Virus record (IMG/VR): IMGVR_UViG_3300042483_000529
Location: 1-64,000 of that record
Direction: 5' to 3' (one strand)
Origin: a virus
DNA length: 64,000 nt
Within the stretch, counting starts at the first letter, position 1; the number at the start of each line of letters is the position of its first letter. Positions 1 through 64,000 of this stretch are shown piece after piece. A program made the position numbers and the translations under genes. The notes under the pieces were generated by a model. It was given only the letters and a program-made list of their open reading frames with translations. It was not told where the DNA came from and ran no database searches.

Positions 1-510
1 ATGGCACGAGGTAAAAACAAAGCCGTAGCTGAGCGAAGAAAAGCTGCTTTAGTAGAGATTGGATCTATTGATTCGCTACGCCTTGAGATTAAAAACTTAA
101 AAGAAGAATTAGAAAAAACTAAGCGCAATGCGGCGTTTAATGAAGGTCTAAAGTTAGACAACATCGTCGAGTTAAATAGAAGATTAAAAGAAAACACTTC
201 TATTGAAGTTGAAGAGCTTAAAGCAACAGTTGATGACTTAAAGAAACAGCTAGGTGAATCAAGAAAAAAGGAGGACCAATCCTCGAAGAGATGGTCAAAA
301 GCAATTGACTATATGGTTGGCCACTTTGAAAAAGAACATAACATGCCACGCCATGAGGCAGCTGGGATGATGTTCCCTGCTACCGAAGAAGACTGGAGCG
401 ATGGGATTCCTGTAATTGCAGACACTGATTTAGTTAATAAAGCAAGAGCTGGGAAACTAACTGACGCACAGGTCAAACTACTACAGAGAAAGCGTATGGG
501 CTACCGATGA
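1..510 (+). CDS. Coiled-coil hypothetical protein (possibly 5' truncated)
   Basis: An open frame of 169 codons begins exactly at the window edge with ATG, so the true start could lie further left. Residues about 20-95 are Lys/Glu-rich with regular Leu/Ile spacing, as in a long coiled coil. The C-terminal third is more globular and ends in a basic tail. The stop overlaps the next start in an ATGA junction, so the two genes are probably co-translated. No family was recognised and no function is proposed. Confidence 0.7.
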   Translation: MARGKNKAVAERRKAALVEIGSIDSLRLEIKNLKEELEKTKRNAAFNEGLKLDNIVELNRRLKENTSIEVEELKATVDDLKKQLGESRKKEDQSSKRWSKAIDYMVGHFEKEHNMPRHEAAGMMFPATEEDWSDGIPVIADTDLVNKARAGKLTDAQVKLLQRKRMGYR

Positions 511-893
511 AAATGCAGCATAGGGTTCCTATAAATAATATCTCTTACAACATGACTGGAAAGCTTGACCCTACCTATGAAGCTGAAGTCGAGCGCTCCA
601 CTAAAAAGTTGGAGAAAGAGTGGGAGAAGGCCCAGAAAAGATTAGAGTCTGCCAAGGCTGCTGCAGAAAGTGCTAGGCTCCGAGCTGCCTATGTCGAAGA
701 ACAAAAAGCTGAAAGATTAGAGCGCAAAACTGCTGAAAAAGAGTATAGACTAGCTTTATCGCTTTTGGCAGAGCGTGAAGAAGAACTGCGCGAGATAGAG
801 ATTATGATGACATCATCTCCCGCTGGTTCGCAAAATAGAGGCAATAAGTCATACAGACCGGTTCCTGTTAAGAGTCGGGGAAAGAAGAAGTAA
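507..893 (+). CDS. Coiled-coil hypothetical protein
   Basis: 128 residues starting inside the stop of the previous gene. Residues about 25-100 are Glu/Lys/Ala-rich with almost no Gly or Pro, giving a long predicted alpha-helical coiled coil. The C-terminus is basic and ends SRGKKK. It looks like a partner of the preceding coiled-coil protein. No catalytic motif or family was recognised. Confidence 0.7.
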   Translation: MKMQHRVPINNISYNMTGKLDPTYEAEVERSTKKLEKEWEKAQKRLESAKAAAESARLRAAYVEEQKAERLERKTAEKEYRLALSLLAEREEELREIEIMMTSSPAGSQNRGNKSYRPVPVKSRGKKK

Positions 894-895
894 TA

Positions 896-1063
896 ATGGA
901 AATCACATTCGTTTGGAGCTGGCTATCCTTTTGGATTGGCGTTGCTTCTGTATTCGTAAGCCTGTTTGCTATAGCTGTAGTAATGGCTGTAGCTAACGCT
1001 GGTAAAGCAAAGAAGAAGACTTCTGAGCTTATGGATATGCAGTGGGGCTCAAGCTTTAAGTAG
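896..1063 (+). CDS. Small membrane protein
   Basis: A 55-residue frame beginning 3 nt after the previous stop (TAATAATG), so translational coupling is likely. Residues about 5-35 form one hydrophobic segment with Trp at its start, followed by a Lys-rich stretch (GKAKKKT). This is a single-span topology with a probable cytoplasmic basic tail. Function unknown. Confidence 0.55.
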   Translation: MEITFVWSWLSFWIGVASVFVSLFAIAVVMAVANAGKAKKKTSELMDMQWGSSFK

Positions 1064-1091
1064 TCATCCAATTGCTGGTAGAATAGGTGTC

Positions 1092-1241
1092 ATGGAGATA
1101 CTTATCTGGCTGGGCGTATTAGCCTGGATCATTGGTGCTGTTGGTGCTTACTTTGTCGTATCTATTAAACTATCTAAAGAGATAAAAGAGATGACTCCTA
1201 GCCAACGTGTAGAGTTCTTTAAGACTCGTAGGCAGCGTTAG
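1092..1241 (+). CDS. Small membrane protein
   Basis: 49 residues: an N-terminal hydrophobic span (about residues 2-24, with IWLGVLAWIIGAVGAYF) then a charged tail ending RRQR. It follows the other small membrane protein by 28 nt and its 3' end overlaps the convergent oxygenase gene by 23 bp. Two adjacent single-span proteins could form a pair, but holin or other roles cannot be assigned. Confidence 0.55.
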   Translation: MEILIWLGVLAWIIGAVGAYFVVSIKLSKEIKEMTPSQRVEFFKTRRQR

Positions 1242-1821
1242 GCTCCGTACCAAAAAGCATTGCTATCCCGTATCGATGACCGGATAGCACTTTACAGACT
1301 TCATGAATATGATCTGTGTCTCCCGGAAATAAGACAAGCATTCCAGCTTTAGGTTCAACTTTCATGTCTTGTTTGGGGAATACTATCTCCCCTCCTGTAA
1401 AATCTTCCCCGTGATTGCATAAGTAGAGTAAGGCTGAATACTCTAAATGGTTAGCTCCGTCTGGAGCTCCTTCGAATGGGGATCCGTCTACGTTACATAT
1501 GTCTGCATGGAGTCCGTTGCTAGCACCCTGATCCATCCTGACTAGCCCTGCTTCAAAAGCTGTGAGGTTGGCGTCAAAAACTTTTTCTAATTTATCTTTG
1601 ATTAAAAGTATGACGTCAGACACTAGCTTTGAGTTCTGGATATCTCCCTCTACATTGAATAAAGGGTAACCTTCTTTAGTTTCGTCTGGGTGTCTTACCC
1701 ATAGGTTCCATAGCCAAACCGGCTTTACTGTTTCTTGATCGGGGGCTGGATCCGAGTAGCCATCAACGATACTCTGGGCAAGTTGAGGGGGTATAAAGTT
1801 CTTTATAATTTGGACGGTCAT
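1219..1821 (-). CDS. 2OG-Fe(II) oxygenase (prolyl-4-hydroxylase-like)
   Basis: 200 residues with the double-stranded beta-helix signature of Fe(II)/2-oxoglutarate dioxygenases. The HxD iron ligands are H105 and D107 (LHADI) and the distal histidine is in HIHEV (H173). An Arg ten residues later (HRYG, R183) fits the 2-oxoglutarate salt bridge. The segment FTGGEIVFP before a glycine-rich turn is typical of the P4H subgroup. Such enzymes hydroxylate proteins or small molecules; the substrate here is unknown. It is one of three minus-strand genes seen, 14 bp downstream of its minus-strand neighbour. Family call strong, substrate open. Confidence 0.85.
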   Translation of the reverse strand: MTVQIIKNFIPPQLAQSIVDGYSDPAPDQETVKPVWLWNLWVRHPDETKEGYPLFNVEGDIQNSKLVSDVILLIKDKLEKVFDANLTAFEAGLVRMDQGASNGLHADICNVDGSPFEGAPDGANHLEYSALLYLCNHGEDFTGGEIVFPKQDMKVEPKAGMLVLFPGDTDHIHEVCKVLSGHRYGIAMLFGTEPNAAYES

Positions 1822-1835
1822 ATTTGAGCTAAGCT

Positions 1836-2087
1836 TTAGAGCTCTTCGTCTTCTCGAAACTCTAGCTCTTTTTCGTGATCCGGTCCCCAGGCGTAATACT
1901 TAACGGTCTTGAGAAGGTCTAGGACTTCGTAGGTTAGGTTCTCTGTAGCCAAGAGAAGGTCTGCCTTGTGCTCAGGATCTATAGGTTCTTCGACCTCTGC
2001 GTGTACTTCCTGGACGGCATAAGCGCATAGTTGTAAGCGCCTTAGAGCTACGTCTATAGGCGTTGCTAGAGGATTTTGTCCTGCCAT
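1836..2087 (-). CDS. Hypothetical protein, first gene of minus-strand pair
   Basis: 83 mostly helical, acidic residues with no recognised motif. On the minus strand the ATG is preceded by TAAAAT with 6 nt between, matching the leaderless start geometry used elsewhere in the window. It therefore probably opens a two-gene transcript with the oxygenase. Function unknown. Confidence 0.6.
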   Translation of the reverse strand: MAGQNPLATPIDVALRRLQLCAYAVQEVHAEVEEPIDPEHKADLLLATENLTYEVLDLLKTVKYYAWGPDHEKELEFREDEEL

Positions 2088-2139
2088 GCTTATATTTTAA
2101 GGGATAGGCGGTTGGGGCATTGTGTGGTTGCCCCTTAGC

Positions 2140-2168
2140 TTGACATAATTAGTTTATTTAGCTATTAT
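2140..2168 (+). promoter_or_regulatory. Sigma70-like promoter, leaderless
   Basis: TTGACA at 2140-2145, a 17-nt spacer and TATTAT at 2163-2168. The ATG of the HDAC-fold gene lies 7 nt after the -10 box and no Shine-Dalgarno is present, so the transcript is probably leaderless. It also faces away from the minus-strand pair, forming a divergent junction. Confidence 0.75.
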
Positions 2169-2175
2169 TACAGAT

Positions 2176-3129
2176 ATGACAAAGCTATTAATCTCCTACA
2201 GCGACTCCTACCTTAACTGGAAACTAGGTAGCGGGAATGGGTCGCACCCTACTAATCCCGTGAGAGCTAAGCTGGCAGTCGAGTATCTAGAAGCCGAACT
2301 ACCTGAAATTGGTGTGAGCTACGAGATTATTGAGCCTACCTTTAATGAAGAGGATAGAGATCGCCTGTTAGAAGTTCACTCGGAACAGCACGTTTCTAGG
2401 GTCTTAGACACTGGAACTAGCGCTGAATGGTTTGGGGTTAGCAGAAGTAACGCTGAGACGGCTGGCTTAATGTTTGGTGGAACCGTAAGACTTGTAGAGC
2501 GAATTCTTTCTGGAGAGACTAGAGTTGCCTTTAACCCTCAGGGGGCGAAGCACCACGCTCATTACAATAAGTCCTCTGGCTTTTGCGTGTTTAACGACAT
2601 GGCTTGGGCGGCCCTAGAGTTTAAGAAGGCTGGCCTAAAGGTGGCCTATATAGACTGGGATGTACATGCTGGAGATGGCGTACAGGCTTTATTGGCTGAG
2701 ACAGACATTCCTACTTTTAGCATACATGGCCATGGAATCTTCCCTAATTTGCACTACACTTCTATAGCTGATGAGGAAGGTGACTATCTATATATGGACG
2801 AAGATAGCCACTGGTATAACTACAACCTAGAGCAGGGTGCCGGTGACGAGTCTTTTGCTTGGGCTATTGACGACACTGTTAAAAGGATTGAGGAGTACGC
2901 TCCTGATGTAATTCTTATAGCAATTGGAGCAGATGGTCATGAAGGTGAGCACTGGGGACTTAAATATACCCTAGATGGCTACATCTATGCCGCCGATAAA
3001 GTAGCTGAACTTGCTAATAAGTTTGGTTCGAAGGTTCTTATTGGTGGAGCTGGAGGCTATCAACCACTTACTTGGACTCCTAGAATCTGGGCTGAGGTAG
3101 TTAAGAGTATTGGCAGTAAGTTAGTTTAA
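2176..3129 (+). CDS. Histone deacetylase/acetylpolyamine amidohydrolase-fold enzyme
   Basis: 317 residues carrying the ordered HDAC-superfamily motifs. These are a catalytic HH pair in KHHAH (126-127), GFCVFND (135-141), the zinc-binding D-x-H in YIDWDVHAGDG (D162, H164), a second Asp in GADGHEGE (D253), and GGAGGY ending in Tyr295, which fits the transition-state tyrosine. All expected catalytic residues are present, so an active Zn-dependent deacetylase is predicted. The superfamily includes acetoin-utilisation proteins, acetylpolyamine amidohydrolases and protein deacetylases; which applies here cannot be told. It is a single gene with its own leaderless promoter and is unusual phage cargo. 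Confidence 0.88.
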   Translation: MTKLLISYSDSYLNWKLGSGNGSHPTNPVRAKLAVEYLEAELPEIGVSYEIIEPTFNEEDRDRLLEVHSEQHVSRVLDTGTSAEWFGVSRSNAETAGLMFGGTVRLVERILSGETRVAFNPQGAKHHAHYNKSSGFCVFNDMAWAALEFKKAGLKVAYIDWDVHAGDGVQALLAETDIPTFSIHGHGIFPNLHYTSIADEEGDYLYMDEDSHWYNYNLEQGAGDESFAWAIDDTVKRIEEYAPDVILIAIGADGHEGEHWGLKYTLDGYIYAADKVAELANKFGSKVLIGGAGGYQPLTWTPRIWAEVVKSIGSKLV

Positions 3130-3243
3130 AAATAGGTTACTTGCGCTATCTTGCTCGACTGATATACTACGGAGAAACCCTGCCTACTGTAGATAAATAC
3201 CTACTTGACGGATTAGAAGGATAGTATATAGTTAGGAAGGGGC

Positions 3244-3405
3244 TTATTCGCCTTCTTTACTGTCCTTGATGGCAGTATCTTTGTTATCTTTTCTGGATCC
3301 TTTTAGCTTCTTAGGGGTCTGAACTAGGTGCGGAGCCTTCAGCATAGACTGAAATAACGCTTGGCTTTCTGCCTTGCGTCTGGCTTCATTTGATCTGTCT
3401 AGCAT
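3244..3405 (-). CDS. Small basic hypothetical protein
   Basis: 53 residues on the minus strand, very hydrophilic (rich in Lys, Arg, Ser, Asp). On the minus strand an extended -10 box (TGC then TATACT) ends 6 nt before the ATG, exactly the leaderless geometry of other genes here, which is why this short frame is called. No family recognised. Confidence 0.5.
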   Translation of the reverse strand: MLDRSNEARRKAESQALFQSMLKAPHLVQTPKKLKGSRKDNKDTAIKDSKEGE

Positions 3406-3602
3406 GGTTCTAGTATAGCATAGTGGTCTCTGGGAAGTCTTGTTTAGATGGTAGTGTAGTCGAATGCTCTAGAAAAAATTAGGGGACAAAATAGCCGATT
3501 AGTCCTCGTTTTTTGATAATACCTTTGGCCTAATCTTATTATAGTTTTTTAAGAAAGTCAAGATAATTTTTTGATAATACCCCTCTAAAATATAACTTAA
3601 CT

Positions 3603-3690
3603 ACTTATTGAACTTATAAGACTACCCATGCGTAGGTGATCCTACGGGGCTTACCCTATTATAAGTCCAATAAGTTAATAAGTCTATAAG
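3603..3690. other. AT-rich nested inverted repeat with ATAAGT repeats
   Basis: An outer stem pairs 3603-3619 with 3659-3675 (16 of 17 positions). An inner perfect hairpin, CGTAGG-TGAT-CCTACG, lies at 3631-3646. The right arm continues as spaced ATAAGT-type units to about 3690. Just upstream, TTTTTTGATAATACC occurs twice (about 3510 and 3570). No gene is seen in 3406-3777. The structure could be a replication origin, a protein-binding array or a structured leader; the sequence alone does not decide. Confidence 0.5.
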
Positions 3691-3732
3691 AGTGTTTTTT
3701 CTGTGCTAGACTACTTTTTAGAGAGTTTCGAC

Positions 3733-3761
3733 TTGACATTTGGTTTTCGATTTCTTAAGGT
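3733..3761 (+). promoter_or_regulatory. Sigma70-like promoter
   Basis: TTGACA (3733-3738), a 17-nt spacer and TAAGGT (3756-3761). It lies inside a longer open frame that begins with GTG at 3703. An AGGAG site and ATG at 3778 follow immediately, so this promoter argues that translation starts at 3778. Confidence 0.65.
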
Positions 3762-3777
3762 AGAAGCAGGAGATGTG

Positions 3778-3978
3778 ATGATAGATAAAGACAATATTGA
3801 AGAACTTGGATACGAACTTGAGACCATCTTAGCAGACAGAAAAAAGGAAGTAATGACGGGTTTAGATATTCCAGCAGGTTGGTACCAAAACATTAAGGGT
3901 TCCCTATATCACTATGACGGTGTCGTTTGGGATGAAGTCCCCGACTGGGATATTAAACAACTAGAGTACTTAGGATAG
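3778..3978 (+). CDS. Hypothetical protein with Y-x-Y-D-G-x-x-W motif
   Basis: 66 residues from ATG 3778, chosen because a consensus promoter and AGGAG lie just upstream; a GTG at 3703 would start before the promoter. The C-terminal half contains LYHYDGVVWDEV, a short aromatic unit that recurs in several other proteins of this phage, including tail and protease proteins. First gene of a run to 5191. Function unknown. Confidence 0.6.
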   Translation: MIDKDNIEELGYELETILADRKKEVMTGLDIPAGWYQNIKGSLYHYDGVVWDEVPDWDIKQLEYLG

Positions 3979-3988
3979 GAGAAAGAAA

Positions 3989-4285
3989 ATGATTAAACCT
4001 TACGCAGGAAAACTTCGTGGAGTTAGGGTGATGCCTGACCCACTAGGGATACTACTCAACCCTTTCGAGGAGAACGGATCCACTTTCGGATACGTCATAG
4101 TTCAGAATGAAGACTCCCCCGCTGTGTTCGATGGCTCTGAGTGGCATTCAATTCTGGAGGATTGGACCGACTGGGAAGCCAACAAAGGCGACATGTTCAC
4201 CAGCCAACTGAGCAAGATATCAGAGTCAGTTGAGCTTGACCCAGCTTATGAAAGAATCTCTAGTCTATTCTCAGTCGGTGCCTAA
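3989..4285 (+). CDS. Hypothetical protein
   Basis: 98 residues with a clear AGGAGA ribosome binding site 7 nt before ATG. It contains another aromatic unit, VFDGSEWHSI, related to that of the preceding gene, so the pair may share a fold. Its last base is the first base of the next start (TAATG), implying translational coupling. Function unknown. Confidence 0.65.
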   Translation: MIKPYAGKLRGVRVMPDPLGILLNPFEENGSTFGYVIVQNEDSPAVFDGSEWHSILEDWTDWEANKGDMFTSQLSKISESVELDPAYERISSLFSVGA

Positions 4286-4875
4286 TGGCTTCCGAATTGG
4301 AAGAGAACATAGACTTTACTGTCGAGCCGATTAAGGAAGAAGCGGCTACTGTTCACGCTAATCCATTGGAGTTCTTTGGCTTTGATTCAGATGAGATTGA
4401 CGAAGTCTTCAAAGAAAATGAGATAGAAGCTGTTATCCGTAGGGATAAGAGAGTCTGCTCATGTGGCCACCCAATCAAGAAACATGAAAACATAGAGCAT
4501 GTCGGATGGCTCTGTAAGCCCGGGAGGCAGCAGTGTAGATGCTCCGAACCTTACGCAGTCATCTCTGTTTGGGATACCAGATACTTCATGAGAAAGAGCG
4601 TTGGCAATGGTGGGCGACACGCCCTAGCTCTAGGAATTAGAGCTTCCATGGATGCTGACCCAACTAAGAATGACCTTCTCCAATGGCTAATCCCAACAAC
4701 CTGCCAAGCCTGCGGTACTGAGAATGTGAAGCTTTACCCTATGAACATGACAGATCAAGGAGTAATCAAAGAGGAGTCTGCCTACAAGACCAAGCTCCTT
4801 TGTGATGGCTGTGCTTACGGACAGGCCACTGTCTTGAGGGAGTTTCCAGCAAATAGGCCAGAGCTCAACCAATAG
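4285..4875 (+). CDS. Zinc-ribbon hypothetical protein
   Basis: 196 residues with two cysteine clusters. The first is C-S-C-G-H followed by further Cys around residues 53-85; the second is a CxxC pair (CQAC) with a later CDGC, near residues 133-175. Each could bind Zn2+. The N-terminal 50 residues are acidic. Coupled by TAATG to the upstream gene. A nucleic-acid-binding or adaptor role is possible but is inference. Confidence 0.65.
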   Translation: MASELEENIDFTVEPIKEEAATVHANPLEFFGFDSDEIDEVFKENEIEAVIRRDKRVCSCGHPIKKHENIEHVGWLCKPGRQQCRCSEPYAVISVWDTRYFMRKSVGNGGRHALALGIRASMDADPTKNDLLQWLIPTTCQACGTENVKLYPMNMTDQGVIKEESAYKTKLLCDGCAYGQATVLREFPANRPELNQ

Positions 4876-4921
4876 AAAAAAATGATACTATGAGGACTAA
4901 CGAACATTTCAGGAGATAAAG

Positions 4922-5191
4922 ATGAAGTTTACATGGTGGGATCAGCTGGTCCTAAACCTGACCGGCAGACTCCCAAAGAAGACTCAGGAAGAAGTCGATG
5001 AACTTGTTCGGCTTAAGGAGTTTATAGCTAGAGCGACCGAGGCAGACCACAGAGCCAGACTCGCGGCAGAGGAAAAGAAAAAATCACCTAAGCCAAAAGG
5101 TAGTACATTAGATTTGGTGAAGGACAAGTCAGACTTGGCCCCATCAAAAAAGAAGGCAGACTCTACAAAGAAGAAGCCTTCAAAGGGTTAA
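4922..5191 (+). CDS. Basic-tailed hypothetical protein
   Basis: 89 residues preceded by AGGAG. The N-terminal half is amphipathic (WWDQLVLNLTGRLP, then a helix). The C-terminal 35 residues are Lys/Pro/Ser-rich, suggesting a flexible nucleic-acid or membrane-contacting tail. Last gene before a strong terminator-like hairpin. No family recognised. Confidence 0.6.
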   Translation: MKFTWWDQLVLNLTGRLPKKTQEEVDELVRLKEFIARATEADHRARLAAEEKKKSPKPKGSTLDLVKDKSDLAPSKKKADSTKKKPSKG

Positions 5192-5287
5192 CCACTTTCC
5201 TTGGGAGAGGGGAGATGTGGTTGACTGTGCCCACAACTGAATATCGCTTAAACCCTAGCGGGATTTTAAGGAGCTAGAGTTTTGGCA

Positions 5288-5335
5288 AAAAGTAACCGTC
5301 CTGTCTGTTAGAGTGATAGGGCGGTTTACTTTTAT
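5288..5335 (+). terminator. Terminator-like hairpin
   Basis: The stem pairs 5288-5302 with 5318-5333 (about 15 bp, one bulged T), loop about 15 nt, with a T-rich 3' side. It lies between the gene run ending at 5191 and the excisionase-like gene at 5348. Confidence 0.55.
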
Positions 5336-5347
5336 CTGGAAAGACTT

Positions 5348-5602
5348 ATGGACTCTAAAGACTTATCAAAGATTGGGCCACTCGCCGACGAGTTGGGCAT
5401 CACTCCAAAAACTATCTACAACTGGATTAGCGACGGCCGCCTTGAGATAAAGAAGCCAGGGTTCGTTAGCAAGTCCGAAGCTTGGGAAGTATTCAACTTC
5501 ATGCAAGAGAAGCGCGTTGAGATTTCTTACTTCATGTCTGCTTATGGTATCAACCGTGATGCTTATGGTCGATTCATTTCAGAGTCAGAGAAGTCGGCTT
5601 AA
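5348..5602 (+). CDS. Excisionase/MerR-like HTH DNA-binding protein
   Basis: 84 residues. Residues about 11-35 (PLADELGITPKTIYNWISDG) match the winged-helix/MerR-type HTH used by phage excisionases and small regulators, followed by a strand turn (LEIKKPGFVSKSEAWEVF). No integrase is visible in the window, so an excisionase role is unproven; a transcription or packaging regulator is equally possible. Confidence 0.7.
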   Translation: MDSKDLSKIGPLADELGITPKTIYNWISDGRLEIKKPGFVSKSEAWEVFNFMQEKRVEISYFMSAYGINRDAYGRFISESEKSA

Positions 5603-5702
5603 TCCAAATGTTGTTTATGAGGGGCAAAAAGGTAGCGCTCTCCCTCTCCGCACTCAAAATATTCTTTCAAACTAATCACCAACTTTTAACGAATGTACAA
5701 TT

Positions 5703-5766
5703 GTTAGTTAGGGCGGCCAGGATTTCCGTCCTCTCCCCAGTAGATCCTGGTCGTCCGTCTTCTAAC
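5703..5766 (+). ncRNA. Long perfect hairpin, possible structured RNA or cis element
   Basis: GGGCGGCCAGGAT (5711-5723) pairs with ATCCTGGTCGTCC (5744-5756): 13 continuous pairs with two G-U. The loop is 20 nt, and an outer GTTAG/CTAAC pair (5703-5707 with 5762-5766) closes it. It lies in a 180-bp gene-free interval 17 nt upstream of the small-terminase-like gene. No T-run follows, so it is not a standard terminator. It could be a translational regulator, a packaging site or a small RNA. Confidence 0.5.
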
Positions 5767-5782
5767 GATTGGAACGTTTAAC

Positions 5783-6853
5783 ATGAGCAAGGACTTAGTC
5801 CCTGAATATCAGATCGATGACCCCATCGACCTTAGGGCTGACCTCTCCACCCTCGGCATCGAAGAAGTCGATAAGGGCATCTGCGAAGATAACTACGAGA
5901 ACCGTGGTATATTACGGCGCGCTAAACTCAACTGGGATCCAGTCTTTTCAACCAACGGAGTTCCTACTGGATTAATAAGGGCCCGATCAAAAGAAACCAC
6001 CAAGGAACGTCGCCTCTTATCATTAGCGGAGAAACGTCCATTACTTGTTGTCCCAACGGATAACAACTCAGACTTCCTAACCGGCCTGGATCTCTTAGCG
6101 GAGTCGGCGAGCGATTACTTAGTACCGCCTTGGGTTGTTCATTCTACCAGGTTATACTTAAAAGAGCAAGAGGACGGTGGACCAAAATCCGCTAAACGCC
6201 AGCCGCTCTGCCAACCCCACCGCTGCCGCCAGATCAAGGATGACGGTATCCGCTGTATGCTATGGTCCAGTGGACGTCCAAAGGATGACGGGTTGTGCCG
6301 GATACATTTGAGGAGTATTAAAAAGCTAACCTCAGATGATATTGAACGGGCGCGCACTAAGTTGATGCAAGCCGCCCCATATGCCGTTGACAAACTTGAA
6401 GAGCTGATGGAGTACGCCGAGAGCGAACCGGTTATGCTTAAGGCTGCCACCGAAATCCTCGACCGAGCTGGAGTTCGAGGCGGCGTGGAGATCGATACGA
6501 ATGTCAATATTGACGTCCGCCCCGCAGCAGAAGTTATTAACGAAAGATTAAACCGGCTTGCTGCAGGAGCCATTCATACTGCGGCCCGCCTATCTCAAGA
6601 GGGCGCGGATGTTGTAGACGCCGAGATTGTTGAAGAGACCGCGAGCGCCACCGGATCTGGATCTGAAACTTTTAACGAAGAATTAAAAGACGGACCGGTC
6701 GATCTGACGGGGAACATTAAAGATCAAGCTGAAGATGCAGCCGCCGGATCCGGAACTTCTGACGGTTCATTAAAAGTTGGCCATGGCCAGAAAAATGGCC
6801 AAAACGGCCAGGATGGCCAAGACCGGCCCGCGCTACCTAAGGAAGAGAAATAA
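5783..6853 (+). CDS. Putative terminase small subunit-like protein
   Basis: 356 residues. The central segment at about 195-265 (LMQAAPYAVDKLEELM, then AATEILDRAGVRGGVEI) resembles the helical core of actinophage small terminase or packaging proteins. Before it lies a Cys/His cluster (CQPHRCRQ, CRIH, residues about 140-175) resembling a zinc knuckle. The C-terminal 90 residues are low-complexity Gly/Asp/Gln-rich. It sits 24 kb from the large subunit, whereas the two are commonly close. The block is unusually rich in GATC. The call rests on pattern recall only. Confidence 0.5.
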   Translation: MSKDLVPEYQIDDPIDLRADLSTLGIEEVDKGICEDNYENRGILRRAKLNWDPVFSTNGVPTGLIRARSKETTKERRLLSLAEKRPLLVVPTDNNSDFLTGLDLLAESASDYLVPPWVVHSTRLYLKEQEDGGPKSAKRQPLCQPHRCRQIKDDGIRCMLWSSGRPKDDGLCRIHLRSIKKLTSDDIERARTKLMQAAPYAVDKLEELMEYAESEPVMLKAATEILDRAGVRGGVEIDTNVNIDVRPAAEVINERLNRLAAGAIHTAARLSQEGADVVDAEIVEETASATGSGSETFNEELKDGPVDLTGNIKDQAEDAAAGSGTSDGSLKVGHGQKNGQNGQDGQDRPALPKEEK

Positions 6854-7200
6854 TGGAGAACAACTACTCAACGGGTAACGAGGATCTGACCTTTTCACAG
6901 ATTATCGAAACGGCCCGCGCTCACTATGAGAACCTAAAAGCGGACATCCCAAACGCCTCTAACCGTATCGAGCACATCAGGTTGACGACGCTAGCTCAGG
7001 AAGCATATAGTCTTTTAACGGATCTTGAGTTGTTCGAACTAGGTCTCGTCTATGCACGGGTATCAAATCTAGACGCTGCGTCTATGGAGCGTTACATGCA
7101 AATAATCGCGTCTCGTAAAAACAACGGATCAGACACTGACATCCCACTGGACTTACCAGAATTTAAGTCTCCGTTTACTCCGCCGCCAGCAATGCAGTAG
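6853..7200 (+). CDS. Hypothetical helical protein
   Basis: 115 residues, overlapping the upstream stop by 1 nt (TAATG). It is mostly alpha-helical with an acidic Pro-rich tail (LPEFKSPFTPPPAMQ). It lies between the small-terminase-like gene and the endolysin. No family recognised. Confidence 0.65.
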   Translation: MENNYSTGNEDLTFSQIIETARAHYENLKADIPNASNRIEHIRLTTLAQEAYSLLTDLELFELGLVYARVSNLDAASMERYMQIIASRKNNGSDTDIPLDLPEFKSPFTPPPAMQ

Positions 7201-7209
7201 ACTTCTCTC

Positions 7210-8079
7210 ATGAGGTTTAAAAAGACGCCAGGACCCGGTCCGCATGTAGAGCTGTTCATAACTAACGCTCAGAAATATTTGGGGTATACTTCAGATCTTG
7301 GCGGCCGTAACATCTTTGGTCAAAAGGTTGGTTACGACGCCGGCCCATGGAGCGGCGCGTTCATTGATGTGGTGGCCCGGGAGTCGGATCTAAACTTTCC
7401 ATCATTCGTTTATTCTGCGGCCGGCCTGGCTGAATGCATTCGCACGGGTTCCATCTCGCGAGCGCCTAAACCAGGCGACGTTGTACTCTTCAACTTTTCA
7501 TCAAACGTTGGACCGGCTGCTGCAGCATTCGGCATGCCACACTGTGGGATCGTAACGGACGTCCAAGAATTCACGAAGACCGGCCGGTTCATCACGGTTG
7601 AGGGAAACACTGAAGGCGCGTCTACGTTCACAAAGAAAGACGGCGTGCATCAGAAGATCCGACATGTAACGGAAGTTTTAATCTTTTGCCGGCCCGCGTT
7701 CAGTAACGGGAAGGTCGGATCCAGGAAGACTTTTTACGAACGGTTAATGGTTCTGTTCGACGCGGCCCGCACACGTATGACGGTCGCTGAAATGGAAGAG
7801 CTCAAAGGAGCGGCGAGCGCGCCTAGTATTCTCCGCCTGAACGGAGACATCCGCTATGGGGATAAGAACAAAAGGATCGAGCTAATCCAGCTAGCGCTCG
7901 CGACGGTGACGGACCTCAGGGGATGTGAGCCAGGTAGATGGGATGCAGCAACCGCCGCTGCGTGCAGCAGGTTTCAACGGAACATTGGAAGAACCGGATC
8001 TGACGTAACGGGTCTCCCGGATCCAGGTACTTTGAATCGTTTGTCAAAAGTTAGCGGCGTCTTCAAATTTGACAGCTGA
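7210..8079 (+). CDS. Endolysin: CHAP-like domain plus peptidoglycan-binding domain
   Basis: 289 residues. Residues 10-160 resemble an amidase/endopeptidase CHAP domain: YDAGPWSGAFIDVV, then PKPGDVVLFNF, the His in MPHCGIVTDV (H111) and VEGNT (about 130-134). The usual catalytic Cys position in the PW-C-x-x-F motif is Ser48 here. Residues about 205-285 look like a PG-binding-1 domain with D/G turns and a CSRFQR helix. The adjacent holin supports a lysis role. The Ser substitution leaves the mechanism open. Confidence 0.8.
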   Translation: MRFKKTPGPGPHVELFITNAQKYLGYTSDLGGRNIFGQKVGYDAGPWSGAFIDVVARESDLNFPSFVYSAAGLAECIRTGSISRAPKPGDVVLFNFSSNVGPAAAAFGMPHCGIVTDVQEFTKTGRFITVEGNTEGASTFTKKDGVHQKIRHVTEVLIFCRPAFSNGKVGSRKTFYERLMVLFDAARTRMTVAEMEELKGAASAPSILRLNGDIRYGDKNKRIELIQLALATVTDLRGCEPGRWDAATAAACSRFQRNIGRTGSDVTGLPDPGTLNRLSKVSGVFKFDS

Positions 8080-8126
8080 GCTCCTTAGTGCTAGACTTCC
8101 ATCGTCTATAGAAAGGACAGCTAAAC

Positions 8127-8456
8127 ATGAACAAAGCAGCAATTGATTCCTACGTAAGGAACCTCTTCGGCCAGGTTGTTGGAGCAATCATGATTGTTAT
8201 GCAAACCTCAGGTATTGCATCACCAATTGACTTCGGCACCAGTGAGTGGCTCCTCGTGGCCAACGCCTTGTGGGCGTCCCTTATCCCAGTGATTCTTCGT
8301 TGGGTCAACAAGAAGGACCCAGCATTCGGTGTGGTTGCAGAAGCTGCGGCCAAGGAAGTTTCAAAGAAGCTTTCCACTGCAGCGGCGAGCGCTAAGAAAA
8401 AGCCAGCTGCAAAGAAGGCTGTTGCTAAGAAGAAGCCGGCGGCCCGGAAGAAGTAA
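8127..8456 (+). CDS. Holin
   Basis: 109 residues: an N-terminal amphipathic part, hydrophobic segments at about 14-28 and 40-58 (LLVANALWASLIPVILRWV), and a Lys/Ala-rich C-terminal tail of about 30 residues (repeated KKPAAKK). Length, tail and position 48 nt after the endolysin fit an actinophage holin that permeabilises the membrane. A good GGA ribosome binding site precedes ATG. The gene is followed by a terminator. Confidence 0.82.
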   Translation: MNKAAIDSYVRNLFGQVVGAIMIVMQTSGIASPIDFGTSEWLLVANALWASLIPVILRWVNKKDPAFGVVAEAAAKEVSKKLSTAAASAKKKPAAKKAVAKKKPAARKK

Positions 8457-8474
8457 CTTTTAACGAATCATAAG

Positions 8475-8518
8475 AAGCCGGCCCGGTTCAATGTAACCGC
8501 GGTCGGTTTTCTTTTTTC
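8475..8518 (+). terminator. Rho-independent terminator
   Basis: GC-rich imperfect stem (8475-8488 with 8495-8509, one bulge), loop CAATGT, then TTTTCTTTTTTC. It closes the lysis operon. Confidence 0.75.
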
Positions 8519-8528
8519 TAGAATGAAC

Positions 8529-8557
8529 TTGACAAATCAAAACCGGCATGCTACCGT
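8529..8557 (+). promoter_or_regulatory. Leaderless promoter
   Basis: TTGACA (8529-8534), a 17-nt spacer ending in TGC, then TACCGT (8552-8557). The ATG at 8564 is 6 nt past the -10 box, and there is no room for a Shine-Dalgarno. Confidence 0.7.
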
Positions 8558-8563
8558 GCAAGA

Positions 8564-8968
8564 ATGAATCTTTATACATACAGAGTTATACGGGAAGTCG
8601 CTTTAGATTTCTATAGAGAGAACGGCATGGAAGTCCACTTTGACCCAGAGCTGTTCAACGGCGTGCTTGTAGTACAAGCGCCGGACGAGGAAACCTCGGA
8701 CCGCATACGTAGCACATTCACGGACATAAGGATGTGGGAAAAAGTAGAAGATGAAGAAGATGAACTCGAGTCTCTAACGGAGGAAGAGTTTGCTGACAAA
8801 TTAATTGCGTCTAGTATTTTGAGCGAAACCGCTAAAGAAGATTTGCAAGAAATTAATCCAGACATTAGAACGGCAATTGAAAGACTTATAGCCGACGGCG
8901 AGCTTATGGAAGAAAACGGAAGGTATCGCCTCACGGAAAAAGGAAAGAATTCCCTAAGAGATAAGTAA
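8564..8968 (+). CDS. Hypothetical protein with winged-helix-like C-terminus
   Basis: 134 residues. The N-terminal half is mixed alpha/beta. Residues about 75-134 (LIASSILSETAKEDLQEI, then LIADGELMEENGRYRLTEKGK) resemble a small winged-helix domain with a terminal beta-wing. It might be a DNA-binding regulator, but no family is certain. Start fixed by the leaderless promoter. Confidence 0.6.
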   Translation: MNLYTYRVIREVALDFYRENGMEVHFDPELFNGVLVVQAPDEETSDRIRSTFTDIRMWEKVEDEEDELESLTEEEFADKLIASSILSETAKEDLQEINPDIRTAIERLIADGELMEENGRYRLTEKGKNSLRDK

Positions 8969-8969
8969 C

Positions 8970-8998
8970 TTGACAAATGCCGGCGTGCGCGCTATAGT
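8970..8998 (+). promoter_or_regulatory. Leaderless promoter
   Basis: TTGACA (8970-8975), a 17-nt GC-rich spacer, TATAGT (8993-8998), and ATG at 9006 seven nt later. It begins 1 nt after the previous stop codon. Confidence 0.8.
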
Positions 8999-9005
8999 AA
9001 CTCTT

Positions 9006-9110
9006 ATGAATGAAACATGCGAGCTCTGCGGAGCAACGGGTAAGGGAACAACGGCGTGGGGTGGCTGGTGCCACGACTGCGATAATCAAATGTCGGAAGC
9101 AGGTAACTAA
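9006..9110 (+). CDS. Mini zinc-ribbon protein
   Basis: 34 residues with two CxxC knuckles (CELC and CHDC) around a Gly/Trp-rich loop, which is a complete minimal zinc ribbon. It starts 7 nt after a consensus -10 box and overlaps the next gene by 1 nt (TAATG). Function unknown; such phage proteins are often adaptors. Confidence 0.6.
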   Translation: MNETCELCGATGKGTTAWGGWCHDCDNQMSEAGN

Positions 9111-9280
9111 TGAACAACAACATGGAGCTAGAGCTCACCAGAAGCCAAACGGAGAGCTTGATGTTTACTCTCATGAGGATTCTTTTTGACAAGAAAACCG
9201 AGCTAACCGAAGCGGCTCGCGCAGACCTAAACTCTATTTACGGAAGACTGGTCAATGAGCTTGAGCTTACAAAAGACTAA
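9110..9280 (+). CDS. Small helical hypothetical protein
   Basis: 56 residues, predicted mainly helical, coupled to the upstream zinc-ribbon gene (TAATG) and overlapping the downstream gene by 26 nt. Codon register and tight packing support it as real. No motif recognised. Confidence 0.55.
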   Translation: MNNNMELELTRSQTESLMFTLMRILFDKKTELTEAARADLNSIYGRLVNELELTKD

Positions 9281-9617
9281 CGGCGCGCCTAAGGCGTGGC
9301 TGTGTTCACGCGCTAACGGTTCGGATGACGGCGTGCGCCGTTTGTCGCACGCTAGTTGCGTCTGCGATGCGTACTACATGTTCAAGTGCTCCGACTGTGG
9401 AGACTGCACCCAGTGCACGGATGAGTACTACATGGTTGAAGACGAGGTCTGGTACTCAGCGATAACCGCTAGAAGCAAACCAGCAATACTTTGCATTGGT
9501 TGCCTGGAGTCGCGCCTGGGCAGACTTTTGACGAAAGATGATTTCTCAGACGCGCCACTGAATTCCATGCCATTCTGGCCAAGGTCCGAAAGATTGTCGG
9601 CGCGCCTAAATCAATAG
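9255..9617 (+). CDS. Cys-rich hypothetical protein
   Basis: 120 residues with many cysteines (CVC, CSDCGDCTQC, then CIGCLESRLGR). Together these could hold two Zn ions. The segment CIGCLExRLGRxLTxxDF is one I recall from phage small proteins of unknown function, without an assigned activity. It overlaps the upstream gene. Confidence 0.65.
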   Translation: MSLSLQKTNGAPKAWLCSRANGSDDGVRRLSHASCVCDAYYMFKCSDCGDCTQCTDEYYMVEDEVWYSAITARSKPAILCIGCLESRLGRLLTKDDFSDAPLNSMPFWPRSERLSARLNQ

Positions 9618-9646
9618 TTGCGTTTGTCAGTTACATGTGCTATAGT
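9618..9646 (+). promoter_or_regulatory. Sigma70-like promoter with TTGTCAG spacer element
   Basis: TTGCGT (9618-9623), 17-nt spacer beginning TTGTCAG and ending TGC, then TATAGT (9641-9646). The spacer start matches the TTGTCGG found at the same place in several cassette promoters further right. Confidence 0.7.
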
Positions 9647-9672
9647 CCAAGTACTAAATAGGAAAGGACACA

Positions 9673-9846
9673 ATGACAGAGAAATCTTTCAATGTCAGTT
9701 TTATAACAGACAGAGTAATAGTTAGCACAACAGTCGAAGCTGATAACGATACAGACGCCCATAACAAAGCCCTAGAGGAAGTTAGGTATTACTTAGGGCT
9801 AGACCTAGTCCCTGTTCGTTATCAGATAGAAGTAGAGAAGGTCTAA
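9673..9846 (+). CDS. Small hypothetical protein
   Basis: 57 residues, predicted beta-alpha-beta (NVSFITDRVIVSTTVEADND, then a helix). An AGGAAAGGA ribosome binding site precedes ATG. It is the first gene after the promoter at 9618, followed 2 nt later by a larger related-looking gene. Function unknown. Confidence 0.6.
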   Translation: MTEKSFNVSFITDRVIVSTTVEADNDTDAHNKALEEVRYYLGLDLVPVRYQIEVEKV

Positions 9847-9848
9847 CA

Positions 9849-10178
9849 ATGATTAGATACCAAACAACAGCTAGTTTTAGTTTTTCAACCAACATTAGAC
9901 CCGAGCTGGGATTAGAAAAAGAAACCCGCGAAGTCATAAGATACCTCATAGAAGAAGAGGGTATTGATTCCTTTTTGGATAAATTAGAGTATGGAGATGT
10001 TGAGCAGATAGAAGTCAGTGAAGAGGACATGGACGCTACCCAAGATAGCGACTTACTAATTCCAATGGACAAAGTCAAAGAGATGTTCACAGCTGTGTCC
10101 CTAGGAATCCTTGAGGTAGAAGGACTGACCAAGGAAGAAGCAGAAGAGGCACTAAAAAGATTTCCAAAGGAACAGTAA
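9849..10178 (+). CDS. Acidic hypothetical protein
   Basis: 109 residues, about one quarter Asp/Glu. The N-terminal strand (TTASFSFSTN) resembles that of the preceding gene product, and the rest is helical. It is second in the operon from the 9618 promoter. Strongly acidic small phage proteins can be DNA mimics, but nothing specific supports that here. Confidence 0.6.
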   Translation: MIRYQTTASFSFSTNIRPELGLEKETREVIRYLIEEEGIDSFLDKLEYGDVEQIEVSEEDMDATQDSDLLIPMDKVKEMFTAVSLGILEVEGLTKEEAEEALKRFPKEQ

Positions 10179-10195
10179 ACACGCCCATAGATTGC

Positions 10196-10224
10196 TTGAC
10201 AAATTTTTAGAATTATGCTACGTT
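10196..10224 (+). promoter_or_regulatory. Sigma70-like promoter
   Basis: TTGACA (10196-10201), a 17-nt spacer ending TGC, then TACGTT (10219-10224). A strong AAAGGGGAA ribosome binding site follows, so the ATG at 10215 inside this promoter is not the start codon. Confidence 0.65.
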
Positions 10225-10253
10225 TGTCCTATCAAACAGAAAGGGGAAGCCAC

Positions 10254-10409
10254 ATGGACTTCTATGGAAACCCAGAAATCAAAAAGGCCTATCAGGCCGG
10301 CTTCAATGATGGACTCCAATGCGGAGTAGATAATGCACGAGAGTTCGAATACATTACTGAAGAGCAGGCAGAAGATTTGCTGACTGAACTAGTGAAAGAG
10401 GAAAACTAA
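10254..10409 (+). CDS. Small hypothetical protein
   Basis: 51 residues from ATG 10254, chosen because AAAGGGGAA lies 8 nt upstream and the longer frame would start inside the -10 region. The sequence IKKAYQAGFNDGLQCGVDNA is a helix of a type common in tiny phage early proteins. Function unknown. Confidence 0.6.
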   Translation: MDFYGNPEIKKAYQAGFNDGLQCGVDNAREFEYITEEQAEDLLTELVKEEN

Positions 10410-10411
10410 TT

Positions 10412-10558
10412 ATGACAATGGACGAACTGATGGAATACGTTTTGAGGGAACTACCTGACGCCGTTTTTGGTGAGGACAATGCATCAGGCGAGATTGTTAT
10501 CGCGACAGGTCTCATAGAAAAATCTGATGGCGAGCCACTAGAAAGAATTGAGGACTAG
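10412..10558 (+). CDS. Small acidic hypothetical protein
   Basis: 48 residues beginning 2 nt after the previous stop. It has an amphipathic helix followed by a probable beta hairpin and an acidic tail. It belongs to the 10254-11210 operon by spacing. No family recognised. Confidence 0.5.
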   Translation: MTMDELMEYVLRELPDAVFGEDNASGEIVIATGLIEKSDGEPLERIED

Positions 10559-10560
10559 TC

Positions 10561-10737
10561 ATGGCGCTTAGTCACAAAGAGTTCACCCAGATAATGGAAG
10601 AACTAGAACGAATTGAAAACGAGCCAGCCACAGAGTGCGCGTGCCGTAACTGCGCCGAGGTCGAGCTTTACAGCAGACTTTATTGCAGAGACTGCTATGA
10701 CATGGCTTGCTCAAAAACAGACGAGGACATGCACTAA
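10561..10737 (+). CDS. Small zinc-finger protein
   Basis: 58 residues: an N-terminal helix then CACRNC, a short strand and CRDC, a four-Cys zinc ribbon. It starts 2 nt after the previous stop and overlaps the next start by 1 nt (TAATG). Function unknown. Confidence 0.6.
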   Translation: MALSHKEFTQIMEELERIENEPATECACRNCAEVELYSRLYCRDCYDMACSKTDEDMH

Positions 10738-11210
10738 TGGGACTAGACATGTATCTAGAAGCTAGACGTTTTGTCAGCGGATGGAGTCACACCAAGGAAG
10801 AAGAGAAAGCAATCTTTGATTCTCTAGTGAAGGCAATCAACATGGACGGCCTGCATGATGAGAGATTTGCCACGGTAAACGTGAACGTCGCTTATTGGCG
10901 TAAGGCTAACCACATCCACAACTGGTTCGTGCAGAACGTGCAAGACGGCGAGGATGACTGTAAGCAATACCACGTCACTCGTGAAAAGTTGTTAGAGCTT
11001 GAGCAACTTTGTAGAGACGTTTGTCAGGCCGGCACGGCTGATGTGGCGAGCGCGAAGTTGCCTCTTGCAACGGGGTTCTTCTTTGGGTCAGACCAGTATG
11101 ACGAATACTATTTCGAGCAGACCGACTGGACAGCCAAACGGATTGCCGAGCTAATGATAGCTATCCCAGATGACGGCATGCTGGACTTCTACTACCAGTC
11201 AAGCTGGTAG
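10737..11210 (+). CDS. Conserved phage protein, MGLDMYL-type
   Basis: 157 residues from ATG 10737; a longer TTG frame at 10707 would overlap the upstream gene more. The N-terminus MGLDMYLEAR and the segments YWRKANHIHNWFVQNVQDGEDDC and TGFFFGSDQYDEYYF form a pattern I recall from small conserved phage proteins of unknown function. A second gene with the related start MGMDVYG occurs at 11691. The operon ends here. Confidence 0.75.
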   Translation: MGLDMYLEARRFVSGWSHTKEEEKAIFDSLVKAINMDGLHDERFATVNVNVAYWRKANHIHNWFVQNVQDGEDDCKQYHVTREKLLELEQLCRDVCQAGTADVASAKLPLATGFFFGSDQYDEYYFEQTDWTAKRIAELMIAIPDDGMLDFYYQSSW

Positions 11211-11260
11211 GCCTGCGTAGCTAACGGCGAGCGCATCCCAAATCAACGGCGTGCGCTCGC

Positions 11261-11273
11261 TGTATGCTATACT
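11261..11273 (+). promoter_or_regulatory. Extended -10 element, leaderless
   Basis: TG then TATGCT (11263-11268), with a further TATACT overlapping it. ATG 11275 follows without space for a ribosome binding site. No good -35 hexamer is visible. Confidence 0.5.
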
Positions 11274-11274
11274 C

Positions 11275-11574
11275 ATGCGCTCAATAGAACTGCACCACTT
11301 TCAGACCGATAGGGACGTAGAGCTTGCTCTAACCTCTGGACTAGCACTGCCAGAACAGCTAGCCATGACGGACTGCACTGAGTGCGACGCAAGACTGTGT
11401 TACTCAGTCTCAGACTCGAACTTTGTACCATTTGTACTAGTGATTGATGAAAGCGACCAAGATTGGGTTCTATGCGAAGATTGCGCAAGCCCAATACTTA
11501 CGCTGACAGACACCTTTTTCCCCCCAGCAGTGGGTAGCCACTTTTCTGATTACGAGGATTTTGAGCCTTTTTGA
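11275..11574 (+). CDS. Zinc-binding hypothetical protein
   Basis: 99 residues from ATG 11275, chosen because the upstream in-frame ATG at 11251 lies before the -10 element. The central part has CTEC and CEDC pairs separated by about 30 residues, forming a probable zinc ribbon. The C-terminus is Phe/Asp-rich. The stop lies 2 nt before the first GTATCCACTTTT motif. Function unknown. Confidence 0.6.
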   Translation: MRSIELHHFQTDRDVELALTSGLALPEQLAMTDCTECDARLCYSVSDSNFVPFVLVIDESDQDWVLCEDCASPILTLTDTFFPPAVGSHFSDYEDFEPF

Positions 11575-11575
11575 T

Positions 11576-11660
11576 GTATCCACTTTTTACGACAAGGTAG
11601 ACACGCCCTAAAAATACTCGTCAAAAGAACTTGCGAAATGTCAGTAGACCCCTGTATAGT
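11576..11660 (+). promoter_or_regulatory. GTATCC element copy 1 and promoter
   Basis: The motif GTATCCACTTTTTAC starts at 11576. The promoter -10 TATAGT is at 11655-11660, preceded by a TG, with the spacer starting ATGTCAG. Motif-to-minus-10 distance is 79 bp. This is the leftmost of 15 copies. Confidence 0.7.
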
Positions 11661-11690
11661 TGGACTTACCAATGAAAGGGGAAATACCAA

Positions 11691-12209
11691 ATGGGTATGG
11701 ATGTTTATGGCAAGAAACCAACCAACGAGGTTGGCGAGTATTTTCGCAGAAATGTTTGGGGTTGGCATCCTCTATGGGATTATGTAGAGAACAATCACCC
11801 AGAGATTGCGGAGTTAGTTGAACACGCTCACAGTAATTCTGGAGATGGCTTGGATGAGGAGAACTCAAAAAAGTTGGCACAACTTTTGATGAACGACTAC
11901 AACTCATCTAAAGTTATTGACTATGTTGATGAGCGTAATCGTCAGCTTTCAGAGCTTCCTTTTGAGGATTGTCAAATCTGTAAGGGAACAGGAATTAGAA
12001 GTGATGAACTCGGCGTTGAAAGTGGCTGGACAACTAGAGAACTAGCACCAGACATAGCAATCATTGTTGGTCGCACTCATGGTTCTTGTAATGCTTGCCA
12101 AGGAGTAGGCAAGCGAGAGAACTGGGCTACCAACTATTTCCTAGAGCCTGACGACATAAAAGAGTTTGCCGAGTTCCTTGAGAACTGCGGTGGCTTTGAG
12201 ATTTGCTAA
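11691..12209 (+). CDS. MGMD-type protein with DnaJ-like zinc motifs
   Basis: 172 residues with a GAAAGGGGAA site before ATG. The N-terminal MGMDVYG and WGWHPLWDYV resemble the protein at 10737. The C-terminal part adds two CxxCxGxG units (CQICKGTG and CNACQGVG), the pattern of DnaJ-type zinc domains that bind unfolded protein or act as adaptors. First gene behind GTATCC copy 1. Function unknown. Confidence 0.7.
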   Translation: MGMDVYGKKPTNEVGEYFRRNVWGWHPLWDYVENNHPEIAELVEHAHSNSGDGLDEENSKKLAQLLMNDYNSSKVIDYVDERNRQLSELPFEDCQICKGTGIRSDELGVESGWTTRELAPDIAIIVGRTHGSCNACQGVGKRENWATNYFLEPDDIKEFAEFLENCGGFEIC

Positions 12210-12222
12210 GGGGGTTTAGAAA

Positions 12223-12414
12223 ATGGAAAAACTTTTTTGCTTTAGTTGCGAGGACGAACTTACTGCGAAAAACACTTCGTCTTACGAGGGGTTTGACAGT
12301 TCGGGCTATCTAGTAGCTAACAGGATTGCGAAAATTGGTAAGGACATGTTTATCAAGTGTGACCCATGCTTTGATGCGGACATTGACAATTACCTAGACA
12401 ATCTCCAAAGCTAA
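12223..12414 (+). CDS. Small zinc-finger protein
   Basis: 63 residues with CFSC near the N-terminus and CDPC about 40 residues later. It is 13 nt downstream of the MGMD-type gene and probably in the same transcript. It precedes a gene-free interval with folded RNA potential. Function unknown. Confidence 0.6.
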   Translation: MEKLFCFSCEDELTAKNTSSYEGFDSSGYLVANRIAKIGKDMFIKCDPCFDADIDNYLDNLQS

Positions 12415-12428
12415 GACCTAGGGAAAGA

Positions 12429-12503
12429 CCCCTGCCTAGCAGGTTCAACGCCCGAAGCAACCTGAGCCAAGTTGTAAAACTGGCTCACTAAATCTTTCAG
12501 GGG
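12429..12503 (+). ncRNA. Three-way-junction-like RNA structure
   Basis: CCCCTG (12429-12434) pairs with CAGGGG (12498-12503) as an outer stem. Inside are a hairpin CAGGTT/AACCTG (12440-12445 with 12459-12464) and a longer hairpin GAGCCA-GTT/AAC-TGGCTC (12464-12486). An alternative outer pairing GAAAG/CTTTC (12423-12427 with 12494-12498) competes. No T-run follows. It replaces the simple terminator found at other cassette ends. The gap 12415-12634 has no gene. Confidence 0.5.
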
Positions 12504-12506
12504 CGT

Positions 12507-12586
12507 GTATCCACTTTTTACCTGGGACCCCCCGAAAAAACTTTTTACGAAATAAGTTTGACAAAAGATGAAAAGTATGGTTTACT
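12507..12586 (+). promoter_or_regulatory. GTATCC element copy 2 and promoter
   Basis: The motif with TAC ending starts at 12507. The promoter is TTGACA (12558-12563), 17-nt spacer, TTTACT (12581-12586). Motif-to-minus-10 distance is 74 bp. Confidence 0.7.
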
Positions 12587-12634
12587 TCTTACATGGCAAA
12601 AAGCCATAGACACAACAAGGAAAGGGGGAAGTCA

Positions 12635-13240
12635 ATGACTTCCACAGCTACACCAAAGATTGTAGGCAAGGCACTCTACCTAGAGCTAATTGCCGACAAC
12701 ACCATAGACGCAGACAAGCTAAGAAAAGTCTTGGGTTGGCAACACGCAGGCACAAGACAGATAATTATTTTCCCAGAGTATCAAGACGATACAGGGAAAG
12801 TTTGGGGTTCAGTAGTTATGAATCGCATTATCTCTAGTCACTCACCTAGAAGCCAATGGGACATTACTTTTATTGACAGGTATAGACCAAACATAGGTGC
12901 GTTGAGGGTGGACGACAGTTATCACAACTACCCAGAATACGAGCGTCCAGTTTGGGACACACTAACAAATAAAGAGAAGTTTGATTCTCACAAGTTGGCG
13001 TTGGATTCAACCTTGAGAAAAATTATTTTGTCAAGTGATTCCGAAATAGATTCAACTGGCAATAGAAAATTGACAGCCCTACAAGCCTTGAGGGTTAGAG
13101 ATAACAAGCCAATCGCAGTAGAGATTACTGACGAGGACATGGTTGAACTTCACATGAAGTCAAAAACTCCACAGGCAGTAATTCGCAGAATCAACAAGGT
13201 TCGTGAATCCATTTCTAGTTTCCCAGCGAAACTCGCATAA
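12635..13240 (+). CDS. Hypothetical protein
   Basis: 201 residues from ATG 12635, chosen because GGAAAGGGGGAAG lies just upstream; an in-frame ATG at 12593 is 6 nt past the -10 box and could give a leaderless longer form. The protein is mixed alpha/beta with a W/Y-rich middle (PRSQWDITFIDRYRPNIG) and a helical C-terminus. It precedes the MoxR and VWA genes and may belong to that system. No family recognised. Confidence 0.6.
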   Translation: MTSTATPKIVGKALYLELIADNTIDADKLRKVLGWQHAGTRQIIIFPEYQDDTGKVWGSVVMNRIISSHSPRSQWDITFIDRYRPNIGALRVDDSYHNYPEYERPVWDTLTNKEKFDSHKLALDSTLRKIILSSDSEIDSTGNRKLTALQALRVRDNKPIAVEITDEDMVELHMKSKTPQAVIRRINKVRESISSFPAKLA

Positions 13241-13282
13241 CCTAAAAATAGATACAGACACAACAAAGAAAGGGCGGAAGCC

Positions 13283-14344
13283 ATGTATCAACAAAAAGTA
13301 ATAGCAGAACACACAGCACCAGACCTAGCAGGAATCAACTATGACCAACTGTTAGAACAACTTGTCGGGGCAGTAAGGGGTTCAAGTTTCGGAGTGACAA
13401 CTTCAATTCTTGACGAACACCTAACACCAGCAGGTAGAGCAACACTACGCACTAAAGGTAAAGCAGGTTCAACACTTTCAACTCCAGCTAAACTAGATGA
13501 AGCAGAGCCAGCGAAGCTAGAGGAAGTTATGGAATCAGTTGCGAACTTAGAGGGAGAGGAATCTTACTCACGACCTAATGGCGACCTTTACTATGGTCGC
13601 AAGTGGGGCGACAATGTAGATGTTGAAGTTCTACGCAAAGCCAGAGAAGCAGGACAGTATGTAATGCTCTATGGAGTTCCTGGAACTGGAAAGACAGCGT
13701 GCGTTGAAGCTGCTTTTCCAGATGAACTTTACACAGTTCTTGGTTCTGGCGACACCGAAGTTTCTGACTTGGTAGGTGGCTATGTCCAAACTCCAAGTGG
13801 CGGTTTTGAGTGGGTGGACGGAAGTTTAGTAAAAGCAGCTTCCGAGGGTAAAGTTCTACTGATTGACGAAATTGGTTTGATTGACCCGAAAGTTCTTTCG
13901 GTTGTCTATGGACTAATGGACGGCAGAAAAGAAATTACAATCACACAGAATCCAGAGCGAGGCACAGTAAAAGCTAAGGAAGGATTTTTTGTAGTTTCGG
14001 CAACTAACCCTAATGTCGCAGGAGTTCGTTTGTCAGAGGCACTTCTATCTCGTTTCGCTATTCAGGTTGAAATGACTACTGATTGGAACTTGGCTAGGAA
14101 ACTTGGAGTTCCGCAGAGTGCGGTTGTTGCTTCACAGAATCTAGCAAAGAAACTAGAAAATGGTGAAACTTCTTGGTCGCCACAAATGCGAGAGTTGCTT
14201 GCGTTCCGTGACTTGTCCAAAATGTTTGGAACAAAGTGGGCAGTCCAAAACTTGCTTGCTTCCGCACCAGAGATTGACAGACCAATCGCTAGTGATGTAT
14301 TCACCAGAGTATTCGGAGAGGCAATCCTGCCAGCAAAGATTTAG
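13283..14344 (+). CDS. MoxR/CbbQ-like AAA+ ATPase
   Basis: 353 residues. A Walker A GVPGTGKT at 131-138, Walker B VLLIDE at 191-196, sensor-1-like SATNPN at 239-244 and an arginine in SEALLSRF (R257) make an AAA+ module. The layout fits the MoxR/CbbQ/CobS branch, whose members act with VWA-domain partners to remodel or insert metal into proteins. The next gene encodes a VWA protein, which matches. The N-terminal 110 residues are Ala/Glu-rich and may bind the partner. The ribosome binding site is AAAGGGCGGAAG. Confidence 0.88.
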   Translation: MYQQKVIAEHTAPDLAGINYDQLLEQLVGAVRGSSFGVTTSILDEHLTPAGRATLRTKGKAGSTLSTPAKLDEAEPAKLEEVMESVANLEGEESYSRPNGDLYYGRKWGDNVDVEVLRKAREAGQYVMLYGVPGTGKTACVEAAFPDELYTVLGSGDTEVSDLVGGYVQTPSGGFEWVDGSLVKAASEGKVLLIDEIGLIDPKVLSVVYGLMDGRKEITITQNPERGTVKAKEGFFVVSATNPNVAGVRLSEALLSRFAIQVEMTTDWNLARKLGVPQSAVVASQNLAKKLENGETSWSPQMRELLAFRDLSKMFGTKWAVQNLLASAPEIDRPIASDVFTRVFGEAILPAKI

Positions 14345-14367
14345 TGAGTGGGTTGTGTCCTCACTAA
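14341..14367 (+). terminator. Hairpin over the AAA+ stop codon
   Basis: TTAGTGAG (14341-14348) pairs perfectly with CTCACTAA (14360-14367). The stem includes the stop codon. No immediate T-run, so it may attenuate or protect the message rather than fully terminate. Confidence 0.45.
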
Positions 14368-14372
14368 AGGGT

Positions 14373-14418
14373 GGGGAAACGCAAGGTTTTTTCTTGTTTG
14401 ATTTGACTTGCGTTTCTC
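14373..14418. repeat. Inverted repeat overlapping the VWA promoter
   Basis: GGGGAAACGCAAG (about 14373-14385) is repeated inverted as CTTGCGTTTCTCCCC (about 14407-14421), one bulged base. The loop holds TTTTTTCTTG and the right arm overlaps the -35 box of the next promoter. It could be a terminator or an operator. Confidence 0.5.
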
Positions 14419-14431
14419 CCCCAACTACTAT
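14403..14431 (+). promoter_or_regulatory. Promoter of the VWA gene, no GTATCC element
   Basis: TTGACT (14403-14408), 17-nt spacer, TACTAT (14426-14431); TACAAT at 14431 is an alternative. Unlike most cassette promoters of this region it has no GTATCCACTTTT upstream. Confidence 0.6.
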
Positions 14432-14475
14432 ACAATTTAGACATAACAAAAAAACGCCAAATGAAAGGGAAGCAA

Positions 14476-16329
14476 ATGGCACACTACAAAGTAAAAGGTA
14501 AGTCAAGACTTACAACACGAACAACTACAACCAACCCAGAGTGGCTAAGAGTTTGTTCACAGATTGGTCGCTTGGTCAATGATTGGTCATGGCGTTCAGA
14601 TTTAGTTGTCTATGGTGGAGAGGATTCTGCCGAGGGCAAAGCTATCGCTGCTTTTTATTCAGACATAGCAGAGATTGAAGTGAACTTGCCGAAAGCGTTT
14701 GGAGAACTTACGCCAGCAGATTTTGTCGGCGACTTGACTAAAAAAGAAACGCAGTATGAGTATCCAATGGTGACAGGCGTTCTGTATCACGAAGCACTAC
14801 ACGCACGCCACACGAATTGGGACACTTCAATTTTGTCAGAGGCACTAGACCCTAATGAGCAAAGAGCTTTTATGTTGCTAGAGGAATCACGAATTGAAGC
14901 AAAGGGAATCAAAGAGCGACCAGAGCTTAGAAACTTCTTGCGTGCTTCTGCTTTAGACATGGCACTAGACGAAGTGACTACAGACACACTCGCAGGTTTG
15001 GCTAGTGATGTTTGGAATACAGCACGCCTAGCAGGACTTTCAGTTTCAAGAGTGGATTCAGGAGTTCTTGAAGTTTCTGACATTACTGACATTTACAGAG
15101 AAGTAGTTTCAGTTCTTGGTCAGGACTTGTTTGACGAACTAAGAAAAGTTTGGATTGAGTTTCAGGCACTAGGCGTTCCACAGATTGAGCGAGCTATTGA
15201 ACTTGCTAAGAAGTGGGTTGAACTATTGCGTGAATCAGACCCAGAGGGCGAGCCAGATTCAGGTTCGGCAGGTGACATTTTCGGCGAGCCAGATGAATCA
15301 GAGGGCGACAGCGAGGGTGGAAGCGGAAGTGAACTGTCTGACACCATGAAAGACATGATTGAAAAACTTTCCGAATCTGCTAGTCACTCGGAGATAGAAG
15401 CGAGAGAGGCACTTGCCCAACAAGAGCAACAAGACAAGTGGGGCGAGGAATCAAAAGCAAGGCAAGAGCAAGCAAAGAATAACAACCAACGCAAAAACAT
15501 AGCCAAGCAAATCTTTCACAAGCCACACTCCCAAGAGGGTTCGGGTTCTAACTCGTCTGTATCCTCTCGCAGACAGCCGACAGGGACAGAGCGAGCAAGT
15601 GCGGTAGAGATTGCTAAGTCATTAGACAAGGCAAAGTATCGTGAGCGTTCGGTTCATGTTCGCAAAAGTCAGACACCACAGGGCAAGCTGATTATGAGAA
15701 ACGCCGTCCAGAATAGGGCAGTTGAATCTATTGGCAAGCGTGGAGAGTTGCCAGCGTGGAAGTCAAAGACACGCAAGCACACAGACGACCCAACGCTAAG
15801 GCTTGGAATCATGGTGGACATTTCAGGTTCTATGGGTTCTGCTATGGAAGCTATGGGACAGACAGCGTGGATTATGTCCGAGGCAGGTCGCAGGATTCAA
15901 GCTGAAACGGCTATGGTGTATTACGGCTCTGGCGTGTTCCCAACTCTAAAGCGTGGACAGCGTTTGAGCGAGGTGACGATTTACACAGCACCAGACGGAA
16001 CTGAAAAGTTTACCGAAGCGTTTGAAGCGATTGACGGCGAGCTTGGACTAACTTTTGGGGACGGCGTGCGTATGTTAGTTGTTGTGTCGGACGGAAACTA
16101 CACAGGCACAGAACTACAGAGAGCAACCGAACTACTAAGAGAGTGTAAACAAAACGGCGTGGCGGTTCTTTGGATTACACCGAGAGGTTGTAATGGCATG
16201 GGGGCGAGGTCAATAATTTCTGGTTCGGCGTGGGGAGTTCACTTGGACGACCTAGACACAACGGAGATTGCGAGGCAAGTCGGCAAGTCGGCAAGCGAAG
16301 CATTGGGTCGGGTGGGTTCACTCACCTAG
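14476..16329 (+). CDS. Zincin-VWA protein, partner of the MoxR ATPase
   Basis: 617 residues from ATG 14476; the ATG at 14461 lies before the GAAAGGGAA ribosome binding site. N-terminal: a zincin motif HEALH at 105-109 followed by LLEESRIE about 30 residues on, giving possible third Zn ligands. Middle: a 200-residue low-complexity Glu/Ser/Gln-rich linker. C-terminal: a VWA domain with MIDAS sequence DISGS (448-452) and VVVSDGNYTG. This arrangement (putative metallopeptidase plus VWA, next to MoxR) fits a chaperone or metal-insertion pair. Target unknown. Confidence 0.85.
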   Translation: MAHYKVKGKSRLTTRTTTTNPEWLRVCSQIGRLVNDWSWRSDLVVYGGEDSAEGKAIAAFYSDIAEIEVNLPKAFGELTPADFVGDLTKKETQYEYPMVTGVLYHEALHARHTNWDTSILSEALDPNEQRAFMLLEESRIEAKGIKERPELRNFLRASALDMALDEVTTDTLAGLASDVWNTARLAGLSVSRVDSGVLEVSDITDIYREVVSVLGQDLFDELRKVWIEFQALGVPQIERAIELAKKWVELLRESDPEGEPDSGSAGDIFGEPDESEGDSEGGSGSELSDTMKDMIEKLSESASHSEIEAREALAQQEQQDKWGEESKARQEQAKNNNQRKNIAKQIFHKPHSQEGSGSNSSVSSRRQPTGTERASAVEIAKSLDKAKYRERSVHVRKSQTPQGKLIMRNAVQNRAVESIGKRGELPAWKSKTRKHTDDPTLRLGIMVDISGSMGSAMEAMGQTAWIMSEAGRRIQAETAMVYYGSGVFPTLKRGQRLSEVTIYTAPDGTEKFTEAFEAIDGELGLTFGDGVRMLVVVSDGNYTGTELQRATELLRECKQNGVAVLWITPRGCNGMGARSIISGSAWGVHLDDLDTTEIARQVGKSASEALGRVGSLT

Positions 16330-16418
16330 ACCTAAACGGAGTGCTTGCCCAGCGGTTGAGCGAAAGTCAGGACTTCCCCCCTTTGACCTGATAATAGTTC
16401 CCAACGGACAAGACACTA

Positions 16419-16465
16419 GAAACCCCTATCAAGTGCTTCCCCCAAGTCTTGGTAGGGGTTTCGCC
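16419..16465 (+). terminator. Rho-independent terminator
   Basis: GAAACCCCTA-CAAG (16419-16433) pairs with CTTG-TAGGGGTTTC (16448-16462), one mismatch, then CCTTTCTC. It ends the VWA transcript. The rest of the gene-free interval 16330-16685 holds GTATCC copy 3. Confidence 0.8.
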
Positions 16466-16564
16466 TTTCTCGGTTTGACGGACGAGATTGGGTGGAATCT
16501 GAATCCCTGGCACAGACTTTTTACGAAAGATGAAAAGTCACCAGCAGAAAAAGCTGACGAAGGC

Positions 16565-16635
16565 GTATCCACTTTTTATCTGGCTAAAAACTTTTTTGAC
16601 AAAACACTTGCTTTTTCTGTAAACCCTGTTAGGAT
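16565..16635 (+). promoter_or_regulatory. GTATCC element copy 3 and promoter
   Basis: The motif with TAT ending starts at 16565. Best promoter: TTGCTT (16608-16613), 16-nt spacer, TAGGAT (16630-16635), distance 65 bp. TTGACA at 16596 with TAAACC is an alternative, at about 55 bp. Confidence 0.6.
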
Positions 16636-16685
16636 TGGAACTATCCAATCGGAACGAAACAGAAGTAGTTCCAGAGGGGGGATTT

Positions 16686-17036
16686 ATGGCTAAGGTCATT
16701 TCCCGAACAGCCCCAGAGGTTGCGAAAGCAACTCCAAAGGTTGTCAAAGTTTCACGAAAAGTCGTGGAACTAATCAGCGAACTTTCCGAAGTTCGTGCTA
16801 CATACAACTCGGCGAAAGCCAGAGTTGAGGAACTTCGTGACGAAGTTCTTTCCCAAGTTGGGCGTTCCAATTTGACCCTTGTCCACAACAGCATTGAGGT
16901 CGCTCGTATCGTTGAGAGTTCTCCTGTGCGTGTAGATGAGGAGTTCTTGAAAGAGAACTATCCAGAGGCTTACCAAGCTTCTCTAAGGGCAAAGCCCCAA
17001 CACACGATTCGCTCTGTCACACGCAAAGCGAACTAA
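16686..17036 (+). CDS. Coiled-coil protein, paralogue of the 24432 gene
   Basis: 116 residues from ATG 16686 behind AGAGGGGGG; a frame open further upstream starts before the promoter -10. Layout: basic N-terminus, coiled coil at about 25-60 (ISELSEVRATYNSAKARVEE), then LTLVHNSIEVARI and VDEEFLKENYPEAYQA. The same order with similar residues is found in the protein at 24432. Function unknown. Confidence 0.7.
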   Translation: MAKVISRTAPEVAKATPKVVKVSRKVVELISELSEVRATYNSAKARVEELRDEVLSQVGRSNLTLVHNSIEVARIVESSPVRVDEEFLKENYPEAYQASLRAKPQHTIRSVTRKAN

Positions 17037-17046
17037 AGAACTGGGC

Positions 17047-17080
17047 GGGCAGGGCGAAAGCCCTGTCCCCCATTTCATTT
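17047..17080 (+). terminator. Rho-independent terminator
   Basis: GGGCAGGGC (17047-17055), GAAA tetraloop, GCCCTG-CCC (17060-17069, one bulge), followed by ATTTCATTTTTTATTT. Confidence 0.8.
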
Positions 17081-17098
17081 TTTATTTGACCTGACAAT

Positions 17099-17169
17099 GT
17101 ATCCACTTTTTACCAAAGGAAATGGACACGGAAAAAAGATACCGAAAATGTCAGGGACTATGCTAAGAT
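17099..17169 (+). promoter_or_regulatory. GTATCC element copy 4 and promoter
   Basis: The motif with TAC ending starts at 17099. The -10 is TGC-TAAGAT (17164-17169); the -35 region is weak, with AATGTCAGG at the spacer start. Distance 65 bp. Confidence 0.7.
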
Positions 17170-17198
17170 TGGAACTACCACAAAGAAAGGGGAACACC

Positions 17199-17549
17199 AT
17201 GAGAGGCGAGCCATTAGAGCTTGACGAAGTTGCTGGATTATCTCTAACAGTATTGGGCGTGCTTGTTGAGGCATACATCAAAGAGGGATACAGCGACCCG
17301 ACAATGTATAGAGCAATACGGGCTTCAACCGAACTGGCTAAAAACTTCAAGGCACGGCTAGAACTAGACGGACGGGACACGGACGGCGTGGACGACTTGA
17401 TTACTAACCTAGAGCTAACGGCTATGGAATCTGGCGAGGTAGTAAACCGAATCATAGAGCAGAACGGCTGGCAAGAAACGGCTGGCGAGTGGAGTAGCCC
17501 TGCTAGTATGACTTGTGATAACGACTGCGAACATGACGGCAAGGAGTAG
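17199..17549 (+). CDS. Hypothetical helical protein
   Basis: 116 residues from ATG 17199, chosen because AAAGAAAGGGGAAC is immediately upstream while the longer frame starts in the GTATCC motif itself. Predicted all-helical with an acidic, Cys-containing C-terminus. It overlaps no promoter and is followed 7 nt later by the ClgR-like regulator. Function unknown. Confidence 0.6.
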   Translation: MRGEPLELDEVAGLSLTVLGVLVEAYIKEGYSDPTMYRAIRASTELAKNFKARLELDGRDTDGVDDLITNLELTAMESGEVVNRIIEQNGWQETAGEWSSPASMTCDNDCEHDGKE

Positions 17550-17556
17550 GGACGGC

Positions 17557-17856
17557 ATGGACTTTCAGACTGCGTTCGGCGAGGTTGTGCGTGAGCAACG
17601 GCGTGCTAATGAGATTACAATGCGAAGCGTGACGGATAGGGGACACCTAGCGTTGGGATACCTGTCCGAAGTGGAACGGGGACACAAAATGCCCTCTAGC
17701 CTAATAATTGCGTCCATAGCAGACGGACTGGGTATAGACGCAAGCGAGCTGATTATTCAGACGGGTATGCGTATGTCCAATGTTCCTGAAAGCCCTGAAA
17801 GCCTGTTCAAGCTAAGGGACAGAGATTGGGCTAATCAGTATTCAGATTTGAGATAG
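17557..17856 (+). CDS. ClgR-like XRE-family transcriptional regulator
   Basis: 99 residues from ATG 17557, with AAGGAG 10 nt upstream. Residues about 8-65 form an XRE helix-turn-helix. The central LALGYLSEVERGHKMPSSLII closely matches the signature of actinobacterial ClgR-type regulators, which control clp protease and stress genes. The C-terminus (SPESLFKLRDRDWANQYSDLR) is its own. Located mid-way through the GTATCC array, it is a candidate binder of that motif, but this is inference. Confidence 0.78.
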   Translation: MDFQTAFGEVVREQRRANEITMRSVTDRGHLALGYLSEVERGHKMPSSLIIASIADGLGIDASELIIQTGMRMSNVPESPESLFKLRDRDWANQYSDLR

Positions 17857-17862
17857 AGAAAG

Positions 17863-17893
17863 CCCCCCTGACAAAAGTTAGGGGGATTTTTTC
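17863..17893 (+). terminator. Rho-independent terminator
   Basis: CCCCCCTGAC-AAAA-GTTAGGGGG (17863-17885) followed by ATTTTTTCTT. Confidence 0.85.
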
Positions 17894-17905
17894 TTGGCTG
17901 GTAGT

Positions 17906-17964
17906 GTATCCACTTTTTGCTGAACATTTTTTGTTTGGTTTTTGTCGGGGGTAGGGTATAGGAT
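17906..17964 (+). promoter_or_regulatory. GTATCC element copy 5 and promoter
   Basis: The motif with TGC ending starts at 17906. The -10 is TAGGAT (17959-17964), 17-nt spacer beginning TTGTCGG, weak -35 TGGTTT. Distance 53 bp. TATAGG at 17957 is an alternative. Confidence 0.6.
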
Positions 17965-18003
17965 TTGATTGTTATAAAAACTCCAACAGGAAAGTAGGGG
18001 AAA

Positions 18004-18240
18004 TTGAGTTATTATCCAGAGGGTTCTATGGCTGGTTCTGGCATAGATTCCGTAGAAGTTCCGTATGACGAGTTTGTCTGCGAAGCTGACGATTGTGGCA
18101 AGGTGAACGAAGCTAGTGAAGCTATGACAGACGACTATGGCAATTACGAAGTTGAGTGCCAGTTCTGCGGTAGCTTTTACTTTAGAAGTTCTATTGCCGA
18201 GGACAAGGCAGATTGGGCAGCGAATAATTATGATTACTAA
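18004..18240 (+). CDS. Small zinc-ribbon protein (TTG start)
   Basis: 78 residues beginning at TTG 18004 behind AGGGGAAA. It contains C-x5-C (CEADDC) and CQFC, a plausible zinc ribbon, with an acidic Tyr-rich tail. The next gene starts 11 nt before its stop. Function unknown. Confidence 0.6.
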   Translation: MSYYPEGSMAGSGIDSVEVPYDEFVCEADDCGKVNEASEAMTDDYGNYEVECQFCGSFYFRSSIAEDKADWAANNYDY

Positions 18241-18397
18241 TCCAAAACAGGGGACACCAATAAAAAACAGCAAGGGCGAATTACGATACGAATACACTTG
18301 CCCGAAGTGTTTTGACGAATACAGGGTGGACGAAAAGACACACGCTTGGATTCAGACCTTAGACAGACTGCCTAAGTGTTCGCCTTGCTACTTGTAG
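18230..18397 (+). CDS. Small zinc-ribbon protein
   Basis: 55 residues starting at ATG 18230 inside the end of the preceding gene. CPKC and CSPC pairs about 28 residues apart form a second zinc ribbon in tandem with the first. The two products may act together. Function unknown. Confidence 0.55.
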   Translation: MITNPKQGTPIKNSKGELRYEYTCPKCFDEYRVDEKTHAWIQTLDRLPKCSPCYL

Positions 18398-18408
18398 CCT
18401 AAAAAGTT

Positions 18409-18456
18409 TCCCCCGAATAATCAGGAACAGCGATTCCGATTCGGGGGATTTTTTTA
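18409..18456 (+). terminator. Rho-independent terminator
   Basis: TCCCCCGAAT (18409-18418) pairs perfectly with ATTCGGGGGA (18439-18448), followed by TTTTTTTA. Confidence 0.88.
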
Positions 18457-18468
18457 TGCCGTCAATGT

Positions 18469-18538
18469 GTATCCACTTTTGCTGCGGCAGGGTAAAACTT
18501 TTTATGTGCGGTGAAAAGTCGTAGGTAGGTGATAGTAT
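18469..18538 (+). promoter_or_regulatory. GTATCC element copy 6 (one T shorter) and promoter
   Basis: GTATCCACTTTTGC starts at 18469; it is the only copy lacking the fifth T. The probable -10 is TAGTAT (18533-18538), distance 64 bp, with no clear -35. Confidence 0.55.
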
Positions 18539-18580
18539 TCAAGTATCAAGCAACACTAACCACGAACAAAGGGGAACAAG

Positions 18581-18892
18581 TTGAAAAGATTGCCTAACTA
18601 CAAGATTGGCGCGGAGATTAGTGCGCTAAACACTTTCACGAACTACAATGGCACAATTAGCGCCGTTCGGGACGAGAATAATTACAGGATTACACACTGG
18701 AACACTGTAATTCTTGATTACAACACTGACACCAACGAGATTATTTCGCTACAAGATAGCTACATTAGCCAGACAACCAGCGCGCTAGTTGGGCGAATCT
18801 TGAGGGCGTTGCCATACGCTTCGGTTGAAAGATACTTGGGCTACATGACGCCGTCAAAAGATAAGCGCCGTTTGGTCGGTATGCTTCGATAA
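18581..18892 (+). CDS. Hypothetical protein (TTG start)
   Basis: 103 residues from TTG 18581 behind AAAGGGGAAC. A probable small beta-rich N-terminal half (TFTNYNGTISAVRDENNYRI) is followed by a helix and basic C-terminus. It is the only gene of its cassette. Function unknown. Confidence 0.6.
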   Translation: MKRLPNYKIGAEISALNTFTNYNGTISAVRDENNYRITHWNTVILDYNTDTNEIISLQDSYISQTTSALVGRILRALPYASVERYLGYMTPSKDKRRLVGMLR

Positions 18893-18907
18893 AAAGCCAA
18901 AAAGTTA

Positions 18908-18935
18908 GCCCCGCTTCGGCGGGGTTTTCTTTTTC
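18908..18935 (+). terminator. Rho-independent terminator
   Basis: GCCCCGC-TTCG-GCGGGG (18908-18924) followed by TTTTCTTTTTCC. The UUCG tetraloop makes it very stable. Confidence 0.9.
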
Positions 18936-18962
18936 CGTGAAAAGTTGCGCCGGTCGCGGCGT

Positions 18963-19011
18963 GTATCCACTTTTTGATGAAAGCTTTTTGCGGATCCTTG
19001 ATCTGTATAAT
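18963..19011 (+). promoter_or_regulatory. GTATCC element copy 7 and promoter
   Basis: The motif with TGA ending starts at 18963. TG-TATAAT (19006-19011) is a perfect extended -10. Distance 43 bp, the shortest of the set. The only two GATC sites in the 8.03-25.5 kb tract lie in this promoter (about 18993 and 18999). Confidence 0.75.
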
Positions 19012-19033
19012 TGTTGATGAAGGGGGAACACCA

Positions 19034-19348
19034 TTGAATAATTTCTCAGAGCGAATCATTGCCAATACCGAAGATGGACGCCGTGAAGTGCGCGTCCTGC
19101 GTCTTGCGGTAAGTCTTGGCGACGACTTGGCATACATTGATTGGGAGCCAAGCGGGGAGCTTTACTTTATCAAAGTCCCCGTCGAGTATCGCCGTCAAGG
19201 AATCGCTACAAAGCTATGGCAGGACGCTCAGGAACACGCGAGAAGCTTGAACTTGCCCGCGCTAACCCATAGCGAATACAGAACTGACGCGGGCGATTCT
19301 TGGGCTAAGTCCCTAGGCGAAAAACTTCCACCAAGAATCCGCGCTTAG
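19034..19348 (+). CDS. GNAT-family N-acetyltransferase (TTG start)
   Basis: 104 residues from TTG 19034 behind GAAGGGGGAAC; the longer frame starts before the -10 box. Residues about 40-65 (LYFIKVPVEYRRQGIATKLW) carry the acetyl-CoA pyrophosphate motif R-R-Q-G-I-A and the preceding beta strand. The domain is short, so it is a minimal or divergent GNAT. Acceptor unknown. It is interesting beside a phage HDAC-fold gene. Confidence 0.72.
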   Translation: MNNFSERIIANTEDGRREVRVLRLAVSLGDDLAYIDWEPSGELYFIKVPVEYRRQGIATKLWQDAQEHARSLNLPALTHSEYRTDAGDSWAKSLGEKLPPRIRA

Positions 19349-19364
19349 TTTTTTGTAGCCAGGT

Positions 19365-19435
19365 GTATCCACTTTTTGACGAGGCGACACGCTTGCTTGC
19401 GGGTTCTTGCTTTTGTCGGTGGGTTGGGGTAAAGT
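19365..19435 (+). promoter_or_regulatory. GTATCC element copy 8 and promoter
   Basis: The motif with TGA ending starts at 19365. TTGCTT, 17-nt spacer beginning TTGTCGG, TAAAGT (19430-19435). Distance 65 bp. No hairpin terminator is seen between the GNAT gene and this element. Confidence 0.7.
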
Positions 19436-19467
19436 CAAACTAACCAAGCAAGAGGGAAGGAAACAAA

Positions 19468-19683
19468 ATGATTGGTAGAAACAAAGATGCGGAAACAGCT
19501 TTTGATATGGCAATGAAGTTGCTGAACAACCCAAGTGAGGAAGTTCAACAGCAAGTCTGGGACAAGTGCCACGCTGACGAAGTAATCCAAAGGTCGGTAA
19601 GGCTTTACCTTTACAGCGAGCCAAGCTACACACCAAAGGCTCTATACAACCTTCACCAAAAACTCGCCGAGTTGGTGTCCTAA
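19468..19683 (+). CDS. Small helical hypothetical protein
   Basis: 71 residues, helical, with AAGAGGGAAGGAA before ATG. It overlaps the following start by 1 nt (TAATG). First of four packed genes ending at 20343. No motif recognised. Confidence 0.6.
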   Translation: MIGRNKDAETAFDMAMKLLNNPSEEVQQQVWDKCHADEVIQRSVRLYLYSEPSYTPKALYNLHQKLAELVS

Positions 19684-19832
19684 TGGTTGTTCGCCCGCTG
19701 GAGAATACAGTTTGCTATCAATGCCCTAAGAAGATTATGGCAATGGTTGGTGCGGTTCACCCGCTATGCGTTGAGTGTCAAGAAAGTTTTGACGATTGGT
19801 TTGAACACGAGCTAGGAGTTTTCAATGGCTAA
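19683..19832 (+). CDS. Mini zinc-ribbon protein
   Basis: 49 residues with CYQC and CVEC pairs about 17 residues apart, a minimal zinc ribbon. Starts on the upstream stop (TAATG) and overlaps the next gene by 8 nt. Function unknown. Confidence 0.6.
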   Translation: MVVRPLENTVCYQCPKKIMAMVGAVHPLCVECQESFDDWFEHELGVFNG

Positions 19833-20028
19833 GCAAGTTTATTTTGTTGTTGCGGTGGACTTAGATGAGTGCGTGCCGTTTATAGATGATGACACCTTTA
19901 CAGCAAGGTTCAGTTCGGCAGAGCAAGTTTGGGACACCGAACTACAAGAGTGGCAAGAAGACCCTGACCAAGAGTTTTACGATAAAGCGTTGAAGATTTT
20001 GAACACCATACCTTTAGCGAAAGACTAG
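19825..20028 (+). CDS. Small acidic hypothetical protein
   Basis: 67 residues: a hydrophobic beta strand (VYFVVAVDLDECV) then an acidic Trp-containing middle and a helix. GAG-rich upstream sequence can serve as a ribosome binding site. It overlaps the preceding gene. Function unknown. Confidence 0.55.
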   Translation: MAKQVYFVVAVDLDECVPFIDDDTFTARFSSAEQVWDTELQEWQEDPDQEFYDKALKILNTIPLAKD

Positions 20029-20031
20029 TCA

Positions 20032-20343
20032 ATGAAACACAAAAAGAGTAAAGTTCAAGGCAAGTCTAGGCACGCCGAGTATCTTCGCCGAGTAGATAAC
20101 GCCGATAGAGTTGCGGTAATGCTAAGGGGCATAACTTTATTTTGCGCTTTTATTTTTGTAATGAGGATAGTCGCTGGCGTTGATTCAGTTTCAGAATACC
20201 TAATCCTTTATGCGGTTGTGTTTGTGGGCGGGGTTAGTGCTTCGCTTGCCGAATACTTTTTGTTTAGGGCTTACCAAAGTCGCTACTCAAAAAGTCGCCG
20301 ACAAAGTTTTTGGGATTTGTTCAACACCGAACTTTCCAAATAA
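20032..20343 (+). CDS. Two-span membrane protein
   Basis: 103 residues: basic N-terminus (about 30 residues, many Lys/Arg), hydrophobic spans at about 31-50 and 57-80, basic C-terminus. Both termini would be cytoplasmic. Last gene of the 19468 cassette, followed by a terminator. Possible roles include superinfection exclusion or membrane remodelling, but nothing specific shows this. Confidence 0.6.
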   Translation: MKHKKSKVQGKSRHAEYLRRVDNADRVAVMLRGITLFCAFIFVMRIVAGVDSVSEYLILYAVVFVGGVSASLAEYFLFRAYQSRYSKSRRQSFWDLFNTELSK

Positions 20344-20348
20344 AACTT

Positions 20349-20383
20349 CCCGCTAGGACTTCCCCCCTAGCGGGATTTTCTCT
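20349..20383 (+). terminator. Rho-independent terminator
   Basis: CCCGCTAG (20349-20356) pairs perfectly with CTAGCGGG (20367-20374), then ATTTTCTCTTT. Confidence 0.85.
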
Positions 20384-20393
20384 TTCCAGCTGC

Positions 20394-20453
20394 GTATCCA
20401 CTTTTTGATAGAGATTTTTTTGTGTGCGTTTTGTCGGTGGACTATGCTATGGT
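20394..20453 (+). promoter_or_regulatory. GTATCC element copy 9 and promoter
   Basis: The motif with TGA ending starts at 20394. TGCGTT, 17-nt spacer beginning TTGTCGG and ending TGC, TATGGT (20448-20453). Distance 54 bp. Confidence 0.7.
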
Positions 20454-20481
20454 TGAAGTATCCAAACAAAGGGGAAGTAAA

Positions 20482-20673
20482 TTGAAGACAGATTCAAGAA
20501 TAGCAATAGTTTCAGAGCTACCAAACTGCGACTTCTGCGGTGAACACGCTCGCTATGACGGAGCAACCAAACTTGGACCTTGGGCTTTTATGTGCCAGAA
20601 GGACTGGGTATCTCACGGAGTAGGGCTTGGGCTTGGCAAAGGTCAAGTTCTAATGAAGGAAGGAACTAAGTAA
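20482..20673 (+). CDS. Small zinc-binding protein (TTG start)
   Basis: 63 residues from TTG 20482 behind AAAGGGGAAG; the longer frame begins before the -10. It has CDFC near residue 16, a WAFMCQKD turn and a Gly-rich tail (HGVGLGLGKGQVL). This is a pattern I recall from small phage zinc-ribbon proteins of unknown role. It is followed directly by the next gene. Confidence 0.65.
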   Translation: MKTDSRIAIVSELPNCDFCGEHARYDGATKLGPWAFMCQKDWVSHGVGLGLGKGQVLMKEGTK

Positions 20674-20874
20674 ATGGCGACAACAGTTGGAGAGCTGATT
20701 GAACAGCTAAAGACGCTGGACCCCGACACAACAGTTGTGTTTCAGTATTTGACACACGAACACACCGACTTTTCAATTGACGATTTTGAGTCAAAAGCCG
20801 AGGCACTTGACTACACCAACTTCGCTGATGAAATGTCTATCACGATGAACGAGTGGCTCGCCGAAATGGAGTAG
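20674..20874 (+). CDS. Small acidic hypothetical protein
   Basis: 66 residues starting right after the previous stop (TAAATG). The N-terminus TVGELIEQLKTLDPDTTVVF is a helix-strand motif common in small phage proteins; the rest is acidic and helical. Second gene of its cassette. Function unknown. Confidence 0.65.
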   Translation: MATTVGELIEQLKTLDPDTTVVFQYLTHEHTDFSIDDFESKAEALDYTNFADEMSITMNEWLAEME

Positions 20875-20893
20875 CCACGCGACACCAAAGATT

Positions 20894-20925
20894 CCCCCGC
20901 GACCCCCGCGGGGGTTTTCTTTTTT
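20894..20925 (+). terminator. Rho-independent terminator
   Basis: CCCCCGC (20894-20900) pairs with GCGGGGG (20908-20914), followed by TTTTCTTTTTT. Confidence 0.88.
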
Positions 20926-20943
20926 GCCGGAAGGTAGCCAGGT

Positions 20944-21017
20944 GTATCCACTTTTTGATTCGGCTGCCGAAAGGGTTTTGTAAAAGTATTTGCTTTTTTC
21001 TTTTTGTGTAGTAAGAT
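20944..21017 (+). promoter_or_regulatory. GTATCC element copy 10 and promoter
   Basis: The motif with TGA ending starts at 20944. TTGCTT (20989-20994), 17-nt spacer, TAAGAT (21012-21017). Distance 68 bp, outside the main spacing classes. Confidence 0.68.
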
Positions 21018-21045
21018 GAAACTCTAACGAAAGGGAGGTTCCTAA

Positions 21046-21438
21046 ATGGGAGCAAGAACAACTTGGAAAATAAAGACTAATGATTCGGGAGCTATTACTT
21101 GGCTTTACAGTCATTGGGGAGGCGACAGTAAGTTTGACACCACTAAAGAGGCGTTGGACTTGGCTATGCCTCGCTGGGAGGATAGGACTTATGGAGCTAG
21201 GATTTTTATCAGTAGCGTAATTGGTAATTCTTGGAGTTCACAGACAGGGTTTGGAATTACTTCAACCCTTGACACAGATTCCAACCCGTTTGAGGAAAGC
21301 TACACGCCTTACACAATTGACTTTGTGCGGAAAGTAGTGATTCTTGAAGGTGTTCTCGGAGAGGACTGGGAGTTAGGCTTTGACGAGTTCACTAGACTAA
21401 ACAGCGAAGCCGACTTGCTACTTCAAGGGACAAGGTAA
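21046..21438 (+). CDS. Conserved phage hypothetical protein
   Basis: 130 residues with AAAGGGAGG before ATG. The segment ITWLYSHWGGDSKFDTTKEALDLAMPRWEDRTY and a following ARIFIS strand make a pattern I recall from phage proteins of unknown function. Mixed alpha/beta, no catalytic signature. First gene of a two-gene cassette. Confidence 0.68.
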   Translation: MGARTTWKIKTNDSGAITWLYSHWGGDSKFDTTKEALDLAMPRWEDRTYGARIFISSVIGNSWSSQTGFGITSTLDTDSNPFEESYTPYTIDFVRKVVILEGVLGEDWELGFDEFTRLNSEADLLLQGTR

Positions 21439-21720
21439 ATGGGAAACTTACAAGCTCAAGAAATTGCGAGCAACACCGAAATTACACTTGAACAGCAACT
21501 AACTTGGCACTTACAAGGTAATCACTATCCACCGATTCCAGTTAGTATGGTTCAGCCTTGTGTTGAAGCAATTCAGGCTTATTGGGAAGATGAGCTAGAC
21601 ACGGAGATTCAGTTGCCCGAAGGTGTTTTGTATCGGGGGAAGGAAACAGCCCCCGCTAGAGAAATAATCATCAATCATCACTTAGACGCTTGGTGTCAAG
21701 ATGACGAAGATGAGTTTTAG
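21439..21720 (+). CDS. Hypothetical protein
   Basis: 93 residues starting directly after the upstream stop (TAAATG). Mostly helical, ending in an acidic WCQDDEDEF tail. No family recognised. A terminator follows. Confidence 0.62.
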   Translation: MGNLQAQEIASNTEITLEQQLTWHLQGNHYPPIPVSMVQPCVEAIQAYWEDELDTEIQLPEGVLYRGKETAPAREIIINHHLDAWCQDDEDEF

Positions 21721-21747
21721 GATTAGCCCCAACTAACCCCCCAAATG

Positions 21748-21790
21748 CGGGCAATAGAGAGATTCCCCCTTTCTATTGCCCGTTTTCTTT
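21748..21790 (+). terminator. Rho-independent terminator
   Basis: CGGGCAATAGA pairs with TCTATTGCCCG (21748-21758 with 21772-21782), followed by TTTTCTTT. Confidence 0.87.
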
Positions 21791-21803
21791 GCGTGCCGGT
21801 AAG

Positions 21804-21874
21804 GTATCCACTTTTTACTGGGCTTGATTTTCTTTTTATGAAATACTTGTTTTTCTTTGTTAGTGTGTTATTGT
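21804..21874 (+). promoter_or_regulatory. GTATCC element copy 11 and promoter
   Basis: The motif with TAC ending starts at 21804. TTGTTT (21847-21852), 16-nt spacer, TATTGT (21869-21874). Distance 65 bp. Confidence 0.65.
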
Positions 21875-21923
21875 TTATCTGTTGGGAAGTTCCCGACAAG
21901 AAACAAGAAAGTTGGGCAGAGAA

Positions 21924-22151
21924 GTGAAGTTTGTAATTAGGAGAGCAGTCTTAGGGTTGGTGGCTTTGCCAGTAATCGCTGGGACTTATGTTTTTATGTT
22001 TGTATTGCTAGGTTCGCTAAACAATACTTTATGGGGACTAACCCTAGATGAAGTTTGGAATAACGGACTTTTGATTGGTTCGGTTAGTGCGGTTGCTTTC
22101 GCTTTCGCAACTCAGATTGACAAGCTAATTGCTAGATTGGTTGGTGAATAA
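21924..22151 (+). CDS. Two-span membrane protein (GTG start)
   Basis: 75 residues from GTG 21924; a TTG at 21882 is an alternative. Two hydrophobic spans at about 8-30 and 47-62 with a short connecting loop (LNNTLWGLTLDEVWNNG). The stop overlaps the next start (TAATG). Function unknown. Confidence 0.55.
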   Translation: MKFVIRRAVLGLVALPVIAGTYVFMFVLLGSLNNTLWGLTLDEVWNNGLLIGSVSAVAFAFATQIDKLIARLVGE

Positions 22152-22285
22152 TGACTATCATTGTAATCAACCTAGACGGCTCAAGAACGCCTTACGGCTA
22201 TTCGGCTCACTCATCAGACATCACCGATTACTATGACCGCCTAGTTGCGGAAAATAGAATCACCGCCTATGAGGTGATTTCCTAA
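22151..22285 (+). CDS. Tiny hypothetical protein
   Basis: 44 residues between two TAATG-type junctions, so it is held in an unbroken coupled string. Beta strand (TIIVINL) then polar helix and strand. No motif recognised. Confidence 0.5.
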   Translation: MTIIVINLDGSRTPYGYSAHSSDITDYYDRLVAENRITAYEVIS

Positions 22286-22431
22286 TGGGAGATTTTATTC
22301 TATTAGCGTTTGCTATCGGACTTATCTTTGGTGGCTTTACTCTTATGTTTTACAGTTTACTAACTGTAAAAAGAGATAACTACCGACCGAAGCATACACG
22401 CTCAACATACCTGCCCAACAGGAAAAGATAG
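22285..22431 (+). CDS. Single-span membrane protein
   Basis: 48 residues: hydrophobic span at about 3-27, then a strongly basic tail (KRDNYRPKHTRSTYLPNRKR). Start overlaps the previous stop. Last gene of the cassette, ahead of a terminator. Function unknown. Confidence 0.55.
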   Translation: MGDFILLAFAIGLIFGGFTLMFYSLLTVKRDNYRPKHTRSTYLPNRKR

Positions 22432-22451
22432 TTCCCCCAACTATCGGAAAG

Positions 22452-22484
22452 CCCTCGCCTTTGTGCGGGGGTTTTCTTTTTTCT
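22452..22484 (+). terminator. Rho-independent terminator
   Basis: CCCTCGC (22452-22458) pairs with GCGGGGG (22465-22471, one G-U), then TTTTCTTTTTTC. Confidence 0.8.
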
Positions 22485-22508
22485 GTTTTTTTTTTCTGAC
22501 GAGAGCTG

Positions 22509-22569
22509 GTATCCACTTTTTGATGGAAGTTTTTTCGGCTTCCGTTTTGTCGGGCATTTATGCTAGTGT
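22509..22569 (+). promoter_or_regulatory. GTATCC element copy 12 and promoter
   Basis: The motif with TGA ending starts at 22509. TCCGTT, 17-nt spacer beginning TTGTCGG and ending TGC, TAGTGT (22564-22569). Distance 55 bp. Confidence 0.68.
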
Positions 22570-22597
22570 TAGAGCTACCAATTAGAAAGGTTATCAA

Positions 22598-22765
22598 ATG
22601 GGAAAGTTAGTTGCAGAGCTAGGAACAAAAAAAGTCTTATCTCTAGTTGAAGGCGAAACAACAGTTTCGGCTTACTTACTCACGGAGAGTGAAGAGTTTC
22701 TTGCTGTCCTAAAGAGTGCCGACAGTCTAGAGCAGGTTCTAGATTGGGTAGAAGAAAACTACTAG
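22598..22765 (+). CDS. Small hypothetical protein
   Basis: 55 residues, alpha/beta, acidic (pattern SAYLLTESEEFLAVLKSADS, then a Trp helix). ATTAGAAAGG upstream is a weak ribosome binding site. Followed 11 nt later by a larger gene. Function unknown. Confidence 0.55.
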   Translation: MGKLVAELGTKKVLSLVEGETTVSAYLLTESEEFLAVLKSADSLEQVLDWVEENY

Positions 22766-22776
22766 GAAGGTAGAAA

Positions 22777-23127
22777 ATGAAATTAGCTCTAAAGATAACG
22801 CCAGATGGCGTAGCAACTGAAATTGACATAGCCACGGACGAATTGAAGAAACTACAAGACGCGGTTGATGGTCTAATTCAACCCGTTGATTTTGAGTTCG
22901 GCTCTAGGTATTTGACAATGTGGGTGAATGAAGAAGGACTACTTAGAAACGATTTGGAAATGAATCCTGTCGCCTTTCTGTTTTACTCTTCACCGATAAT
23001 GGGAAACATTATCATAACTGGCGCGCCAGATGAAGATGGCGAAACAACAAGCCTAGACAGCGCGACAGAGTTAGATGTTCTAAAAAGGATTTGTGAAAAG
23101 TTCCTAAGTTCTGTTGAACAAGTCTAA
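22777..23127 (+). CDS. Hypothetical protein
   Basis: 116 residues with GGAAGG before ATG. N-terminal alpha/beta part (KLALKITPDGVATEIDI, then a helix KKLQDAVDGLI), central strands and an acidic C-terminal helix. Resembles small phage proteins of unknown function; no motif seen. A terminator follows. Confidence 0.62.
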   Translation: MKLALKITPDGVATEIDIATDELKKLQDAVDGLIQPVDFEFGSRYLTMWVNEEGLLRNDLEMNPVAFLFYSSPIMGNIIITGAPDEDGETTSLDSATELDVLKRICEKFLSSVEQV

Positions 23128-23144
23128 ATAAAAAACTAAAGCAA

Positions 23145-23174
23145 CCCCGCCTTTGCGCGGGGTTTCTTTTTATC
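23145..23174 (+). terminator. Rho-independent terminator
   Basis: CCCCGC (23145-23150) pairs with GCGGGG (23157-23162), followed by TTTCTTTTTAT. Confidence 0.85.
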
Positions 23175-23200
23175 TTCCGTAAAAAGTCTGCCGTCAACTG

Positions 23201-23262
23201 GTATCCACTTTTTGATGCCTCTCTTAGTTGCGGTTGCTTTTTTCTTGCGTTTGTGTTATCTT
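23201..23262 (+). promoter_or_regulatory. GTATCC element copy 13 and promoter
   Basis: The motif with TGA ending starts at 23201. TTGCTT (23234-23239), 17-nt spacer, TATCTT (23257-23262). Distance 56 bp. Drives the subtilisin-like gene. Confidence 0.7.
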
Positions 23263-23299
23263 GATTTGGCTTATAGCAACACTTAGTAGAAAGAGAAAA

Positions 23300-24238
23300 A
23301 TGAAAAGACAAATTAGTATCGCGCTCGCGGTGGCATTGCTTGCCGTTGGGACTACCCCCGCTAGCGCTGGAGTTCAAGGTGAAGTTAGTTCTTGGGGTCT
23401 AGATAGAGTAGACCAAACAGCGGGAACAGCAACACTAGATAGAAGCTACAAATACCCCGACAGCGCTGGCGCTGGAGTTCGCGTGTATGTTTTAGACACG
23501 GGAGTTCTTGGAACGCTACCTGGTTTCGGCGGGAGAGTTCTTACAGGGTTTGACACTCTCGCGGGACTTAGAACGCCACATCAGGCTAATCTTGACTGTA
23601 ATGGTCATGGAACAGCCGTAGCTGGAATCATTGCTAGCGCGACTTATGGAGTAGCTAAGAGCGCAACCATTGTGCCAGTTCGCGTTGCGGACTGTAAAGG
23701 TGGAATAGTTCCTGCCAACATTGTCAAGGGAATTGACTGGATAATCAAGAATCACCCGCGCGGTACCCCTGCCGTTGTGAATCTAAGTATCGCGGTTGGT
23801 AAGACTAAGTTGGTTGATGACGCGATTACAAAACTCTACGGGATTGGTATAGTTTCAGTAGTTTCCGCTGGTAATCAAAACATAGACGCTTGTCGTCTAA
23901 GCCCCGCGGGAGCAACATACGCCCTTACCGTTGGGTCTATAAACATGAACGACCAAAGAACAAATACTTCTAACTTTGGCGAGTGTGTTTCTATGTACGC
24001 CCCTGGTGGTTTGATTACTACCGAGGGAACAAATGGTTTGCCCTCAACAAGAAGCGGAACATCTTTTTCCGCGCCTCATGTTGCTGGAGCAATAGCCTTG
24101 TATCTTTCAAGCAACCCTAAGGCAGACGCCCCCGCGACTGTTTGGGAGATTACAAGAAATGGTTTGAGTGGAGCTGTTGCTGACGCTAAGAGCGTTAGAG
24201 GCAATGTTCTACTCAACACCGCCTTTCTAAACAAGTAA
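23300..24238 (+). CDS. Secreted subtilisin-like serine protease (S8)
   Basis: 312 residues from ATG 23300 behind AGAAAGAG. Residues 1-23 are a signal peptide (MKRQ, hydrophobic core, ASA cleavage site). The catalytic triad is intact: Asp66 in VLDTG, His103 in NGHGTAVAG, Ser255 in SGTSFSAPH, with oxyanion Asn192 in SAGN. The mature start (SSWGLDRVDQ) follows almost directly, so the usual I9 propeptide appears absent. Subtilases of the proteinase K branch degrade extracellular protein; export from a phage-infected cell is unusual. It is alone in its GTATCC cassette. Confidence 0.92.
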   Translation: MKRQISIALAVALLAVGTTPASAGVQGEVSSWGLDRVDQTAGTATLDRSYKYPDSAGAGVRVYVLDTGVLGTLPGFGGRVLTGFDTLAGLRTPHQANLDCNGHGTAVAGIIASATYGVAKSATIVPVRVADCKGGIVPANIVKGIDWIIKNHPRGTPAVVNLSIAVGKTKLVDDAITKLYGIGIVSVVSAGNQNIDACRLSPAGATYALTVGSINMNDQRTNTSNFGECVSMYAPGGLITTEGTNGLPSTRSGTSFSAPHVAGAIALYLSSNPKADAPATVWEITRNGLSGAVADAKSVRGNVLLNTAFLNK

Positions 24239-24251
24239 GCAATAAGCAAAG

Positions 24252-24284
24252 ACCCCCTGCCGTAATTGGCGGGGGGTTTTTTGC
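24252..24284 (+). terminator. Rho-independent terminator
   Basis: ACCCCCTGCC (24252-24261) pairs with GGCGGGGGGT (24268-24277), followed by TTTTTGC. Confidence 0.88.
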
Positions 24285-24297
24285 TAGCTGAAGGCGT

Positions 24298-24368
24298 GTA
24301 TCCACTTTTTGACCTGTTGAAAAAACTTTTGCGGAATTGCTTGTTTTATCGGATTAGTATGCTATGAT
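24298..24368 (+). promoter_or_regulatory. GTATCC element copy 14 and promoter
   Basis: The motif with TGA ending starts at 24298. The spacer begins TTATCGG and ends TGC; -10 TATGAT is at 24363-24368. Distance 65 bp. A small hairpin ATCATC-AAAA-GATGAT (24375-24390) lies just after the start site. Confidence 0.68.
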
Positions 24369-24431
24369 GATTACATCATCAAAAGATGATAATCCAAGCA
24401 ACAAAAGCAACACCTAACAAAGGGGAATAAG

Positions 24432-24773
24432 TTGACAACATCAACAACAACCGCAACAACAACCGCAACCAAGGCAACAAAAGTTGTTCTAGGACAAGTT
24501 CGGGAATTGACTGAGGTTAGGGCAGAAATTGCCAGACTGGAAAAACTAAAGTTGGCTCTCACCGCTGAAATTGAAAAGGCTTTTGAGGTTGACAAAGAAG
24601 CAAAGACCTCACGCTTTTCAACCCTTACTCACAATGCCATAGAGTTCGCAAGAATTGACTGGAGAAGCCGTAAGGGTATTGACTCAGAGAAGTTAGCCCT
24701 AGAGTTTCCTGAAGCGTTTGAGGCTTGCCAGAAGCCAACTGTTTACTCAGTAATAGTTTCCTTGTTCAAGTAA
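24432..24773 (+). CDS. Coiled-coil protein, paralogue of the 16686 gene (TTG start)
   Basis: 113 residues from TTG 24432 behind AAAGGGGAAT. Thr-rich N-terminus, coiled coil (LTEVRAEIARLEKLKLALTA), then FSTLTHNAIEFARID, and DSEKLALEFPEAFEACQ. The same modules in the same order occur in the protein at 16686. Function unknown; the repeated retention of two copies suggests a dose- or target-specific role. Confidence 0.7.
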   Translation: MTTSTTTATTTATKATKVVLGQVRELTEVRAEIARLEKLKLALTAEIEKAFEVDKEAKTSRFSTLTHNAIEFARIDWRSRKGIDSEKLALEFPEAFEACQKPTVYSVIVSLFK

Positions 24774-24784
24774 AAGGGAGAGAG

Positions 24785-24818
24785 AAGCCCCCGCCGAAAG
24801 GTTGGGGGCTTTTCTTTT
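24785..24818 (+). terminator. Rho-independent terminator
   Basis: AAGCCCCCGCC-GAAA-GGTTGGGGGCTT (24785-24811) followed by TTCTTTTGCC. Confidence 0.88.
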
Positions 24819-24848
24819 GCCAAAAAGTTTTACGGCGACTCGCGGGCT

Positions 24849-24925
24849 GTATCCACTTTTTGATTAGTCTTCCAGGTGTATCACGGGCTTAGGCTTTTTG
24901 TCTGTGGCAAATAGTATGCTAATGA
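24849..24925 (+). promoter_or_regulatory. GTATCC element copy 15 and promoter
   Basis: The motif with TGA ending starts at 24849, with a partial GTGTATCAC copy about 28 bp on. TTGTCT, 16-nt spacer ending TGC, TAATGA (24920-24925). Distance 71 bp. Rightmost copy. Confidence 0.6.
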
Positions 24926-24976
24926 TTACTAGCCAATTGGTTAGTAGTTGGGCAACAATTATTAGTTTGGAGAATC

Positions 24977-25180
24977 ATGAACATTAGTTCAGATACAAGG
25001 TCAACGCAAGAGTTGACTGTTGCGCTTATGGCACTAAACACTACAACCCTTATTCCAACTGGATACGGGGTATCTCAGGACTGTGCAACAGCTATTGAGT
25101 TCTTGAAGCAACGCTCAGAACAGATGGCTAATGTTGCTAAGGAAATTGAGAAGCTACTAGGGGGAGTTCACCGTGGCTAA
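24977..25180 (+). CDS. Small hypothetical protein
   Basis: 67 residues, helical, with TTGGAG before ATG. Central TTTLIPTGYGVSQDCATAIEF and a C-terminal helix. It overlaps the next start by 8 nt. First gene of the last GTATCC cassette. Function unknown. Confidence 0.55.
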   Translation: MNISSDTRSTQELTVALMALNTTTLIPTGYGVSQDCATAIEFLKQRSEQMANVAKEIEKLLGGVHRG

Positions 25181-25412
25181 GTTTGTAATCACTAATGGCA
25201 GAGTTGGTAATGACAACGGTAATCAGCAATTTGTAGAACACGCCTATTATCACCCTATGGGCAGGAAAGCCCTATTGAACAAGATTCAAGACCTAGCTAA
25301 TAGAAGCGGATTAGAGTCTTGGGCAGAGCTATACACGGAATGGAAAGATGAGAATAGGACTGGCAAAACACCGAATCGAATCTTCCCTAGAAAGCCGTAT
25401 TCAACTTACTAA
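25173..25412 (+). CDS. Hypothetical protein (GTG start)
   Basis: 79 residues from GTG 25173 behind GGGGGAG. Polar alpha/beta protein with a basic C-terminus (GKTPNRIFPRKPYSTY). It ends the cassette region; a terminator and a long non-coding stretch follow. Function unknown. Confidence 0.58.
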   Translation: MAKFVITNGRVGNDNGNQQFVEHAYYHPMGRKALLNKIQDLANRSGLESWAELYTEWKDENRTGKTPNRIFPRKPYSTY

Positions 25413-25433
25413 CTAGATACCTCAGTAAGTAAT

Positions 25434-25465
25434 GACCCCCTAGCTATACGGTTGGGGGGTCTTTG
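25434..25465 (+). terminator. Rho-independent terminator
   Basis: GACCCCC (25434-25440) pairs with GGGGGTC (25455-25461), then TTTGC. Loop about 14 nt. Confidence 0.75.
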
Positions 25466-26150
25466 CTATGCGGTATGCGGTTGAATAGTTTGGATTCATG
25501 AATGCTTGATCATGCGGATAGCAAAAACAATTATTGAATTAGTTTTTTGATAGATCAGGTTGACCCCCCCATGAAATAAGCCAAAAATAATTAGCGGGCG
25601 GGCGGGCATACCCCCCTCAGAAACTTATAGTTAGTAATAAACTTACTTAGGTCTTTTCTAGTTCTTTCAGCTAGCCCTCATAGACGCCCCCCTGTAAGCC
25701 TCACTAGAAAGACACCCAACTTGGACAGCTAATGCTAGACGCCCCCTCAGAGTAGTAGTCATAGATTCTAAAGTCATGACCCCCTAAGAAAGACAACCTT
25801 GTCTTGTAAAGTTCTTAGTAATCTAGTATCCTTGACAATAGATAGTAATTTTTATTTTTCTAGCTTGAAGCAAGGACTAATTTTTATAAAGAACAATTTT
25901 GTATGGCGTATTCAACAAGAATTGTTTTTGGAAGACCCCTTCACTTTTAGGAAACAATTTTGAAGTCCTTCAATTTCATACGGCTACCCTCTCACCCGTC
26001 AAAAGCAGTAGACGCTAAGGTACTAATTCTTCCGTTACGGACACCCCCCTCTTTTTAAAAAACGCAATTACCCCCTGCCCCAAAACGACAAAAAATCCGG
26101 AAAAAATTTTTCAAAAAAATTCGTCCAATAGCCCGATATCTACATAGTGC
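25466..26150. other. C-tract-rich non-coding region
   Basis: About 690 bp with no credible gene. The + strand carries a C-tract, often preceded by GA or GACG, at about 25564, 25611, 25687, 25741, 25780, 25936, 26043 and 26071. A GGGCGGGCGGGC block lies at about 25595. The right end is very A/T-rich, with GGAAAAAATTTTTC at about 26100. Such an asymmetric, partly AT-rich stretch could hold a replication origin or packaging signal. No promoter is clear until 26151. Confidence 0.5.
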
Positions 26151-26163
26151 TAAAATGTACCTT

Positions 26164-26673
26164 ATGCCCCGTAGAACAGCGCGAAGTCAGCCGCTACCCC
26201 CAGCCGAAGTTGAGTACCTAAACTCGCTTACAATAAACGCCCTTATCCCGAGAGTCAACGCACTGTATAACGCAGGGTGGGCGCTTCAAGCCATCGGGGA
26301 ATGCCTATCCCCTAGACGCCCTAGATCCACGGTTCGCAGCTGGGTAGTTAAGTCTGCTGAGCTTGGGGCCCAAGAAGCAGTAGACGCCCCTACCCTCCCA
26401 TCTCCTGTACATAAAACAGCAGCCGATGGGTATCAGAAACGCCGCCCTACATCTCCAGGTATCCCTGAGGACACTTTTGACGAGATTAGGTCCTTAGCGC
26501 CCCTAGCACGCTCCTACAGGGCCAAAATGGCCCAAACTAGCTCTGCGGCCGTAGCAAACCGCAGATTGACTGATATTTGCGCCAAATTGCACGAAAATGG
26601 CGTAGGAATAAGGGAATTAGCCGAGGCAGCAGGAGTAACATACCGCGCTATGTACAAGAGAATTAAGCTTTAA
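26164..26673 (+). CDS. HTH DNA-binding protein
   Basis: 169 residues from ATG 26164, chosen over 26155 because TGC-TAAAAT (26151-26156) ends 7 nt before it, the leaderless geometry. The N-terminal part has a helix pair (NAGWALQAIGECLSPRRPRSTVRSWV), and the C-terminal end (GVGIRELAEAAGVTYRAMYKRI) is a clear helix-turn-helix. It borders the C-tract region and might bind there, as a replication initiator or regulator; this is inference. Confidence 0.7.
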   Translation: MPRRTARSQPLPPAEVEYLNSLTINALIPRVNALYNAGWALQAIGECLSPRRPRSTVRSWVVKSAELGAQEAVDAPTLPSPVHKTAADGYQKRRPTSPGIPEDTFDEIRSLAPLARSYRAKMAQTSSAAVANRRLTDICAKLHENGVGIRELAEAAGVTYRAMYKRIKL

Positions 26674-26680
26674 TCTCGAT

Positions 26681-26709
26681 TTGACATCCTAAATCCGACA
26701 CAATAGGGT
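26681..26709 (+). promoter_or_regulatory. Sigma70-like promoter
   Basis: TTGACA (26681-26686), 17-nt spacer, TAGGGT (26704-26709). A GGTAAAAT box at 26719-26726, like the late-gene element, follows. Confidence 0.55.
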
Positions 26710-26772
26710 TTTTGACGTGGTAAAATATTAACCGGAGAGCACGTTCTTTCAATAAAAGGAAGGATGTGCTTT

Positions 26773-26801
26773 TTGGCATCTCTGGACATTTTGTGTTAGA
26801 G
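26773..26801 (+). promoter_or_regulatory. Second promoter before the NlpC/P60 gene
   Basis: TTGGCA (26773-26778), 17-nt spacer, TTAGAG (26796-26801). It would give a leader of about 85 nt. Confidence 0.5.
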
Positions 26802-26848
26802 TGCAACCCACAACTGAATATGGAAAGAAAACCAAATAGAACACTAAA

Positions 26849-26888
26849 CGACCGAGTACTAAAGTATTCACTTCTGAAAGGTAGGTCG
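26849..26888 (+). promoter_or_regulatory. Leader hairpin enclosing the ribosome binding site
   Basis: CGACC (26849-26853) pairs with GGTCG (26884-26888), and GAGTAC with GTATTC (26854-26859 with 26864-26869). The AAAGG ribosome binding site lies inside the fold, 4 nt from ATG on its 3' side. It could control translation of the hydrolase. Confidence 0.4.
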
Positions 26889-26892
26889 CTAA

Positions 26893-27645
26893 ATGCATAA
26901 GAGGTTCATTTCAATAAGTGCGATAGCACTAGTAATGACTGGCTCCACCGCAGCGTTCGGACAGATGTTAGAGTCCACCACCGCTGCGTCAGAACAAACA
27001 TTAGTAACACAAGTAACAAAACCGGCTGAAATAATTGATTCTCCTGTACAAAAGGTAGAAATTGTTTCCGGCCCTGCTGTATCACCCGAGATTGCTGCGG
27101 GCCCTGTCCTAAAGTCAAGCGCACCGATCATTGGGTCGTACGACTGGATGGCCCAGGAAAAAGCTGCAAAAGAAGCTCTCATGTCTGATGCTGAAAAAGT
27201 GCAAGCAGAACTAGAGGCAGAAATTGCTCGGCTAGAAAAAATCGCCTCTGACACCAAAGCCCTAAACGAGGCTCTTGTCTTGGTTAAAAAACAAATTGGC
27301 ATCACCCCTTGGGTTTTTCAGGGGTCAAGCCCCCGCGCCTGGGACTGCTCGGGTCTTGTAAAATGGACCTACGCCCAGCTTGGGATAGACCTGTATCACA
27401 GTGCCACATGGCAAAGATACTGGGGCGAGATTGTAGCCGAACCTAAAATTGGAGACCTAGTGTCTTTCAATTACAAAAACTACTCAAGCGCCTACCATAT
27501 TGGGATCTACGTTGGTCCTGATGAGATGATCCACGCTGGCGGTAAGCCAGGAGATAGGGCCGAAATAATCTCTATCAGCGAATGGGCAAAAGACAATTCG
27601 AATAGTGAAGTCATCTACACCCGACTAATTGAAACTAACAACTAG
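26893..27645 (+). CDS. Secreted NlpC/P60 peptidoglycan endopeptidase
   Basis: 250 residues. Residues 1-24 are a signal peptide (MHKR, hydrophobic core, AFGQ). Residues 85-135 are a coiled coil. The C-terminal domain has the NlpC/P60 catalytic set: Cys152 in WDCSGL, His202 in YHIGIYVG and His214 in MIHAGG. Such enzymes cut D-Glu/meso-DAP-type bonds in peptidoglycan stems. It is separate from the endolysin and has its own leader, so a role in envelope remodelling during infection, or secreted lysis, is possible. Confidence 0.9.
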   Translation: MHKRFISISAIALVMTGSTAAFGQMLESTTAASEQTLVTQVTKPAEIIDSPVQKVEIVSGPAVSPEIAAGPVLKSSAPIIGSYDWMAQEKAAKEALMSDAEKVQAELEAEIARLEKIASDTKALNEALVLVKKQIGITPWVFQGSSPRAWDCSGLVKWTYAQLGIDLYHSATWQRYWGEIVAEPKIGDLVSFNYKNYSSAYHIGIYVGPDEMIHAGGKPGDRAEIISISEWAKDNSNSEVIYTRLIETNN

Positions 27646-27658
27646 TTAGGACGAGAGG

Positions 27659-27684
27659 CCCCTCCTTCGGGAGGGGTTTTTCTC
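27659..27684 (+). terminator. Rho-independent terminator
   Basis: CCCCTCC-TTCG-GGAGGGG (27659-27676) followed by TTTTTCTC. Confidence 0.92.
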
Positions 27685-27696
27685 TTTAAATTTGAC

Positions 27697-27725
27697 TTGA
27701 CAAACAAAATCATATACATTAGTGT
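27697..27725 (+). promoter_or_regulatory. Sigma70-like promoter
   Basis: TTGACA (27697-27702), 17-nt spacer, TAGTGT (27720-27725). Drives the small membrane protein gene at 27763. Confidence 0.75.
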
Positions 27726-27762
27726 TTAGTCAAGCATCACCCAAATAGAGAAAAGAGACAAA

Positions 27763-28020
27763 ATGAAGAACATATACAAAAGCATTGTTATCGCAGTTGT
27801 TTTTGGAAACATTATTGCGTTCCCGGTAGTTGCCTACACATTCCCGTGGGACACATACCTGATTGATCCAACCCCCTACTACATTATTCAGTCAGAGTCG
27901 CTAGGTTTTTTGATTGCGGCATGTATTTTTGTCTACGAATGGGTTAAGTACGGCGAGAAGCCAAACTTTCTTAAACTTAAGTTAAAGCCTCGTACGCCTA
28001 AGCAGAAAACTACAAAATAG
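27763..28020 (+). CDS. Two-span membrane protein
   Basis: 85 residues: hydrophobic segments at about 6-26 and 46-61, with a basic Lys/Pro tail (KLKLKPRTPKQKTTK). AGAAAAGAG lies before ATG. First of four consecutive membrane proteins. Function unknown. Confidence 0.6.
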   Translation: MKNIYKSIVIAVVFGNIIAFPVVAYTFPWDTYLIDPTPYYIIQSESLGFLIAACIFVYEWVKYGEKPNFLKLKLKPRTPKQKTTK

Positions 28021-28027
28021 TCCTGCC

Positions 28028-28056
28028 TTGCGCATACGACTAGATTGTGATAGTAT
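28028..28056 (+). promoter_or_regulatory. Leaderless promoter
   Basis: TTGCGC (28028-28033), 17-nt spacer, TAGTAT (28051-28056); ATG 28063 follows after 6 nt without a ribosome binding site. Confidence 0.7.
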
Positions 28057-28062
28057 AAAGCC

Positions 28063-28239
28063 ATGAACTTAGACAACACTCTCGCTTGGGTAGTACTTCT
28101 AGCAGTAATTGCTATTCTCTACTACCCGGTAGCTAAAAGAATCTACAGAAGATGGAGACGGGCGCGTTTTCTAAAACAAGACCCGGCTCCACTCTTAGGT
28201 GTTGTATTTCCACCATCAGATAAGAAAGATGAATACTAA
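28063..28239 (+). CDS. Single-span membrane protein
   Basis: 58 residues with a hydrophobic span at about 7-24 and a basic RRWRRAR stretch, placing the C-terminus inside the cell. Leaderless start. Next gene starts at the base after the stop. Function unknown. Confidence 0.55.
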   Translation: MNLDNTLAWVVLLAVIAILYYPVAKRIYRRWRRARFLKQDPAPLLGVVFPPSDKKDEY

Positions 28240-28404
28240 ATGCGTCTATTACTAGCGCTACGAGAAATCAACTGGCTCGCGGTAATTGCCCTGCTTGCAG
28301 CAATAGCTGCGGTTATCATTACCTACACAACTAACCCACCGCTTACAGGTCCAACGCTTGCACTAGCTGCAATCGCCCTAGCTAAGCTGTCCGAGAAAGA
28401 TTAA
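28240..28404 (+). CDS. Small membrane protein
   Basis: 54 residues with hydrophobic stretches at about 10-29 and 38-49 separated by a TNPPLTGP loop. It begins directly after the upstream stop (TAAATG). Function unknown. Confidence 0.55.
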   Translation: MRLLLALREINWLAVIALLAAIAAVIITYTTNPPLTGPTLALAAIALAKLSEKD

Positions 28405-28408
28405 AATA

Positions 28409-28579
28409 ATGGACGCCCTTACTGTAATCATACTTATCGTCTTAGGACTTATGGTCTTAGGGGTATTCCTTTGGTTTTTTCTAGGATTTCTAATATTTAT
28501 GGGTGCGGCTTCGATTAAAGATCTACACGACGACTATCCGCCAAGAGAAGAAAACTTTAGAGATACGAGGACTAAGTGA
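28409..28579 (+). CDS. Single-span membrane protein
   Basis: 56 residues: strongly hydrophobic at about 4-34, then an acidic/basic tail (DLHDDYPPREENFRDTRTK). The stop overlaps the next GTG start. Together with its neighbours it forms a membrane-protein string. Function unknown. Confidence 0.55.
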   Translation: MDALTVIILIVLGLMVLGVFLWFFLGFLIFMGAASIKDLHDDYPPREENFRDTRTK

Positions 28580-28863
28580 GCCCCAACCACACTAAAACTC
28601 TGACTGTGTTCGGGTCAGATGATTTGAGAGACGCTTTACCGCAGAGCGGCGTTTTTGATATGCTCGACTGCGAAGTAGAGCTATTGTGCCCGCCCACAGC
28701 GCCAACATCAGAAATCGAAAAAATGGTAAATATTATAGAATCGATGATCAATGTAACAGACGTTAGGGTTACCGGAGTCCCTCGCTTTGAGGATGAGCAG
28801 ACTTACAAAATAACAATCCAAAATGTACCCCTAGAGGTTGCAAGAGGAAGAAAAAAAGGATAA
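28576..28863 (+). CDS. Hypothetical protein (GTG start)
   Basis: 95 residues from GTG 28576 inside the upstream stop. Alpha/beta protein (strands around TLTVFGS, CEVELLCPP and VRVTGVP) resembling a small ferredoxin-like fold by strand order, though this is weak. Function unknown. Confidence 0.55.
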   Translation: MSPNHTKTLTVFGSDDLRDALPQSGVFDMLDCEVELLCPPTAPTSEIEKMVNIIESMINVTDVRVTGVPRFEDEQTYKITIQNVPLEVARGRKKG

Positions 28864-28867
28864 GGTA

Positions 28868-29431
28868 TTGACCACAATGACGAATACAAAATACGTAAAG
28901 AAAAACCAGCAAGTCCCGAAGCACATAGCTGACTTTTTTAAGGCTACGACAGACGCCCCTACTCGAGACTACTTAATCCGAGAGTTGTGTTACAAGCATT
29001 GGACCTATGAAGCAGTAGCTACTGCCTGCGGGATTACCCGCGAGCGAGTTCGCCAGATATATACTTCTGAACCAGTGACTGGCTATATGCCGATCCCATT
29101 CGAAATTCCAGAGCCACCTCTAAGACCGGAGCGTTCTAAGCCGGTATACATCGAGCCAACCCCAGCTACGCTAAAGCGTCTACTAGAGCTTCAGCCCTAT
29201 GCCCAGCTGGTGCGATCAAATGGAAAAGCTTACCGAGAGGAAGCCGAGGAGTATACCAAGCTGCTCAACTATGCCCACACTGTAGAAGGCGTGACCCTAT
29301 ATCGTCTAGCAAAACGTCTTGGCGTAACTCATGGTGCATTGCGTTTCCGCCTTGTACGCTACGGCTACAAAAAGCCAGTAACAGCAACATCAAAGGTCTA
29401 CAACCCGATTCTTAAAGAAAATAGAATTTAA
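28868..29431 (+). CDS. Double-HTH DNA-binding protein (possible packaging or late regulator)
   Basis: 187 residues from TTG 28868 behind AAGGATAAGG; ATG 28877 is an alternative. Two helix-turn-helix units: YEAVATACGITRERVRQIY (about 45-65), similar to sigma70 region 4, and YRLAKRLGVTHGALRFRLV (about 145-165). It lies one gene upstream of the large terminase, where small terminase subunits commonly sit, and ahead of the late-type promoters. It could be the true small terminase or a late transcription factor. Confidence 0.65.
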   Translation: MTTMTNTKYVKKNQQVPKHIADFFKATTDAPTRDYLIRELCYKHWTYEAVATACGITRERVRQIYTSEPVTGYMPIPFEIPEPPLRPERSKPVYIEPTPATLKRLLELQPYAQLVRSNGKAYREEAEEYTKLLNYAHTVEGVTLYRLAKRLGVTHGALRFRLVRYGYKKPVTATSKVYNPILKENRI

Positions 29432-29441
29432 GGAGCAACAA

Positions 29442-29810
29442 ATGGGATACTACACACACAAAAAAGCGCCGCTAATTAGAACGGAAGAAGTCGATCTTCC
29501 TTTCCACACTGGCTTTCATGACTACCCAGGGCAAGAGTTGCCAGCGTATCTTTCAGTTTTTGATGTTGCTCCCGACATTAACGTTGAGGTTTACGTACTT
29601 AAGGGTCAGACACGAGTTTTCTATTTTAGAGAGCTATTGCTAGACCCCGAGACAAAAGAAGTTTTAGTTTACGGGAAACATGCAACCCCTCTAGGTCACA
29701 GGGATACTATTCATTCGTGGATCAACACTTACTTTAAAAAGACTTCTATGTCTAGGTCATGGGTTGAAGATAGAAGACGTGAGCTTACAAAGCTAAAGGT
29801 TAACAACTAA
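29442..29810 (+). CDS. Hypothetical protein upstream of terL
   Basis: 122 residues with AAGGAGCAAC before ATG. Beta-rich central part (VEVYVLKGQTRVFYF) and a basic C-terminal helix (SWVEDRRRELTKLK). No family recognised. It ends just before the late-type element preceding terL. Confidence 0.6.
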   Translation: MGYYTHKKAPLIRTEEVDLPFHTGFHDYPGQELPAYLSVFDVAPDINVEVYVLKGQTRVFYFRELLLDPETKEVLVYGKHATPLGHRDTIHSWINTYFKKTSMSRSWVEDRRRELTKLKVNN

Positions 29811-29813
29811 AGT

Positions 29814-29823
29814 AGGGTAAACT
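29814..29823 (+). promoter_or_regulatory. Late-type element AGGGTAAACT, leaderless terL start
   Basis: AGGGTAAACT at 29814-29823; the terL ATG follows 6 nt later. No -35 hexamer. Related TAAAAT/TAAACT boxes precede genes at 35498, 41167, 45958 and 52707. Confidence 0.55.
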
Positions 29824-29829
29824 ACCTAC

Positions 29830-31239
29830 ATGGGTAAAAGTCTTATGGAGCAGCTAGCTCTTCTTTCTGAAGAAGAGCGTTTAGAGGCGCTCTCAGATAT
29901 TGATCCAGATTCTCTTATATGGGATTGGACTGTCTGGGCTCGCCCGGAGCAGGTAGCCCCGCCGGGAGTTGATTGGAACATCTGGCTTGTTATGGCAGGT
30001 CGTGGTTTTGGTAAGACCCGACTAGCGGCAGAATGGGTTCGCGAACAGGCAAAGTACACAAACACCGGACAGCGACGTTTTGCACTTGTTGCCCGTACCG
30101 CAGCCGACGTACGCGACGTTATTGTTGAAGGTGAGTCGGGAATTATTAACGTATCCGCTCCCTCCGAGAGACCTCTCTACGAACCTTCAAAGCGTCGCCT
30201 AACTTGGCCTAACGGAAACACTGCCACGCTATTTACCGCGGATGAGCCTGACGGTTTGCGTGGTCCTCAGTTCACTCACGCATGGGGTGATGAGATTGCT
30301 GCTTGGAGGCAGACCCCTGACGCTGCAGGTATGACCGCCTTTGATAACCTCCGAGTTGGTACTCGTCTTGGTGCAAACCCGCAGATGGTCGTGACTACCA
30401 CCCCCAAGCGTGTTCCGCTTCTATACAAACTTATTGAAGAGTCCAGAACTGACAAAGGTAACGTAATTATTACCAAGGGTTCTACCATGGACAACGCTGG
30501 AAACCTTTCGGCCTCATATCTTGACACTATTACCGGCGTTTACGAAGGTACAACTCTTGCACGCCAGGAGCTTTATGGAGAGATGCTAGAGGACCTCGAA
30601 GGATCTATGTGGAACGAAGAGATGGTTGAAGAAGCTAGACATGCTATGTACCCATTCTCCACTCCTCTAAGAGTGATTGGAGTGGACCCTTCTGTTGCTG
30701 AAAACCCTCGCGATGAGTGTGGAATTGTAGTTGTTGCATCTACTGCAGATTACGATCTATATAAGCGCGAAGCTTGGGTGCTAGAAGACGCGTCTGTCCT
30801 TGGATCCCCAGATACTTGGGCACGTAAAGTCGTTGAGATGGCACGCAAGTGGGGCTGCCCAGTTGTAGCCGAAGTAAACCAAGGTGGAGCCCTAGTTAGA
30901 AACGCAATTCTTTCAATCGACCCGACTATTAAAGTTCTAGAAGTCCACTCAAAGCACGGTAAGCAGCTCCGCGCTGAGCCAATCGTCCTTGCTTACGAGC
31001 AAAAGCGCGTTCATCACGTTGGATATCTCCAAGATTTAGAGTCTCAAATGTATTCTTGGATTCCTGGAGAAGGAAAATCTCCTGACCGTATCGATGCACT
31101 AGTTCACGCACTTACTGCTTTGCTAATTAAACCACCACCAGGATTTAGTGGAGGAAAAATTAGAGCAAAATCCCTCAGCGACCGTAAAATACCGGGAGTA
31201 TCGCCCTCTAGAAGCTCAAAAATATTTAGGGTCAGATAG
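29830..31239 (+). CDS. terL: Terminase large subunit
   Basis: 469 residues. The ATPase domain has Walker A GRGFGKT (57-63), Walker B FTHAWGDE (149-155) and the coupling-region TTTPKRVPLL. The C-terminal nuclease domain has VIGVDPSV, VVAEVNQGG and DRIDALVHALTAL, carrying the acidic residues expected for metal binding. The family powers DNA translocation into the procapsid and cuts concatemers. Leaderless start at ATG 29830. Opens the virion gene block. Confidence 0.95.
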   Translation: MGKSLMEQLALLSEEERLEALSDIDPDSLIWDWTVWARPEQVAPPGVDWNIWLVMAGRGFGKTRLAAEWVREQAKYTNTGQRRFALVARTAADVRDVIVEGESGIINVSAPSERPLYEPSKRRLTWPNGNTATLFTADEPDGLRGPQFTHAWGDEIAAWRQTPDAAGMTAFDNLRVGTRLGANPQMVVTTTPKRVPLLYKLIEESRTDKGNVIITKGSTMDNAGNLSASYLDTITGVYEGTTLARQELYGEMLEDLEGSMWNEEMVEEARHAMYPFSTPLRVIGVDPSVAENPRDECGIVVVASTADYDLYKREAWVLEDASVLGSPDTWARKVVEMARKWGCPVVAEVNQGGALVRNAILSIDPTIKVLEVHSKHGKQLRAEPIVLAYEQKRVHHVGYLQDLESQMYSWIPGEGKSPDRIDALVHALTALLIKPPPGFSGGKIRAKSLSDRKIPGVSPSRSSKIFRVR

Positions 31240-31242
31240 AAT

Positions 31243-31611
31243 ATGGATAAAATAGTCCTAGATAGGTTTCCTTGCCACTTAATAGCTGTTCCCGCTGGCT
31301 TTACAGAAGATATTTCTACTTTAAATTCGTACGATCCGACTCCAGGGGCCGCATATTTAGAAATAACTAGAGTTATTCTGACCGAAAAAGCAATAATGGT
31401 TGCGAAAGATAGCCAGGAAGGCCCGCAAATTGTCTTCCAAGAGCGCTATTCAGAGGCAGATGTGTCAAAAGATCCCTCAAAAGACACTAGAATTACCACG
31501 GAAAGCGGAAAAATGCTGGTTTTTAAGAAAGATACGGCTTGCGGGTGCGGATCTAGACTTAGAGGCTGGAACCCCTATAAAACTCTAAATTCAAGCAAAG
31601 ATCGGTTCTAA
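31243..31611 (+). CDS. Hypothetical protein
   Basis: 122 residues, beta-rich N-terminal half, C-terminal CGCGSRLRGWNPYKTL with a CxC pair. It starts 3 nt after terL. No family recognised; the position between terminase and portal is often filled by small accessory genes. Confidence 0.6.
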   Translation: MDKIVLDRFPCHLIAVPAGFTEDISTLNSYDPTPGAAYLEITRVILTEKAIMVAKDSQEGPQIVFQERYSEADVSKDPSKDTRITTESGKMLVFKKDTACGCGSRLRGWNPYKTLNSSKDRF

Positions 31612-31914
31612 ATGATTGATATTTTAATAAATCAGCCCTTTTTACTAGTAATTTTGTCTCTCGCGGGATTTAGAATTACTCGACTCGTGACTCAGGACAC
31701 AATTACCGAACCATTTAGAAATGCAATCTGGAAAAAATTTCCACCTAGTACTCAAATTGGATATCTTTTTACATGTAACTGGTGCACAGGTTTTTGGGTA
31801 GCGCTTTTAGTTTTTATTTTTTGGGTAGTCGCTCCTGAAGCCGCGATTGTGGTATCATTAGTCTTGTCTATATCTACAATAATTGGACTTATATCCGCTT
31901 GGACTGAGCGTTAA
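31612..31914 (+). CDS. DUF1360-like membrane protein
   Basis: 100 residues with the pattern LAGFRITRLVTQDTITEPFRNAIW then FTCNWCTGFWVALL, matching my recall of DUF1360 proteins found in phages and Gram-positive bacteria. Two to three hydrophobic spans follow. It starts directly after the upstream stop. Role unknown; placement between terminase and portal is recurrent in actinophages. Confidence 0.75.
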   Translation: MIDILINQPFLLVILSLAGFRITRLVTQDTITEPFRNAIWKKFPPSTQIGYLFTCNWCTGFWVALLVFIFWVVAPEAAIVVSLVLSISTIIGLISAWTER

Positions 31915-31928
31915 GGCAGGGAGCCCCT

Positions 31929-33677
31929 TTGGGTATTTTTAAGAAAGAGCCTCAGAAGCAAACTAGAACATCTAGTGGTGCTCCTCGCGCGACTGCTCCA
32001 AAGAATGCAACCAGAGTTGCCCCTGGAGTTTCTATAGACTCTTTTGGAGTCGTCTACGCCGAAGCACAAAACTTCAACACACCTAGACCTCTTACTGCTG
32101 CCGCGGCTCAGGTAAATCTAAATGACAAAGGTGAAGCAGAGCAGTTTAAATCTCGTAGACAATCAGCATCTTCATCTTGGCAGACAGAGGCCTGGGAATA
32201 CTACGATGCTATCGGAGAAGTTAAATATGCTTTCAACCTAGTTGCGTCTGTTGTTTCTCGTATTCGTCTGTACGCAGCTGCAGTCCAAAATCCAGCTGAA
32301 GCCCCAGCTCCAATTCTTTCTGTAGACAAAGTGGATGAGAGACTAGCTGCCGCTGCACAACGCGCACTAGAAAGACTAGATTCCGCATTCGGTGGTCAGG
32401 CAGGTCTTTTGAAAGACGCTGCACTAAATCTTCAAGTGACTGGTGAGTGCTACTTAGTTCAGATGCCAGAGAGACTTGGATCGGGTCTTCCAGAAAGCTG
32501 GGACATTCGTTCAGTTGATGAGCTTCAGGTTGACTCTAAAGGCAACTACGTAATTAATCAGAGTAGAGACGTCGGTAATGGAAATAGCATGATGTCTTCT
32601 CGCAATAATAAAGACATAATTAAACTTCCAAATTCTGCGTTTGTCGGAAGAATTTGGCGAGCACACCCTCGCTACACGCAAGAGTCGGACTCTTCACTAC
32701 GCGGTCTACTAGATCTTTGCGCTGAGCTACTACTTCTAAACCGCACCTTCCGTGCAACTGCACGTTCACGCTTGAACGCTGGTGCTCTTTACTTGCCAGA
32801 CGGTCTTTCAGTAGCTGCGTCTCCAGACCCAGACTACCCATACGACGAAGACGGTAACTACAACGAGCAGTACAACCCGGAAGAGTCCGCTGACGACTTC
32901 GAAGATCAGCTAATCGACGCGATGACTACTCCGATTAAGGATGAGGACTCAGCGTCTGCTGTTGTTCCACTGATTATTCGTGGTCCTGCAGAACTTGGTG
33001 ACAAGATTAAGCAGTTCAAGTTCGAGCGTTCATTCGATCCAGCGCTTTCTGAAAGAAGCGACCGCGTACTAGAGCGAATCATGCAGGGTCTAGACGTTCC
33101 TAAGGACGTTGTAACTGGCCTAGCAAACGTTAAGTACTCTAACGCTCTACAGATTGACGAAGCACTCTACAAGGCACACATCGAGCCTCTAATGCTTTTG
33201 ATTGTTGACGCTCTTACTGTTATGTACTTGCGCCCATATCTAATTGCTAACGGCTACCCAGAAGAACAAGTAAAAAACATTTGCGTTTGGTATGACCCGT
33301 CTCTAGTTGCTACCCGCAATGACCGCGCAGCTGATGCTGACTCTGGTTTTGAAAAGATGGCAGTTAGCTATGACACATGGCGCAGAGCTCATGGATTCTC
33401 CGAGTCCGATGCCCCAGACCCAACCGAGTTTGCACTAAGACTTGTACTACAAAAGGGAATGATCACACCTGAGCTTACAGAGTCTATGCTCGCTAGTATT
33501 TCTCCAGAAATAATGGGAAAGATTAGAGATCAGGCTATGCAAAATAGCGGAGCAGCTATTCCGCCCGAAATTGACCAAATTCTTAGCGGAGATACAGTCT
33601 CTCCAACGCCGGAAGCAGATGCTGCCGAAGCTCCACCAGCCGAGCCCGCGGCACCACTAGCAGAACCAGAGGTATAG
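31929..33677 (+). CDS. Portal protein (TTG start)
   Basis: 582 residues from TTG 31929 with GCAGGGAG upstream. The central part has the phage portal pattern: WEYYDAIGEVKYAFNLVASVVSRIRLY, a long helical domain, FERSFDPALSERSDRVLERIMQGLDVPKDVVTGLANVKYSNALQIDEALYKAHIEP-type wing and stem region, and a Pro/Ala/Glu-rich C-terminal tail. Order terL-portal-protease-capsid fits HK97-type heads. It forms the dodecameric DNA gate of the capsid. Confidence 0.9.
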   Translation: MGIFKKEPQKQTRTSSGAPRATAPKNATRVAPGVSIDSFGVVYAEAQNFNTPRPLTAAAAQVNLNDKGEAEQFKSRRQSASSSWQTEAWEYYDAIGEVKYAFNLVASVVSRIRLYAAAVQNPAEAPAPILSVDKVDERLAAAAQRALERLDSAFGGQAGLLKDAALNLQVTGECYLVQMPERLGSGLPESWDIRSVDELQVDSKGNYVINQSRDVGNGNSMMSSRNNKDIIKLPNSAFVGRIWRAHPRYTQESDSSLRGLLDLCAELLLLNRTFRATARSRLNAGALYLPDGLSVAASPDPDYPYDEDGNYNEQYNPEESADDFEDQLIDAMTTPIKDEDSASAVVPLIIRGPAELGDKIKQFKFERSFDPALSERSDRVLERIMQGLDVPKDVVTGLANVKYSNALQIDEALYKAHIEPLMLLIVDALTVMYLRPYLIANGYPEEQVKNICVWYDPSLVATRNDRAADADSGFEKMAVSYDTWRRAHGFSESDAPDPTEFALRLVLQKGMITPELTESMLASISPEIMGKIRDQAMQNSGAAIPPEIDQILSGDTVSPTPEADAAEAPPAEPAAPLAEPEV

Positions 33678-33680
33678 AAA

Positions 33681-34136
33681 ATGCATTACGACAAAACAGA
33701 GATGGCTAAAAAACTGGCAGAGCTACTGTCTGAAGTAGTTACTGCAAAGTTCATAATGCAGGGCTACCACTGGAACGTACTTGGCCCAGACTTCGGTGAG
33801 TACCACGAGTTCTTTGGCGAACTTTACGAGGACCTAGAGTCATCTGTTGACCCAATCGCAGAGAATATTCTTAAGATTGGTTACCCAGCTCCGTACTTAC
33901 TGTCCGACTTTTGCGAACTGTCAAAGATTCAAGAAGCTAGACAAGATGGTTCATCTTCTAGATTCCTACTAGAGTCCGCTCTAAGAGTAAACCAGTGCGT
34001 ACTTGATTCTTTGATGGAGGCTTTTGTTTGTGCAGAGTCCTGCAGCGAGCAAGGTCTTATGGACTTTTTAGCGGGACGTATTGACACCCACAAAAAGTGG
34101 AACTGGCAAATTAAGGCCTTCCTAGGAGTTCGCTAA
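33681..34136 (+). CDS. Dps/ferritin-like protein
   Basis: 151 residues with a four-helix layout. The segments KFIMQGYHWNVLGPDFGEYHEFFGELYEDL and SSVDPIAENILKIG match the Dps ferroxidase region, where the H-x-WNV and D-x-x-AE residues bind iron between subunits. Dps proteins bind DNA and detoxify iron and peroxide. Here it lies between portal and a capsid-associated gene and overlaps the next start by 1 nt. It might be packaged, or protect DNA during infection. Fold call strong, role inferred. Confidence 0.85.
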   Translation: MHYDKTEMAKKLAELLSEVVTAKFIMQGYHWNVLGPDFGEYHEFFGELYEDLESSVDPIAENILKIGYPAPYLLSDFCELSKIQEARQDGSSSRFLLESALRVNQCVLDSLMEAFVCAESCSEQGLMDFLAGRIDTHKKWNWQIKAFLGVR

Positions 34137-35440
34137 TGTCTGAGTATCTACAAAGCGTTCTTAAAGCTGCAGGTGGCCATGCCGCTCCTGTAGAAAACCT
34201 AAAAGAAAAAGACATTCGTGCTTCCCTAGAGGCAGCCGGAATGCTTGTACCAGAAGAGCAAGACCTTGCCGATGCGCTACTAGAGATTGTAGAGAAGCAT
34301 GGAAAATTTAACGACGACAACACTGGCGTTTGGGCTGGCTATACTTCTGCTAAAGAGAATGCAGAAAACGCAGAGATTGGCGTTAAGTGCGGCAACTGTG
34401 TTTTCTGGCAAGCACCTAACGGATGTCAGATTATTGTTGCTGAGGTAGAGGAAGGCGGCCTATGTCGTTTTGCTGTGCTCCCAGACGGATCTGTAACTCC
34501 TGGTTCCTCTACTCCTAGCGAGGAAGATGAATCCAAAGAGCCTGTAGAAAAATATTTCTCTAAGGAGCCAAAGCTAATTCAAGACCTACTAAAGTCTGCA
34601 ATTAGCGAAACAGAGGACGAGTACTCAGACGAGTATCTAGATATCTATGACCTAACTCCAACACAAGAGACCGTCGATTCTTCAAACTTCAAAGAAGCTG
34701 CTGACTATGAAAAGCCAGTAGTAGTTTACAGAGATGACTCTGGAATGTATCTTGTTGATGGACACCACAGGTGCGCTACTAAAGTAAAAAACGGTGGCAG
34801 TGGGATTAAGGCAAAAGTATATAAACAGCTATCGCTAATAGCGGCAGCCGAGTCTGAAGCTAACCTTAAAAAAGATGCAGATGACCCTTGCTGGTCCGGA
34901 TACGTCCAGGTTGGAATGAAAAAGAAGAACGGTAAGCGCGTACCTAACTGCGTACCGTCAGCTGCCACAATTAACATGCTTGTAGATGACTTTAACTCTC
35001 AGTTTGGGTCCGCTCGTCATATTACTAAAGAAGCTGCCTATTCAGTAGCCCGAAGTGCCCTTGAAAGGTACAGCGACTTGTCTGACGAGGAAATATACTC
35101 TGCCATCCTGTGGGAGCTACACGCTTTCGCTGAGTACGCTACTTCAGGCTCTGTGGAAGACGTCTCAGATGACTTCTCCGAGTACGCAGGGTTGACAGCT
35201 GAAGGCCACCCAGGCAGGCAGTCTTCCATAGTGGCAGCTGCAACATGGATTGCCGGTGCTTCCGAGCTGTCCGAATCTTCTAGAGATGCAATAGCAAATG
35301 CCTTTAATGACGAGCTAGACCAAGTAGATTCTTTGCATGCAGCAACTAGAGTCCGTGCTCTTATTTCTAGTGGAGCGCTATCTGATAGCACTCTAGCTCA
35401 AATAAAAGCCTTACCAGAAAAATACCCTAAAGTCAGCTAA
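34136..35440 (+). CDS. Multidomain virion-module protein with ParB-like and Cys motifs
   Basis: 434 residues. Residues 85-110 hold a four-Cys cluster (CGNC, C97, C110) in a phage-specific pattern. Residues 193-230 resemble a ParB/sulfiredoxin-type fold with VDGHHR (207-212). Residues 248-274 contain PCWSGYVQVGMKKKNGKRVPNCVP, a motif I recall near phage capsid proteases and minor head proteins. The rest is helical. Probably a minor head or maturation protein; an enzymatic role for VDGHHR is untested. Confidence 0.65.
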   Translation: MSEYLQSVLKAAGGHAAPVENLKEKDIRASLEAAGMLVPEEQDLADALLEIVEKHGKFNDDNTGVWAGYTSAKENAENAEIGVKCGNCVFWQAPNGCQIIVAEVEEGGLCRFAVLPDGSVTPGSSTPSEEDESKEPVEKYFSKEPKLIQDLLKSAISETEDEYSDEYLDIYDLTPTQETVDSSNFKEAADYEKPVVVYRDDSGMYLVDGHHRCATKVKNGGSGIKAKVYKQLSLIAAAESEANLKKDADDPCWSGYVQVGMKKKNGKRVPNCVPSAATINMLVDDFNSQFGSARHITKEAAYSVARSALERYSDLSDEEIYSAILWELHAFAEYATSGSVEDVSDDFSEYAGLTAEGHPGRQSSIVAAATWIAGASELSESSRDAIANAFNDELDQVDSLHAATRVRALISSGALSDSTLAQIKALPEKYPKVS

Positions 35441-35448
35441 ATATTATT

Positions 35449-35458
35449 AGGGTAAAAT
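35449..35458 (+). promoter_or_regulatory. Late-type element TAGGGTAAAAT
   Basis: The box TAGGGTAAAAT ends at 35458, 39 nt before ATG 35498, with no -35 consensus. Shared with other late genes. Confidence 0.5.
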
Positions 35459-35497
35459 TTTAGTTAGCTCTATAATTTTATTCGCAGAGGACCCTTA

Positions 35498-38400
35498 ATG
35501 CTCGACGGCAAAAACCCTGAATTCGAACCGATTATTTCTAGTATCGGATTTAACGATGGAGCTAACAAAGGCTTCTGGAGAATCCAGCCACGTGACGACG
35601 AAGGTCAGTGGATCGAGATGGGCGCGGACGTATTGTTCCGCTTTCGTACCGGAAGCGGTAACTTAGTTGTTGCTACTGAGCGTGGAGTTTATGTAGGACC
35701 TGGCGGTCGTCCTGGAATGGCCCGAGTCTTAATTTCAAAAGACACCGAGTCTGGACTAAAGGCTGGCGTCTATCAAGTAGAGTCAAGAAACTTGCAGCAG
35801 TTCAAGGCAATTATTCCAAACGCTAAATCTAAAGCGGGTGCGCCAGCGGCTAGAAAAGACAAGTTCGGTAAGCCAGTAAGAACTCTAGAAGATTCCAAAC
35901 TACCAGCGCTACAAGATTTGCTTTCTGGTTCTCAAGAAATTACAGAAGAAGATCGTCGTCTAGCTCAGGGTGATCTAACTCCAGAAGAGCGCGAAGCCGA
36001 GCAGGATGGAAGACAGAAGTCTCCAGTTGCAGATTTGCCAGCTGGTTTCGAATCTGAAAACCCAGAGGAAGTAAAGAAACTTCTCCGTGAGTCAGGTGTT
36101 GATCCAGACGAGTTTGACAAAAATACTAGCCCTAGTTTTGAACAAGATCCAGAGCTAGCAAAGAAGGCTCAGGAAGCTACTAAAGGCCAACTACTAAGAA
36201 AAGAAAAGCCTACAGCTTATGGTCGCGGCAACACTAAAGACTTCTCTGAGCTACCAGACGGCACCGTTTTAGATGAATATCAGAGAGCTCAGTTCTACCC
36301 ATCCCTCGACAGCTACACCGGACCGTTTGGCCCAGTGTGGCGTCAAATAATTAAAAAAGATGGTAAATGGTTTTTACGCGGTAAAGATGGGAAACCAAAA
36401 GGTGCTGCACTAAAAAGAGCAGACTTAATTGCCAGACTCAATAGCGGAACTTTAGCTGACACCGGTGCTGGCTCTAAGATCGATGAAAATGGAAATCAAG
36501 TCGCCGCTTGGGCAGACGAAGTCGGTCAGCTAACTCCTTCAGAGATAGCTAACTCCGACCCGGCCGATGATGTAGTTAAAGACTTAATGGCAGATGTGGC
36601 TTTTGACGGCGACACTACTCCAGATCTAGATTCAGTTCTTAAAAAGCAGGAAGCTTTAATATCTTTTAGAGAAACCGCTAAGACTCAAAAAGTCCCTTTT
36701 GATCTTGACCGTGGAGATATTGTTTTAGGTGAAGACGGATCAGAAAAAACAATTCTAGATGTTGAATTAGGAAACGCTGCCACCGGAGTTCCAGCTAAGG
36801 TTAGAGTACAGAACTCTGACGGAAGCATCGAAGAGCTTTCCGTAAGCATGAGGGACAAATTAAATATTGCAACTGGACGGCGTGGACAGATAAAGCGTCC
36901 GCAAGCCCCGGCCTCTAGACCCGAAGCACCTACTCCGGAAGTAACTGCCCCGGAGGCCCCGAGAGTAGATCCTGAAACTGTAGAGCCTGGAGAGATGGCC
37001 CCTGAAGACGGTTTAACTGTTGTCATGACCCCAGATGGTCTAGCCCCGGCCAACTTCCCGCCTGAAGATCGACTAGATGACGGCTCTAACTTTGATCTCC
37101 CTACGCTAACAGACGAAGAGTTGGCTGCAGCTCGAGGAATGAGCTTGTCACCTCTTCTAGATCCTGATGGCACTCCTGCAAAATACGTTGACGAAAATGG
37201 CAATCTTGTAGACGCAGAAGATCCTTTTGCGATGTTAGCTGCTCTTGCTAAGGCGTTCCCTAACGCTAAATTTGCTCCTGACGGCTCACTAATTTTGCAC
37301 CGCCAAGTAGATACAAAGAGCGGAAAGATTTTTGAGCTCCGAGCCAGCAACTCCGGTAAGAGGGCTATCGTATACTCCTTCAGGTTCTACAATCCTGCAA
37401 ACCCTGAAGACTATGTAGAGTATCAGCACAAAGACGATAGGCACTCGGTAACTGCACTATTTAGCGAGGCAAACGGTCCCGAAGGGCTATTGGACAGACT
37501 GCTCGGTAGGGTAGATCGAAAAGGAAAAAATTGGGGCCTACCGGAAAACTTTAAATTCGGTAACACTAGGTATCAAAAATCTGACAGCTTATTTAAAAGA
37601 TCCAGATGGTTTAGGTCTGGTACTGGTGACCGCAAAAAAATGGAAGAAATTGGTGACAACGCCGTTCGTCTTGCTCAAGGTAGAGCCGCAGTTCTAGAAA
37701 AAGAAACCAAGAGAATTAAAAACAGCGCTATCCCGTCGCTATGGGAGGCATTTGATGAACTATTTAAGTCGGGCCCAACAAGCGAAGAGCGAGATGTAGA
37801 GCTTAAAGACATGTTCTACCAAACCCTATACGGTGTCTTTGGAAGAATTCCACTTGGCGAAAAGTCTCATGCAAACGCTAGAAAAGCTATTCGTTCAGAA
37901 TTTAGACGAAAGTTTCCTACTGCCAGCAAAAAAATGGAGCGCGCTTTTAACGGCTACGTAACTTCTGCGTCTGAGCGTATGCGCGGAATCTACAGAGGAA
38001 CTGATCCTCAGGTTAGATCTATTAGATATGCATCTAAAGATAGAACAAGAACTATTGAACGAGGCATGACTGTAGAGTACACCAACAACGTTGGGCAAAC
38101 TTCTATAGTCAAGGTCACTGATTTAGTCGAGAACACTACTTCTAACCCCAACGATAGGGACTCGTACGACTACGGCGACAATGTTATTGTTACAGATGCT
38201 AACGGCCGGAAGATAAGAATAAATGCTATCAAGCTAAAAATCATGCTGTCTCAGGGCACCCCTCTTACCGCATACAGACCTAATCTTCTAGGTGAAGAGC
38301 TGCGCCAGGCTAGAATTGACAGTGGACTTGCAGAGGCACCTAGCACTTCTCGACCTAGAAGAATTCCAGGTGCTGGCACTGTAATATCAGATCCGGCACC

Positions 38401-38608
38401 GCCTCCAATGCTTGTCGATGACTTTGTTGTAGGTGAGATGCTCTACAGTAAGTCAAATGGCGCTCCTCTTGGAATAATTAAAGCAATCAGACCGACTACT
38501 TCTCGTAATGGCACTCAGGGGCTAGCGTTCCTATACACATCGCCTGACGGTACCGAAAACCAGGTTGCTTACGCTTTAGGTACGGAAGTAACACCAAAAA
38601 AAGTTTAG
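35498..38608 (+). CDS. Large virion-module protein, 5' part of a probable frameshift fusion
   Basis: 1036 residues from ATG 35498 (CAGAGGA upstream). N-terminal FWRIQPRDDEGQWIEMG leads a compact domain (about 1-110), followed by charged low-complexity linkers, a Pro/Glu-rich stretch near 455-500, a helical middle and a beta-rich C-terminal domain (YTNNVGQTSIVKV, DNVIVTDANGRKIRINAIKL). No known domain is certain. Its last codons are CCA AAA AAA GTT TAG, a slippery context. It lies between portal and protease, so it is probably a minor head or injected protein. Confidence 0.75.
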   Translation: MLDGKNPEFEPIISSIGFNDGANKGFWRIQPRDDEGQWIEMGADVLFRFRTGSGNLVVATERGVYVGPGGRPGMARVLISKDTESGLKAGVYQVESRNLQQFKAIIPNAKSKAGAPAARKDKFGKPVRTLEDSKLPALQDLLSGSQEITEEDRRLAQGDLTPEEREAEQDGRQKSPVADLPAGFESENPEEVKKLLRESGVDPDEFDKNTSPSFEQDPELAKKAQEATKGQLLRKEKPTAYGRGNTKDFSELPDGTVLDEYQRAQFYPSLDSYTGPFGPVWRQIIKKDGKWFLRGKDGKPKGAALKRADLIARLNSGTLADTGAGSKIDENGNQVAAWADEVGQLTPSEIANSDPADDVVKDLMADVAFDGDTTPDLDSVLKKQEALISFRETAKTQKVPFDLDRGDIVLGEDGSEKTILDVELGNAATGVPAKVRVQNSDGSIEELSVSMRDKLNIATGRRGQIKRPQAPASRPEAPTPEVTAPEAPRVDPETVEPGEMAPEDGLTVVMTPDGLAPANFPPEDRLDDGSNFDLPTLTDEELAAARGMSLSPLLDPDGTPAKYVDENGNLVDAEDPFAMLAALAKAFPNAKFAPDGSLILHRQVDTKSGKIFELRASNSGKRAIVYSFRFYNPANPEDYVEYQHKDDRHSVTALFSEANGPEGLLDRLLGRVDRKGKNWGLPENFKFGNTRYQKSDSLFKRSRWFRSGTGDRKKMEEIGDNAVRLAQGRAAVLEKETKRIKNSAIPSLWEAFDELFKSGPTSEERDVELKDMFYQTLYGVFGRIPLGEKSHANARKAIRSEFRRKFPTASKKMERAFNGYVTSASERMRGIYRGTDPQVRSIRYASKDRTRTIERGMTVEYTNNVGQTSIVKVTDLVENTTSNPNDRDSYDYGDNVIVTDANGRKIRINAIKLKIMLSQGTPLTAYRPNLLGEELRQARIDSGLAEAPSTSRPRRIPGAGTVISDPAPPPMLVDDFVVGEMLYSKSNGAPLGIIKAIRPTTSRNGTQGLAFLYTSPDGTENQVAYALGTEVTPKKV

Positions 38609-38623
38609 GCCCCTCTCAGGGGC
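38596..38623 (+). promoter_or_regulatory. Probable -1 programmed frameshift signal
   Basis: A7 (38596-38602) reads A-AAA-AAA in the zero frame. After 6 nt comes a hairpin GCCCCT-CTC-AGGGGC (38609-38614 with 38618-38623). The zero-frame stop is at 38606. The -1 frame stays open for over 700 codons. Confidence 0.7.
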
Positions 38624-40755
38624 TCATCTCATTCAGAGAAGTACAAGTAAATCCTGACTCGGACGTCGAGTTTGATTTACCTGATTGGGAAGACGTCCCT
38701 TCTGAAGTTAGAGCCCTACCAAATGCAGTCATCCCTGAGTTTATAGATTCTAAAGCTGTAAGGGCCCTACCAGAGTTTGCAAACTTAAGTAGATATGGTG
38801 GAGCTACTTATGAAGCTAACCTAGAAGCAGCTGCAAAAAGAGCATACCTACTGCGCGATGAGATGCACCGAAGAGCGATGCAAATCTCGAGTTTCCCGGC
38901 TAGAGACCTTCTTGGCACCGGTTATCAGCTAGATAAAAACTCTATTTCCCTAGGCGAAGAAGTTCCAGCCTCTAGCATTTCAATCCTAAGAAATGCGGCG
39001 TTTGACTCGCAAGACTTAAGTTTTGCTCGCGCTGTGGTAAAAATTGCTGGAGCAAAAAATCCCAGTTCAAATTTTTACAATGAGCAATTTGAAAAAAGTT
39101 TAGCGTTTTTTGTCCAGTTCCTTAGGTCAGACGACCCGAATCTCACGATTGACGAAACTGTAGACGGTATCCTTGAGCGAGGGGTAAAATTTACACCTAG
39201 TTCGGGCTCGGAGAGTGTTTCGCCTTTTGGATCCATTCGAGTGCCTTTCAAGGTTACAAGAACTGAACAAACTAAAAACGGGTTCATAACTCCTTCGGTA
39301 GATATGTCTCCTTATAGGGCTTCTGTAGGAGTTTTAAATAATTTTTATTCAAATAATTTAACTCCAACCGGCCTCAGGCCTGAAAAGACTTCGTTAGTCA
39401 TTAGCGCAACTAACGAATTGGCCTCAGCTGAGTACACAAGAGTAACTACTTTGGTTAAAAAAGACGGCTTCTCGGGGGTTCAGGGAGTCAACATAGCTAC
39501 AAACACGTACGGCAACGTTGTGCCTATGACTAATGAAAATGAATCTCTAGACCTTATAGCGTCTACAGTCACAAATAATACGATTATTATCAACCACGAA
39601 AGCGCTTCTAAAACACCGTCTGCTTTCAGGATAGATCCTATAGTTGAGACAGTTCTACATGAGTACGGCCACACAGTTGAAAGCAATGTTTTGGGCGTCA
39701 CCTGGGGGTGGAGCAACAACTCAAGCACTGAAGCCTATGCTGAAGTCAAGGCTAGAAAAGTTTCAGAGTACGGTGAAAACAACATTCGTGAGCACTTTGC
39801 CGAAAGTTTTGCTAAGTACCTGGGCTCAGGGCAGGCTTCTAAAGAATTTAGAGATTTCTTAGAAAACCAAGTTGGAATAAAAGAACTAAGCTTAGAGACC
39901 CTTTTGCCAAAAATTTTCCAAAATGATAATTTTGTAGACGGACTAGAAAAATACTTAAACGAAAACGCGGATTTGGGCGGGTACACCGTAAAGATGACTT
40001 CAAAGGGTAATAACACAAAAAATGCAGATCTAAGGACCCTATTAAATAGAAAAGGAAGTAGTAGGCATCTTGGCGTAACTCTATCGTGGGAGGCAAGCGT
40101 ACTAGATTCCCAGGGTCGGGATACTGGAGGATCTGGAATGTCTAGAGCTCTAAAAGTAGATCCAAATACTGGCGAAATTACAGTCAGCCATCTATCTTTT
40201 AAGCTTGGTGACAGCGTTCAAGGTCTCGGCCTGGGGGAAAAGATCACAAAAGCAGCGGTAGAATACTATAAATCTATAGGAGCAGACAGAATAAAAACAT
40301 CTGCAGCTGCCACCGATAGCTACCCAAACGGCGCTTACATGTGGGCTCTTCAAGGGTTTGATTTTGCAGATTCAGCAGAAAGAGATATGTATCACAAGAG
40401 GGTTAAGCTTGCTTATGCTGCTTTAAGCGAATATGCTGCAGATAGCGAAAGATACAATTCTATGGACTTTATGGAAGTCAGCAGAGAAATTGCACGAAAA
40501 ACAAACTCTGACCAAACCTCGCTGCTACAGCTAATCGCTGAACTAAGAAGAAACGGTTGGGTAATCAGTAATGATCTTCTCAACCAACTAAAGTCAATAG
40601 CGGACAAAAACGGAGTAGAAGTTACAGCTAAACTTATTGCAGAAATAGGCAGAGGCAATAAAAAAGACAAGGGAAAGAAGTTTTCTACCCTTGGTAGGCA
40701 CATTATGGTGGCTACTGCGAGAGGCTGGAGTGCAGTTATGGAGCTGAAGAATTGA
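38602..40755 (+). CDS. Zincin plus GNAT extension reached by -1 frameshift
   Basis: 717 codons in the -1 frame of the preceding gene. The first 87 codons (38602-38862) contain no ATG, GTG or TTG, and the first ATG (38863) has no ribosome binding site, so fusion to the upstream protein (total 1752 residues) is the simplest reading. Domains: a helical region, then a zincin with HEYGH (39658-39672) and a later EHFAESF (39790 onward) offering a third Zn ligand, then a GNAT-like domain with VQGLGLGEKI (about 40214-40245). The end is basic and helical. A virion-carried or injected effector is possible. Confidence 0.72.
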   Translation, partial: SLGPSQGLISFREVQVNPDSDVEFDLPDWEDVPSEVRALPNAVIPEFIDSKAVRALPEFANLSRYGGATYEANLEAAAKRAYLLRDEMHRRAMQISSFPARDLLGTGYQLDKNSISLGEEVPASSISILRNAAFDSQDLSFARAVVKIAGAKNPSSNFYNEQFEKSLAFFVQFLRSDDPNLTIDETVDGILERGVKFTPSSGSESVSPFGSIRVPFKVTRTEQTKNGFITPSVDMSPYRASVGVLNNFYSNNLTPTGLRPEKTSLVISATNELASAEYTRVTTLVKKDGFSGVQGVNIATNTYGNVVPMTNENESLDLIASTVTNNTIIINHESASKTPSAFRIDPIVETVLHEYGHTVESNVLGVTWGWSNNSSTEAYAEVKARKVSEYGENNIREHFAESFAKYLGSGQASKEFRDFLENQVGIKELSLETLLPKIFQNDNFVDGLEKYLNENADLGGYTVKMTSKGNNTKNADLRTLLNRKGSSRHLGVTLSWEASVLDSQGRDTGGSGMSRALKVDPNTGEITVSHLSFKLGDSVQGLGLGEKITKAAVEYYKSIGADRIKTSAAATDSYPNGAYMWALQGFDFADSAERDMYHKRVKLAYAALSEYAADSERYNSMDFMEVSREIARKTNSDQTSLLQLIAELRRNGWVISNDLLNQLKSIADKNGVEVTAKLIAEIGRGNKKDKGKKFSTLGRHIMVATARGWSAVMELKN

Positions 40756-41102
40756 ACGAATTAAGCGAATATAGAGACTTATACTTTAATTTTATATCGA
40801 CTAGGCAGCTACCAGACGATATTGAAGAGTGGCCCGAGGCAGATCAAGAAGAGTTTTATGCCCTGTCAGATGAGCTCTCTGCTAAGTACCGTAAGGCAGA
40901 AGAGGAGCGTCTAGCACGTCCTCTAGATAAGCAAGAGCCTGAAGGCTTCTACATGATAAACATCACCCTAGAGACTGATGACGGTCCTATATATCAGAAG
41001 CTGGACATCAGGACCTTACCGCTAGAAAAGCTCTCGTCGCTGTGCGCTACTTTCCCCCAGTACAACGACTACTACTTTAAAAAAGCACTAAACATACAAT
41101 AA
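40752..41102 (+). CDS. Hypothetical protein (TTG start)
   Basis: 116 residues from TTG 40752, which overlaps the stop of the preceding gene (ATTGA). Acidic, helical, with EEWPEADQEEFYALSDEL and a C-terminal LSSLCATFPQYNDYYF. Nothing identifies a function. Confidence 0.55.
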   Translation: MNELSEYRDLYFNFISTRQLPDDIEEWPEADQEEFYALSDELSAKYRKAEEERLARPLDKQEPEGFYMINITLETDDGPIYQKLDIRTLPLEKLSSLCATFPQYNDYYFKKALNIQ

Positions 41103-41110
41103 TTAATAGT

Positions 41111-41120
41111 ATGATAAACT
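41111..41120 (+). promoter_or_regulatory. Late-type element, variant TATGATAAACT
   Basis: TAAACT at 41115-41120 preceded by TGA, about 46 nt before ATG 41167. A weaker variant of the TAGGGTAAAAT element. Confidence 0.4.
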
Positions 41121-41166
41121 TATAGCTAGATCCAACTAGCTAGTAGAGAAATAGGATCAGGACATT

Positions 41167-41565
41167 ATGGCTGAAGAGCAAACTTTCAACGTCTCTCTCG
41201 AACCCACTATTTACTTCTATGTAAATAAAGACAGCGGGGAGGTCGAGTACGTATCTATGTATACCATCTTTGGTAACACTGTCCGCGCTAAAGGCGAAAA
41301 ATGGACCATGGGTACCAGAGACATGCTAGCAAAATACTACTCCCCTGACTACGAAATCTGGTCTTACGACTGGTCTAACGAAGACGACACTCCTGGCAGC
41401 GGATCTGCAGACCCAGACGACGAAGACAGCTGGGAAATAGACTTAGTCCAAGACTGGGCTAGAGGCGAAGACTTGACCAGAGCTGACCTAGAGGAAACCT
41501 GCAAGCTGGTCAACTCTGGAGAGTACATGAGCGCCGAAGAAGCCGAAAGCATTCCAGGAGAATAA
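41167..41565 (+). CDS. Acidic hypothetical protein
   Basis: 132 residues with AGGATCAGGAC before ATG. Beta-rich N-terminal 60 residues, then a highly acidic segment (SGSADPDDEDSWEIDL) and a helix. It precedes the protease by 2 nt. It could be a scaffold helper or decoration protein, but no evidence decides. Confidence 0.6.
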   Translation: MAEEQTFNVSLEPTIYFYVNKDSGEVEYVSMYTIFGNTVRAKGEKWTMGTRDMLAKYYSPDYEIWSYDWSNEDDTPGSGSADPDDEDSWEIDLVQDWARGEDLTRADLEETCKLVNSGEYMSAEEAESIPGE

Positions 41566-41567
41566 AT

Positions 41568-44500
41568 ATGTCCGATGCTCGTATGTATACAATCCCAGGT
41601 GGAGTTCAGGCCGAAGCAAAAAAAGCTCTTGCATGGCGTAAAGAGTACAAGCGCGGTGGTACACCTGTTGGATTGAATACTGCACGCACTCTTGCTAAGG
41701 GCGGACAGATTGGCATTGAGAAAATTCGTCACATTGCTAAATACTTCCCTCGTCACGAAGTTGATAAAAAGGGTAAGGGCTGGGCACCAGGCGAAGACAA
41801 GTTTCCTTCTAACGGTCGTATTGCATGGGCACTCTGGGGCGGAGACGCTGGACAGCGTTGGGCATCTGCAATTGTAGAACGTGTAAATAAAAAAGAATCT
41901 ACCACTGCTTCTGCTGGCATATACGGTGTAGAAGATTTACAGCCAGAGAGCGAATTAAACGCTTTCAAAATGGCGCATGAATTAGACCCGAACGTTGGTC
42001 CAGAGTTTATGTGCCGAGTTCGTCTAGACAACTCTGGAATCGACAGACTATACAAAATAGACATTGATGGTCAGATTTATGTCTGGGATGGTTCCGTTTG
42101 GGACAACATGGGAGACGTCGATGGAGATGTCTATCTCTATGACTCAGAGCTAGATAATCCAGACGATTTAGTAAAGAAGACCCATGTTTTGGTGGACCCT
42201 TCTTCTGCTGTAGTTATCTCTGCATTCCTACAAGAGCGCCCTTTCACTCCAGTACTTCTAGAGGAGATTGACCCTGAGGAAACTCAGATGATGTACGACG
42301 CTCTAGCTGAAGAAGATTTTGACTTCATAGACAGAGTTATAACTTCTGCCGGTGTCCCTCTTTCAGGGGAAGGCGACGGTGTCTACACCGAAGACGAGCG
42401 TTCAGAGAATGCATCAAAGCAGGTAAGAGACGCTACTGGAAGATTTGCTACTGTAGGTCAGAGAGTGGCCGTGGGCGGAGACATACAAAGAGGCTCTGGA
42501 ACTATAACCAAACTAGACGCAAAAAATGGGTTAGTCGACGTTAAACTAGACAGTGGAAAAACTGTAACTATTGATAGCAAATTCAGCCAGCCACTAAAAA
42601 ATATCCCTGGCCCTATAGCAACACCTAAACTTCAAGATGTACCTTTAGATTTGTCCGGCATAATTGGGGAACCTAGAACACCAATTAATATGCCAAAGGC
42701 ACACCTTCCGGGCTCGCTGCCCCCTATGACTTCAGACGAGCTTCAACTTATGCTTGACGACTTTCCTAGTTATGTCAGACGCATGCGTCAGTCCTACAAA
42801 CCTTACGATAAGGCGGACAAAGATAGGGTGCAAAAGAGATGGGGCTCAGACGTAGCTCAAGAGGCGTCTATATTAGCTTCGGCTGAGAAAGAGGAAGCTC
42901 TAACCCCAGAGACTACAGATGTTCCTGCTAAATACTTAGCCATAGTATCTCCAGACGACCTTGAAGCGGTTATGGACTTAGTAGCAATAGTACCTGCGTC
43001 TAAATCATCTACCGAGCCTACTACTTATGTCAGAGAAGACGAGAAGTGGGTACCAAATCCTCAAATTCTGCGCGATCTAAAGTCAGCTTCGCCACCACCG
43101 GTTGCAGCTCTAACTGACAAAGATATCTTGAACGATGTTCTCTTGCAGGTTGATGGCAAAGCTCCAGTTGTTGCAACTGGGTTGCCATTCTTCTTGTTCT
43201 GGGAAAAAGTTGTAGAGCCAATTCTGGCTGCTGGTGGACTAGACCGTAACCGAGGCAATGCCGAAGAACTTCGACGCTACTGGACATCCGGTAAGGGTGC
43301 TGCCAAGATCCGCTGGGGTACTCCCGGAGACTGGACCCGCTGCGTCCGCAACCTCTCTAAGTACATGGGCCCTCGTGCGAAGGGCTACTGCCAGCTTCGC
43401 CACAAGGATGCAACTGGTGTATACACCGGGAGCAAATTAAACCCTGGTAAGAAAGATAAGTCTTTTAGTACTTTGACTAACTTGTACGTTTCAGAAGAAG
43501 CGTTTGATGAGACTATGATTCAAAGATCTAGTCAATCAGCAGCAGCTAAAGATGCTCGAGAGAAAATTGGACTAGTTGCATCCATTAAAACTGGTAAAGG
43601 CTCAAGCTTCACAATTCCAATGCTAGTTCCAGAAGAAGTAGAGTCTGGAGACGGTAGGAAGTTCCGTAAGGGCTCTATCTCGCTGCGAGACCTGCCAGTC
43701 CCTCTACTTTGGCAGATAAAAACTGGATCAGGGCACGATGGCTCTGTAGTAGTTGGAAGAATTAACACCATAGAAAGAATTGAAGGCGGGCTAGGAAATG
43801 CGTCAGGAGTATTTGACGACGGCCCGTATGGAAAAGAAGCAGAGCGTCTTGTTAGAAACGGGTTCCTTCGCGGTGTATCCGTTGACCTAGATCAGTTTGA
43901 GGCAAAAGAAGATAAAAAGCCTAAATCTGAACTTGCAGATGGCGATGACGAGCAAGAAATCGGTAAAGACAAACTCACTATAAATAAGGCACGCGTAATG
44001 GCTGCTACAATTGTAGCTAAGCCGGCATTCCAAGAATGCTCTATTTTACTTAATGCCGAGGGGGATCAGGAGGAAAACATGACCCCACAAGATGGCGTAT
44101 ATGAAGAGTCTGTCACAGACTTTACTGACGTTGAGCCGCTACTAGCTTCAGGATTTCTAGACTCAGAGATACCTGTACTACCACCACAAGAGTGGTTTGA
44201 AGACCCTAAGCTAACTAAGCCAACCCCTCTAACTGTAGACCCAAGCGGTCGCATCTACGGACACATTGCAGCATGGCACGTAAACCACATTGGTATGCCT
44301 CGCTCAACTCGTCCACCGCGCTCTCGTAGCAAGTACGCATACTTCCACACTGGAGTAGTTAAGACTGATGCAGGCAAGGATGTTCCAGTTGGACAGCTAA
44401 CTCTTGCTGGCGGTCACGCAGACCTACACGCTAGCGCATCTCAGGCTGCTAAGCACTACGACGACACAGCTTCTGCAATCGCAGACGTACATGCCGGAGA

Positions 44501-45869
44501 AGATGAGTTTGGTATCTACGTATGCGGCTCACTGCGTCCAGATGCAAGCGAGATGCAGATCCGTGCACTACGTGCTTCTGCCCCTTCGGGTGACTGGAGA
44601 CCAATCAACGGCGCTCTAGAGCTTGTTGCAGTTTGTCAGGTTAACGTTCCAGGATTCCCTATCGCTCGTGCGCTAGTTGCCTCTGGAAAGATTATGGCTT
44701 TGGTTGCTGCTGGTGCTAACTACATGGCAATTCTTAAGAGTGAGCACGTAGAGCACTTTGCGACTAGGGCGCTTCTACTTTCGCAGCTTGCATCAACCTC
44801 TCCAGACCTTAAAGGCAGAGTTCGTACTGCTAAAAAAGCTGCTAGAGCATTTGCACTTGACTCGGCCACACGAAAAGCAGATGAGCTACGAGAAAGAGCT
44901 CTAGTTGCTTCTGCAATTACTGAGCTTGCTAAATTTACTGAAGAAGAAAGAGCAGAGCTGTCTGAAAAAGGTTTTGCTCTACCTGACGGTTCTTACCCTA
45001 TTCGAAACGAAGAAGATCTAAAGAACGCAATACGGGCTTATGGTAGAGCAGAGAAGTCAAAAAGAGCATCTGTTCGTAAGCACATCGTAAAGCGTGCTCG
45101 TGCTCTAAAAAAGCAATCATTGATCCCAGACAACTGGGCTAACGCTGGATCAGCGGAAGCCATGTCTATCGTTGCTTCAATGAGATCGAAGATCTCAGAG
45201 TTTGCCCTGCCAGAAGAAGAGATTACTGACGAAGATCTTGAAGAACTGATAGACGTTAAGGCAGAAGCTGACAAGCAGACTGAAGAAGAGATTAAGGCAG
45301 CTGAAGAAGTAAAAAAAGGTGAAGCCCCTACCGTAGATAGGGACGAAGATGGTCGTCCTAAGTATGTGTCAGGGGTAAATCAGCCTAGAGATGCTAAGGG
45401 TAAGTACCGCACAGTGTTGGCCCGCTTAAAGCAGGACTTAGGTGTTGCTGGACTATCTAGAGCCCTCAAAAAAGCAGAGCAAGCCGAAAACCTAGACTTT
45501 GCCGGAGATTACGCAAATTCAGTTGGAGCTAGCACCGAACTATTGGGAATGATAGACCGACTAGATTCAGGTGCCCTAAACGCTAGAGCCCTAGAAAACG
45601 TCAGATTGACAGCTGCAGAGCTTGGTAAGACAATTGCAAACCTGCCACTACCCTTTGGTAAAGAGGCAAGCAAGCTAAAATTTAGTGATTTGCCCACTGG
45701 GCTTAAAGACCTAATCGAACAAATGATTACGAGGGTCGAAGCCAAGATTGGTAAAGAGGACGCGGACATTGCCACGCAAAGCCTGAGGTCCTATATGTCC
45801 GGAGCGGACGTCTACTCTCAGGGTGAAGTTCAGTCTGAGATGAGCAAGCTACTCCGACTCCTTACCTAA
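41568..45869 (+). CDS. Giant capsid maturation protease-type polyprotein
   Basis: 1433 residues. Residues 1-110 (YTIPGGVQAEAKKALAWRKE, then HEVDKKGKGWAPGE and GRIAWALWGGDAG) form an N-terminal domain seen fused to phage head proteases. A Y-x-W-D-G-x-x-W unit lies near 163. A Trp/Arg-rich module follows at about 545-620. Next is an XkdF/prohead-protease-like domain (RKGSISLRDLPVPLLWQ, then GFLRGVSVDLDQFEA, about 690-800). A second protease-like domain (RIYGHIAAWHVNHIGM, then LTLAGGHADLHAS) is at about 890-1060, and a helical C-terminus follows. It is expected to process the procapsid. Confidence 0.82.
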   Translation: MSDARMYTIPGGVQAEAKKALAWRKEYKRGGTPVGLNTARTLAKGGQIGIEKIRHIAKYFPRHEVDKKGKGWAPGEDKFPSNGRIAWALWGGDAGQRWASAIVERVNKKESTTASAGIYGVEDLQPESELNAFKMAHELDPNVGPEFMCRVRLDNSGIDRLYKIDIDGQIYVWDGSVWDNMGDVDGDVYLYDSELDNPDDLVKKTHVLVDPSSAVVISAFLQERPFTPVLLEEIDPEETQMMYDALAEEDFDFIDRVITSAGVPLSGEGDGVYTEDERSENASKQVRDATGRFATVGQRVAVGGDIQRGSGTITKLDAKNGLVDVKLDSGKTVTIDSKFSQPLKNIPGPIATPKLQDVPLDLSGIIGEPRTPINMPKAHLPGSLPPMTSDELQLMLDDFPSYVRRMRQSYKPYDKADKDRVQKRWGSDVAQEASILASAEKEEALTPETTDVPAKYLAIVSPDDLEAVMDLVAIVPASKSSTEPTTYVREDEKWVPNPQILRDLKSASPPPVAALTDKDILNDVLLQVDGKAPVVATGLPFFLFWEKVVEPILAAGGLDRNRGNAEELRRYWTSGKGAAKIRWGTPGDWTRCVRNLSKYMGPRAKGYCQLRHKDATGVYTGSKLNPGKKDKSFSTLTNLYVSEEAFDETMIQRSSQSAAAKDAREKIGLVASIKTGKGSSFTIPMLVPEEVESGDGRKFRKGSISLRDLPVPLLWQIKTGSGHDGSVVVGRINTIERIEGGLGNASGVFDDGPYGKEAERLVRNGFLRGVSVDLDQFEAKEDKKPKSELADGDDEQEIGKDKLTINKARVMAATIVAKPAFQECSILLNAEGDQEENMTPQDGVYEESVTDFTDVEPLLASGFLDSEIPVLPPQEWFEDPKLTKPTPLTVDPSGRIYGHIAAWHVNHIGMPRSTRPPRSRSKYAYFHTGVVKTDAGKDVPVGQLTLAGGHADLHASASQAAKHYDDTASAIADVHAGEDEFGIYVCGSLRPDASEMQIRALRASAPSGDWRPINGALELVAVCQVNVPGFPIARALVASGKIMALVAAGANYMAILKSEHVEHFATRALLLSQLASTSPDLKGRVRTAKKAARAFALDSATRKADELRERALVASAITELAKFTEEERAELSEKGFALPDGSYPIRNEEDLKNAIRAYGRAEKSKRASVRKHIVKRARALKKQSLIPDNWANAGSAEAMSIVASMRSKISEFALPEEEITDEDLEELIDVKAEADKQTEEEIKAAEEVKKGEAPTVDRDEDGRPKYVSGVNQPRDAKGKYRTVLARLKQDLGVAGLSRALKKAEQAENLDFAGDYANSVGASTELLGMIDRLDSGALNARALENVRLTAAELGKTIANLPLPFGKEASKLKFSDLPTGLKDLIEQMITRVEAKIGKEDADIATQSLRSYMSGADVYSQGEVQSEMSKLLRLLT

Positions 45870-45874
45870 AAAGT

Positions 45875-45884
45875 AAGGTAAAAT
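45875..45884 (+). promoter_or_regulatory. Late-type element TAAGGTAAAAT
   Basis: TAAGGTAAAAT ends at 45884, about 73 nt before the capsid ATG 45958; no -35 box is seen. Confidence 0.5.
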
Positions 45885-45957
45885 TATACCTAGGTAGAGC
45901 GCCTCACGCCGACGTGTGTTGGGTCCCTCCACCTTGACTGATTAAACAGGACGTAAA

Positions 45958-48105
45958 ATGCGTCCGACAACAACTGGCCTAGGAGGTACAGTGTACGACC
46001 AAATTAAAACTCAGCTAGACGCAATGTCTGAGTTAAGCGACGAACAGCTCGCTGAACTACAGGCAGATATCGTCAGCCAGTTCGAAATGGTTGAGGGCGA
46101 AGACCCGACTACTGAAACAGTTGATGCTATGCAGTCTCTAGCAGACTCTATTGACATGGTTCGCGGCGAGCTTTCTCGTCGTGAAGAGTTAGCAGCAGAA
46201 CTTGCTGCTAAGGCAGCGGAAGCTACCGCTCGTGTTAAGGGTGAAGCTAAAGACATGCAAGAAGAAGATATGGCTATGACCGAAGATGAGTCCATGGAAG
46301 AGCCTATTGCTGAAGAAATGCCTGCTACAGAAGATGTATCTGAGGATGCACCTGTAGAAGAAGTTTCTGAAGAAGTAGAGGAAACCGAGGAAGTCGAAGA
46401 GGAAATGGTCGAGGAAGAAGACAAGAAGAAGGAGAAAGAAATGTCTGTAGATGAAACTATCGCAGCATCCGCATCCGAAGAGTCGACTACCGAGGCTGTT
46501 GCACCTGAGACAGCTATCGAAGAGGTCGCTGCTCCGGAAGCAGAGCTTTCTGCAGAAGAGACTGTAGCCGAGGCTCCAGTCGAGGTAGAGGCAGTGGTCG
46601 AAGAGACTACTGTTGACACCGCAGAGGCAACCGAAGCAAGTGCAGAAGTTTCCGAGGAAGCTGAATTCTCAGCTGACTCAGAAGTTGAAGCAGAGGCATC
46701 ACAAGCATCAACAAATCAGGAAGACGGTTCTGAACTATCAACCGAAGAAACAACCAACGAAAACATTGAATCATCAATCGCTCTTGTAGAAGAGCAGGAA
46801 GAGCAGGCCCCAGTGACCGCTTCAGCCGAACAGCCTTTCGAGGCCCCAGCTGACCGCCAGCCTGTTGTTCAGGTTACCGAAGTTCCAGTAGCAATTACTG
46901 CTGGTGCTGACATTCCTGGTTACACAGCTGGTAGCACAATCAACGACATGTACGAAGTAGCTCAGGCTATGGAAAAGCGAATCCACTCGCTTCGTCGTGT
47001 TAACGGAGGAGACGGAGAGCAGCACATTGTTGCATCTGTAACCACCTCGTTCCCAGAGGATCGCACCCTCTCAACCGATGCAGAGTCTAACTCGATCAAG
47101 ATCAACGCTGTTTCAAGCCAGGCACTTGTTGCTTCTGGTGGACACGCAGCGCCTCTAGAGGTCAAGTACGACATTTACGCAATCGGTTCTACCACCAACC
47201 GCCCAGTTCGTGACTCATTGCCACGTTTCCAGGCAGACCGCGGTGGTATCCGTTTCGTAACCCCACCAAGCTTTGCTGCTGGTACTTATGCTGACGCAGT
47301 CGGCGTATGGACTGCTGCTGTAGATGCTGCCCCAGAGAGTGCTACTAAGACTAGCCTAACTGTAGCTGCTGCTGCAGAGGCTACTGCTACCACTGACGCT
47401 GTAACCCTACAGCTACAGTTCGGTAACCTTATGACTCGCGCTTACCCAGAGTTGATTGCTCGCCACAACGAGCTAGCTCTAGTACAGCACGCACGTGAGG
47501 CTGAGCAGTATGTAATCGGCAAGATCGAGGCTGGCTCTACTGCTGTTACTTCTGGAACCCTAATCGGTTTTGGTCGCGACTTCCTAGTATCAGTCCGCAA
47601 AGCAGCTGTTGCTTACCGTTCACGTCACCGCATCTCTCAGAGCACAACTCTGAAGGCAATTGTTCCTGACTGGATCTATGACGCAATGGCAGCTGACCTA
47701 GCTCTAGCTATGCCAGGAGACGGTACTCTGTCTGTTGGCCGTGGCGAGATCGAGGGTTACCTATCCCAGCTAAACGTAGCTCTAGTTGCATCACCTGACA
47801 TGACCGTTTTCGGTACTCAGGGTGGATCTGCAGCAATCCTAGAGTTCCCGGACAGCTTCAAGTGGTACCTATTCGCTGAGGGAACATTCTTGTTCCTTGA
47901 CGGTGGTTCACTAGATCTAGGTATCATCCGCGACAGCTCCCTTGTTGGAACCAACGACTACAAGATGTTCGTTGAGACCTTCGAAGGTGTTGCAAAGGTT
48001 GGTATTGAGGCACTTGCAATCACCCAGACCGTTAACGTTAACGGTGTGGCTGCTGCTCTACGCGACACCACTGGTGGCGCAACTGCAGCTGCAATCGAGG
48101 TCTAA
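45958..48105 (+). CDS. Major capsid protein with fused acidic scaffold-like domain
   Basis: 715 residues with AGGACGT before ATG. Residues about 1-290 are extremely Glu/Ala/Val-rich and helical, like an internal scaffolding (delta) domain. The C-terminal 420 residues are the HK97-type coat: a spine-helix region (SKQ-rich, LMTRAYPELIARHNELAL), the E-loop-like early part and a beta-rich end. HK97-like phages often remove such N-terminal domains by the head protease encoded just upstream. The cleavage site is probably near residues 290-320, by composition only. Confidence 0.85.
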   Translation: MRPTTTGLGGTVYDQIKTQLDAMSELSDEQLAELQADIVSQFEMVEGEDPTTETVDAMQSLADSIDMVRGELSRREELAAELAAKAAEATARVKGEAKDMQEEDMAMTEDESMEEPIAEEMPATEDVSEDAPVEEVSEEVEETEEVEEEMVEEEDKKKEKEMSVDETIAASASEESTTEAVAPETAIEEVAAPEAELSAEETVAEAPVEVEAVVEETTVDTAEATEASAEVSEEAEFSADSEVEAEASQASTNQEDGSELSTEETTNENIESSIALVEEQEEQAPVTASAEQPFEAPADRQPVVQVTEVPVAITAGADIPGYTAGSTINDMYEVAQAMEKRIHSLRRVNGGDGEQHIVASVTTSFPEDRTLSTDAESNSIKINAVSSQALVASGGHAAPLEVKYDIYAIGSTTNRPVRDSLPRFQADRGGIRFVTPPSFAAGTYADAVGVWTAAVDAAPESATKTSLTVAAAAEATATTDAVTLQLQFGNLMTRAYPELIARHNELALVQHAREAEQYVIGKIEAGSTAVTSGTLIGFGRDFLVSVRKAAVAYRSRHRISQSTTLKAIVPDWIYDAMAADLALAMPGDGTLSVGRGEIEGYLSQLNVALVASPDMTVFGTQGGSAAILEFPDSFKWYLFAEGTFLFLDGGSLDLGIIRDSSLVGTNDYKMFVETFEGVAKVGIEALAITQTVNVNGVAAALRDTTGGATAAAIEV

Positions 48106-48128
48106 ACCCCGATAGCAAATCTCGTAGC

Positions 48129-48154
48129 GGGGGAGGTCAGCAATGGCCTCCCCC
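48129..48154 (+). terminator. Hairpin after the capsid gene
   Basis: GGGGGAGG (48129-48136) pairs perfectly with CCTCCCCC (48147-48154); no T-run follows. It may stabilise the abundant capsid mRNA or attenuate read-through. Confidence 0.6.
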
Positions 48155-48192
48155 AATACAGAAAACTTAAGACTTAACTTAAAGGATTTTAA

Positions 48193-49068
48193 ATGGCTTT
48201 CACAAAGACTGGTGTCGTAACAGCACCGAAGATTGTGCCATCGGCTTTTGGTCTACTCGCCGTAGTCAAGCCAGAGAATGGTCCTAACGAAGATCAGTGG
48301 ATCCGGGGATTCTCTCAGGAGTGGGAGACAACACTCTATTCAGCAACCAACTGGGATGACTCAGACTCCACCGACGGTGAAGTAGTGGCTGCTGGAACAC
48401 CAACTTACTACACAGAAATTAAGCCCTTCTTCATTGAGGCAGAAGAGCTTCGTTCAACACTAGGATTTAACGGCCTTGACCGTATCGAGCGTTTAAAGAG
48501 GCAGATCGAGGGCATTACTCAGCAGGCTATGGAAGTAGAGCTTTGGGACGGTGCTGTCCGCAAAGGAGAGAGCCATGCAAACGTCGCTCTTTCGGATGCG
48601 TCTGCAACTATTCTTAACGGCGGAACTGCACTTTCCCCAAGGCGTGCAATTGCAGCCCTAGAGTTTGCAATTGGCGAGGCTTCTGACGGTGGCGAGCAGG
48701 GTGTAATACATCTAACTCGCGATGTTGCAGCACTTCTTGCTAGCAACTCAAACATGCTTTTTCACGAAGCTGGTAAAGAGCACCTACAAACACTAGGTGG
48801 AACTCCAGTTATCGTTGGTTCAGGCTACTCAGGTACTGGCCCAGACGGTGCAACTGGCGCAACCGCGTCAGCCACCAACAAATGGATTTACGCCACCGGC
48901 ACCGTCAAGACTTATGTTGGCGATGTCGATGTAGTAAACGACAATCTAGCGCAAGCATATGATGTGTCGGGAAATCAAAATGACATGCGTCTCAAAGCAA
49001 TCCGCCCAGCGGCTGTTTACTTTGACACATCCATCCACCTCGCTATTAGAGTCGATCTAACAGCTTAA
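48193..49068 (+). CDS. Second capsid-like protein (possible pentamer or minor coat)
   Basis: 291 residues with AAAGGATT before ATG. The order of helix (LDRIERLKRQIEGITQQAMEVELWDG), ALEFAIGEASDGGEQGVIHLTRDVAALLAS, GGTPVIVGSGYSG and C-terminal strand segments (RPAAVYFDTSIHLAIRVDLTA) resembles a small HK97-type coat or encapsulin-like protein. Some actinophages carry separate hexamer and pentamer coats, and this tandem fits that, but a decoration or connector role is also possible. Confidence 0.6.
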   Translation: MAFTKTGVVTAPKIVPSAFGLLAVVKPENGPNEDQWIRGFSQEWETTLYSATNWDDSDSTDGEVVAAGTPTYYTEIKPFFIEAEELRSTLGFNGLDRIERLKRQIEGITQQAMEVELWDGAVRKGESHANVALSDASATILNGGTALSPRRAIAALEFAIGEASDGGEQGVIHLTRDVAALLASNSNMLFHEAGKEHLQTLGGTPVIVGSGYSGTGPDGATGATASATNKWIYATGTVKTYVGDVDVVNDNLAQAYDVSGNQNDMRLKAIRPAAVYFDTSIHLAIRVDLTA

Positions 49069-49089
49069 CAACCTAAGGAGAATAGCTAT

Positions 49090-50196
49090 ATGGCTACTCA
49101 AGAATATGCTGCCAGCATCCAAGGTGTGTCGATTCGTGTCACCCGCCTAGATTCTGTCGGTAACTTACTAACTGGTCCAGCCGACAGTTACACGACTTCC
49201 GCTTTCATGCGTATTTCGTTCACCCCTGAGTACGAAGAGGGCGACGAGATCACCGAAAAGGGCGCTAACGGAGTTGTTTGTGTAACCTACAAGGCCCCAG
49301 ACACACTAAAGCGTATCACCATGGAACTTGCTATTTGTGAGCCAGACCCAGAGCTATCTGCTTTGATTTCTGGTGGTCTACTTCTTCGCAAGAACCTAGG
49401 AACTTCTGGACAGCCTGACCACAAGTCAATCGGTTGGGCAGCACCTGGCGTGGGCGATGACCCTGCTGGTAACGGTGTTGCTATCGAAGCTTGGTCACAC
49501 GCAGTTAAGGACGGAAAGCGCGCAGGCGTTCTTCCTTACTTCCACTGGATCTTCCCATACGTGAAGATGCGTCAGTCTGGCGACCGAGTCATCGAAAACG
49601 GAATGCTTGCAACCACTTTCGAAGGCTTTGGTCTAGGAAACGCTTCATTCCAAGCTGGTGTAGATGGTCGTTGGGAATTCCCAATCGCAGCTGAGCGTCC
49701 ATACGCTTATGCACGTGCAGACTGGGCACCAACTGGTCTAAGTGGTTTCTACACCTGGACTGATGGAACTGGTCCTGTTGTATTTACTTCACCTACTGCT
49801 AAGCAGCCGACCACTATTAGGTTGACTGCAGCCGCTGCAACCGTAACTGATAACAAGTCCACCCTAACCTTCAGCGCTGCCCCTGGTATCGCGGTTGGAG
49901 ATGAGATTTACGTTCAGAACCTAGGCACCCTATTCAACGGTACTTGGACAGTTGCTAGCATCTCTGGAAGCACAGTAAGTTACGTCAACTCGGCTATCAC
50001 TGAGGACGTAACTGGTGTTGTTGGCTCTGGAGCTCGTGTAACTCTATCTAACAGTGTCACCGAGACCTACCCAGCCCCAACTCCTACAACTAGCGCCCAG
50101 ATCGGTGTTGGAGACGACGCATTTAACGTTCCTGGTAACGTCAACTACAACGCTGACGTAGCGATCGACAACATCATCGCTTCTAACGAGAACTAA
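49090..50196 (+). CDS. Major tail tube protein with C-terminal extension
   Basis: 368 residues with AAGGAGAAT before ATG. The region SFTPEYEEGDEITEKGANGVVCVTYKAPDTLKRITMELAICEPDPELSALISGG is a pattern I recall from actinophage tail tube proteins. Residues about 1-235 make the tube domain. The C-terminal 120 residues are Thr/Ser-rich with Ig-like strand spacing, a surface add-on. It precedes a strong hairpin. Confidence 0.78.
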   Translation: MATQEYAASIQGVSIRVTRLDSVGNLLTGPADSYTTSAFMRISFTPEYEEGDEITEKGANGVVCVTYKAPDTLKRITMELAICEPDPELSALISGGLLLRKNLGTSGQPDHKSIGWAAPGVGDDPAGNGVAIEAWSHAVKDGKRAGVLPYFHWIFPYVKMRQSGDRVIENGMLATTFEGFGLGNASFQAGVDGRWEFPIAAERPYAYARADWAPTGLSGFYTWTDGTGPVVFTSPTAKQPTTIRLTAAAATVTDNKSTLTFSAAPGIAVGDEIYVQNLGTLFNGTWTVASISGSTVSYVNSAITEDVTGVVGSGARVTLSNSVTETYPAPTPTTSAQIGVGDDAFNVPGNVNYNADVAIDNIIASNEN

Positions 50197-50207
50197 ATAG
50201 TTTAAAG

Positions 50208-50249
50208 ACGGGTGGTGGCTTGAGCAAAATAGCTTGAGCTACCACCCGT
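50208..50249 (+). terminator. Hairpin after the tail tube gene
   Basis: ACGGGTGGT (50208-50216) pairs perfectly with ACCACCCGT (50241-50249), and the loop holds two direct GCTTGAGC units. No T-run. As after the capsid gene, it may stabilise an abundant mRNA. Confidence 0.6.
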
Positions 50250-50271
50250 TAAACTTATCTAAGAGGTAAAA

Positions 50272-51387
50272 ATGACCAATAACTTATGGATTCAGCCCGA
50301 AGAGATGGGTGACTATTCGTATACCGAATATACTGAAGAAGCTGCCAAAGTTGCGACTTACCTACTTTGGTCAATGTCTGGCCGTAAATACACCGGTGAA
50401 ACAACAGTAACTGAGCGTTACACCTGTACCCTACGCAATAACCGTATGGGTCCTTCAACTAAGACCAACTCTCCAGTTCTTTTCGGTGGAGACGTCTACA
50501 ACATCCCCTCTGGCGACTACGATGAGTACTCAGAGCTGACTTCTGACGGTATGTCCCCCGACTCACGAATCAAACTTCGTGGCCGTCCAGTAACTAAAAT
50601 TCACGCTATAAGAAACAGGCTCGGGGACATTTTAGATCCGTCAAGCTACTACCTTGTAGACCACTCAACCATTCACATCAAGGCCGGAACCCCTTGGACT
50701 CCATGTAACACTGAAGTTACATACTCTTATGGAACTCCCGTGCCAATTGCAGGAAAGATGGCTGCCCGTAAGCTTGCTATCGAGTTTGCCAGACTTTGGT
50801 CAGGCGATGAGTCTTGCGAGCTTCCTCAGCGTGTAACCTCTGTATCACGACAGGGCGTTTCTTATACTATCCTCGACAATCAAGAATTTATCGACGAGCT
50901 TCGCACTGGTCTATACGAGATTGATCTATTTCTAAAAGTAGCTAACCCAGACAACGCTCGCCGTAAGTCTAAGGTATTTTCTGTGGACACTCCTAGAGCC
51001 AGACGCTACAATCCAAAAGCTATTACTCTAACTGCAAACCCTCAATTTGATCTTACTTTAGTTAAAGGCGAGCCAGCTACCTGGACCTCAGCCGGCCGGC
51101 CAACAGTATTGACTAACTTTTTCCCAGATAGCGGTTGGACTCCAGTCATCACTTTAAGGAGCTACTCAGGAGCTAATTCGGTAAACCTAGAGACCTCAGA
51201 TTACACGCTTAACTCGGGAGCTGGAACATTAAACTTTACAGTTCCGTATGACAAGGCACTACGAGCTCTCGGGATGGTAGATCCTGGAACATGGACTCTA
51301 TACGCAACAAAAACAATAGCTAATGTCCCAAATATAATAGAACTTGCGTCTGGAAACCTTCAGATCAAGATGTATCCAAACCAATAG
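50272..51387 (+). CDS. Head-to-tail adaptor/connector-like protein
   Basis: 371 residues with AAGAGG before ATG. The N-terminal EEAAKVATYLLWSMSGRKYTGETTVTERYTC is typical of the connector that docks on the portal. The middle part (PITKIHAIRNRLGDILDPSSYYL-like region, about 110-200) continues that fold. The C-terminal 120 residues (NPQFDLTLVKGEPATW through WTLYATKT) are a separate beta-sandwich resembling virion adhesion domains. The role is inferred from N-terminal pattern and order. Confidence 0.7.
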   Translation: MTNNLWIQPEEMGDYSYTEYTEEAAKVATYLLWSMSGRKYTGETTVTERYTCTLRNNRMGPSTKTNSPVLFGGDVYNIPSGDYDEYSELTSDGMSPDSRIKLRGRPVTKIHAIRNRLGDILDPSSYYLVDHSTIHIKAGTPWTPCNTEVTYSYGTPVPIAGKMAARKLAIEFARLWSGDESCELPQRVTSVSRQGVSYTILDNQEFIDELRTGLYEIDLFLKVANPDNARRKSKVFSVDTPRARRYNPKAITLTANPQFDLTLVKGEPATWTSAGRPTVLTNFFPDSGWTPVITLRSYSGANSVNLETSDYTLNSGAGTLNFTVPYDKALRALGMVDPGTWTLYATKTIANVPNIIELASGNLQIKMYPNQ

Positions 51388-51399
51388 AAAGAGAAAATA

Positions 51400-51591
51400 A
51401 TGGCACAGATGATGACAAACTTTACTGCCGCAGATATGCCTGGCGCTAATGTCAAGAAGGCAGCTCCAGCTCCTAGAGCACAGGCTCCTAGAGTTGAAGC
51501 CCCTAAGGTTGAAGTACCTGTAGTTGAAGCTGCACCTGTAGAAGTTGCAGAGCCAGAGCTAGTCGAAGAAGTATCTCCAGCAGCGGAGTAA
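51400..51591 (+). CDS. Small Pro/Ala/Val-rich protein
   Basis: 63 residues; most of the length is an APRVEAPKVEVPVVEA-type low-complexity stretch following a short N-terminal part. It lies 12 nt after the connector gene, in series. It may be a flexible linker or assembly factor. Function unknown. Confidence 0.6.
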   Translation: MAQMMTNFTAADMPGANVKKAAPAPRAQAPRVEAPKVEVPVVEAAPVEVAEPELVEEVSPAAE

Positions 51592-51594
51592 TTT

Positions 51595-52098
51595 ATGTAT
51601 GAAATTGACGGATCCGGAGTTTTGGAGGATGCAACACACCTTCGAGACATGATGGACGGTATTCTAGAGCGCGTTGAGTCTGCATTTCAGTCTTACAACG
51701 TTGGACTGCCGAACCGTCGATACTGGTCTATCGGCCAGCCAGCAATAGATTGCGAACAAGTAGTAGTCTCGTTTATTCAGATGTATTTAGGTGCACCAGG
51801 TGACGAGGCAACTACTCCTCAAAGATGTCACGTACCTAGAAGTGCTGTAGTCGCTATATCTATAGCTAGAGCAGTACCGATTGTGGGACAAAATGGTCGT
51901 CCGCCAAGCCAGGAAAGCATACAAAGAGCTTCCAGTGTATCTGCAATTGATGCTTGGGTACTTATGGATGCTGTAAAGCTTTTTGATATGTGGGACCAGA
52001 GCGGATATGGTTTGGGAGTTATTGCTACTGTAGAAATAACTCCTCCTGAAGGCGGATTCCAGTCAGTAACTATGAATTTGACTCTAGCGGTTCCATAA
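51595..52098 (+). CDS. Head-tail joining or tail terminator-like protein
   Basis: 167 residues. The pattern IDCEQVVVSFIQMYLGAPG followed by CHVPRSAVVAISIARAVPIVG and a C-terminal strand pair matches actinophage proteins annotated as tail terminator or joining proteins. Spacing to both neighbours is below 5 nt. Exact role by order only. Confidence 0.65.
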   Translation: MYEIDGSGVLEDATHLRDMMDGILERVESAFQSYNVGLPNRRYWSIGQPAIDCEQVVVSFIQMYLGAPGDEATTPQRCHVPRSAVVAISIARAVPIVGQNGRPPSQESIQRASSVSAIDAWVLMDAVKLFDMWDQSGYGLGVIATVEITPPEGGFQSVTMNLTLAVP

Positions 52099-52099
52099 A

Positions 52100-52624
52100 A
52101 TGCCAGCATACGGTTTAATACCAGACAGTCCGATTTTTTACTACGGTAAAAAATTTGGTAAAGTGGGCAGAAGTGGCGGCCGAGGCTTAGGTCCTAATCG
52201 TGGTGGCAGCACTAGATTTTCATTTACTACACAAAACTTAGTAATCTACGAACCACTGCTTCATGCACAACTAAACACTAGGGCCGGGGGCCTATGGAGA
52301 GCTTTAGAAGTAGCAGGAGAATTTGCGGTAGGAAAGGCTAAAGCCCAGGTGGGGGTAAAGACAGGAAAGCTTAGATCTTCAATCCACAAGAGACACATGG
52401 GCAATTTCACTGGTCAATATCTTTGGATCGGGTCTACGGTCAACTATGCCTACATGCACCACGAAGGCACTAGACCGCATCTTATTGTTCCTAGAGTCGC
52501 AGGCAAAATGCTCAGATTCTCCAGTAAAGGCAGAATGGTCATGACTCCTGGACCTGTAATGCATCCTGGCACCAAGCCTAATCCATATCTATCTAACCAG
52601 CTTAGACACTTTAGACGCATCTAG
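52100..52624 (+). CDS. HK97 gp10-like tail completion protein
   Basis: 174 residues. Basic Gly-rich N-terminus, then AGEFAVGKAKAQVGVKTGKLRSSI and LWIGSTVNYAYMHHEGTRPH, the typical gp10 pattern (TG-x-L-x-x-S-I and Y-A-x-x-x-H-E-G). Such proteins sit at the head-tail or tail-end joint. The start overlaps the preceding gene region by spacing only. Confidence 0.78.
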   Translation: MPAYGLIPDSPIFYYGKKFGKVGRSGGRGLGPNRGGSTRFSFTTQNLVIYEPLLHAQLNTRAGGLWRALEVAGEFAVGKAKAQVGVKTGKLRSSIHKRHMGNFTGQYLWIGSTVNYAYMHHEGTRPHLIVPRVAGKMLRFSSKGRMVMTPGPVMHPGTKPNPYLSNQLRHFRRI

Positions 52625-52637
52625 CTCGGTCGGCAAT

Positions 52638-52647
52638 AGGGTAAAAT
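52638..52647 (+). promoter_or_regulatory. Late-type element TAGGGTAAAAT
   Basis: TAGGGTAAAAT ends at 52647, 59 nt before ATG 52707; no -35 box. Confidence 0.5.
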
Positions 52648-52706
52648 ACTAGTAGTAAGTTACTGCTTACAAATGACTAAAGAAAAAAAGAAAGAAGACA
52701 TTTATA

Positions 52707-53057
52707 ATGGCAAAATTTAAAGATTTTGGTGTAGGAGCTGCTCCTGAAACTGCAGAAGTTATCTCCTTTAAGCTACACGAAGAGGAATTTTTCTGTGTTC
52801 CTCAGCTTCAGGGAAGAGTTATGTTGTCCCTTGTTAAAAACTCATCTAGCGAAGACCCTACAGTTGCTGCTGGAACAATTGAAACCTTTTTTGATCAAGT
52901 CCTAACTGACGAGAGCTTAGAGCGTTTTAATGCACTAACCACACACAAAGACAAGATTGTTACCACGGAGACTTTGGGACAGATTGTTGGATGGCTACTT
53001 GAGGAGTATTCTGGACGCCCGGAAGCGCAGCCAGAGGACTCATCAACTGGGCTATAG
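52707..53057 (+). CDS. Tail assembly chaperone (gpG-like)
   Basis: 116 residues: acidic, alpha/beta, with KFKDFGVGAAPETAEVISFKLHEEEFFCVPQ and a helical middle, lying between tail completion and tape measure genes, where gpG proteins are found. The ribosome binding site is AAAGAAAGAAG. Its 3' end overlaps a -1 frame that continues as gpT. Confidence 0.75.
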   Translation: MAKFKDFGVGAAPETAEVISFKLHEEEFFCVPQLQGRVMLSLVKNSSSEDPTVAAGTIETFFDQVLTDESLERFNALTTHKDKIVTTETLGQIVGWLLEEYSGRPEAQPEDSSTGL

Positions 53058-53422
53058 ACCTCTGGCCGTACGTCAATGGTAAGTCCCTGTTTAGTGGAAT
53101 TAGGTTAGAAGAAATGGAATCATCTGAAATGGTAGATGTGCTCCACTATCTTTTTGAAGATGACATGAGGTTCACTACAGGCGACGAAGCAAAAGCTCAA
53201 GGATCACTTAGAAAAGAGTTGTACAGGCTATACGGAAAAGAGTACCAGTATGGCTCTTCTGGCTCGGGTGAAACTTATGGAGGTAGAGCCTACATCTCTG
53301 ACAGCGCAGATGAGTTTAACAGCTCTCCATCGGGCGCTAGAAAACCGTACGTTGCTCCAACAAATTTCAACCCAGAAGCAGCTAACCCATTTGGGTCAGT
53401 TCTAGACGCACCACTCGGATAA
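53003..53422 (+). CDS. Tail assembly chaperone extension (gpT-like) by -1 frameshift
   Basis: The -1 frame is open from 53003 and reads GLINWAIDLWPYVNGKSLF then IRLEEMESSEMVDVLHYLFED, a typical gpGT continuation. Its first ATG (53114) has GAAGAA upstream but lies after the conserved INWAID part, so frameshift fusion with the preceding gene is favoured. The shift must occur between 53001 and 53057. C-CCG-GAA (53018-53024) is the best candidate, though not a canonical heptamer. Confidence 0.68.
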   Translation, partial: GVFWTPGSAARGLINWAIDLWPYVNGKSLFSGIRLEEMESSEMVDVLHYLFEDDMRFTTGDEAKAQGSLRKELYRLYGKEYQYGSSGSGETYGGRAYISDSADEFNSSPSGARKPYVAPTNFNPEAANPFGSVLDAPLG

Positions 53423-53439
53423 GGTAAAGAGGTGACACA

Positions 53440-56250
53440 GTGGCAGTAGTCGGCGAAGCGCATATACTCGTTAAAGCCATAACCACTGGCGTCCAGGGTG
53501 ATATTCAAAGAGCGTTTAGGGGTTTATCGGGCGAAAGCGGCTCTGCTAGAAAAAGCGGAGAAAGCTTAGGAGCCGCTTTTTCTCGAGGATTTAACAATAA
53601 CTCAAACACTAATGTATTTTCTAAACTTGCCAATGCCATAGGAACTATGGCTCCAAACGCTGATGCGGCAGCTGCAAGTTTTGCTAAGCTTTCCAGAACT
53701 GGTATTACTGCCGGAACTTCCGTTTCAGTTCTTATCGGCTCTATTGGAGCATTAATTGGCAGCTTAGGATCTTTGGGCAGTGCTGCAATAATTGGTGCTG
53801 GATCGCTATTTTCACTAGTCGGGGCATTTGTAAGCCTCAGGATAGGTGCGTCAGCAGCCAGCTTTGCTCTAGGCGGTATTGGCGCGGCATTTGGCCGAGC
53901 CACTAGCGCGCAAGGCGGACTAGGAAAATCCCTAGCCGAAATAAATAAACAGTTTAGAGAGCTACAGCGAAACGCTGAATCCGCTGCTATGAGCGAGAAG
54001 CGCGCTGGTCTTGAACTAGAAAAGGCGCGCAATAATTTACTAAGAGTGCAGGACTTGCCGCCTAATAACATGGCGCGCCGCGAGGCAAAGCAAGCTTATG
54101 ACGAAGCAGAGCTAAATTACCGTCAAGCCAAAGATCGTAGCAAAGACTTAAACGAAGAGCTACTAAAAGGTAAAGAAGGCATTGCTGCTGCTGGAGCAGT
54201 AGATCCGTACGCTGGCCTGACAAAGAGTCAGAGAGAGTTTGCAAAGTATTTAGTAACCTTAAAGCCAAAACTTGATGAGCTAAAAGAAGCAGTTGCTAAA
54301 GGATTCTTACCCTTACTGAGGACCCAGCTTGAAAGAATAATGAATGGGCCGCTATTTCCTGTAATTAAAACAGGATTAGAAGGCATAGGAACCTCCTTAG
54401 GAATTGCTGCACAGAACTTTACTGACTTTTTAGTTAGCGCTGATAGCGTACGAAAAATAGAAATACTTTTTGCAAACGCTAAGCCAGTAATTGAAAAATT
54501 TGGAACTATTTTAGGAAAAGTTTTTGATGGCTTCCTAGGTATGCTCGAGTATGCTCAGCCTCTAGTTATAAACTTTATGGACTATCTGGATGGGGTAGCA
54601 GGCGATTTCCAAAAGTTCTTTAACCCAGACACTGAAGCAGGTAAGAAAGGCTTAACTGACTTTTTTGCAGAGATAGAGCGCGTAGCTACTCAGTTTGAAG
54701 CAATATTTGGAAACATTTTCACTGGAATAGGTGAAATAATTAAAGCCAACACCGGCCCAGGTAGCGGTGCAGATATCCTTATGGAGGGTCTAAAGAGTGC
54801 TACAGCTGGCTTCGCGGCTCTTGATGGTTCAGCTACAGGCAAGGGAAGCTTACGTCAATACTTCATAGATGTAGCAAATAACGTTAAGCCCCTAATGGGC
54901 CTACTTGGAGATATGGCTGTTGGCCTACTGCAGATGGGTGCAAATCCAGCATTAGGTGAGACCTTCACAAAGCTACGCGAAGCTGGCCCTGAGCTTTCCG
55001 AGATGATGGGCAAACTGATAGAGGCTGGGCCAAACCTAGCTGATCTATTTACAAACGTATTAAAAATAGTAAATGCATTTACTGACTCTGAAGCATCTAA
55101 AATATTCTTTGACACTATAAACATAGCTGCAAAGACTTTAGCTGATGTTCTACAAAATGAAGCAGTAAAAGGTTTCTTAGATGTTATAGGAAGAATCTTT
55201 GCTTTTACATTGGCACTGGGATTCTTAAAAAATACTTTTTCTTTCTTTGGCAATGTTGTTCTAGGTAACTTAAAGAACATATCCGGAGGAATAGGAGCTG
55301 CGTTTGCTTTCTTTAAGCCTGGTGGCGGGTTTGATGGTGTCCGTCTAACTATCATGTATTTCTTTGATGGAGTTAAAGTAGTTTTTGGCAAGGTAATGAC
55401 CTTCTTTATTGGTCTTGGACCAAAACTACTGAGCTTTGGTACCAGCATTATGGGATTCTTTGCAAAAATCGGTGGTGCCATAATGGGTGTTGCAAGCAAG
55501 ATTGCACTGGGAATTAGAACCCTGTTTATGGCTAACCCAATAGGATTTATTATCGGCATAATTGCTGCAATTACAGCGGCGTTAATCTGGTTCTTCACTC
55601 AGACCGAAGTCGGCAAGAAAATGTGGCAAGACTTCACTAAAGTCGTAGGAGACCTGTTAACTGGAATTGGTGACTGGTTTAAAAAACTAGGTGATGATAT
55701 TGCTATTGTGTGGAATGTTGTTGTTAAAGGCCTTTCAGATGGCTGGAACGGATTTGTTAAAGGTTTTAAGACATTACTAGACGGCGTGGGTGCAGCCTTT
55801 GAAAAAGTTTGGGAGGGCGCTAAAACTATATTTAAAAACGTAGTAAACTTCTTGATTGGCCTATTTGAAGGATTTGTGAATGGCGCTATTAACGGTATCA
55901 ATGCACTAATTAGAGGCCTTAACTTTATTGGAAAATATGGCCCAATAAAATTCGAAATAGGTACTATACCTCTCTTAAAAATACCTCGACTAGCTCAGGG
56001 TGGAGTAGTTATGCCTAGCACTGGAGGGTCCTTAGTAAATGTTGCTGAAGCTGGACGGGCCGAAAGAATCGAGCCATTAGATGAAAACGGCCTATCTAAG
56101 AGAGACAAGGCTTTAATTTCCGCGCTGTCTGGTGGATCTGGAGGCGGTCCTACAATAAACGTCTACCCATCCGCAGGTATGGACGAGAGAGAGCTTGCCA
56201 GCATGGTCTCTAGAAGAATAGCTTTTGAAATTCGTAAAGGTGCGTTTTAA
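53440..56250 (+). CDS. Tape measure protein (GTG start)
   Basis: 936 residues from GTG 53440 (AAGAGGTGA upstream). N-terminal VVGEAHILVKAITTGVQGDIQRAFRGL, a Gly/Ala/Ser-rich hydrophobic region (about 85-165), coiled coil (about 165-240), long helical middle, further hydrophobic segments near 585-605 and 685-710, and C-terminal GGVVMPSTGGSLVNVAEAGRAERIEPL, all typical of tape measures. It sets tail length and helps DNA entry. At 936 residues it predicts a short-to-medium tail. Confidence 0.92.
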   Translation: MAVVGEAHILVKAITTGVQGDIQRAFRGLSGESGSARKSGESLGAAFSRGFNNNSNTNVFSKLANAIGTMAPNADAAAASFAKLSRTGITAGTSVSVLIGSIGALIGSLGSLGSAAIIGAGSLFSLVGAFVSLRIGASAASFALGGIGAAFGRATSAQGGLGKSLAEINKQFRELQRNAESAAMSEKRAGLELEKARNNLLRVQDLPPNNMARREAKQAYDEAELNYRQAKDRSKDLNEELLKGKEGIAAAGAVDPYAGLTKSQREFAKYLVTLKPKLDELKEAVAKGFLPLLRTQLERIMNGPLFPVIKTGLEGIGTSLGIAAQNFTDFLVSADSVRKIEILFANAKPVIEKFGTILGKVFDGFLGMLEYAQPLVINFMDYLDGVAGDFQKFFNPDTEAGKKGLTDFFAEIERVATQFEAIFGNIFTGIGEIIKANTGPGSGADILMEGLKSATAGFAALDGSATGKGSLRQYFIDVANNVKPLMGLLGDMAVGLLQMGANPALGETFTKLREAGPELSEMMGKLIEAGPNLADLFTNVLKIVNAFTDSEASKIFFDTINIAAKTLADVLQNEAVKGFLDVIGRIFAFTLALGFLKNTFSFFGNVVLGNLKNISGGIGAAFAFFKPGGGFDGVRLTIMYFFDGVKVVFGKVMTFFIGLGPKLLSFGTSIMGFFAKIGGAIMGVASKIALGIRTLFMANPIGFIIGIIAAITAALIWFFTQTEVGKKMWQDFTKVVGDLLTGIGDWFKKLGDDIAIVWNVVVKGLSDGWNGFVKGFKTLLDGVGAAFEKVWEGAKTIFKNVVNFLIGLFEGFVNGAINGINALIRGLNFIGKYGPIKFEIGTIPLLKIPRLAQGGVVMPSTGGSLVNVAEAGRAERIEPLDENGLSKRDKALISALSGGSGGGPTINVYPSAGMDERELASMVSRRIAFEIRKGAF

Positions 56251-57518
56251 TGTCAATCCCATACCCTACCAGTCCGATTTTACATCAAGCATACACATAT
56301 GAAGGAGAAGATACCTACGTATGGAGCGGTACCGTTTGGGAGCTTGTATTAACCTTTCCAGCTACCCCAAGCCCTCGGGAAGCGTATAAGTACGATGAAA
56401 ATCAAAAAATATACGTATGGACTTCTGGCGCAGAATCTACAGACTGGGAACCGACCTGGGAGTTAGTGTCGACCTTCCCTGCTGCTCCGGAGCTAGATGA
56501 GGTCTACACATACGAAGGATATTCTTATGTTTGGGGTGGGACATCCTGGGCTCTCCAAGGTTACTATGAGCCAGTCACAGAAATCTCTAGTAGATCTCAG
56601 GATGATGAAAATAGACTAGTAAATAAGGCGCTAACTAAGTATCCTGTTCCACACTTGTCTGGACTAAAACTAAAAGCTGATATAAGACTTGAAAATCTAG
56701 TTTTAAATACAATAGATGAAGACGGTGTAGTTTGGATTTGTACAGACATTGACGGATGGTGGGGCTTTCCGGAGCCGCAGCTGCCAGATCTTGTCCGTGG
56801 TTGGGGCGACGGATCTTACGATGCTAAGGGACGTTGGAATTCAAGAATAATAACACTTAACGGAACTTTTTTAACTCAGGACCCGAGTCAGGTTCCTGCC
56901 GCTAGAGCAAAACTTATAGAAGCAGCTAACTTGGTATACAAAGGCGGATTGCTAGTAGTTAATGAAGATCCAGCTAAGAGTGCTTTTGTAAGACTTAGCG
57001 GATCCCCAAATATTAAAACAGTAACTGCTAGAGGTAGGACCGAGTTTTCCATAGGTCTTAGAGCCGCGGACCCAATAAAATATGAATATGTTGAAGTCAG
57101 CATAAACGGCGACGGCTACAACACGCAGGTGCTTACTCCATCATCTGGAACTGCTAGTGCTACTCTTACTAACCTTGGAAACATAGAGGTTCCAATTCTT
57201 ATCGAGCTGTCCCAAGGATTCACGGTCTCAAACCCATCTCTCCCACCTAAGATAAGAAACAATAAAACTGATCAGGAAATGTCAATTATTGGTAGTACAG
57301 TCTCCACTAATAGGCTGGAAATTGACACCTACAACAGAGAAGTATTAGATGTTAGATACGACTCCGGTGAGGTAGTAGAAGTAGCAAGTGGTAGGTCTAA
57401 AGTTTCTACCCTTAGTGACTGGATATACCTAGAACCTGGAGAAAACACAATAATCATTTCTAGATTCCCGACGGGCAGTTCCTGTACAATCTACTACCGT
57501 TCAGGCTGGATAGGTTAG
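56250..57518 (+). CDS. Distal tail protein (Dit) with N-terminal aromatic repeats
   Basis: 422 residues, start overlapping the tape measure stop by 1 nt. Residues 1-110 hold three repeats of about 35-45 residues, each with Y-T-Y-E-G-x-x-Y-V-W-x-G-x-x-W, a possible carbohydrate-binding unit. The remainder (GWGDGSYDAKGRWNSRIITLNGTF, then FSIGLRAADP) matches the Dit/siphovirus tail component pattern. It forms the tail-tip hub. Confidence 0.82.
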   Translation: MSIPYPTSPILHQAYTYEGEDTYVWSGTVWELVLTFPATPSPREAYKYDENQKIYVWTSGAESTDWEPTWELVSTFPAAPELDEVYTYEGYSYVWGGTSWALQGYYEPVTEISSRSQDDENRLVNKALTKYPVPHLSGLKLKADIRLENLVLNTIDEDGVVWICTDIDGWWGFPEPQLPDLVRGWGDGSYDAKGRWNSRIITLNGTFLTQDPSQVPAARAKLIEAANLVYKGGLLVVNEDPAKSAFVRLSGSPNIKTVTARGRTEFSIGLRAADPIKYEYVEVSINGDGYNTQVLTPSSGTASATLTNLGNIEVPILIELSQGFTVSNPSLPPKIRNNKTDQEMSIIGSTVSTNRLEIDTYNREVLDVRYDSGEVVEVASGRSKVSTLSDWIYLEPGENTIIISRFPTGSSCTIYYRSGWIG

Positions 57519-57543
57519 TACTAAACTAACGAAAGACGCATAA

Positions 57544-59631
57544 ATGACAACAGTATTTCAAGACAGAGAATTAGCAGTTGACTACAGGTATTTTGTAGTT
57601 GATCTAATGAGCAATGAGCTGCTTGCGGAGATACCATTTACTGATGTATCTTATAGCCGATCGCTGAGAGAAGCGGGAACATTTAGCGGGTCAATTGCAG
57701 TAACAGAGGCAACTGCAAACTTAAGCTTATACGAAAACACCCTACCGGGTAAAACCGCGCTATATGTAGTAAGAAATAATATCTGTGTTTGGGGCGGAAT
57801 AATTTGGACTAGATCTTATGACATAGTGGGAAAAAGTTTAAGTGTTGATGCCTCCGAATTTAGTAGCTATTTCTATAAAAGAGTTATGTGGAAGACTTGG
57901 GTAAATGCTTACCAAGCTAGCATTGTAGTTTCAGGCTCTATAGTGAACGTTACTTTAGATTTTGCTGAGGCTAGTAGCATTGCTGTTGGTCGCCCTGTGT
58001 ATATTGACTGGAGCGAGGATCACTCTGCTTATAGCGGGTACTACACTCCACTCTCTTCCCCAGCGCCCGGTCTAACTGAAGACGGTAGAACAACTTTTAG
58101 CGTGGCAAATGGCTATGTAGCGGCAAATGGTGACGCAAAAACTATACCTAACATGAGCCTAAAAGGCATAATAACAGTAGAAGTAAATCAAGACACATAT
58201 GACTATGCTAGACAGCTATTTATTGAGCTTGAGACAGATCTTTTTGATTTTGACTTTCCTAATGATGCTATTAGACCAGGAATAGATGTTTTTAATACTA
58301 TAGACACATATTCTCGGTCAGGAAATGTTGCTTTTATAACACTAAATCAACCGCATCAGCTAATTCCTGGCCAAAGAATATCGGTTACGGATGCTGACAA
58401 TGGTTTTGATGACCTAGAAGCCACCGTGTTGACTGCCCCGACCCCGTTAACACTGTCTTATACAAATACTGGACCAAACGTATCGACGACCAGTGCTGTA
58501 GACACTGGTGGCCTTATAGATTTCTGGCAAAGAAATCAGGGTATAGTTACGGTAACTACTTTTAACCCGCACGGCTTTAAAAAAGACGATATTGTATACA
58601 TAGATAACCTAAACGCTTCTGTAAACGGCTATCATAGGGTACTTGTAGGTGATGTAGAAGATTCAGGCACATATTTTCAGATAGCTAGTGCTGGAAGTGA
58701 TCTTGGTATTAGTTTTGCCGGTAACAGCGGGGCTACAGCTATCGTGTCGCCCGCAGTTAACTACTCTACATGGGGCGAGTTCACTCGAAATGGTGATCTT
58801 GACATGGGGTACTCTAGCGAGTTGCCTAGCCAAAAACTACAAAAAGCTGATCCCGTTAGAGGTTTTGAATTAAAATCGGTAGGAGAAATTTTAGAAGAGT
58901 ACTCTAATGTTGCTAATGGTTTTGAGTACAGAATTGATTGTTTCTATGACTCCACTACCAACTCTTTTAAAAGAACTTTTGTGTTTTTACCGCTATTTCC
59001 AAACAGCCTAAAAGAGTACATAGATTCTTTGCCTGGAGGGGTCCTACCACCGGGAGAGTTTGCTCCAGTTTCTGCCTATGAAGCAGATAAGTATGTTTTT
59101 GAGTATCCAGGAAATATACTAAACGCAACCCTAGAAGAGAATGCTCAAGAAGCGGCAACCAGATTTTGGGTTCAGGGGAGCGACTCCACGCTAAGTTCCG
59201 ATGCAAGTCAGCCATACTCTGGTGCTGCCGATGTAGACCTGTTAAGTAGGGGTTGGCCCCTACTTGAAGAAGTAGAAAAAGTCGACAACGTAGCAGAAGA
59301 AAGCACTTTGCATGAGCGCGCTAAACGGTTTTTAGCCGAGTCTAAGCCCCCTATTAGCAACTTCACCATATCGGTAAACGGGTCCTTGACTCCTATTGTT
59401 GCAAGCTATAAACCAGGTGATTGGTGTTCGGTTATAATTAATGATGACTTTGTGAAATTGCGCCTAACAAGTTACATAGAGTTAAATGACGGAACTGGAC
59501 GAGAAGTACTTTTGAGAAAAATTGACGCATATAGTGTAACTGTGCCAGACAATCCTGCATTTCCGGAAAAAGTAGACCTTCAACTAGTTACAGAAGCAGA
59601 GGTGGACAAAATTGGCAATCCGACGTCGTAG
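57544..59631 (+). CDS. Minor tail protein (tail-associated, gp37-like)
   Basis: 695 residues. N-terminal FVVDLMSNELLAEIPFTDVSYSRSLREAGTFSGSI and YVVRNNICVWGGIIWTRSYDIVG is the start of the tail-hub 'Tal-like' family of actinophages; two beta-rich insertions follow and a C-terminal FTISVNGSLTPIVASYKPGDWCSV region. It probably forms the baseplate hub after Dit. The 3' end overlaps the next gene by 20 nt. Confidence 0.8.
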   Translation: MTTVFQDRELAVDYRYFVVDLMSNELLAEIPFTDVSYSRSLREAGTFSGSIAVTEATANLSLYENTLPGKTALYVVRNNICVWGGIIWTRSYDIVGKSLSVDASEFSSYFYKRVMWKTWVNAYQASIVVSGSIVNVTLDFAEASSIAVGRPVYIDWSEDHSAYSGYYTPLSSPAPGLTEDGRTTFSVANGYVAANGDAKTIPNMSLKGIITVEVNQDTYDYARQLFIELETDLFDFDFPNDAIRPGIDVFNTIDTYSRSGNVAFITLNQPHQLIPGQRISVTDADNGFDDLEATVLTAPTPLTLSYTNTGPNVSTTSAVDTGGLIDFWQRNQGIVTVTTFNPHGFKKDDIVYIDNLNASVNGYHRVLVGDVEDSGTYFQIASAGSDLGISFAGNSGATAIVSPAVNYSTWGEFTRNGDLDMGYSSELPSQKLQKADPVRGFELKSVGEILEEYSNVANGFEYRIDCFYDSTTNSFKRTFVFLPLFPNSLKEYIDSLPGGVLPPGEFAPVSAYEADKYVFEYPGNILNATLEENAQEAATRFWVQGSDSTLSSDASQPYSGAADVDLLSRGWPLLEEVEKVDNVAEESTLHERAKRFLAESKPPISNFTISVNGSLTPIVASYKPGDWCSVIINDDFVKLRLTSYIELNDGTGREVLLRKIDAYSVTVPDNPAFPEKVDLQLVTEAEVDKIGNPTS

Positions 59632-62575
59632 AAAGACACTAACTAACTTTCTGAGCAGTATGGAACGCCGTGTGAACACGGTCGAACTTAGGCCTATAAG
59701 CCTACTAACCAGCGGTCAAGTTGCAGCAATCGTAGCCGGTGCGGGGAGTCTTGACACGGGTCCCGACACTATTGTGTCTGTTAATGCTCCAAACCAATAT
59801 AAAAGAATTATCGAGGGCTACTACTACAGTAATCTTTTGACGGGCGCAGAGCCCAGAGTAGAGCTATATTTTAGCGCTGATACTGGTCTAGATACAGACA
59901 AAACTATTAGAGTCGAAGGCATTCACCAGTTAGACGACAACGGCACCCCCGTAGAGTTTAGAGTTTCTAGTGACTATAAGACTCTTTCAGTTGATACTCC
60001 ACCCTGGGAAGAGCGCGACTCATTTAACGGTACTCGTCACACTCCTGGAAGCGATGTCACAAATACTGCTCTATTCAATGTAGATATTGGAAACGAGTAC
60101 TCCTCTAGAAAAAGTCTAATAGTTAGTAGAGAAATAGCTTTCTCAGAGGCGACAACCACTACTGCAAAACTAACTTTTACTAGTACAAACTACTTTCAGG
60201 CAGGAGACGTAGTCTATGTTGACGTTCCTTCCACTAGTCAATATTACGAAATAGACGGTCTTTTTATAGTAAAAGAAGCAGGGTCTAACTTCATAACTTA
60301 TGACTTTTCTACTCCACTAGCCGAACCAATCAACTATGCAGGAGTTGCTGGAAATAGATCTGTCTATGCTGTAGCCAGATCAGCGACTAGAGACGGTGCT
60401 ACTTGGATTAATACAAGCACTGACCCCGACACTATCTATGCCTGGAAGGGTATTAGGTGGATAACCTACAGTACCGGAGATGTAACCAAGGATGAGATCG
60501 CGCCAGGCCCAGTAACTAATCTGGAGGCCACAAGCGCGAACGAGACGCCAGATGGTAATGCTATTGGCTTAAGCAGGGTTACTCTAACTTGGACGGCTCC
60601 GGAAAATAGTGCAGACGATACTCCTATAGATGATTTGATTGGCTATACCATTTGGTGGAGACAGTATGCTACTCAGGAATGGCAAAAAGCAGACATAACT
60701 GGTGCTGATACGACATTCAGCGTAGGCGGTTTCGAGCAGGGTTCTGCAGCATACTTTAGGGTTTTTGCTAGGGACGCTAGCGGTAACCGATCTATCGGAG
60801 TGGACATAACCCACACCACTGGAAGAAGCAATCCGGTAATAGGTAGACCCGGGCCTCCGGTAGTTGAGAGCTATTTAGGAACAATCAAAGTTTCTTACGA
60901 TGACCTGACTGCATTAGGTAACGTTCAGTCAGGTACCGCTAAAGAAGTACAAGTTTATATGTCAACCGTAGACGACTTTGATATTGAATCGCCCGGTGCT
61001 TATTATGGAAAATTTGCTGCAGGCAATAAGAGTTTCATAATTATCCCCGGCACGGAACTAGTTCATGATACGGACTACTATTTTAAAATCAATGTCCGCG
61101 ATATTTATGGAAACGTAACGCAACCATCGGATCAGGTATCTGTTAAAGCGCAACTTGAAGACATTGTTACGTTCAATATGCTAGAGGTCGGAAGCCTAGA
61201 CGGTCAGACCATTACTGGTCTACAAATCCAGACTAATGAGAATCCTGGCGTTAACGGCGGAATTATTCTTACTAAGCAGCAACTGATTGCTTATGCTCCC
61301 CCGGGTGGCGTAGGCGGGTCAGCTTCTCAGACATTTAGAATTGACGCTGCTACAGGAGCGGTATCCATTGGCGAGTATCTAGGTAAGCAGGAAGCTGCTG
61401 GCCTATACCTAGGACAATCAAATGCAGCAACGACTTACTCGACCAAGGTAGAGGCACAGGCTATCGAGCTAAAGGCCACTAATGCTGCTACAAGCGCCGC
61501 CACCGCGGATGGTAAAGCTGTTGATGCCCTAACCAGGATTGAAGCCGGAGAAATAACAATAACCAAAGCAGGAGCTGTTGGTGCTTTAAACGAAGGCGTA
61601 GACCCAGGTAACACTACTACTATAAACGGCGGTCTTATCAAGACCAACACTATTGATGCGCAAACGATTAAAGCTGGTACTCTTAGGTCTGGCGTTATAT
61701 ACGCAGGAGAGATTAATGCCGACAAGATCACTGCCGGATCTATATCTGCAGACAGGCTAACTACTACTTCTTTAGACGCGACCAACCTCAAAGCCGGAAC
61801 TATTAGTGCAGATAGAATTAAGACTGAGTCCTTATCTGCTGCCAAAATAAATGCTACCAACATTACCACTGGAAGTATGTCTGGTGACAGAATTTCTGCA
61901 GGTACTATTACTGGTACTACGGTGCAAACGTCTTCTGGCGCTAAAAGAGTTGTTTTAAATAACTCTGCAAATGCTATACAATTTTACTATAATAATACTT
62001 TTGCAGGACAAATAGATGGTCAAAGTAGCGCTGGTGCAAACCTTGAAATATCTGGACCTGGCACGGCTGGACTTACTGTTGGACTAGTTGCCACGACATT
62101 TAGCGGTGGTGTAGCAACTACTGGTAGCGCCAGTATAATCGCTGCGGGGCGCTGCGGTCAAGGAACTTTTAGTGCTCTAGGTGTGTCTGGTTCTGCCGTA
62201 TTTAGAGCTCCTGGAGGAGCTAATGCATTTCAATTTGGTCCTTCAAGCTCTGACGTAAGACTTAAAAAAGATATTGTAGATCTAGAAAATAGCCTAGATT
62301 TAATTAATAATCTTCGTCCAGTTAAATTTAGATTTAAGGCCGAAGAAGACGGTCCAGTTAATTATGGGCTAATTGCTCAAGAAGTCCAGCCATTGTTTGA
62401 TGACAACGATAACGTCGTAAACTCATATCCAGTTGGAGAAGATGAGGAAGATAAAGAAGAGTATCTCAGTGTGGAGTACAACGCCTTTATTGCTCCACTA
62501 ATTGGTGCAATACAAGAGCTCACCCAAAAAAATCTAGAATTAGAAGCTAGACTAGCTAATTTGGAAAATTCTTAA
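59612..62575 (+). CDS. Tail fibre with fibronectin III domains and S74 chaperone (TTG start)
   Basis: 987 residues from TTG 59612 behind AGAGGTGG. Two fibronectin III-like domains lie at about 300-400 and 405-515. A triple-helix-like stretch of short repeats (AGTISADRIKT-type units) spans about 660-770. At the C-terminus is an intramolecular chaperone (Peptidase S74) with SSDVRLKKDI, the Ser-Lys catalytic pair, then GLIAQEVQPLF and a closing coiled coil. S74 domains trimerise the fibre and cut themselves off. It is the likely receptor-binding protein; a Y-x-W-x-G-x-x-W unit is near residue 275. Confidence 0.9.
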   Translation: MAIRRRRKTLTNFLSSMERRVNTVELRPISLLTSGQVAAIVAGAGSLDTGPDTIVSVNAPNQYKRIIEGYYYSNLLTGAEPRVELYFSADTGLDTDKTIRVEGIHQLDDNGTPVEFRVSSDYKTLSVDTPPWEERDSFNGTRHTPGSDVTNTALFNVDIGNEYSSRKSLIVSREIAFSEATTTTAKLTFTSTNYFQAGDVVYVDVPSTSQYYEIDGLFIVKEAGSNFITYDFSTPLAEPINYAGVAGNRSVYAVARSATRDGATWINTSTDPDTIYAWKGIRWITYSTGDVTKDEIAPGPVTNLEATSANETPDGNAIGLSRVTLTWTAPENSADDTPIDDLIGYTIWWRQYATQEWQKADITGADTTFSVGGFEQGSAAYFRVFARDASGNRSIGVDITHTTGRSNPVIGRPGPPVVESYLGTIKVSYDDLTALGNVQSGTAKEVQVYMSTVDDFDIESPGAYYGKFAAGNKSFIIIPGTELVHDTDYYFKINVRDIYGNVTQPSDQVSVKAQLEDIVTFNMLEVGSLDGQTITGLQIQTNENPGVNGGIILTKQQLIAYAPPGGVGGSASQTFRIDAATGAVSIGEYLGKQEAAGLYLGQSNAATTYSTKVEAQAIELKATNAATSAATADGKAVDALTRIEAGEITITKAGAVGALNEGVDPGNTTTINGGLIKTNTIDAQTIKAGTLRSGVIYAGEINADKITAGSISADRLTTTSLDATNLKAGTISADRIKTESLSAAKINATNITTGSMSGDRISAGTITGTTVQTSSGAKRVVLNNSANAIQFYYNNTFAGQIDGQSSAGANLEISGPGTAGLTVGLVATTFSGGVATTGSASIIAAGRCGQGTFSALGVSGSAVFRAPGGANAFQFGPSSSDVRLKKDIVDLENSLDLINNLRPVKFRFKAEEDGPVNYGLIAQEVQPLFDDNDNVVNSYPVGEDEEDKEEYLSVEYNAFIAPLIGAIQELTQKNLELEARLANLENS

Positions 62576-62577
62576 TA

Positions 62578-63048
62578 ATGATATCTGTACAAGATGGCAA
62601 TAGGACCCTACAATTTAATGGAAGGGTTCTTGCTAAATCCACCTCTAAAAGACATGGCTCTGTTAGGTGGATTGAGTTTGAGCTTTATCAGACAGAAAGC
62701 GGGTCTTACATACTTTCCCGGGTGGGAGTTTCCATGGTTTTTCATGGAGCAGCTTGTTCACTAGTAAAACGATACAATCTACAAGAGGCTCCCACATCAG
62801 AACTACACATAAACGCTAGCCCCTGCGAAGAGTGTGACCCAGACGAAAGCATTGAATTAGTTTTTCCTGAAAAGTATCGCCACTGGGCTCAAGTAACCGA
62901 TAAGCCAGAGGTGGTCCTAGAATCCCTATATAAATACGACGATAATGGGACCAAATATTTGACCTCCGTTGCAGAGCGTTTACTGCAAGAAGCAGCCAAA
63001 CTTGACTCTGATATAGCGAATGTGTATAATTACGAAATAATCCCGTAA
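62578..63048 (+). CDS. Hypothetical protein after the tail fibre
   Basis: 156 residues beginning 2 nt after the fibre stop. Beta-rich N-terminal half with strands around RTLQFNGRVLAKSTS and WIEFELYQTESGSYILSR, then CEECDP and a helical C-terminus. Could be a late accessory tail protein or the first gene of the next module. No family recognised. Confidence 0.6.
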   Translation: MISVQDGNRTLQFNGRVLAKSTSKRHGSVRWIEFELYQTESGSYILSRVGVSMVFHGAACSLVKRYNLQEAPTSELHINASPCEECDPDESIELVFPEKYRHWAQVTDKPEVVLESLYKYDDNGTKYLTSVAERLLQEAAKLDSDIANVYNYEIIP

Positions 63049-63078
63049 GGGGCAGCTACACCTAACGAAACGACAAAA

Positions 63079-64000
63079 ATGACATCAGGACTTGAGGGAG
63101 TTCAACTAAACCTAGTCAACACCGTTGATGAGGCACAGAAGTTTATCTCTTGGCTTGGCGAGCGCCGACCACACAATGCAATCGCTATTGACACCGAAAC
63201 CGGTGAACTTCCAGGCAAGCCTCGCGCCCATGCCCTTTCGCCTTGGCATGGTCGGCTACGTCTAGTTCAAGTTGGCGATGGGATGACCGGGTGGTCTATC
63301 CCATGGGATCAGTGGAAGGGCGTCTTCTACGAAGCAATGGAAAAGTTTGATGGCCCTATTGTTTGTCACAATGTTGCCTTCGAAGCCAGATGGTTTGATG
63401 TCCAGTCCGAGTGGTCGATCCCTTGGCACCGTGTCCACGACACAATGATTATGGCTCAGTTGGTAGACCCGCTAGGTTCGGGAGCCCTAAAAACTCTTAC
63501 TCAGAAATATATTGATCCTCAGGCTGCAAGATTGCAGTCGGTTTTAGATGATGGACTAACTGATAATGGTTGGACATGGGGCTCAGTGCCAATTGAGTTT
63601 GAGCCTTACTGGTCATATGGCGCACTAGATCCTGTCCTAACTATGCGTTTGTGGGAAAAATTCTGGCCTACTTTTCAGCCAGGAGCTATGTATAGCTACC
63701 CCTACGAGCTAGAAATGAATACCCGCAGAATTGTTACACGTATGGAAATAAACGGTGCAAGAGTCGATGTTGACTACTCACAAAAGAAATACGATGAACT
63801 ACTTCAATATACAGATCAGGTTCGAATCTGGGGGGAGTCTACATACAACGGAATGTCTATTGGAAGTAATCAGCAGCTGGTGGCTCAGTTTGAAAAACTT
63901 GGCGCTGAAATCACAGAAAAAACAGCAACTGGTAGAAAGTCTGCTTCCGCGGAGCAGCTGCAGATTCTTTCAATTAGTGGTACCCCTGAGGTTAAGCAGC
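63079..64000 (+). CDS. DNA polymerase I (family A), 5' part
   Basis: 307 codons from ATG 63079, running off the window. The N-terminal 3'-5' exonuclease is complete: Exo I in AIDTETGE, Exo II in CHNVAFEARWFD and Exo III in YWSYGALDPVLT (Y-x3-D). The start of the polymerase domain follows (EMNTRRIVTRMEINGARVDVDYS and the thumb-like region). It is expected to copy the phage genome. A module change from virion to replication genes occurs here. Start choice is moderately sure, with a weak upstream ribosome binding site. Confidence 0.92.
   Translation, partial: MTSGLEGVQLNLVNTVDEAQKFISWLGERRPHNAIAIDTETGELPGKPRAHALSPWHGRLRLVQVGDGMTGWSIPWDQWKGVFYEAMEKFDGPIVCHNVAFEARWFDVQSEWSIPWHRVHDTMIMAQLVDPLGSGALKTLTQKYIDPQAARLQSVLDDGLTDNGWTWGSVPIEFEPYWSYGALDPVLTMRLWEKFWPTFQPGAMYSYPYELEMNTRRIVTRMEINGARVDVDYSQKKYDELLQYTDQVRIWGESTYNGMSIGSNQQLVAQFEKLGAEITEKTATGRKSASAEQLQILSISGTPEVKQ

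Follow-up and report, generated by a model that had tools for sequence, protein, structure and literature searches.

The window analysed here is a stretch of 64,000 nucleotides from the start of a viral record of 66,414 bases (IMGVR_UViG_3300042483_000529). It contains a chain of small gene cassettes, headed by a short asymmetric repeat, that starts just before a CobS/CobT-like pair of AAA and VWA genes (labels taken from the annotation of relatives) and ends before the terminase gene. A pattern search of the window returned 15 exact copies of GTATCCACTTTT, all on the + strand, oriented with transcription and each at the start given in the preliminary description; eight continue with TGA and four with TAC, as it had stated. 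Within the site the head part, GTATCCAC, was distinguished from the T-tract; the 15-mer GTATCCACTTTTTGA stands for the site version of this phage. The copies are listed below with the start of the predicted sigma70-like promoter block, counted from the site.

11534..11545, + strand: degenerate site copy GTAGCCACTTTT with 1 mismatch, within the 3' end of the open reading frame 11251-11574
11576..11587, + strand: site copy 1, promoter block from +55 (11631)
12507..12518, + strand: site copy 2, promoter block from +50 (TTGACA-17-TTTACT)
16565..16576, + strand: site copy 3, promoter block from +41
17099..17110, + strand: site copy 4, promoter block from +41; in front of the cassette containing the ClgR-like gene
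17906..17917, + strand: site copy 5, promoter block from +29
18469..18480, + strand: site copy 6, promoter block from +40; the only copy with four T instead of five
18963..18974, + strand: site copy 7, TGTATAAT as -10, weak block from +22, under the score cut
19365..19376, + strand: site copy 8, promoter block from +41
20394..20405, + strand: site copy 9, promoter block from +30 (TATGCT near -10)
20944..20955, + strand: site copy 10, promoter block from +44
21804..21815, + strand: site copy 11, promoter block from +33
22509..22520, + strand: site copy 12, promoter block from +31
23201..23212, + strand: site copy 13, promoter block from +32; in front of the subtilase cassette
24298..24309, + strand: site copy 14, promoter block from +41
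24849..24860, + strand: site copy 15, promoter block from +42

The degenerate copy at 11534 does not appear in the preliminary description. When up to two mismatches were allowed, the window gave 25 matches, against 6.0 +/- 2.4 in 100 shuffles, none of which reached 25. Over both strands of the whole 66,414-base record 15 forward and no reverse copies of GTATCCACTTTT were found, and the reversed control pattern of the site had no match there. Rfam returned five matches with E <= 1 for positions 9000-30000 of the window, none of them at the gathering score, and positions 17000-24900 had no DNA-level match among the phage records of the annotated collection.

The location of the copies between genes, as described earlier, agrees with the lists of open reading frames and start sites, the genes in this statement being open reading frames rather than the output of a gene caller. 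A position just after a terminator had been ascribed to most copies; by a simple rule it applies to ten of the 15, in which the terminator ends 18-36 nt before the site, and not to the remaining five (the terminator before copy 11576 is weak by this rule). The promoter expected downstream was recovered for 14 of the 15 as a predicted sigma70-like block above the genome-wide 99.5% score cut, with a matrix whose training set included these 15 sites among others. Copy 18963 is the sole exception. For 14 of the 15 copies a start codon accompanied by a Shine-Dalgarno-like stretch was found downstream.

A sister record (G191; 128,478 bases) is 99.995% identical to positions 22369-66414 and 99.974% identical to positions 1-3876, and the overlap of the two assemblies suggests a full phage map of ~147 kb. 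G191 contains only four copies of the site, namely those of the shared part of the array, and no copy with one mismatch. Since it overlaps the record at both ends and adds no further copy, the exact sites are confined to one array of 13.3 kb; the earlier statement that none lies outside 11.5-24.9 kb is thus borne out over the ~147 kb covered by the record and G191.

Searches of IMG/VR with the AAA protein gave 69 related viral loci, and those with the ClgR-like protein from the array gave 57, partly on the same contigs. Extending the search for the core to related phages, as had been proposed, uncovered arrays of the same build in many of these relatives, each with its phage-specific version of the site (GTATTTATTTTTT, GTATTCATTTTTT, TAGTTATTTTTT and TTTTTCATTTTTT; in longer form GTATTTATTTTTT, (G/C)TATTCATTTTTT, TAGTTATTTTTTCTG and TTTTTCATTTTTTCC). 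Many other relatives are without such a site, among them the close relatives G007, G008 and G029, in which k-mers pointed to no clear replacement motif. Essentially every phage has one version: the 15 array records contain 274 exact and two one-mismatch copies within their arrays, as well as two stray copies of another version on the forward strand. Because only the invariant stretch was taken for the 12-mers, variable neighbours, e.g. the first base in some records, fall outside this mismatch count. The same records have 274 forward and nine reverse copies, and no good promoter lies behind the latter (9/283). The 15-mer GTATCCACTTTTTGA occurs in 75 stretches of the viral contig collection, with at least three copies in two contigs only, both of them versions of this phage.

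A related array, with an AAA protein of 77% identity, lies on a contig that was binned into an uncultured Aquiluna genome (MAG, 1.3 Mb), a putative host link made by binning only. All ten occurrences of the resident version in this MAG are on the phage contig, and the remainder of the 1.3 Mb has none. Abundance in the bacterial host had been named beforehand as an argument against a regulatory motif; GTATCCACTTTTTGA is present in none of 150 genomes of the likely host family, that of the Aquiluna MAG. The absence of the site from the rest of the putative host MAG and from the genomes of the family speaks for a reader encoded by the phage.

To study the relation of site and promoter, a Gibbs sampler blind to spacing was run on nine records and returned a sigma70-like block downstream of their sites (TTG, 17 bp, TANNNT); a first run had recovered ribosome sites rather than promoters, and nothing useful came from scoring promoters by hand against a generic consensus. 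The distances between site and predicted promoter cluster at ~33, 43, 53 and 64 bp, with a period of 10.5 bp. For the 148 sites of the nine records (145 above the score cut) the phasing amounts to R(10.5)=0.59, a value reached by none of 5000 jittered sets. The same R of 0.59, again reached by none of 5000 jittered sets, was obtained for the 77 above-cut sites of held-out phages (115 sites from eight loci outside the training set, 82 after removal of look-alikes). The control distances, from site to start codon (R=0.14, n=142) and from the upstream T-run of the terminator to the promoter (R=0.24, n=130), gave lower values. A matrix-free rule, TTGNNN-N17-TANNNT, had exactly one match for 108 of 242 sites and yielded R=0.54 (0/5000). 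The 87 of 221 sites that lie off the main peak share its phase as a set (mean cosine 0.55, V-test p=2.5e-13 with independence assumed), so that the pattern is not merely one preferred spacing.

Site and predicted promoter are thus separated by whole helical turns. Arithmetic on the peaks, with the transcription start assumed to lie 12 nt after the first -10 base, an assumption on which the class I positions rest, puts the estimated site centres near -63, -73, -83 and -94. The phase shifts slightly between phages, from 9.7 to 2.0 of 10.5. Among orthologous cassettes, spacing changes of at least 4 weakly favour whole turns (mean cosine 0.17 over 247 non-independent pairs), 123 of these non-independent pairs changing by 9-12 or 19-23. 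The core promoters are not clearly weaker than those of site-less relatives (mean best match 7.35 vs 7.32 of 12), and at least ten of 12 matches are found in 8% of the promoters behind sites vs 16% in the site-less relatives.

We consider it probable from these sequence patterns that the repeat is where a phage-encoded, sequence-specific activator of the class I type binds the DNA. It had been proposed earlier that the repeat binds either an activator or a repressor of the phage; the activator half of this proposal is favoured by the orientation of the sites, their placement mostly between terminator and promoter, the phasing, the phage-specific versions and the absence from the 150 genomes of the likely host family, while the repressor half is less likely. 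Since a uniform site heads each cassette, one phage reader bound at each site would switch on 10-36 small cassettes together. Several points count against such an activator: mismatches are tolerated to a near-zero degree, which ordinary activator sites seldom show; no family tracks the site version cleanly; the core promoters are not clearly weaker than in site-less relatives; spacing changes favour whole turns only weakly; and the phase shifts a little between phages.

A phage repressor or silencer might instead occupy the same face of the DNA as RNA polymerase upstream of each promoter and keep the cassettes off, which we regard as unlikely although it is not far-fetched. Phasing reveals a contact or a common face and not its sign, and repressors of the Cluster A phages are described as reading asymmetric sites oriented with transcription (PMC9283540). 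The sites here are found ~60-95 nt upstream of the estimated start, off the core promoter. Signs of lysogeny point both ways: five of the 14 site-bearing records, including G191, encode a serine recombinase (PF00239; open frames of 232-267 aa), and the relative DSL-LC01, which has no sites, is called lysogenic in its description (PMC10611076), whereas a tyrosine integrase (PF00589) was detected in none of 14 records, most of which are fragments, with the control positive in 14 of 14 genomes. Moreover, PF00239 is missing in nine of the 14 records, including the long G006 and G035, which makes the arrays independent of the serine recombinase.

The T-tract with its flanks could also be read directly by the C-terminal domain of the host alpha subunit, as in an UP element and without any phage protein; this we hold to be quite improbable. 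The preference of alpha is for degenerate A/T sequence. By eye, only GTATTTATTTTTT agrees with the A/T-only consensus that we take to hold for the distal subsite in E. coli, a point in favour of such an element; the CCAC, TTCA and TAGT versions do not agree with it. Heads that contain C or G (CCAC, TAGT), together with the near-absolute uniformity within each phage, exceed what alpha prefers. On the other hand TTTTT is common to all five versions, save for copy 18469, and alpha sites that are displaced by whole turns are described as still able to function (PMC4390567).

Another possibility, to which we assign a very low probability, is that the site is itself the promoter of a phage-specific RNA polymerase and that the sigma70-like promoters act at another time. 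Uniform, one-way sites at the head of genes do resemble promoters of the T7 type. The phasing to the sigma70 promoter would be left without explanation, and T7 RNA polymerase gave no phmmer match when compared with 2019 ORFs from 17 records, all its tblastn matches having E >= 1.6. A search with PF00940 was negative in 12 of 12 records, which proves little because the control was also without any match.

The relation between site and gene was addressed in 17 records, where the first gene after each site was assigned to a group by BLAST with single linkage. The content of the cassettes varies among the phages; 34 orthologous groups span at least two phages, and 11 of the 14 cassettes of the window with a called first gene have an orthologous partner in another phage. 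Within these groups the version of the site matches the resident phage, and 30 of the 34 carry at least two versions. This bears on the earlier idea of a recombination seam for gain and swapping of cassettes, to which the bounding of cassettes by the repeat and their differing content would lend themselves. The site does not travel unchanged with its cassette: the same gene behind different versions argues against a seam carried along and for a reader that acts in trans. As the phasing to the promoter is also unexpected for a seam, we give this idea hardly any credence. If the repeat is an activator site, selection would remake the site of a cassette that enters a new phage into the resident version.

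Candidate readers were sought among the encoded proteins, family scans covering selected proteins of the window. Three of them have predicted helix-turn-helix (HTH) features:

5348..5599, + strand: small MerR/excisionase-like HTH protein
17560..17853, + strand: ClgR-like XRE-family HTH protein (NF041677, 59.7 bits at a cut-off of 170)
28838..29428, + strand: protein with two predicted HTH stretches, the first like sigma70 region 4

The ClgR-like protein was judged an unlikely reader. Each of the 25 site-bearing loci encodes it, yet so do 52 of the 102 others, a set in which it is over-represented because this very protein served as a query; its recognition helix is unrelated to the site version and resembles that of site-less loci and of the high-GC locus L191. 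The protein with two HTH stretches had no PDB match with E <= 0.001 and is 70-85% identical in G007 and G029, both of which are without the site. The excisionase-like protein was not found in G004 and G005. A small Zn-ribbon protein (18004-18237), whose family occurs in 21 of 25 site-bearing vs 12 of 102 other loci, was set aside as strongly acidic (e.g. three K+R vs 20 D+E in G003). For the protein at 12635-13237 a good fold was predicted (pLDDT 85.4), yet it had no PDB match with E <= 0.001. By partial correlation of family and site similarity no family tracked the version cleanly; the two highest values (0.53 and 0.43) belong to families that occur in eight and nine of 17 records and are not known as DNA-binding. 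The model for sigma70 region 2 had no match in 13 records (control positive in 10 of 14 genomes), and neither had the Cas12f/TnpB-like model (control positive in 6 of 14). The WhiB model matched in eight of 13 records.

A lead outside the window is a 93-aa protein of G191 (L300:15573-15851), a candidate reader that looks HTH-like by eye. All six site-bearing records of at least 96 kb encode it, whereas it was found in no shorter fragment that bears sites; as the close relatives without sites that were compared are fragments, it is no more than a lead. Compared with the whole of DSL-LC01 it gave nothing better than E 0.045, and among 50,697 phage records it had no match at E <= 0.01. PHROGs returned a weak unknown family only, and Pfam nothing for the first 70 residues.

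More tentatively, as something possible but on balance doubtful, the near-invariant tag of each lineage may work as an 'address code', with its own dedicated activator and a set of as many as 36 movable cassettes. Incoming cassettes would then be silent until their tag is rewritten, so that reader and tags would change together and act as a barrier to expression across related phages, an analogue of immunity specificity that concerns activation. If the activator reading holds, dozens of uncharacterised small genes in these freshwater actinobacterial phages belong to one regulon with a single switch, and their timing and function become testable at once. The hundreds of sites, in five versions and in front of orthologous promoters, would amount to a natural experiment on the co-change of regulator and site, and the data set bears on class I spacing rules outside the proteobacteria.

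The literature searched, with most subscription journals outside it, showed no report of such an array; in the main text of the paper on DSL-LC01, the nearest named relative, neither 'promoter' nor 'repeat' occurs (PMC10611076). Two of the analogues suggested earlier compare as follows. The start-associated sequences (SAS) and extended SAS of Cluster K phages are likewise numerous one-way repeats before non-structural genes, and the consensus of the extended SAS differs between phages; they typically lie 3-7 bp before the start codon, in the position of a ribosome site (PMC3203893). The analogy breaks down on this distance, as the median separation of site and start codon is here 112 nt (range 71-141; n=142 of 148, six sites being dropped for want of a start block far enough away).

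Stoperators are described as genome-wide, variable within a genome and bound by the immunity repressor (PMC9283540). The operators and stoperators of Cluster A phages (L5, TipsytheTRex) likewise comprise many short asymmetric sites whose orientation is tied to transcription, which invites the reading of the repeat as a stoperator-like road-block to elongation. Such a reading has next to nothing to commend it in our estimate: unlike stoperators the sites are clustered and uniform, with all exact copies in one 13.3 kb array of the ~147 kb map, and they lie upstream of promoters, mostly behind terminators, in a phase that road-blocks leave unexplained.

The activator proposed here would be like Mor, Ogr and Delta in binding upstream, but would serve many promoters at several spacings. 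P2 Ogr and P4 Delta are phage activators that work via the alpha subunit of RNA polymerase, and activators of the Mor, Ogr and Delta type act on few promoters with fixed spacing. Mor of phage Mu is a phage protein that binds upstream and recruits the host RNA polymerase (PMC4390567).

Unlike the sites of CRP, which are palindromic, degenerate and spread over the chromosome, the phage site is asymmetric and near-invariant, is crowded into a single array and varies from phage to phage. The estimated site centres, however, lie near the positions of CRP at class I promoters of E. coli, for which -61.5, -71.5, -82.5 and -92.5 are given (PMC11894529, PMC5352689).

Single inverted copies of the site, a 12-nt intergenic repeat that heads each gene cassette, were found in four related viral records, at the following positions (joined coordinates):
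G003, 72565
G004, 19116
G009, 31634
G036, 22221
Each lies approximately 450-700 nt past the final forward copy, and G009 has an additional head-to-head pair of sites where the array begins. No inverted copy of this kind was seen in the window. Behind the array of the window lies a stretch of some 740 nt (25412-26155) that lacks a good ORF. Its right part has a block (around CAAAAGCAGTAGACGCTAAGGTACTAATTCTTCCGTTACGGACACCCCC) in common with G003 near 73.1 kb, and no match in the stretch reached the gathering score of Rfam.

The proteins considered here, encoded in the window unless stated otherwise, are:
1219-1818, 2OG-Fe(II) oxygenase-like protein (PF13640)
2176-3129, histone-deacetylase domain protein (PF00850, 174.5 bits)
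17560-17853, phage-borne version of ClgR, a regulator of actinobacteria
23300-24238, subtilase (PF00082)
G191:C1:21136-21576, serine recombinase (PF00239) of the sister record G191

The oxygenase-like family is multi-copy, since the BLAST group of this protein takes in 19 ORFs from 7 site-bearing records. The subtilase has a cassette to itself, and a signal peptide was recognized by eye. A serine recombinase of 232-267 aa is encoded in five of the 14 site-bearing records (G191 and four others), and at this size the protein is more likely to be a resolvase or an invertase than one of the large integrases. The ClgR copy is present in many related phages, and its recognition helix is that of the protein of the high-GC locus L191.

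Many cassettes carry a second conserved element, immediately 3' of the -35 hexamer:
e.g. 11638-11647, about ATGTCRGNGG, between -35 and -10

Promoter-like cores are also repeated in relatives: CCTGATATAAT in seven loci (L023, L027-L029 and L048-L050), and a TTCTAAAGATGTTATAAT-like core in DSL-LC01 (L118), the nearest named relative, which is without the site. In L015, L016 and L071, close relatives that likewise lack the site, GATC-containing stretches were noted by eye between terminator and promoter; a clear repeat was looked for in these three loci and not found. The distant relatives L018 and L019 contain 10 and 9 copies, respectively, of TTGACAAATGT, extended in 8 copies each to TTGACAAATGTCA, which is nearly an inverted repeat. 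The repeat of L018 and L019 resembles an operator that overlaps the -35 hexamer, in place of the upstream site.
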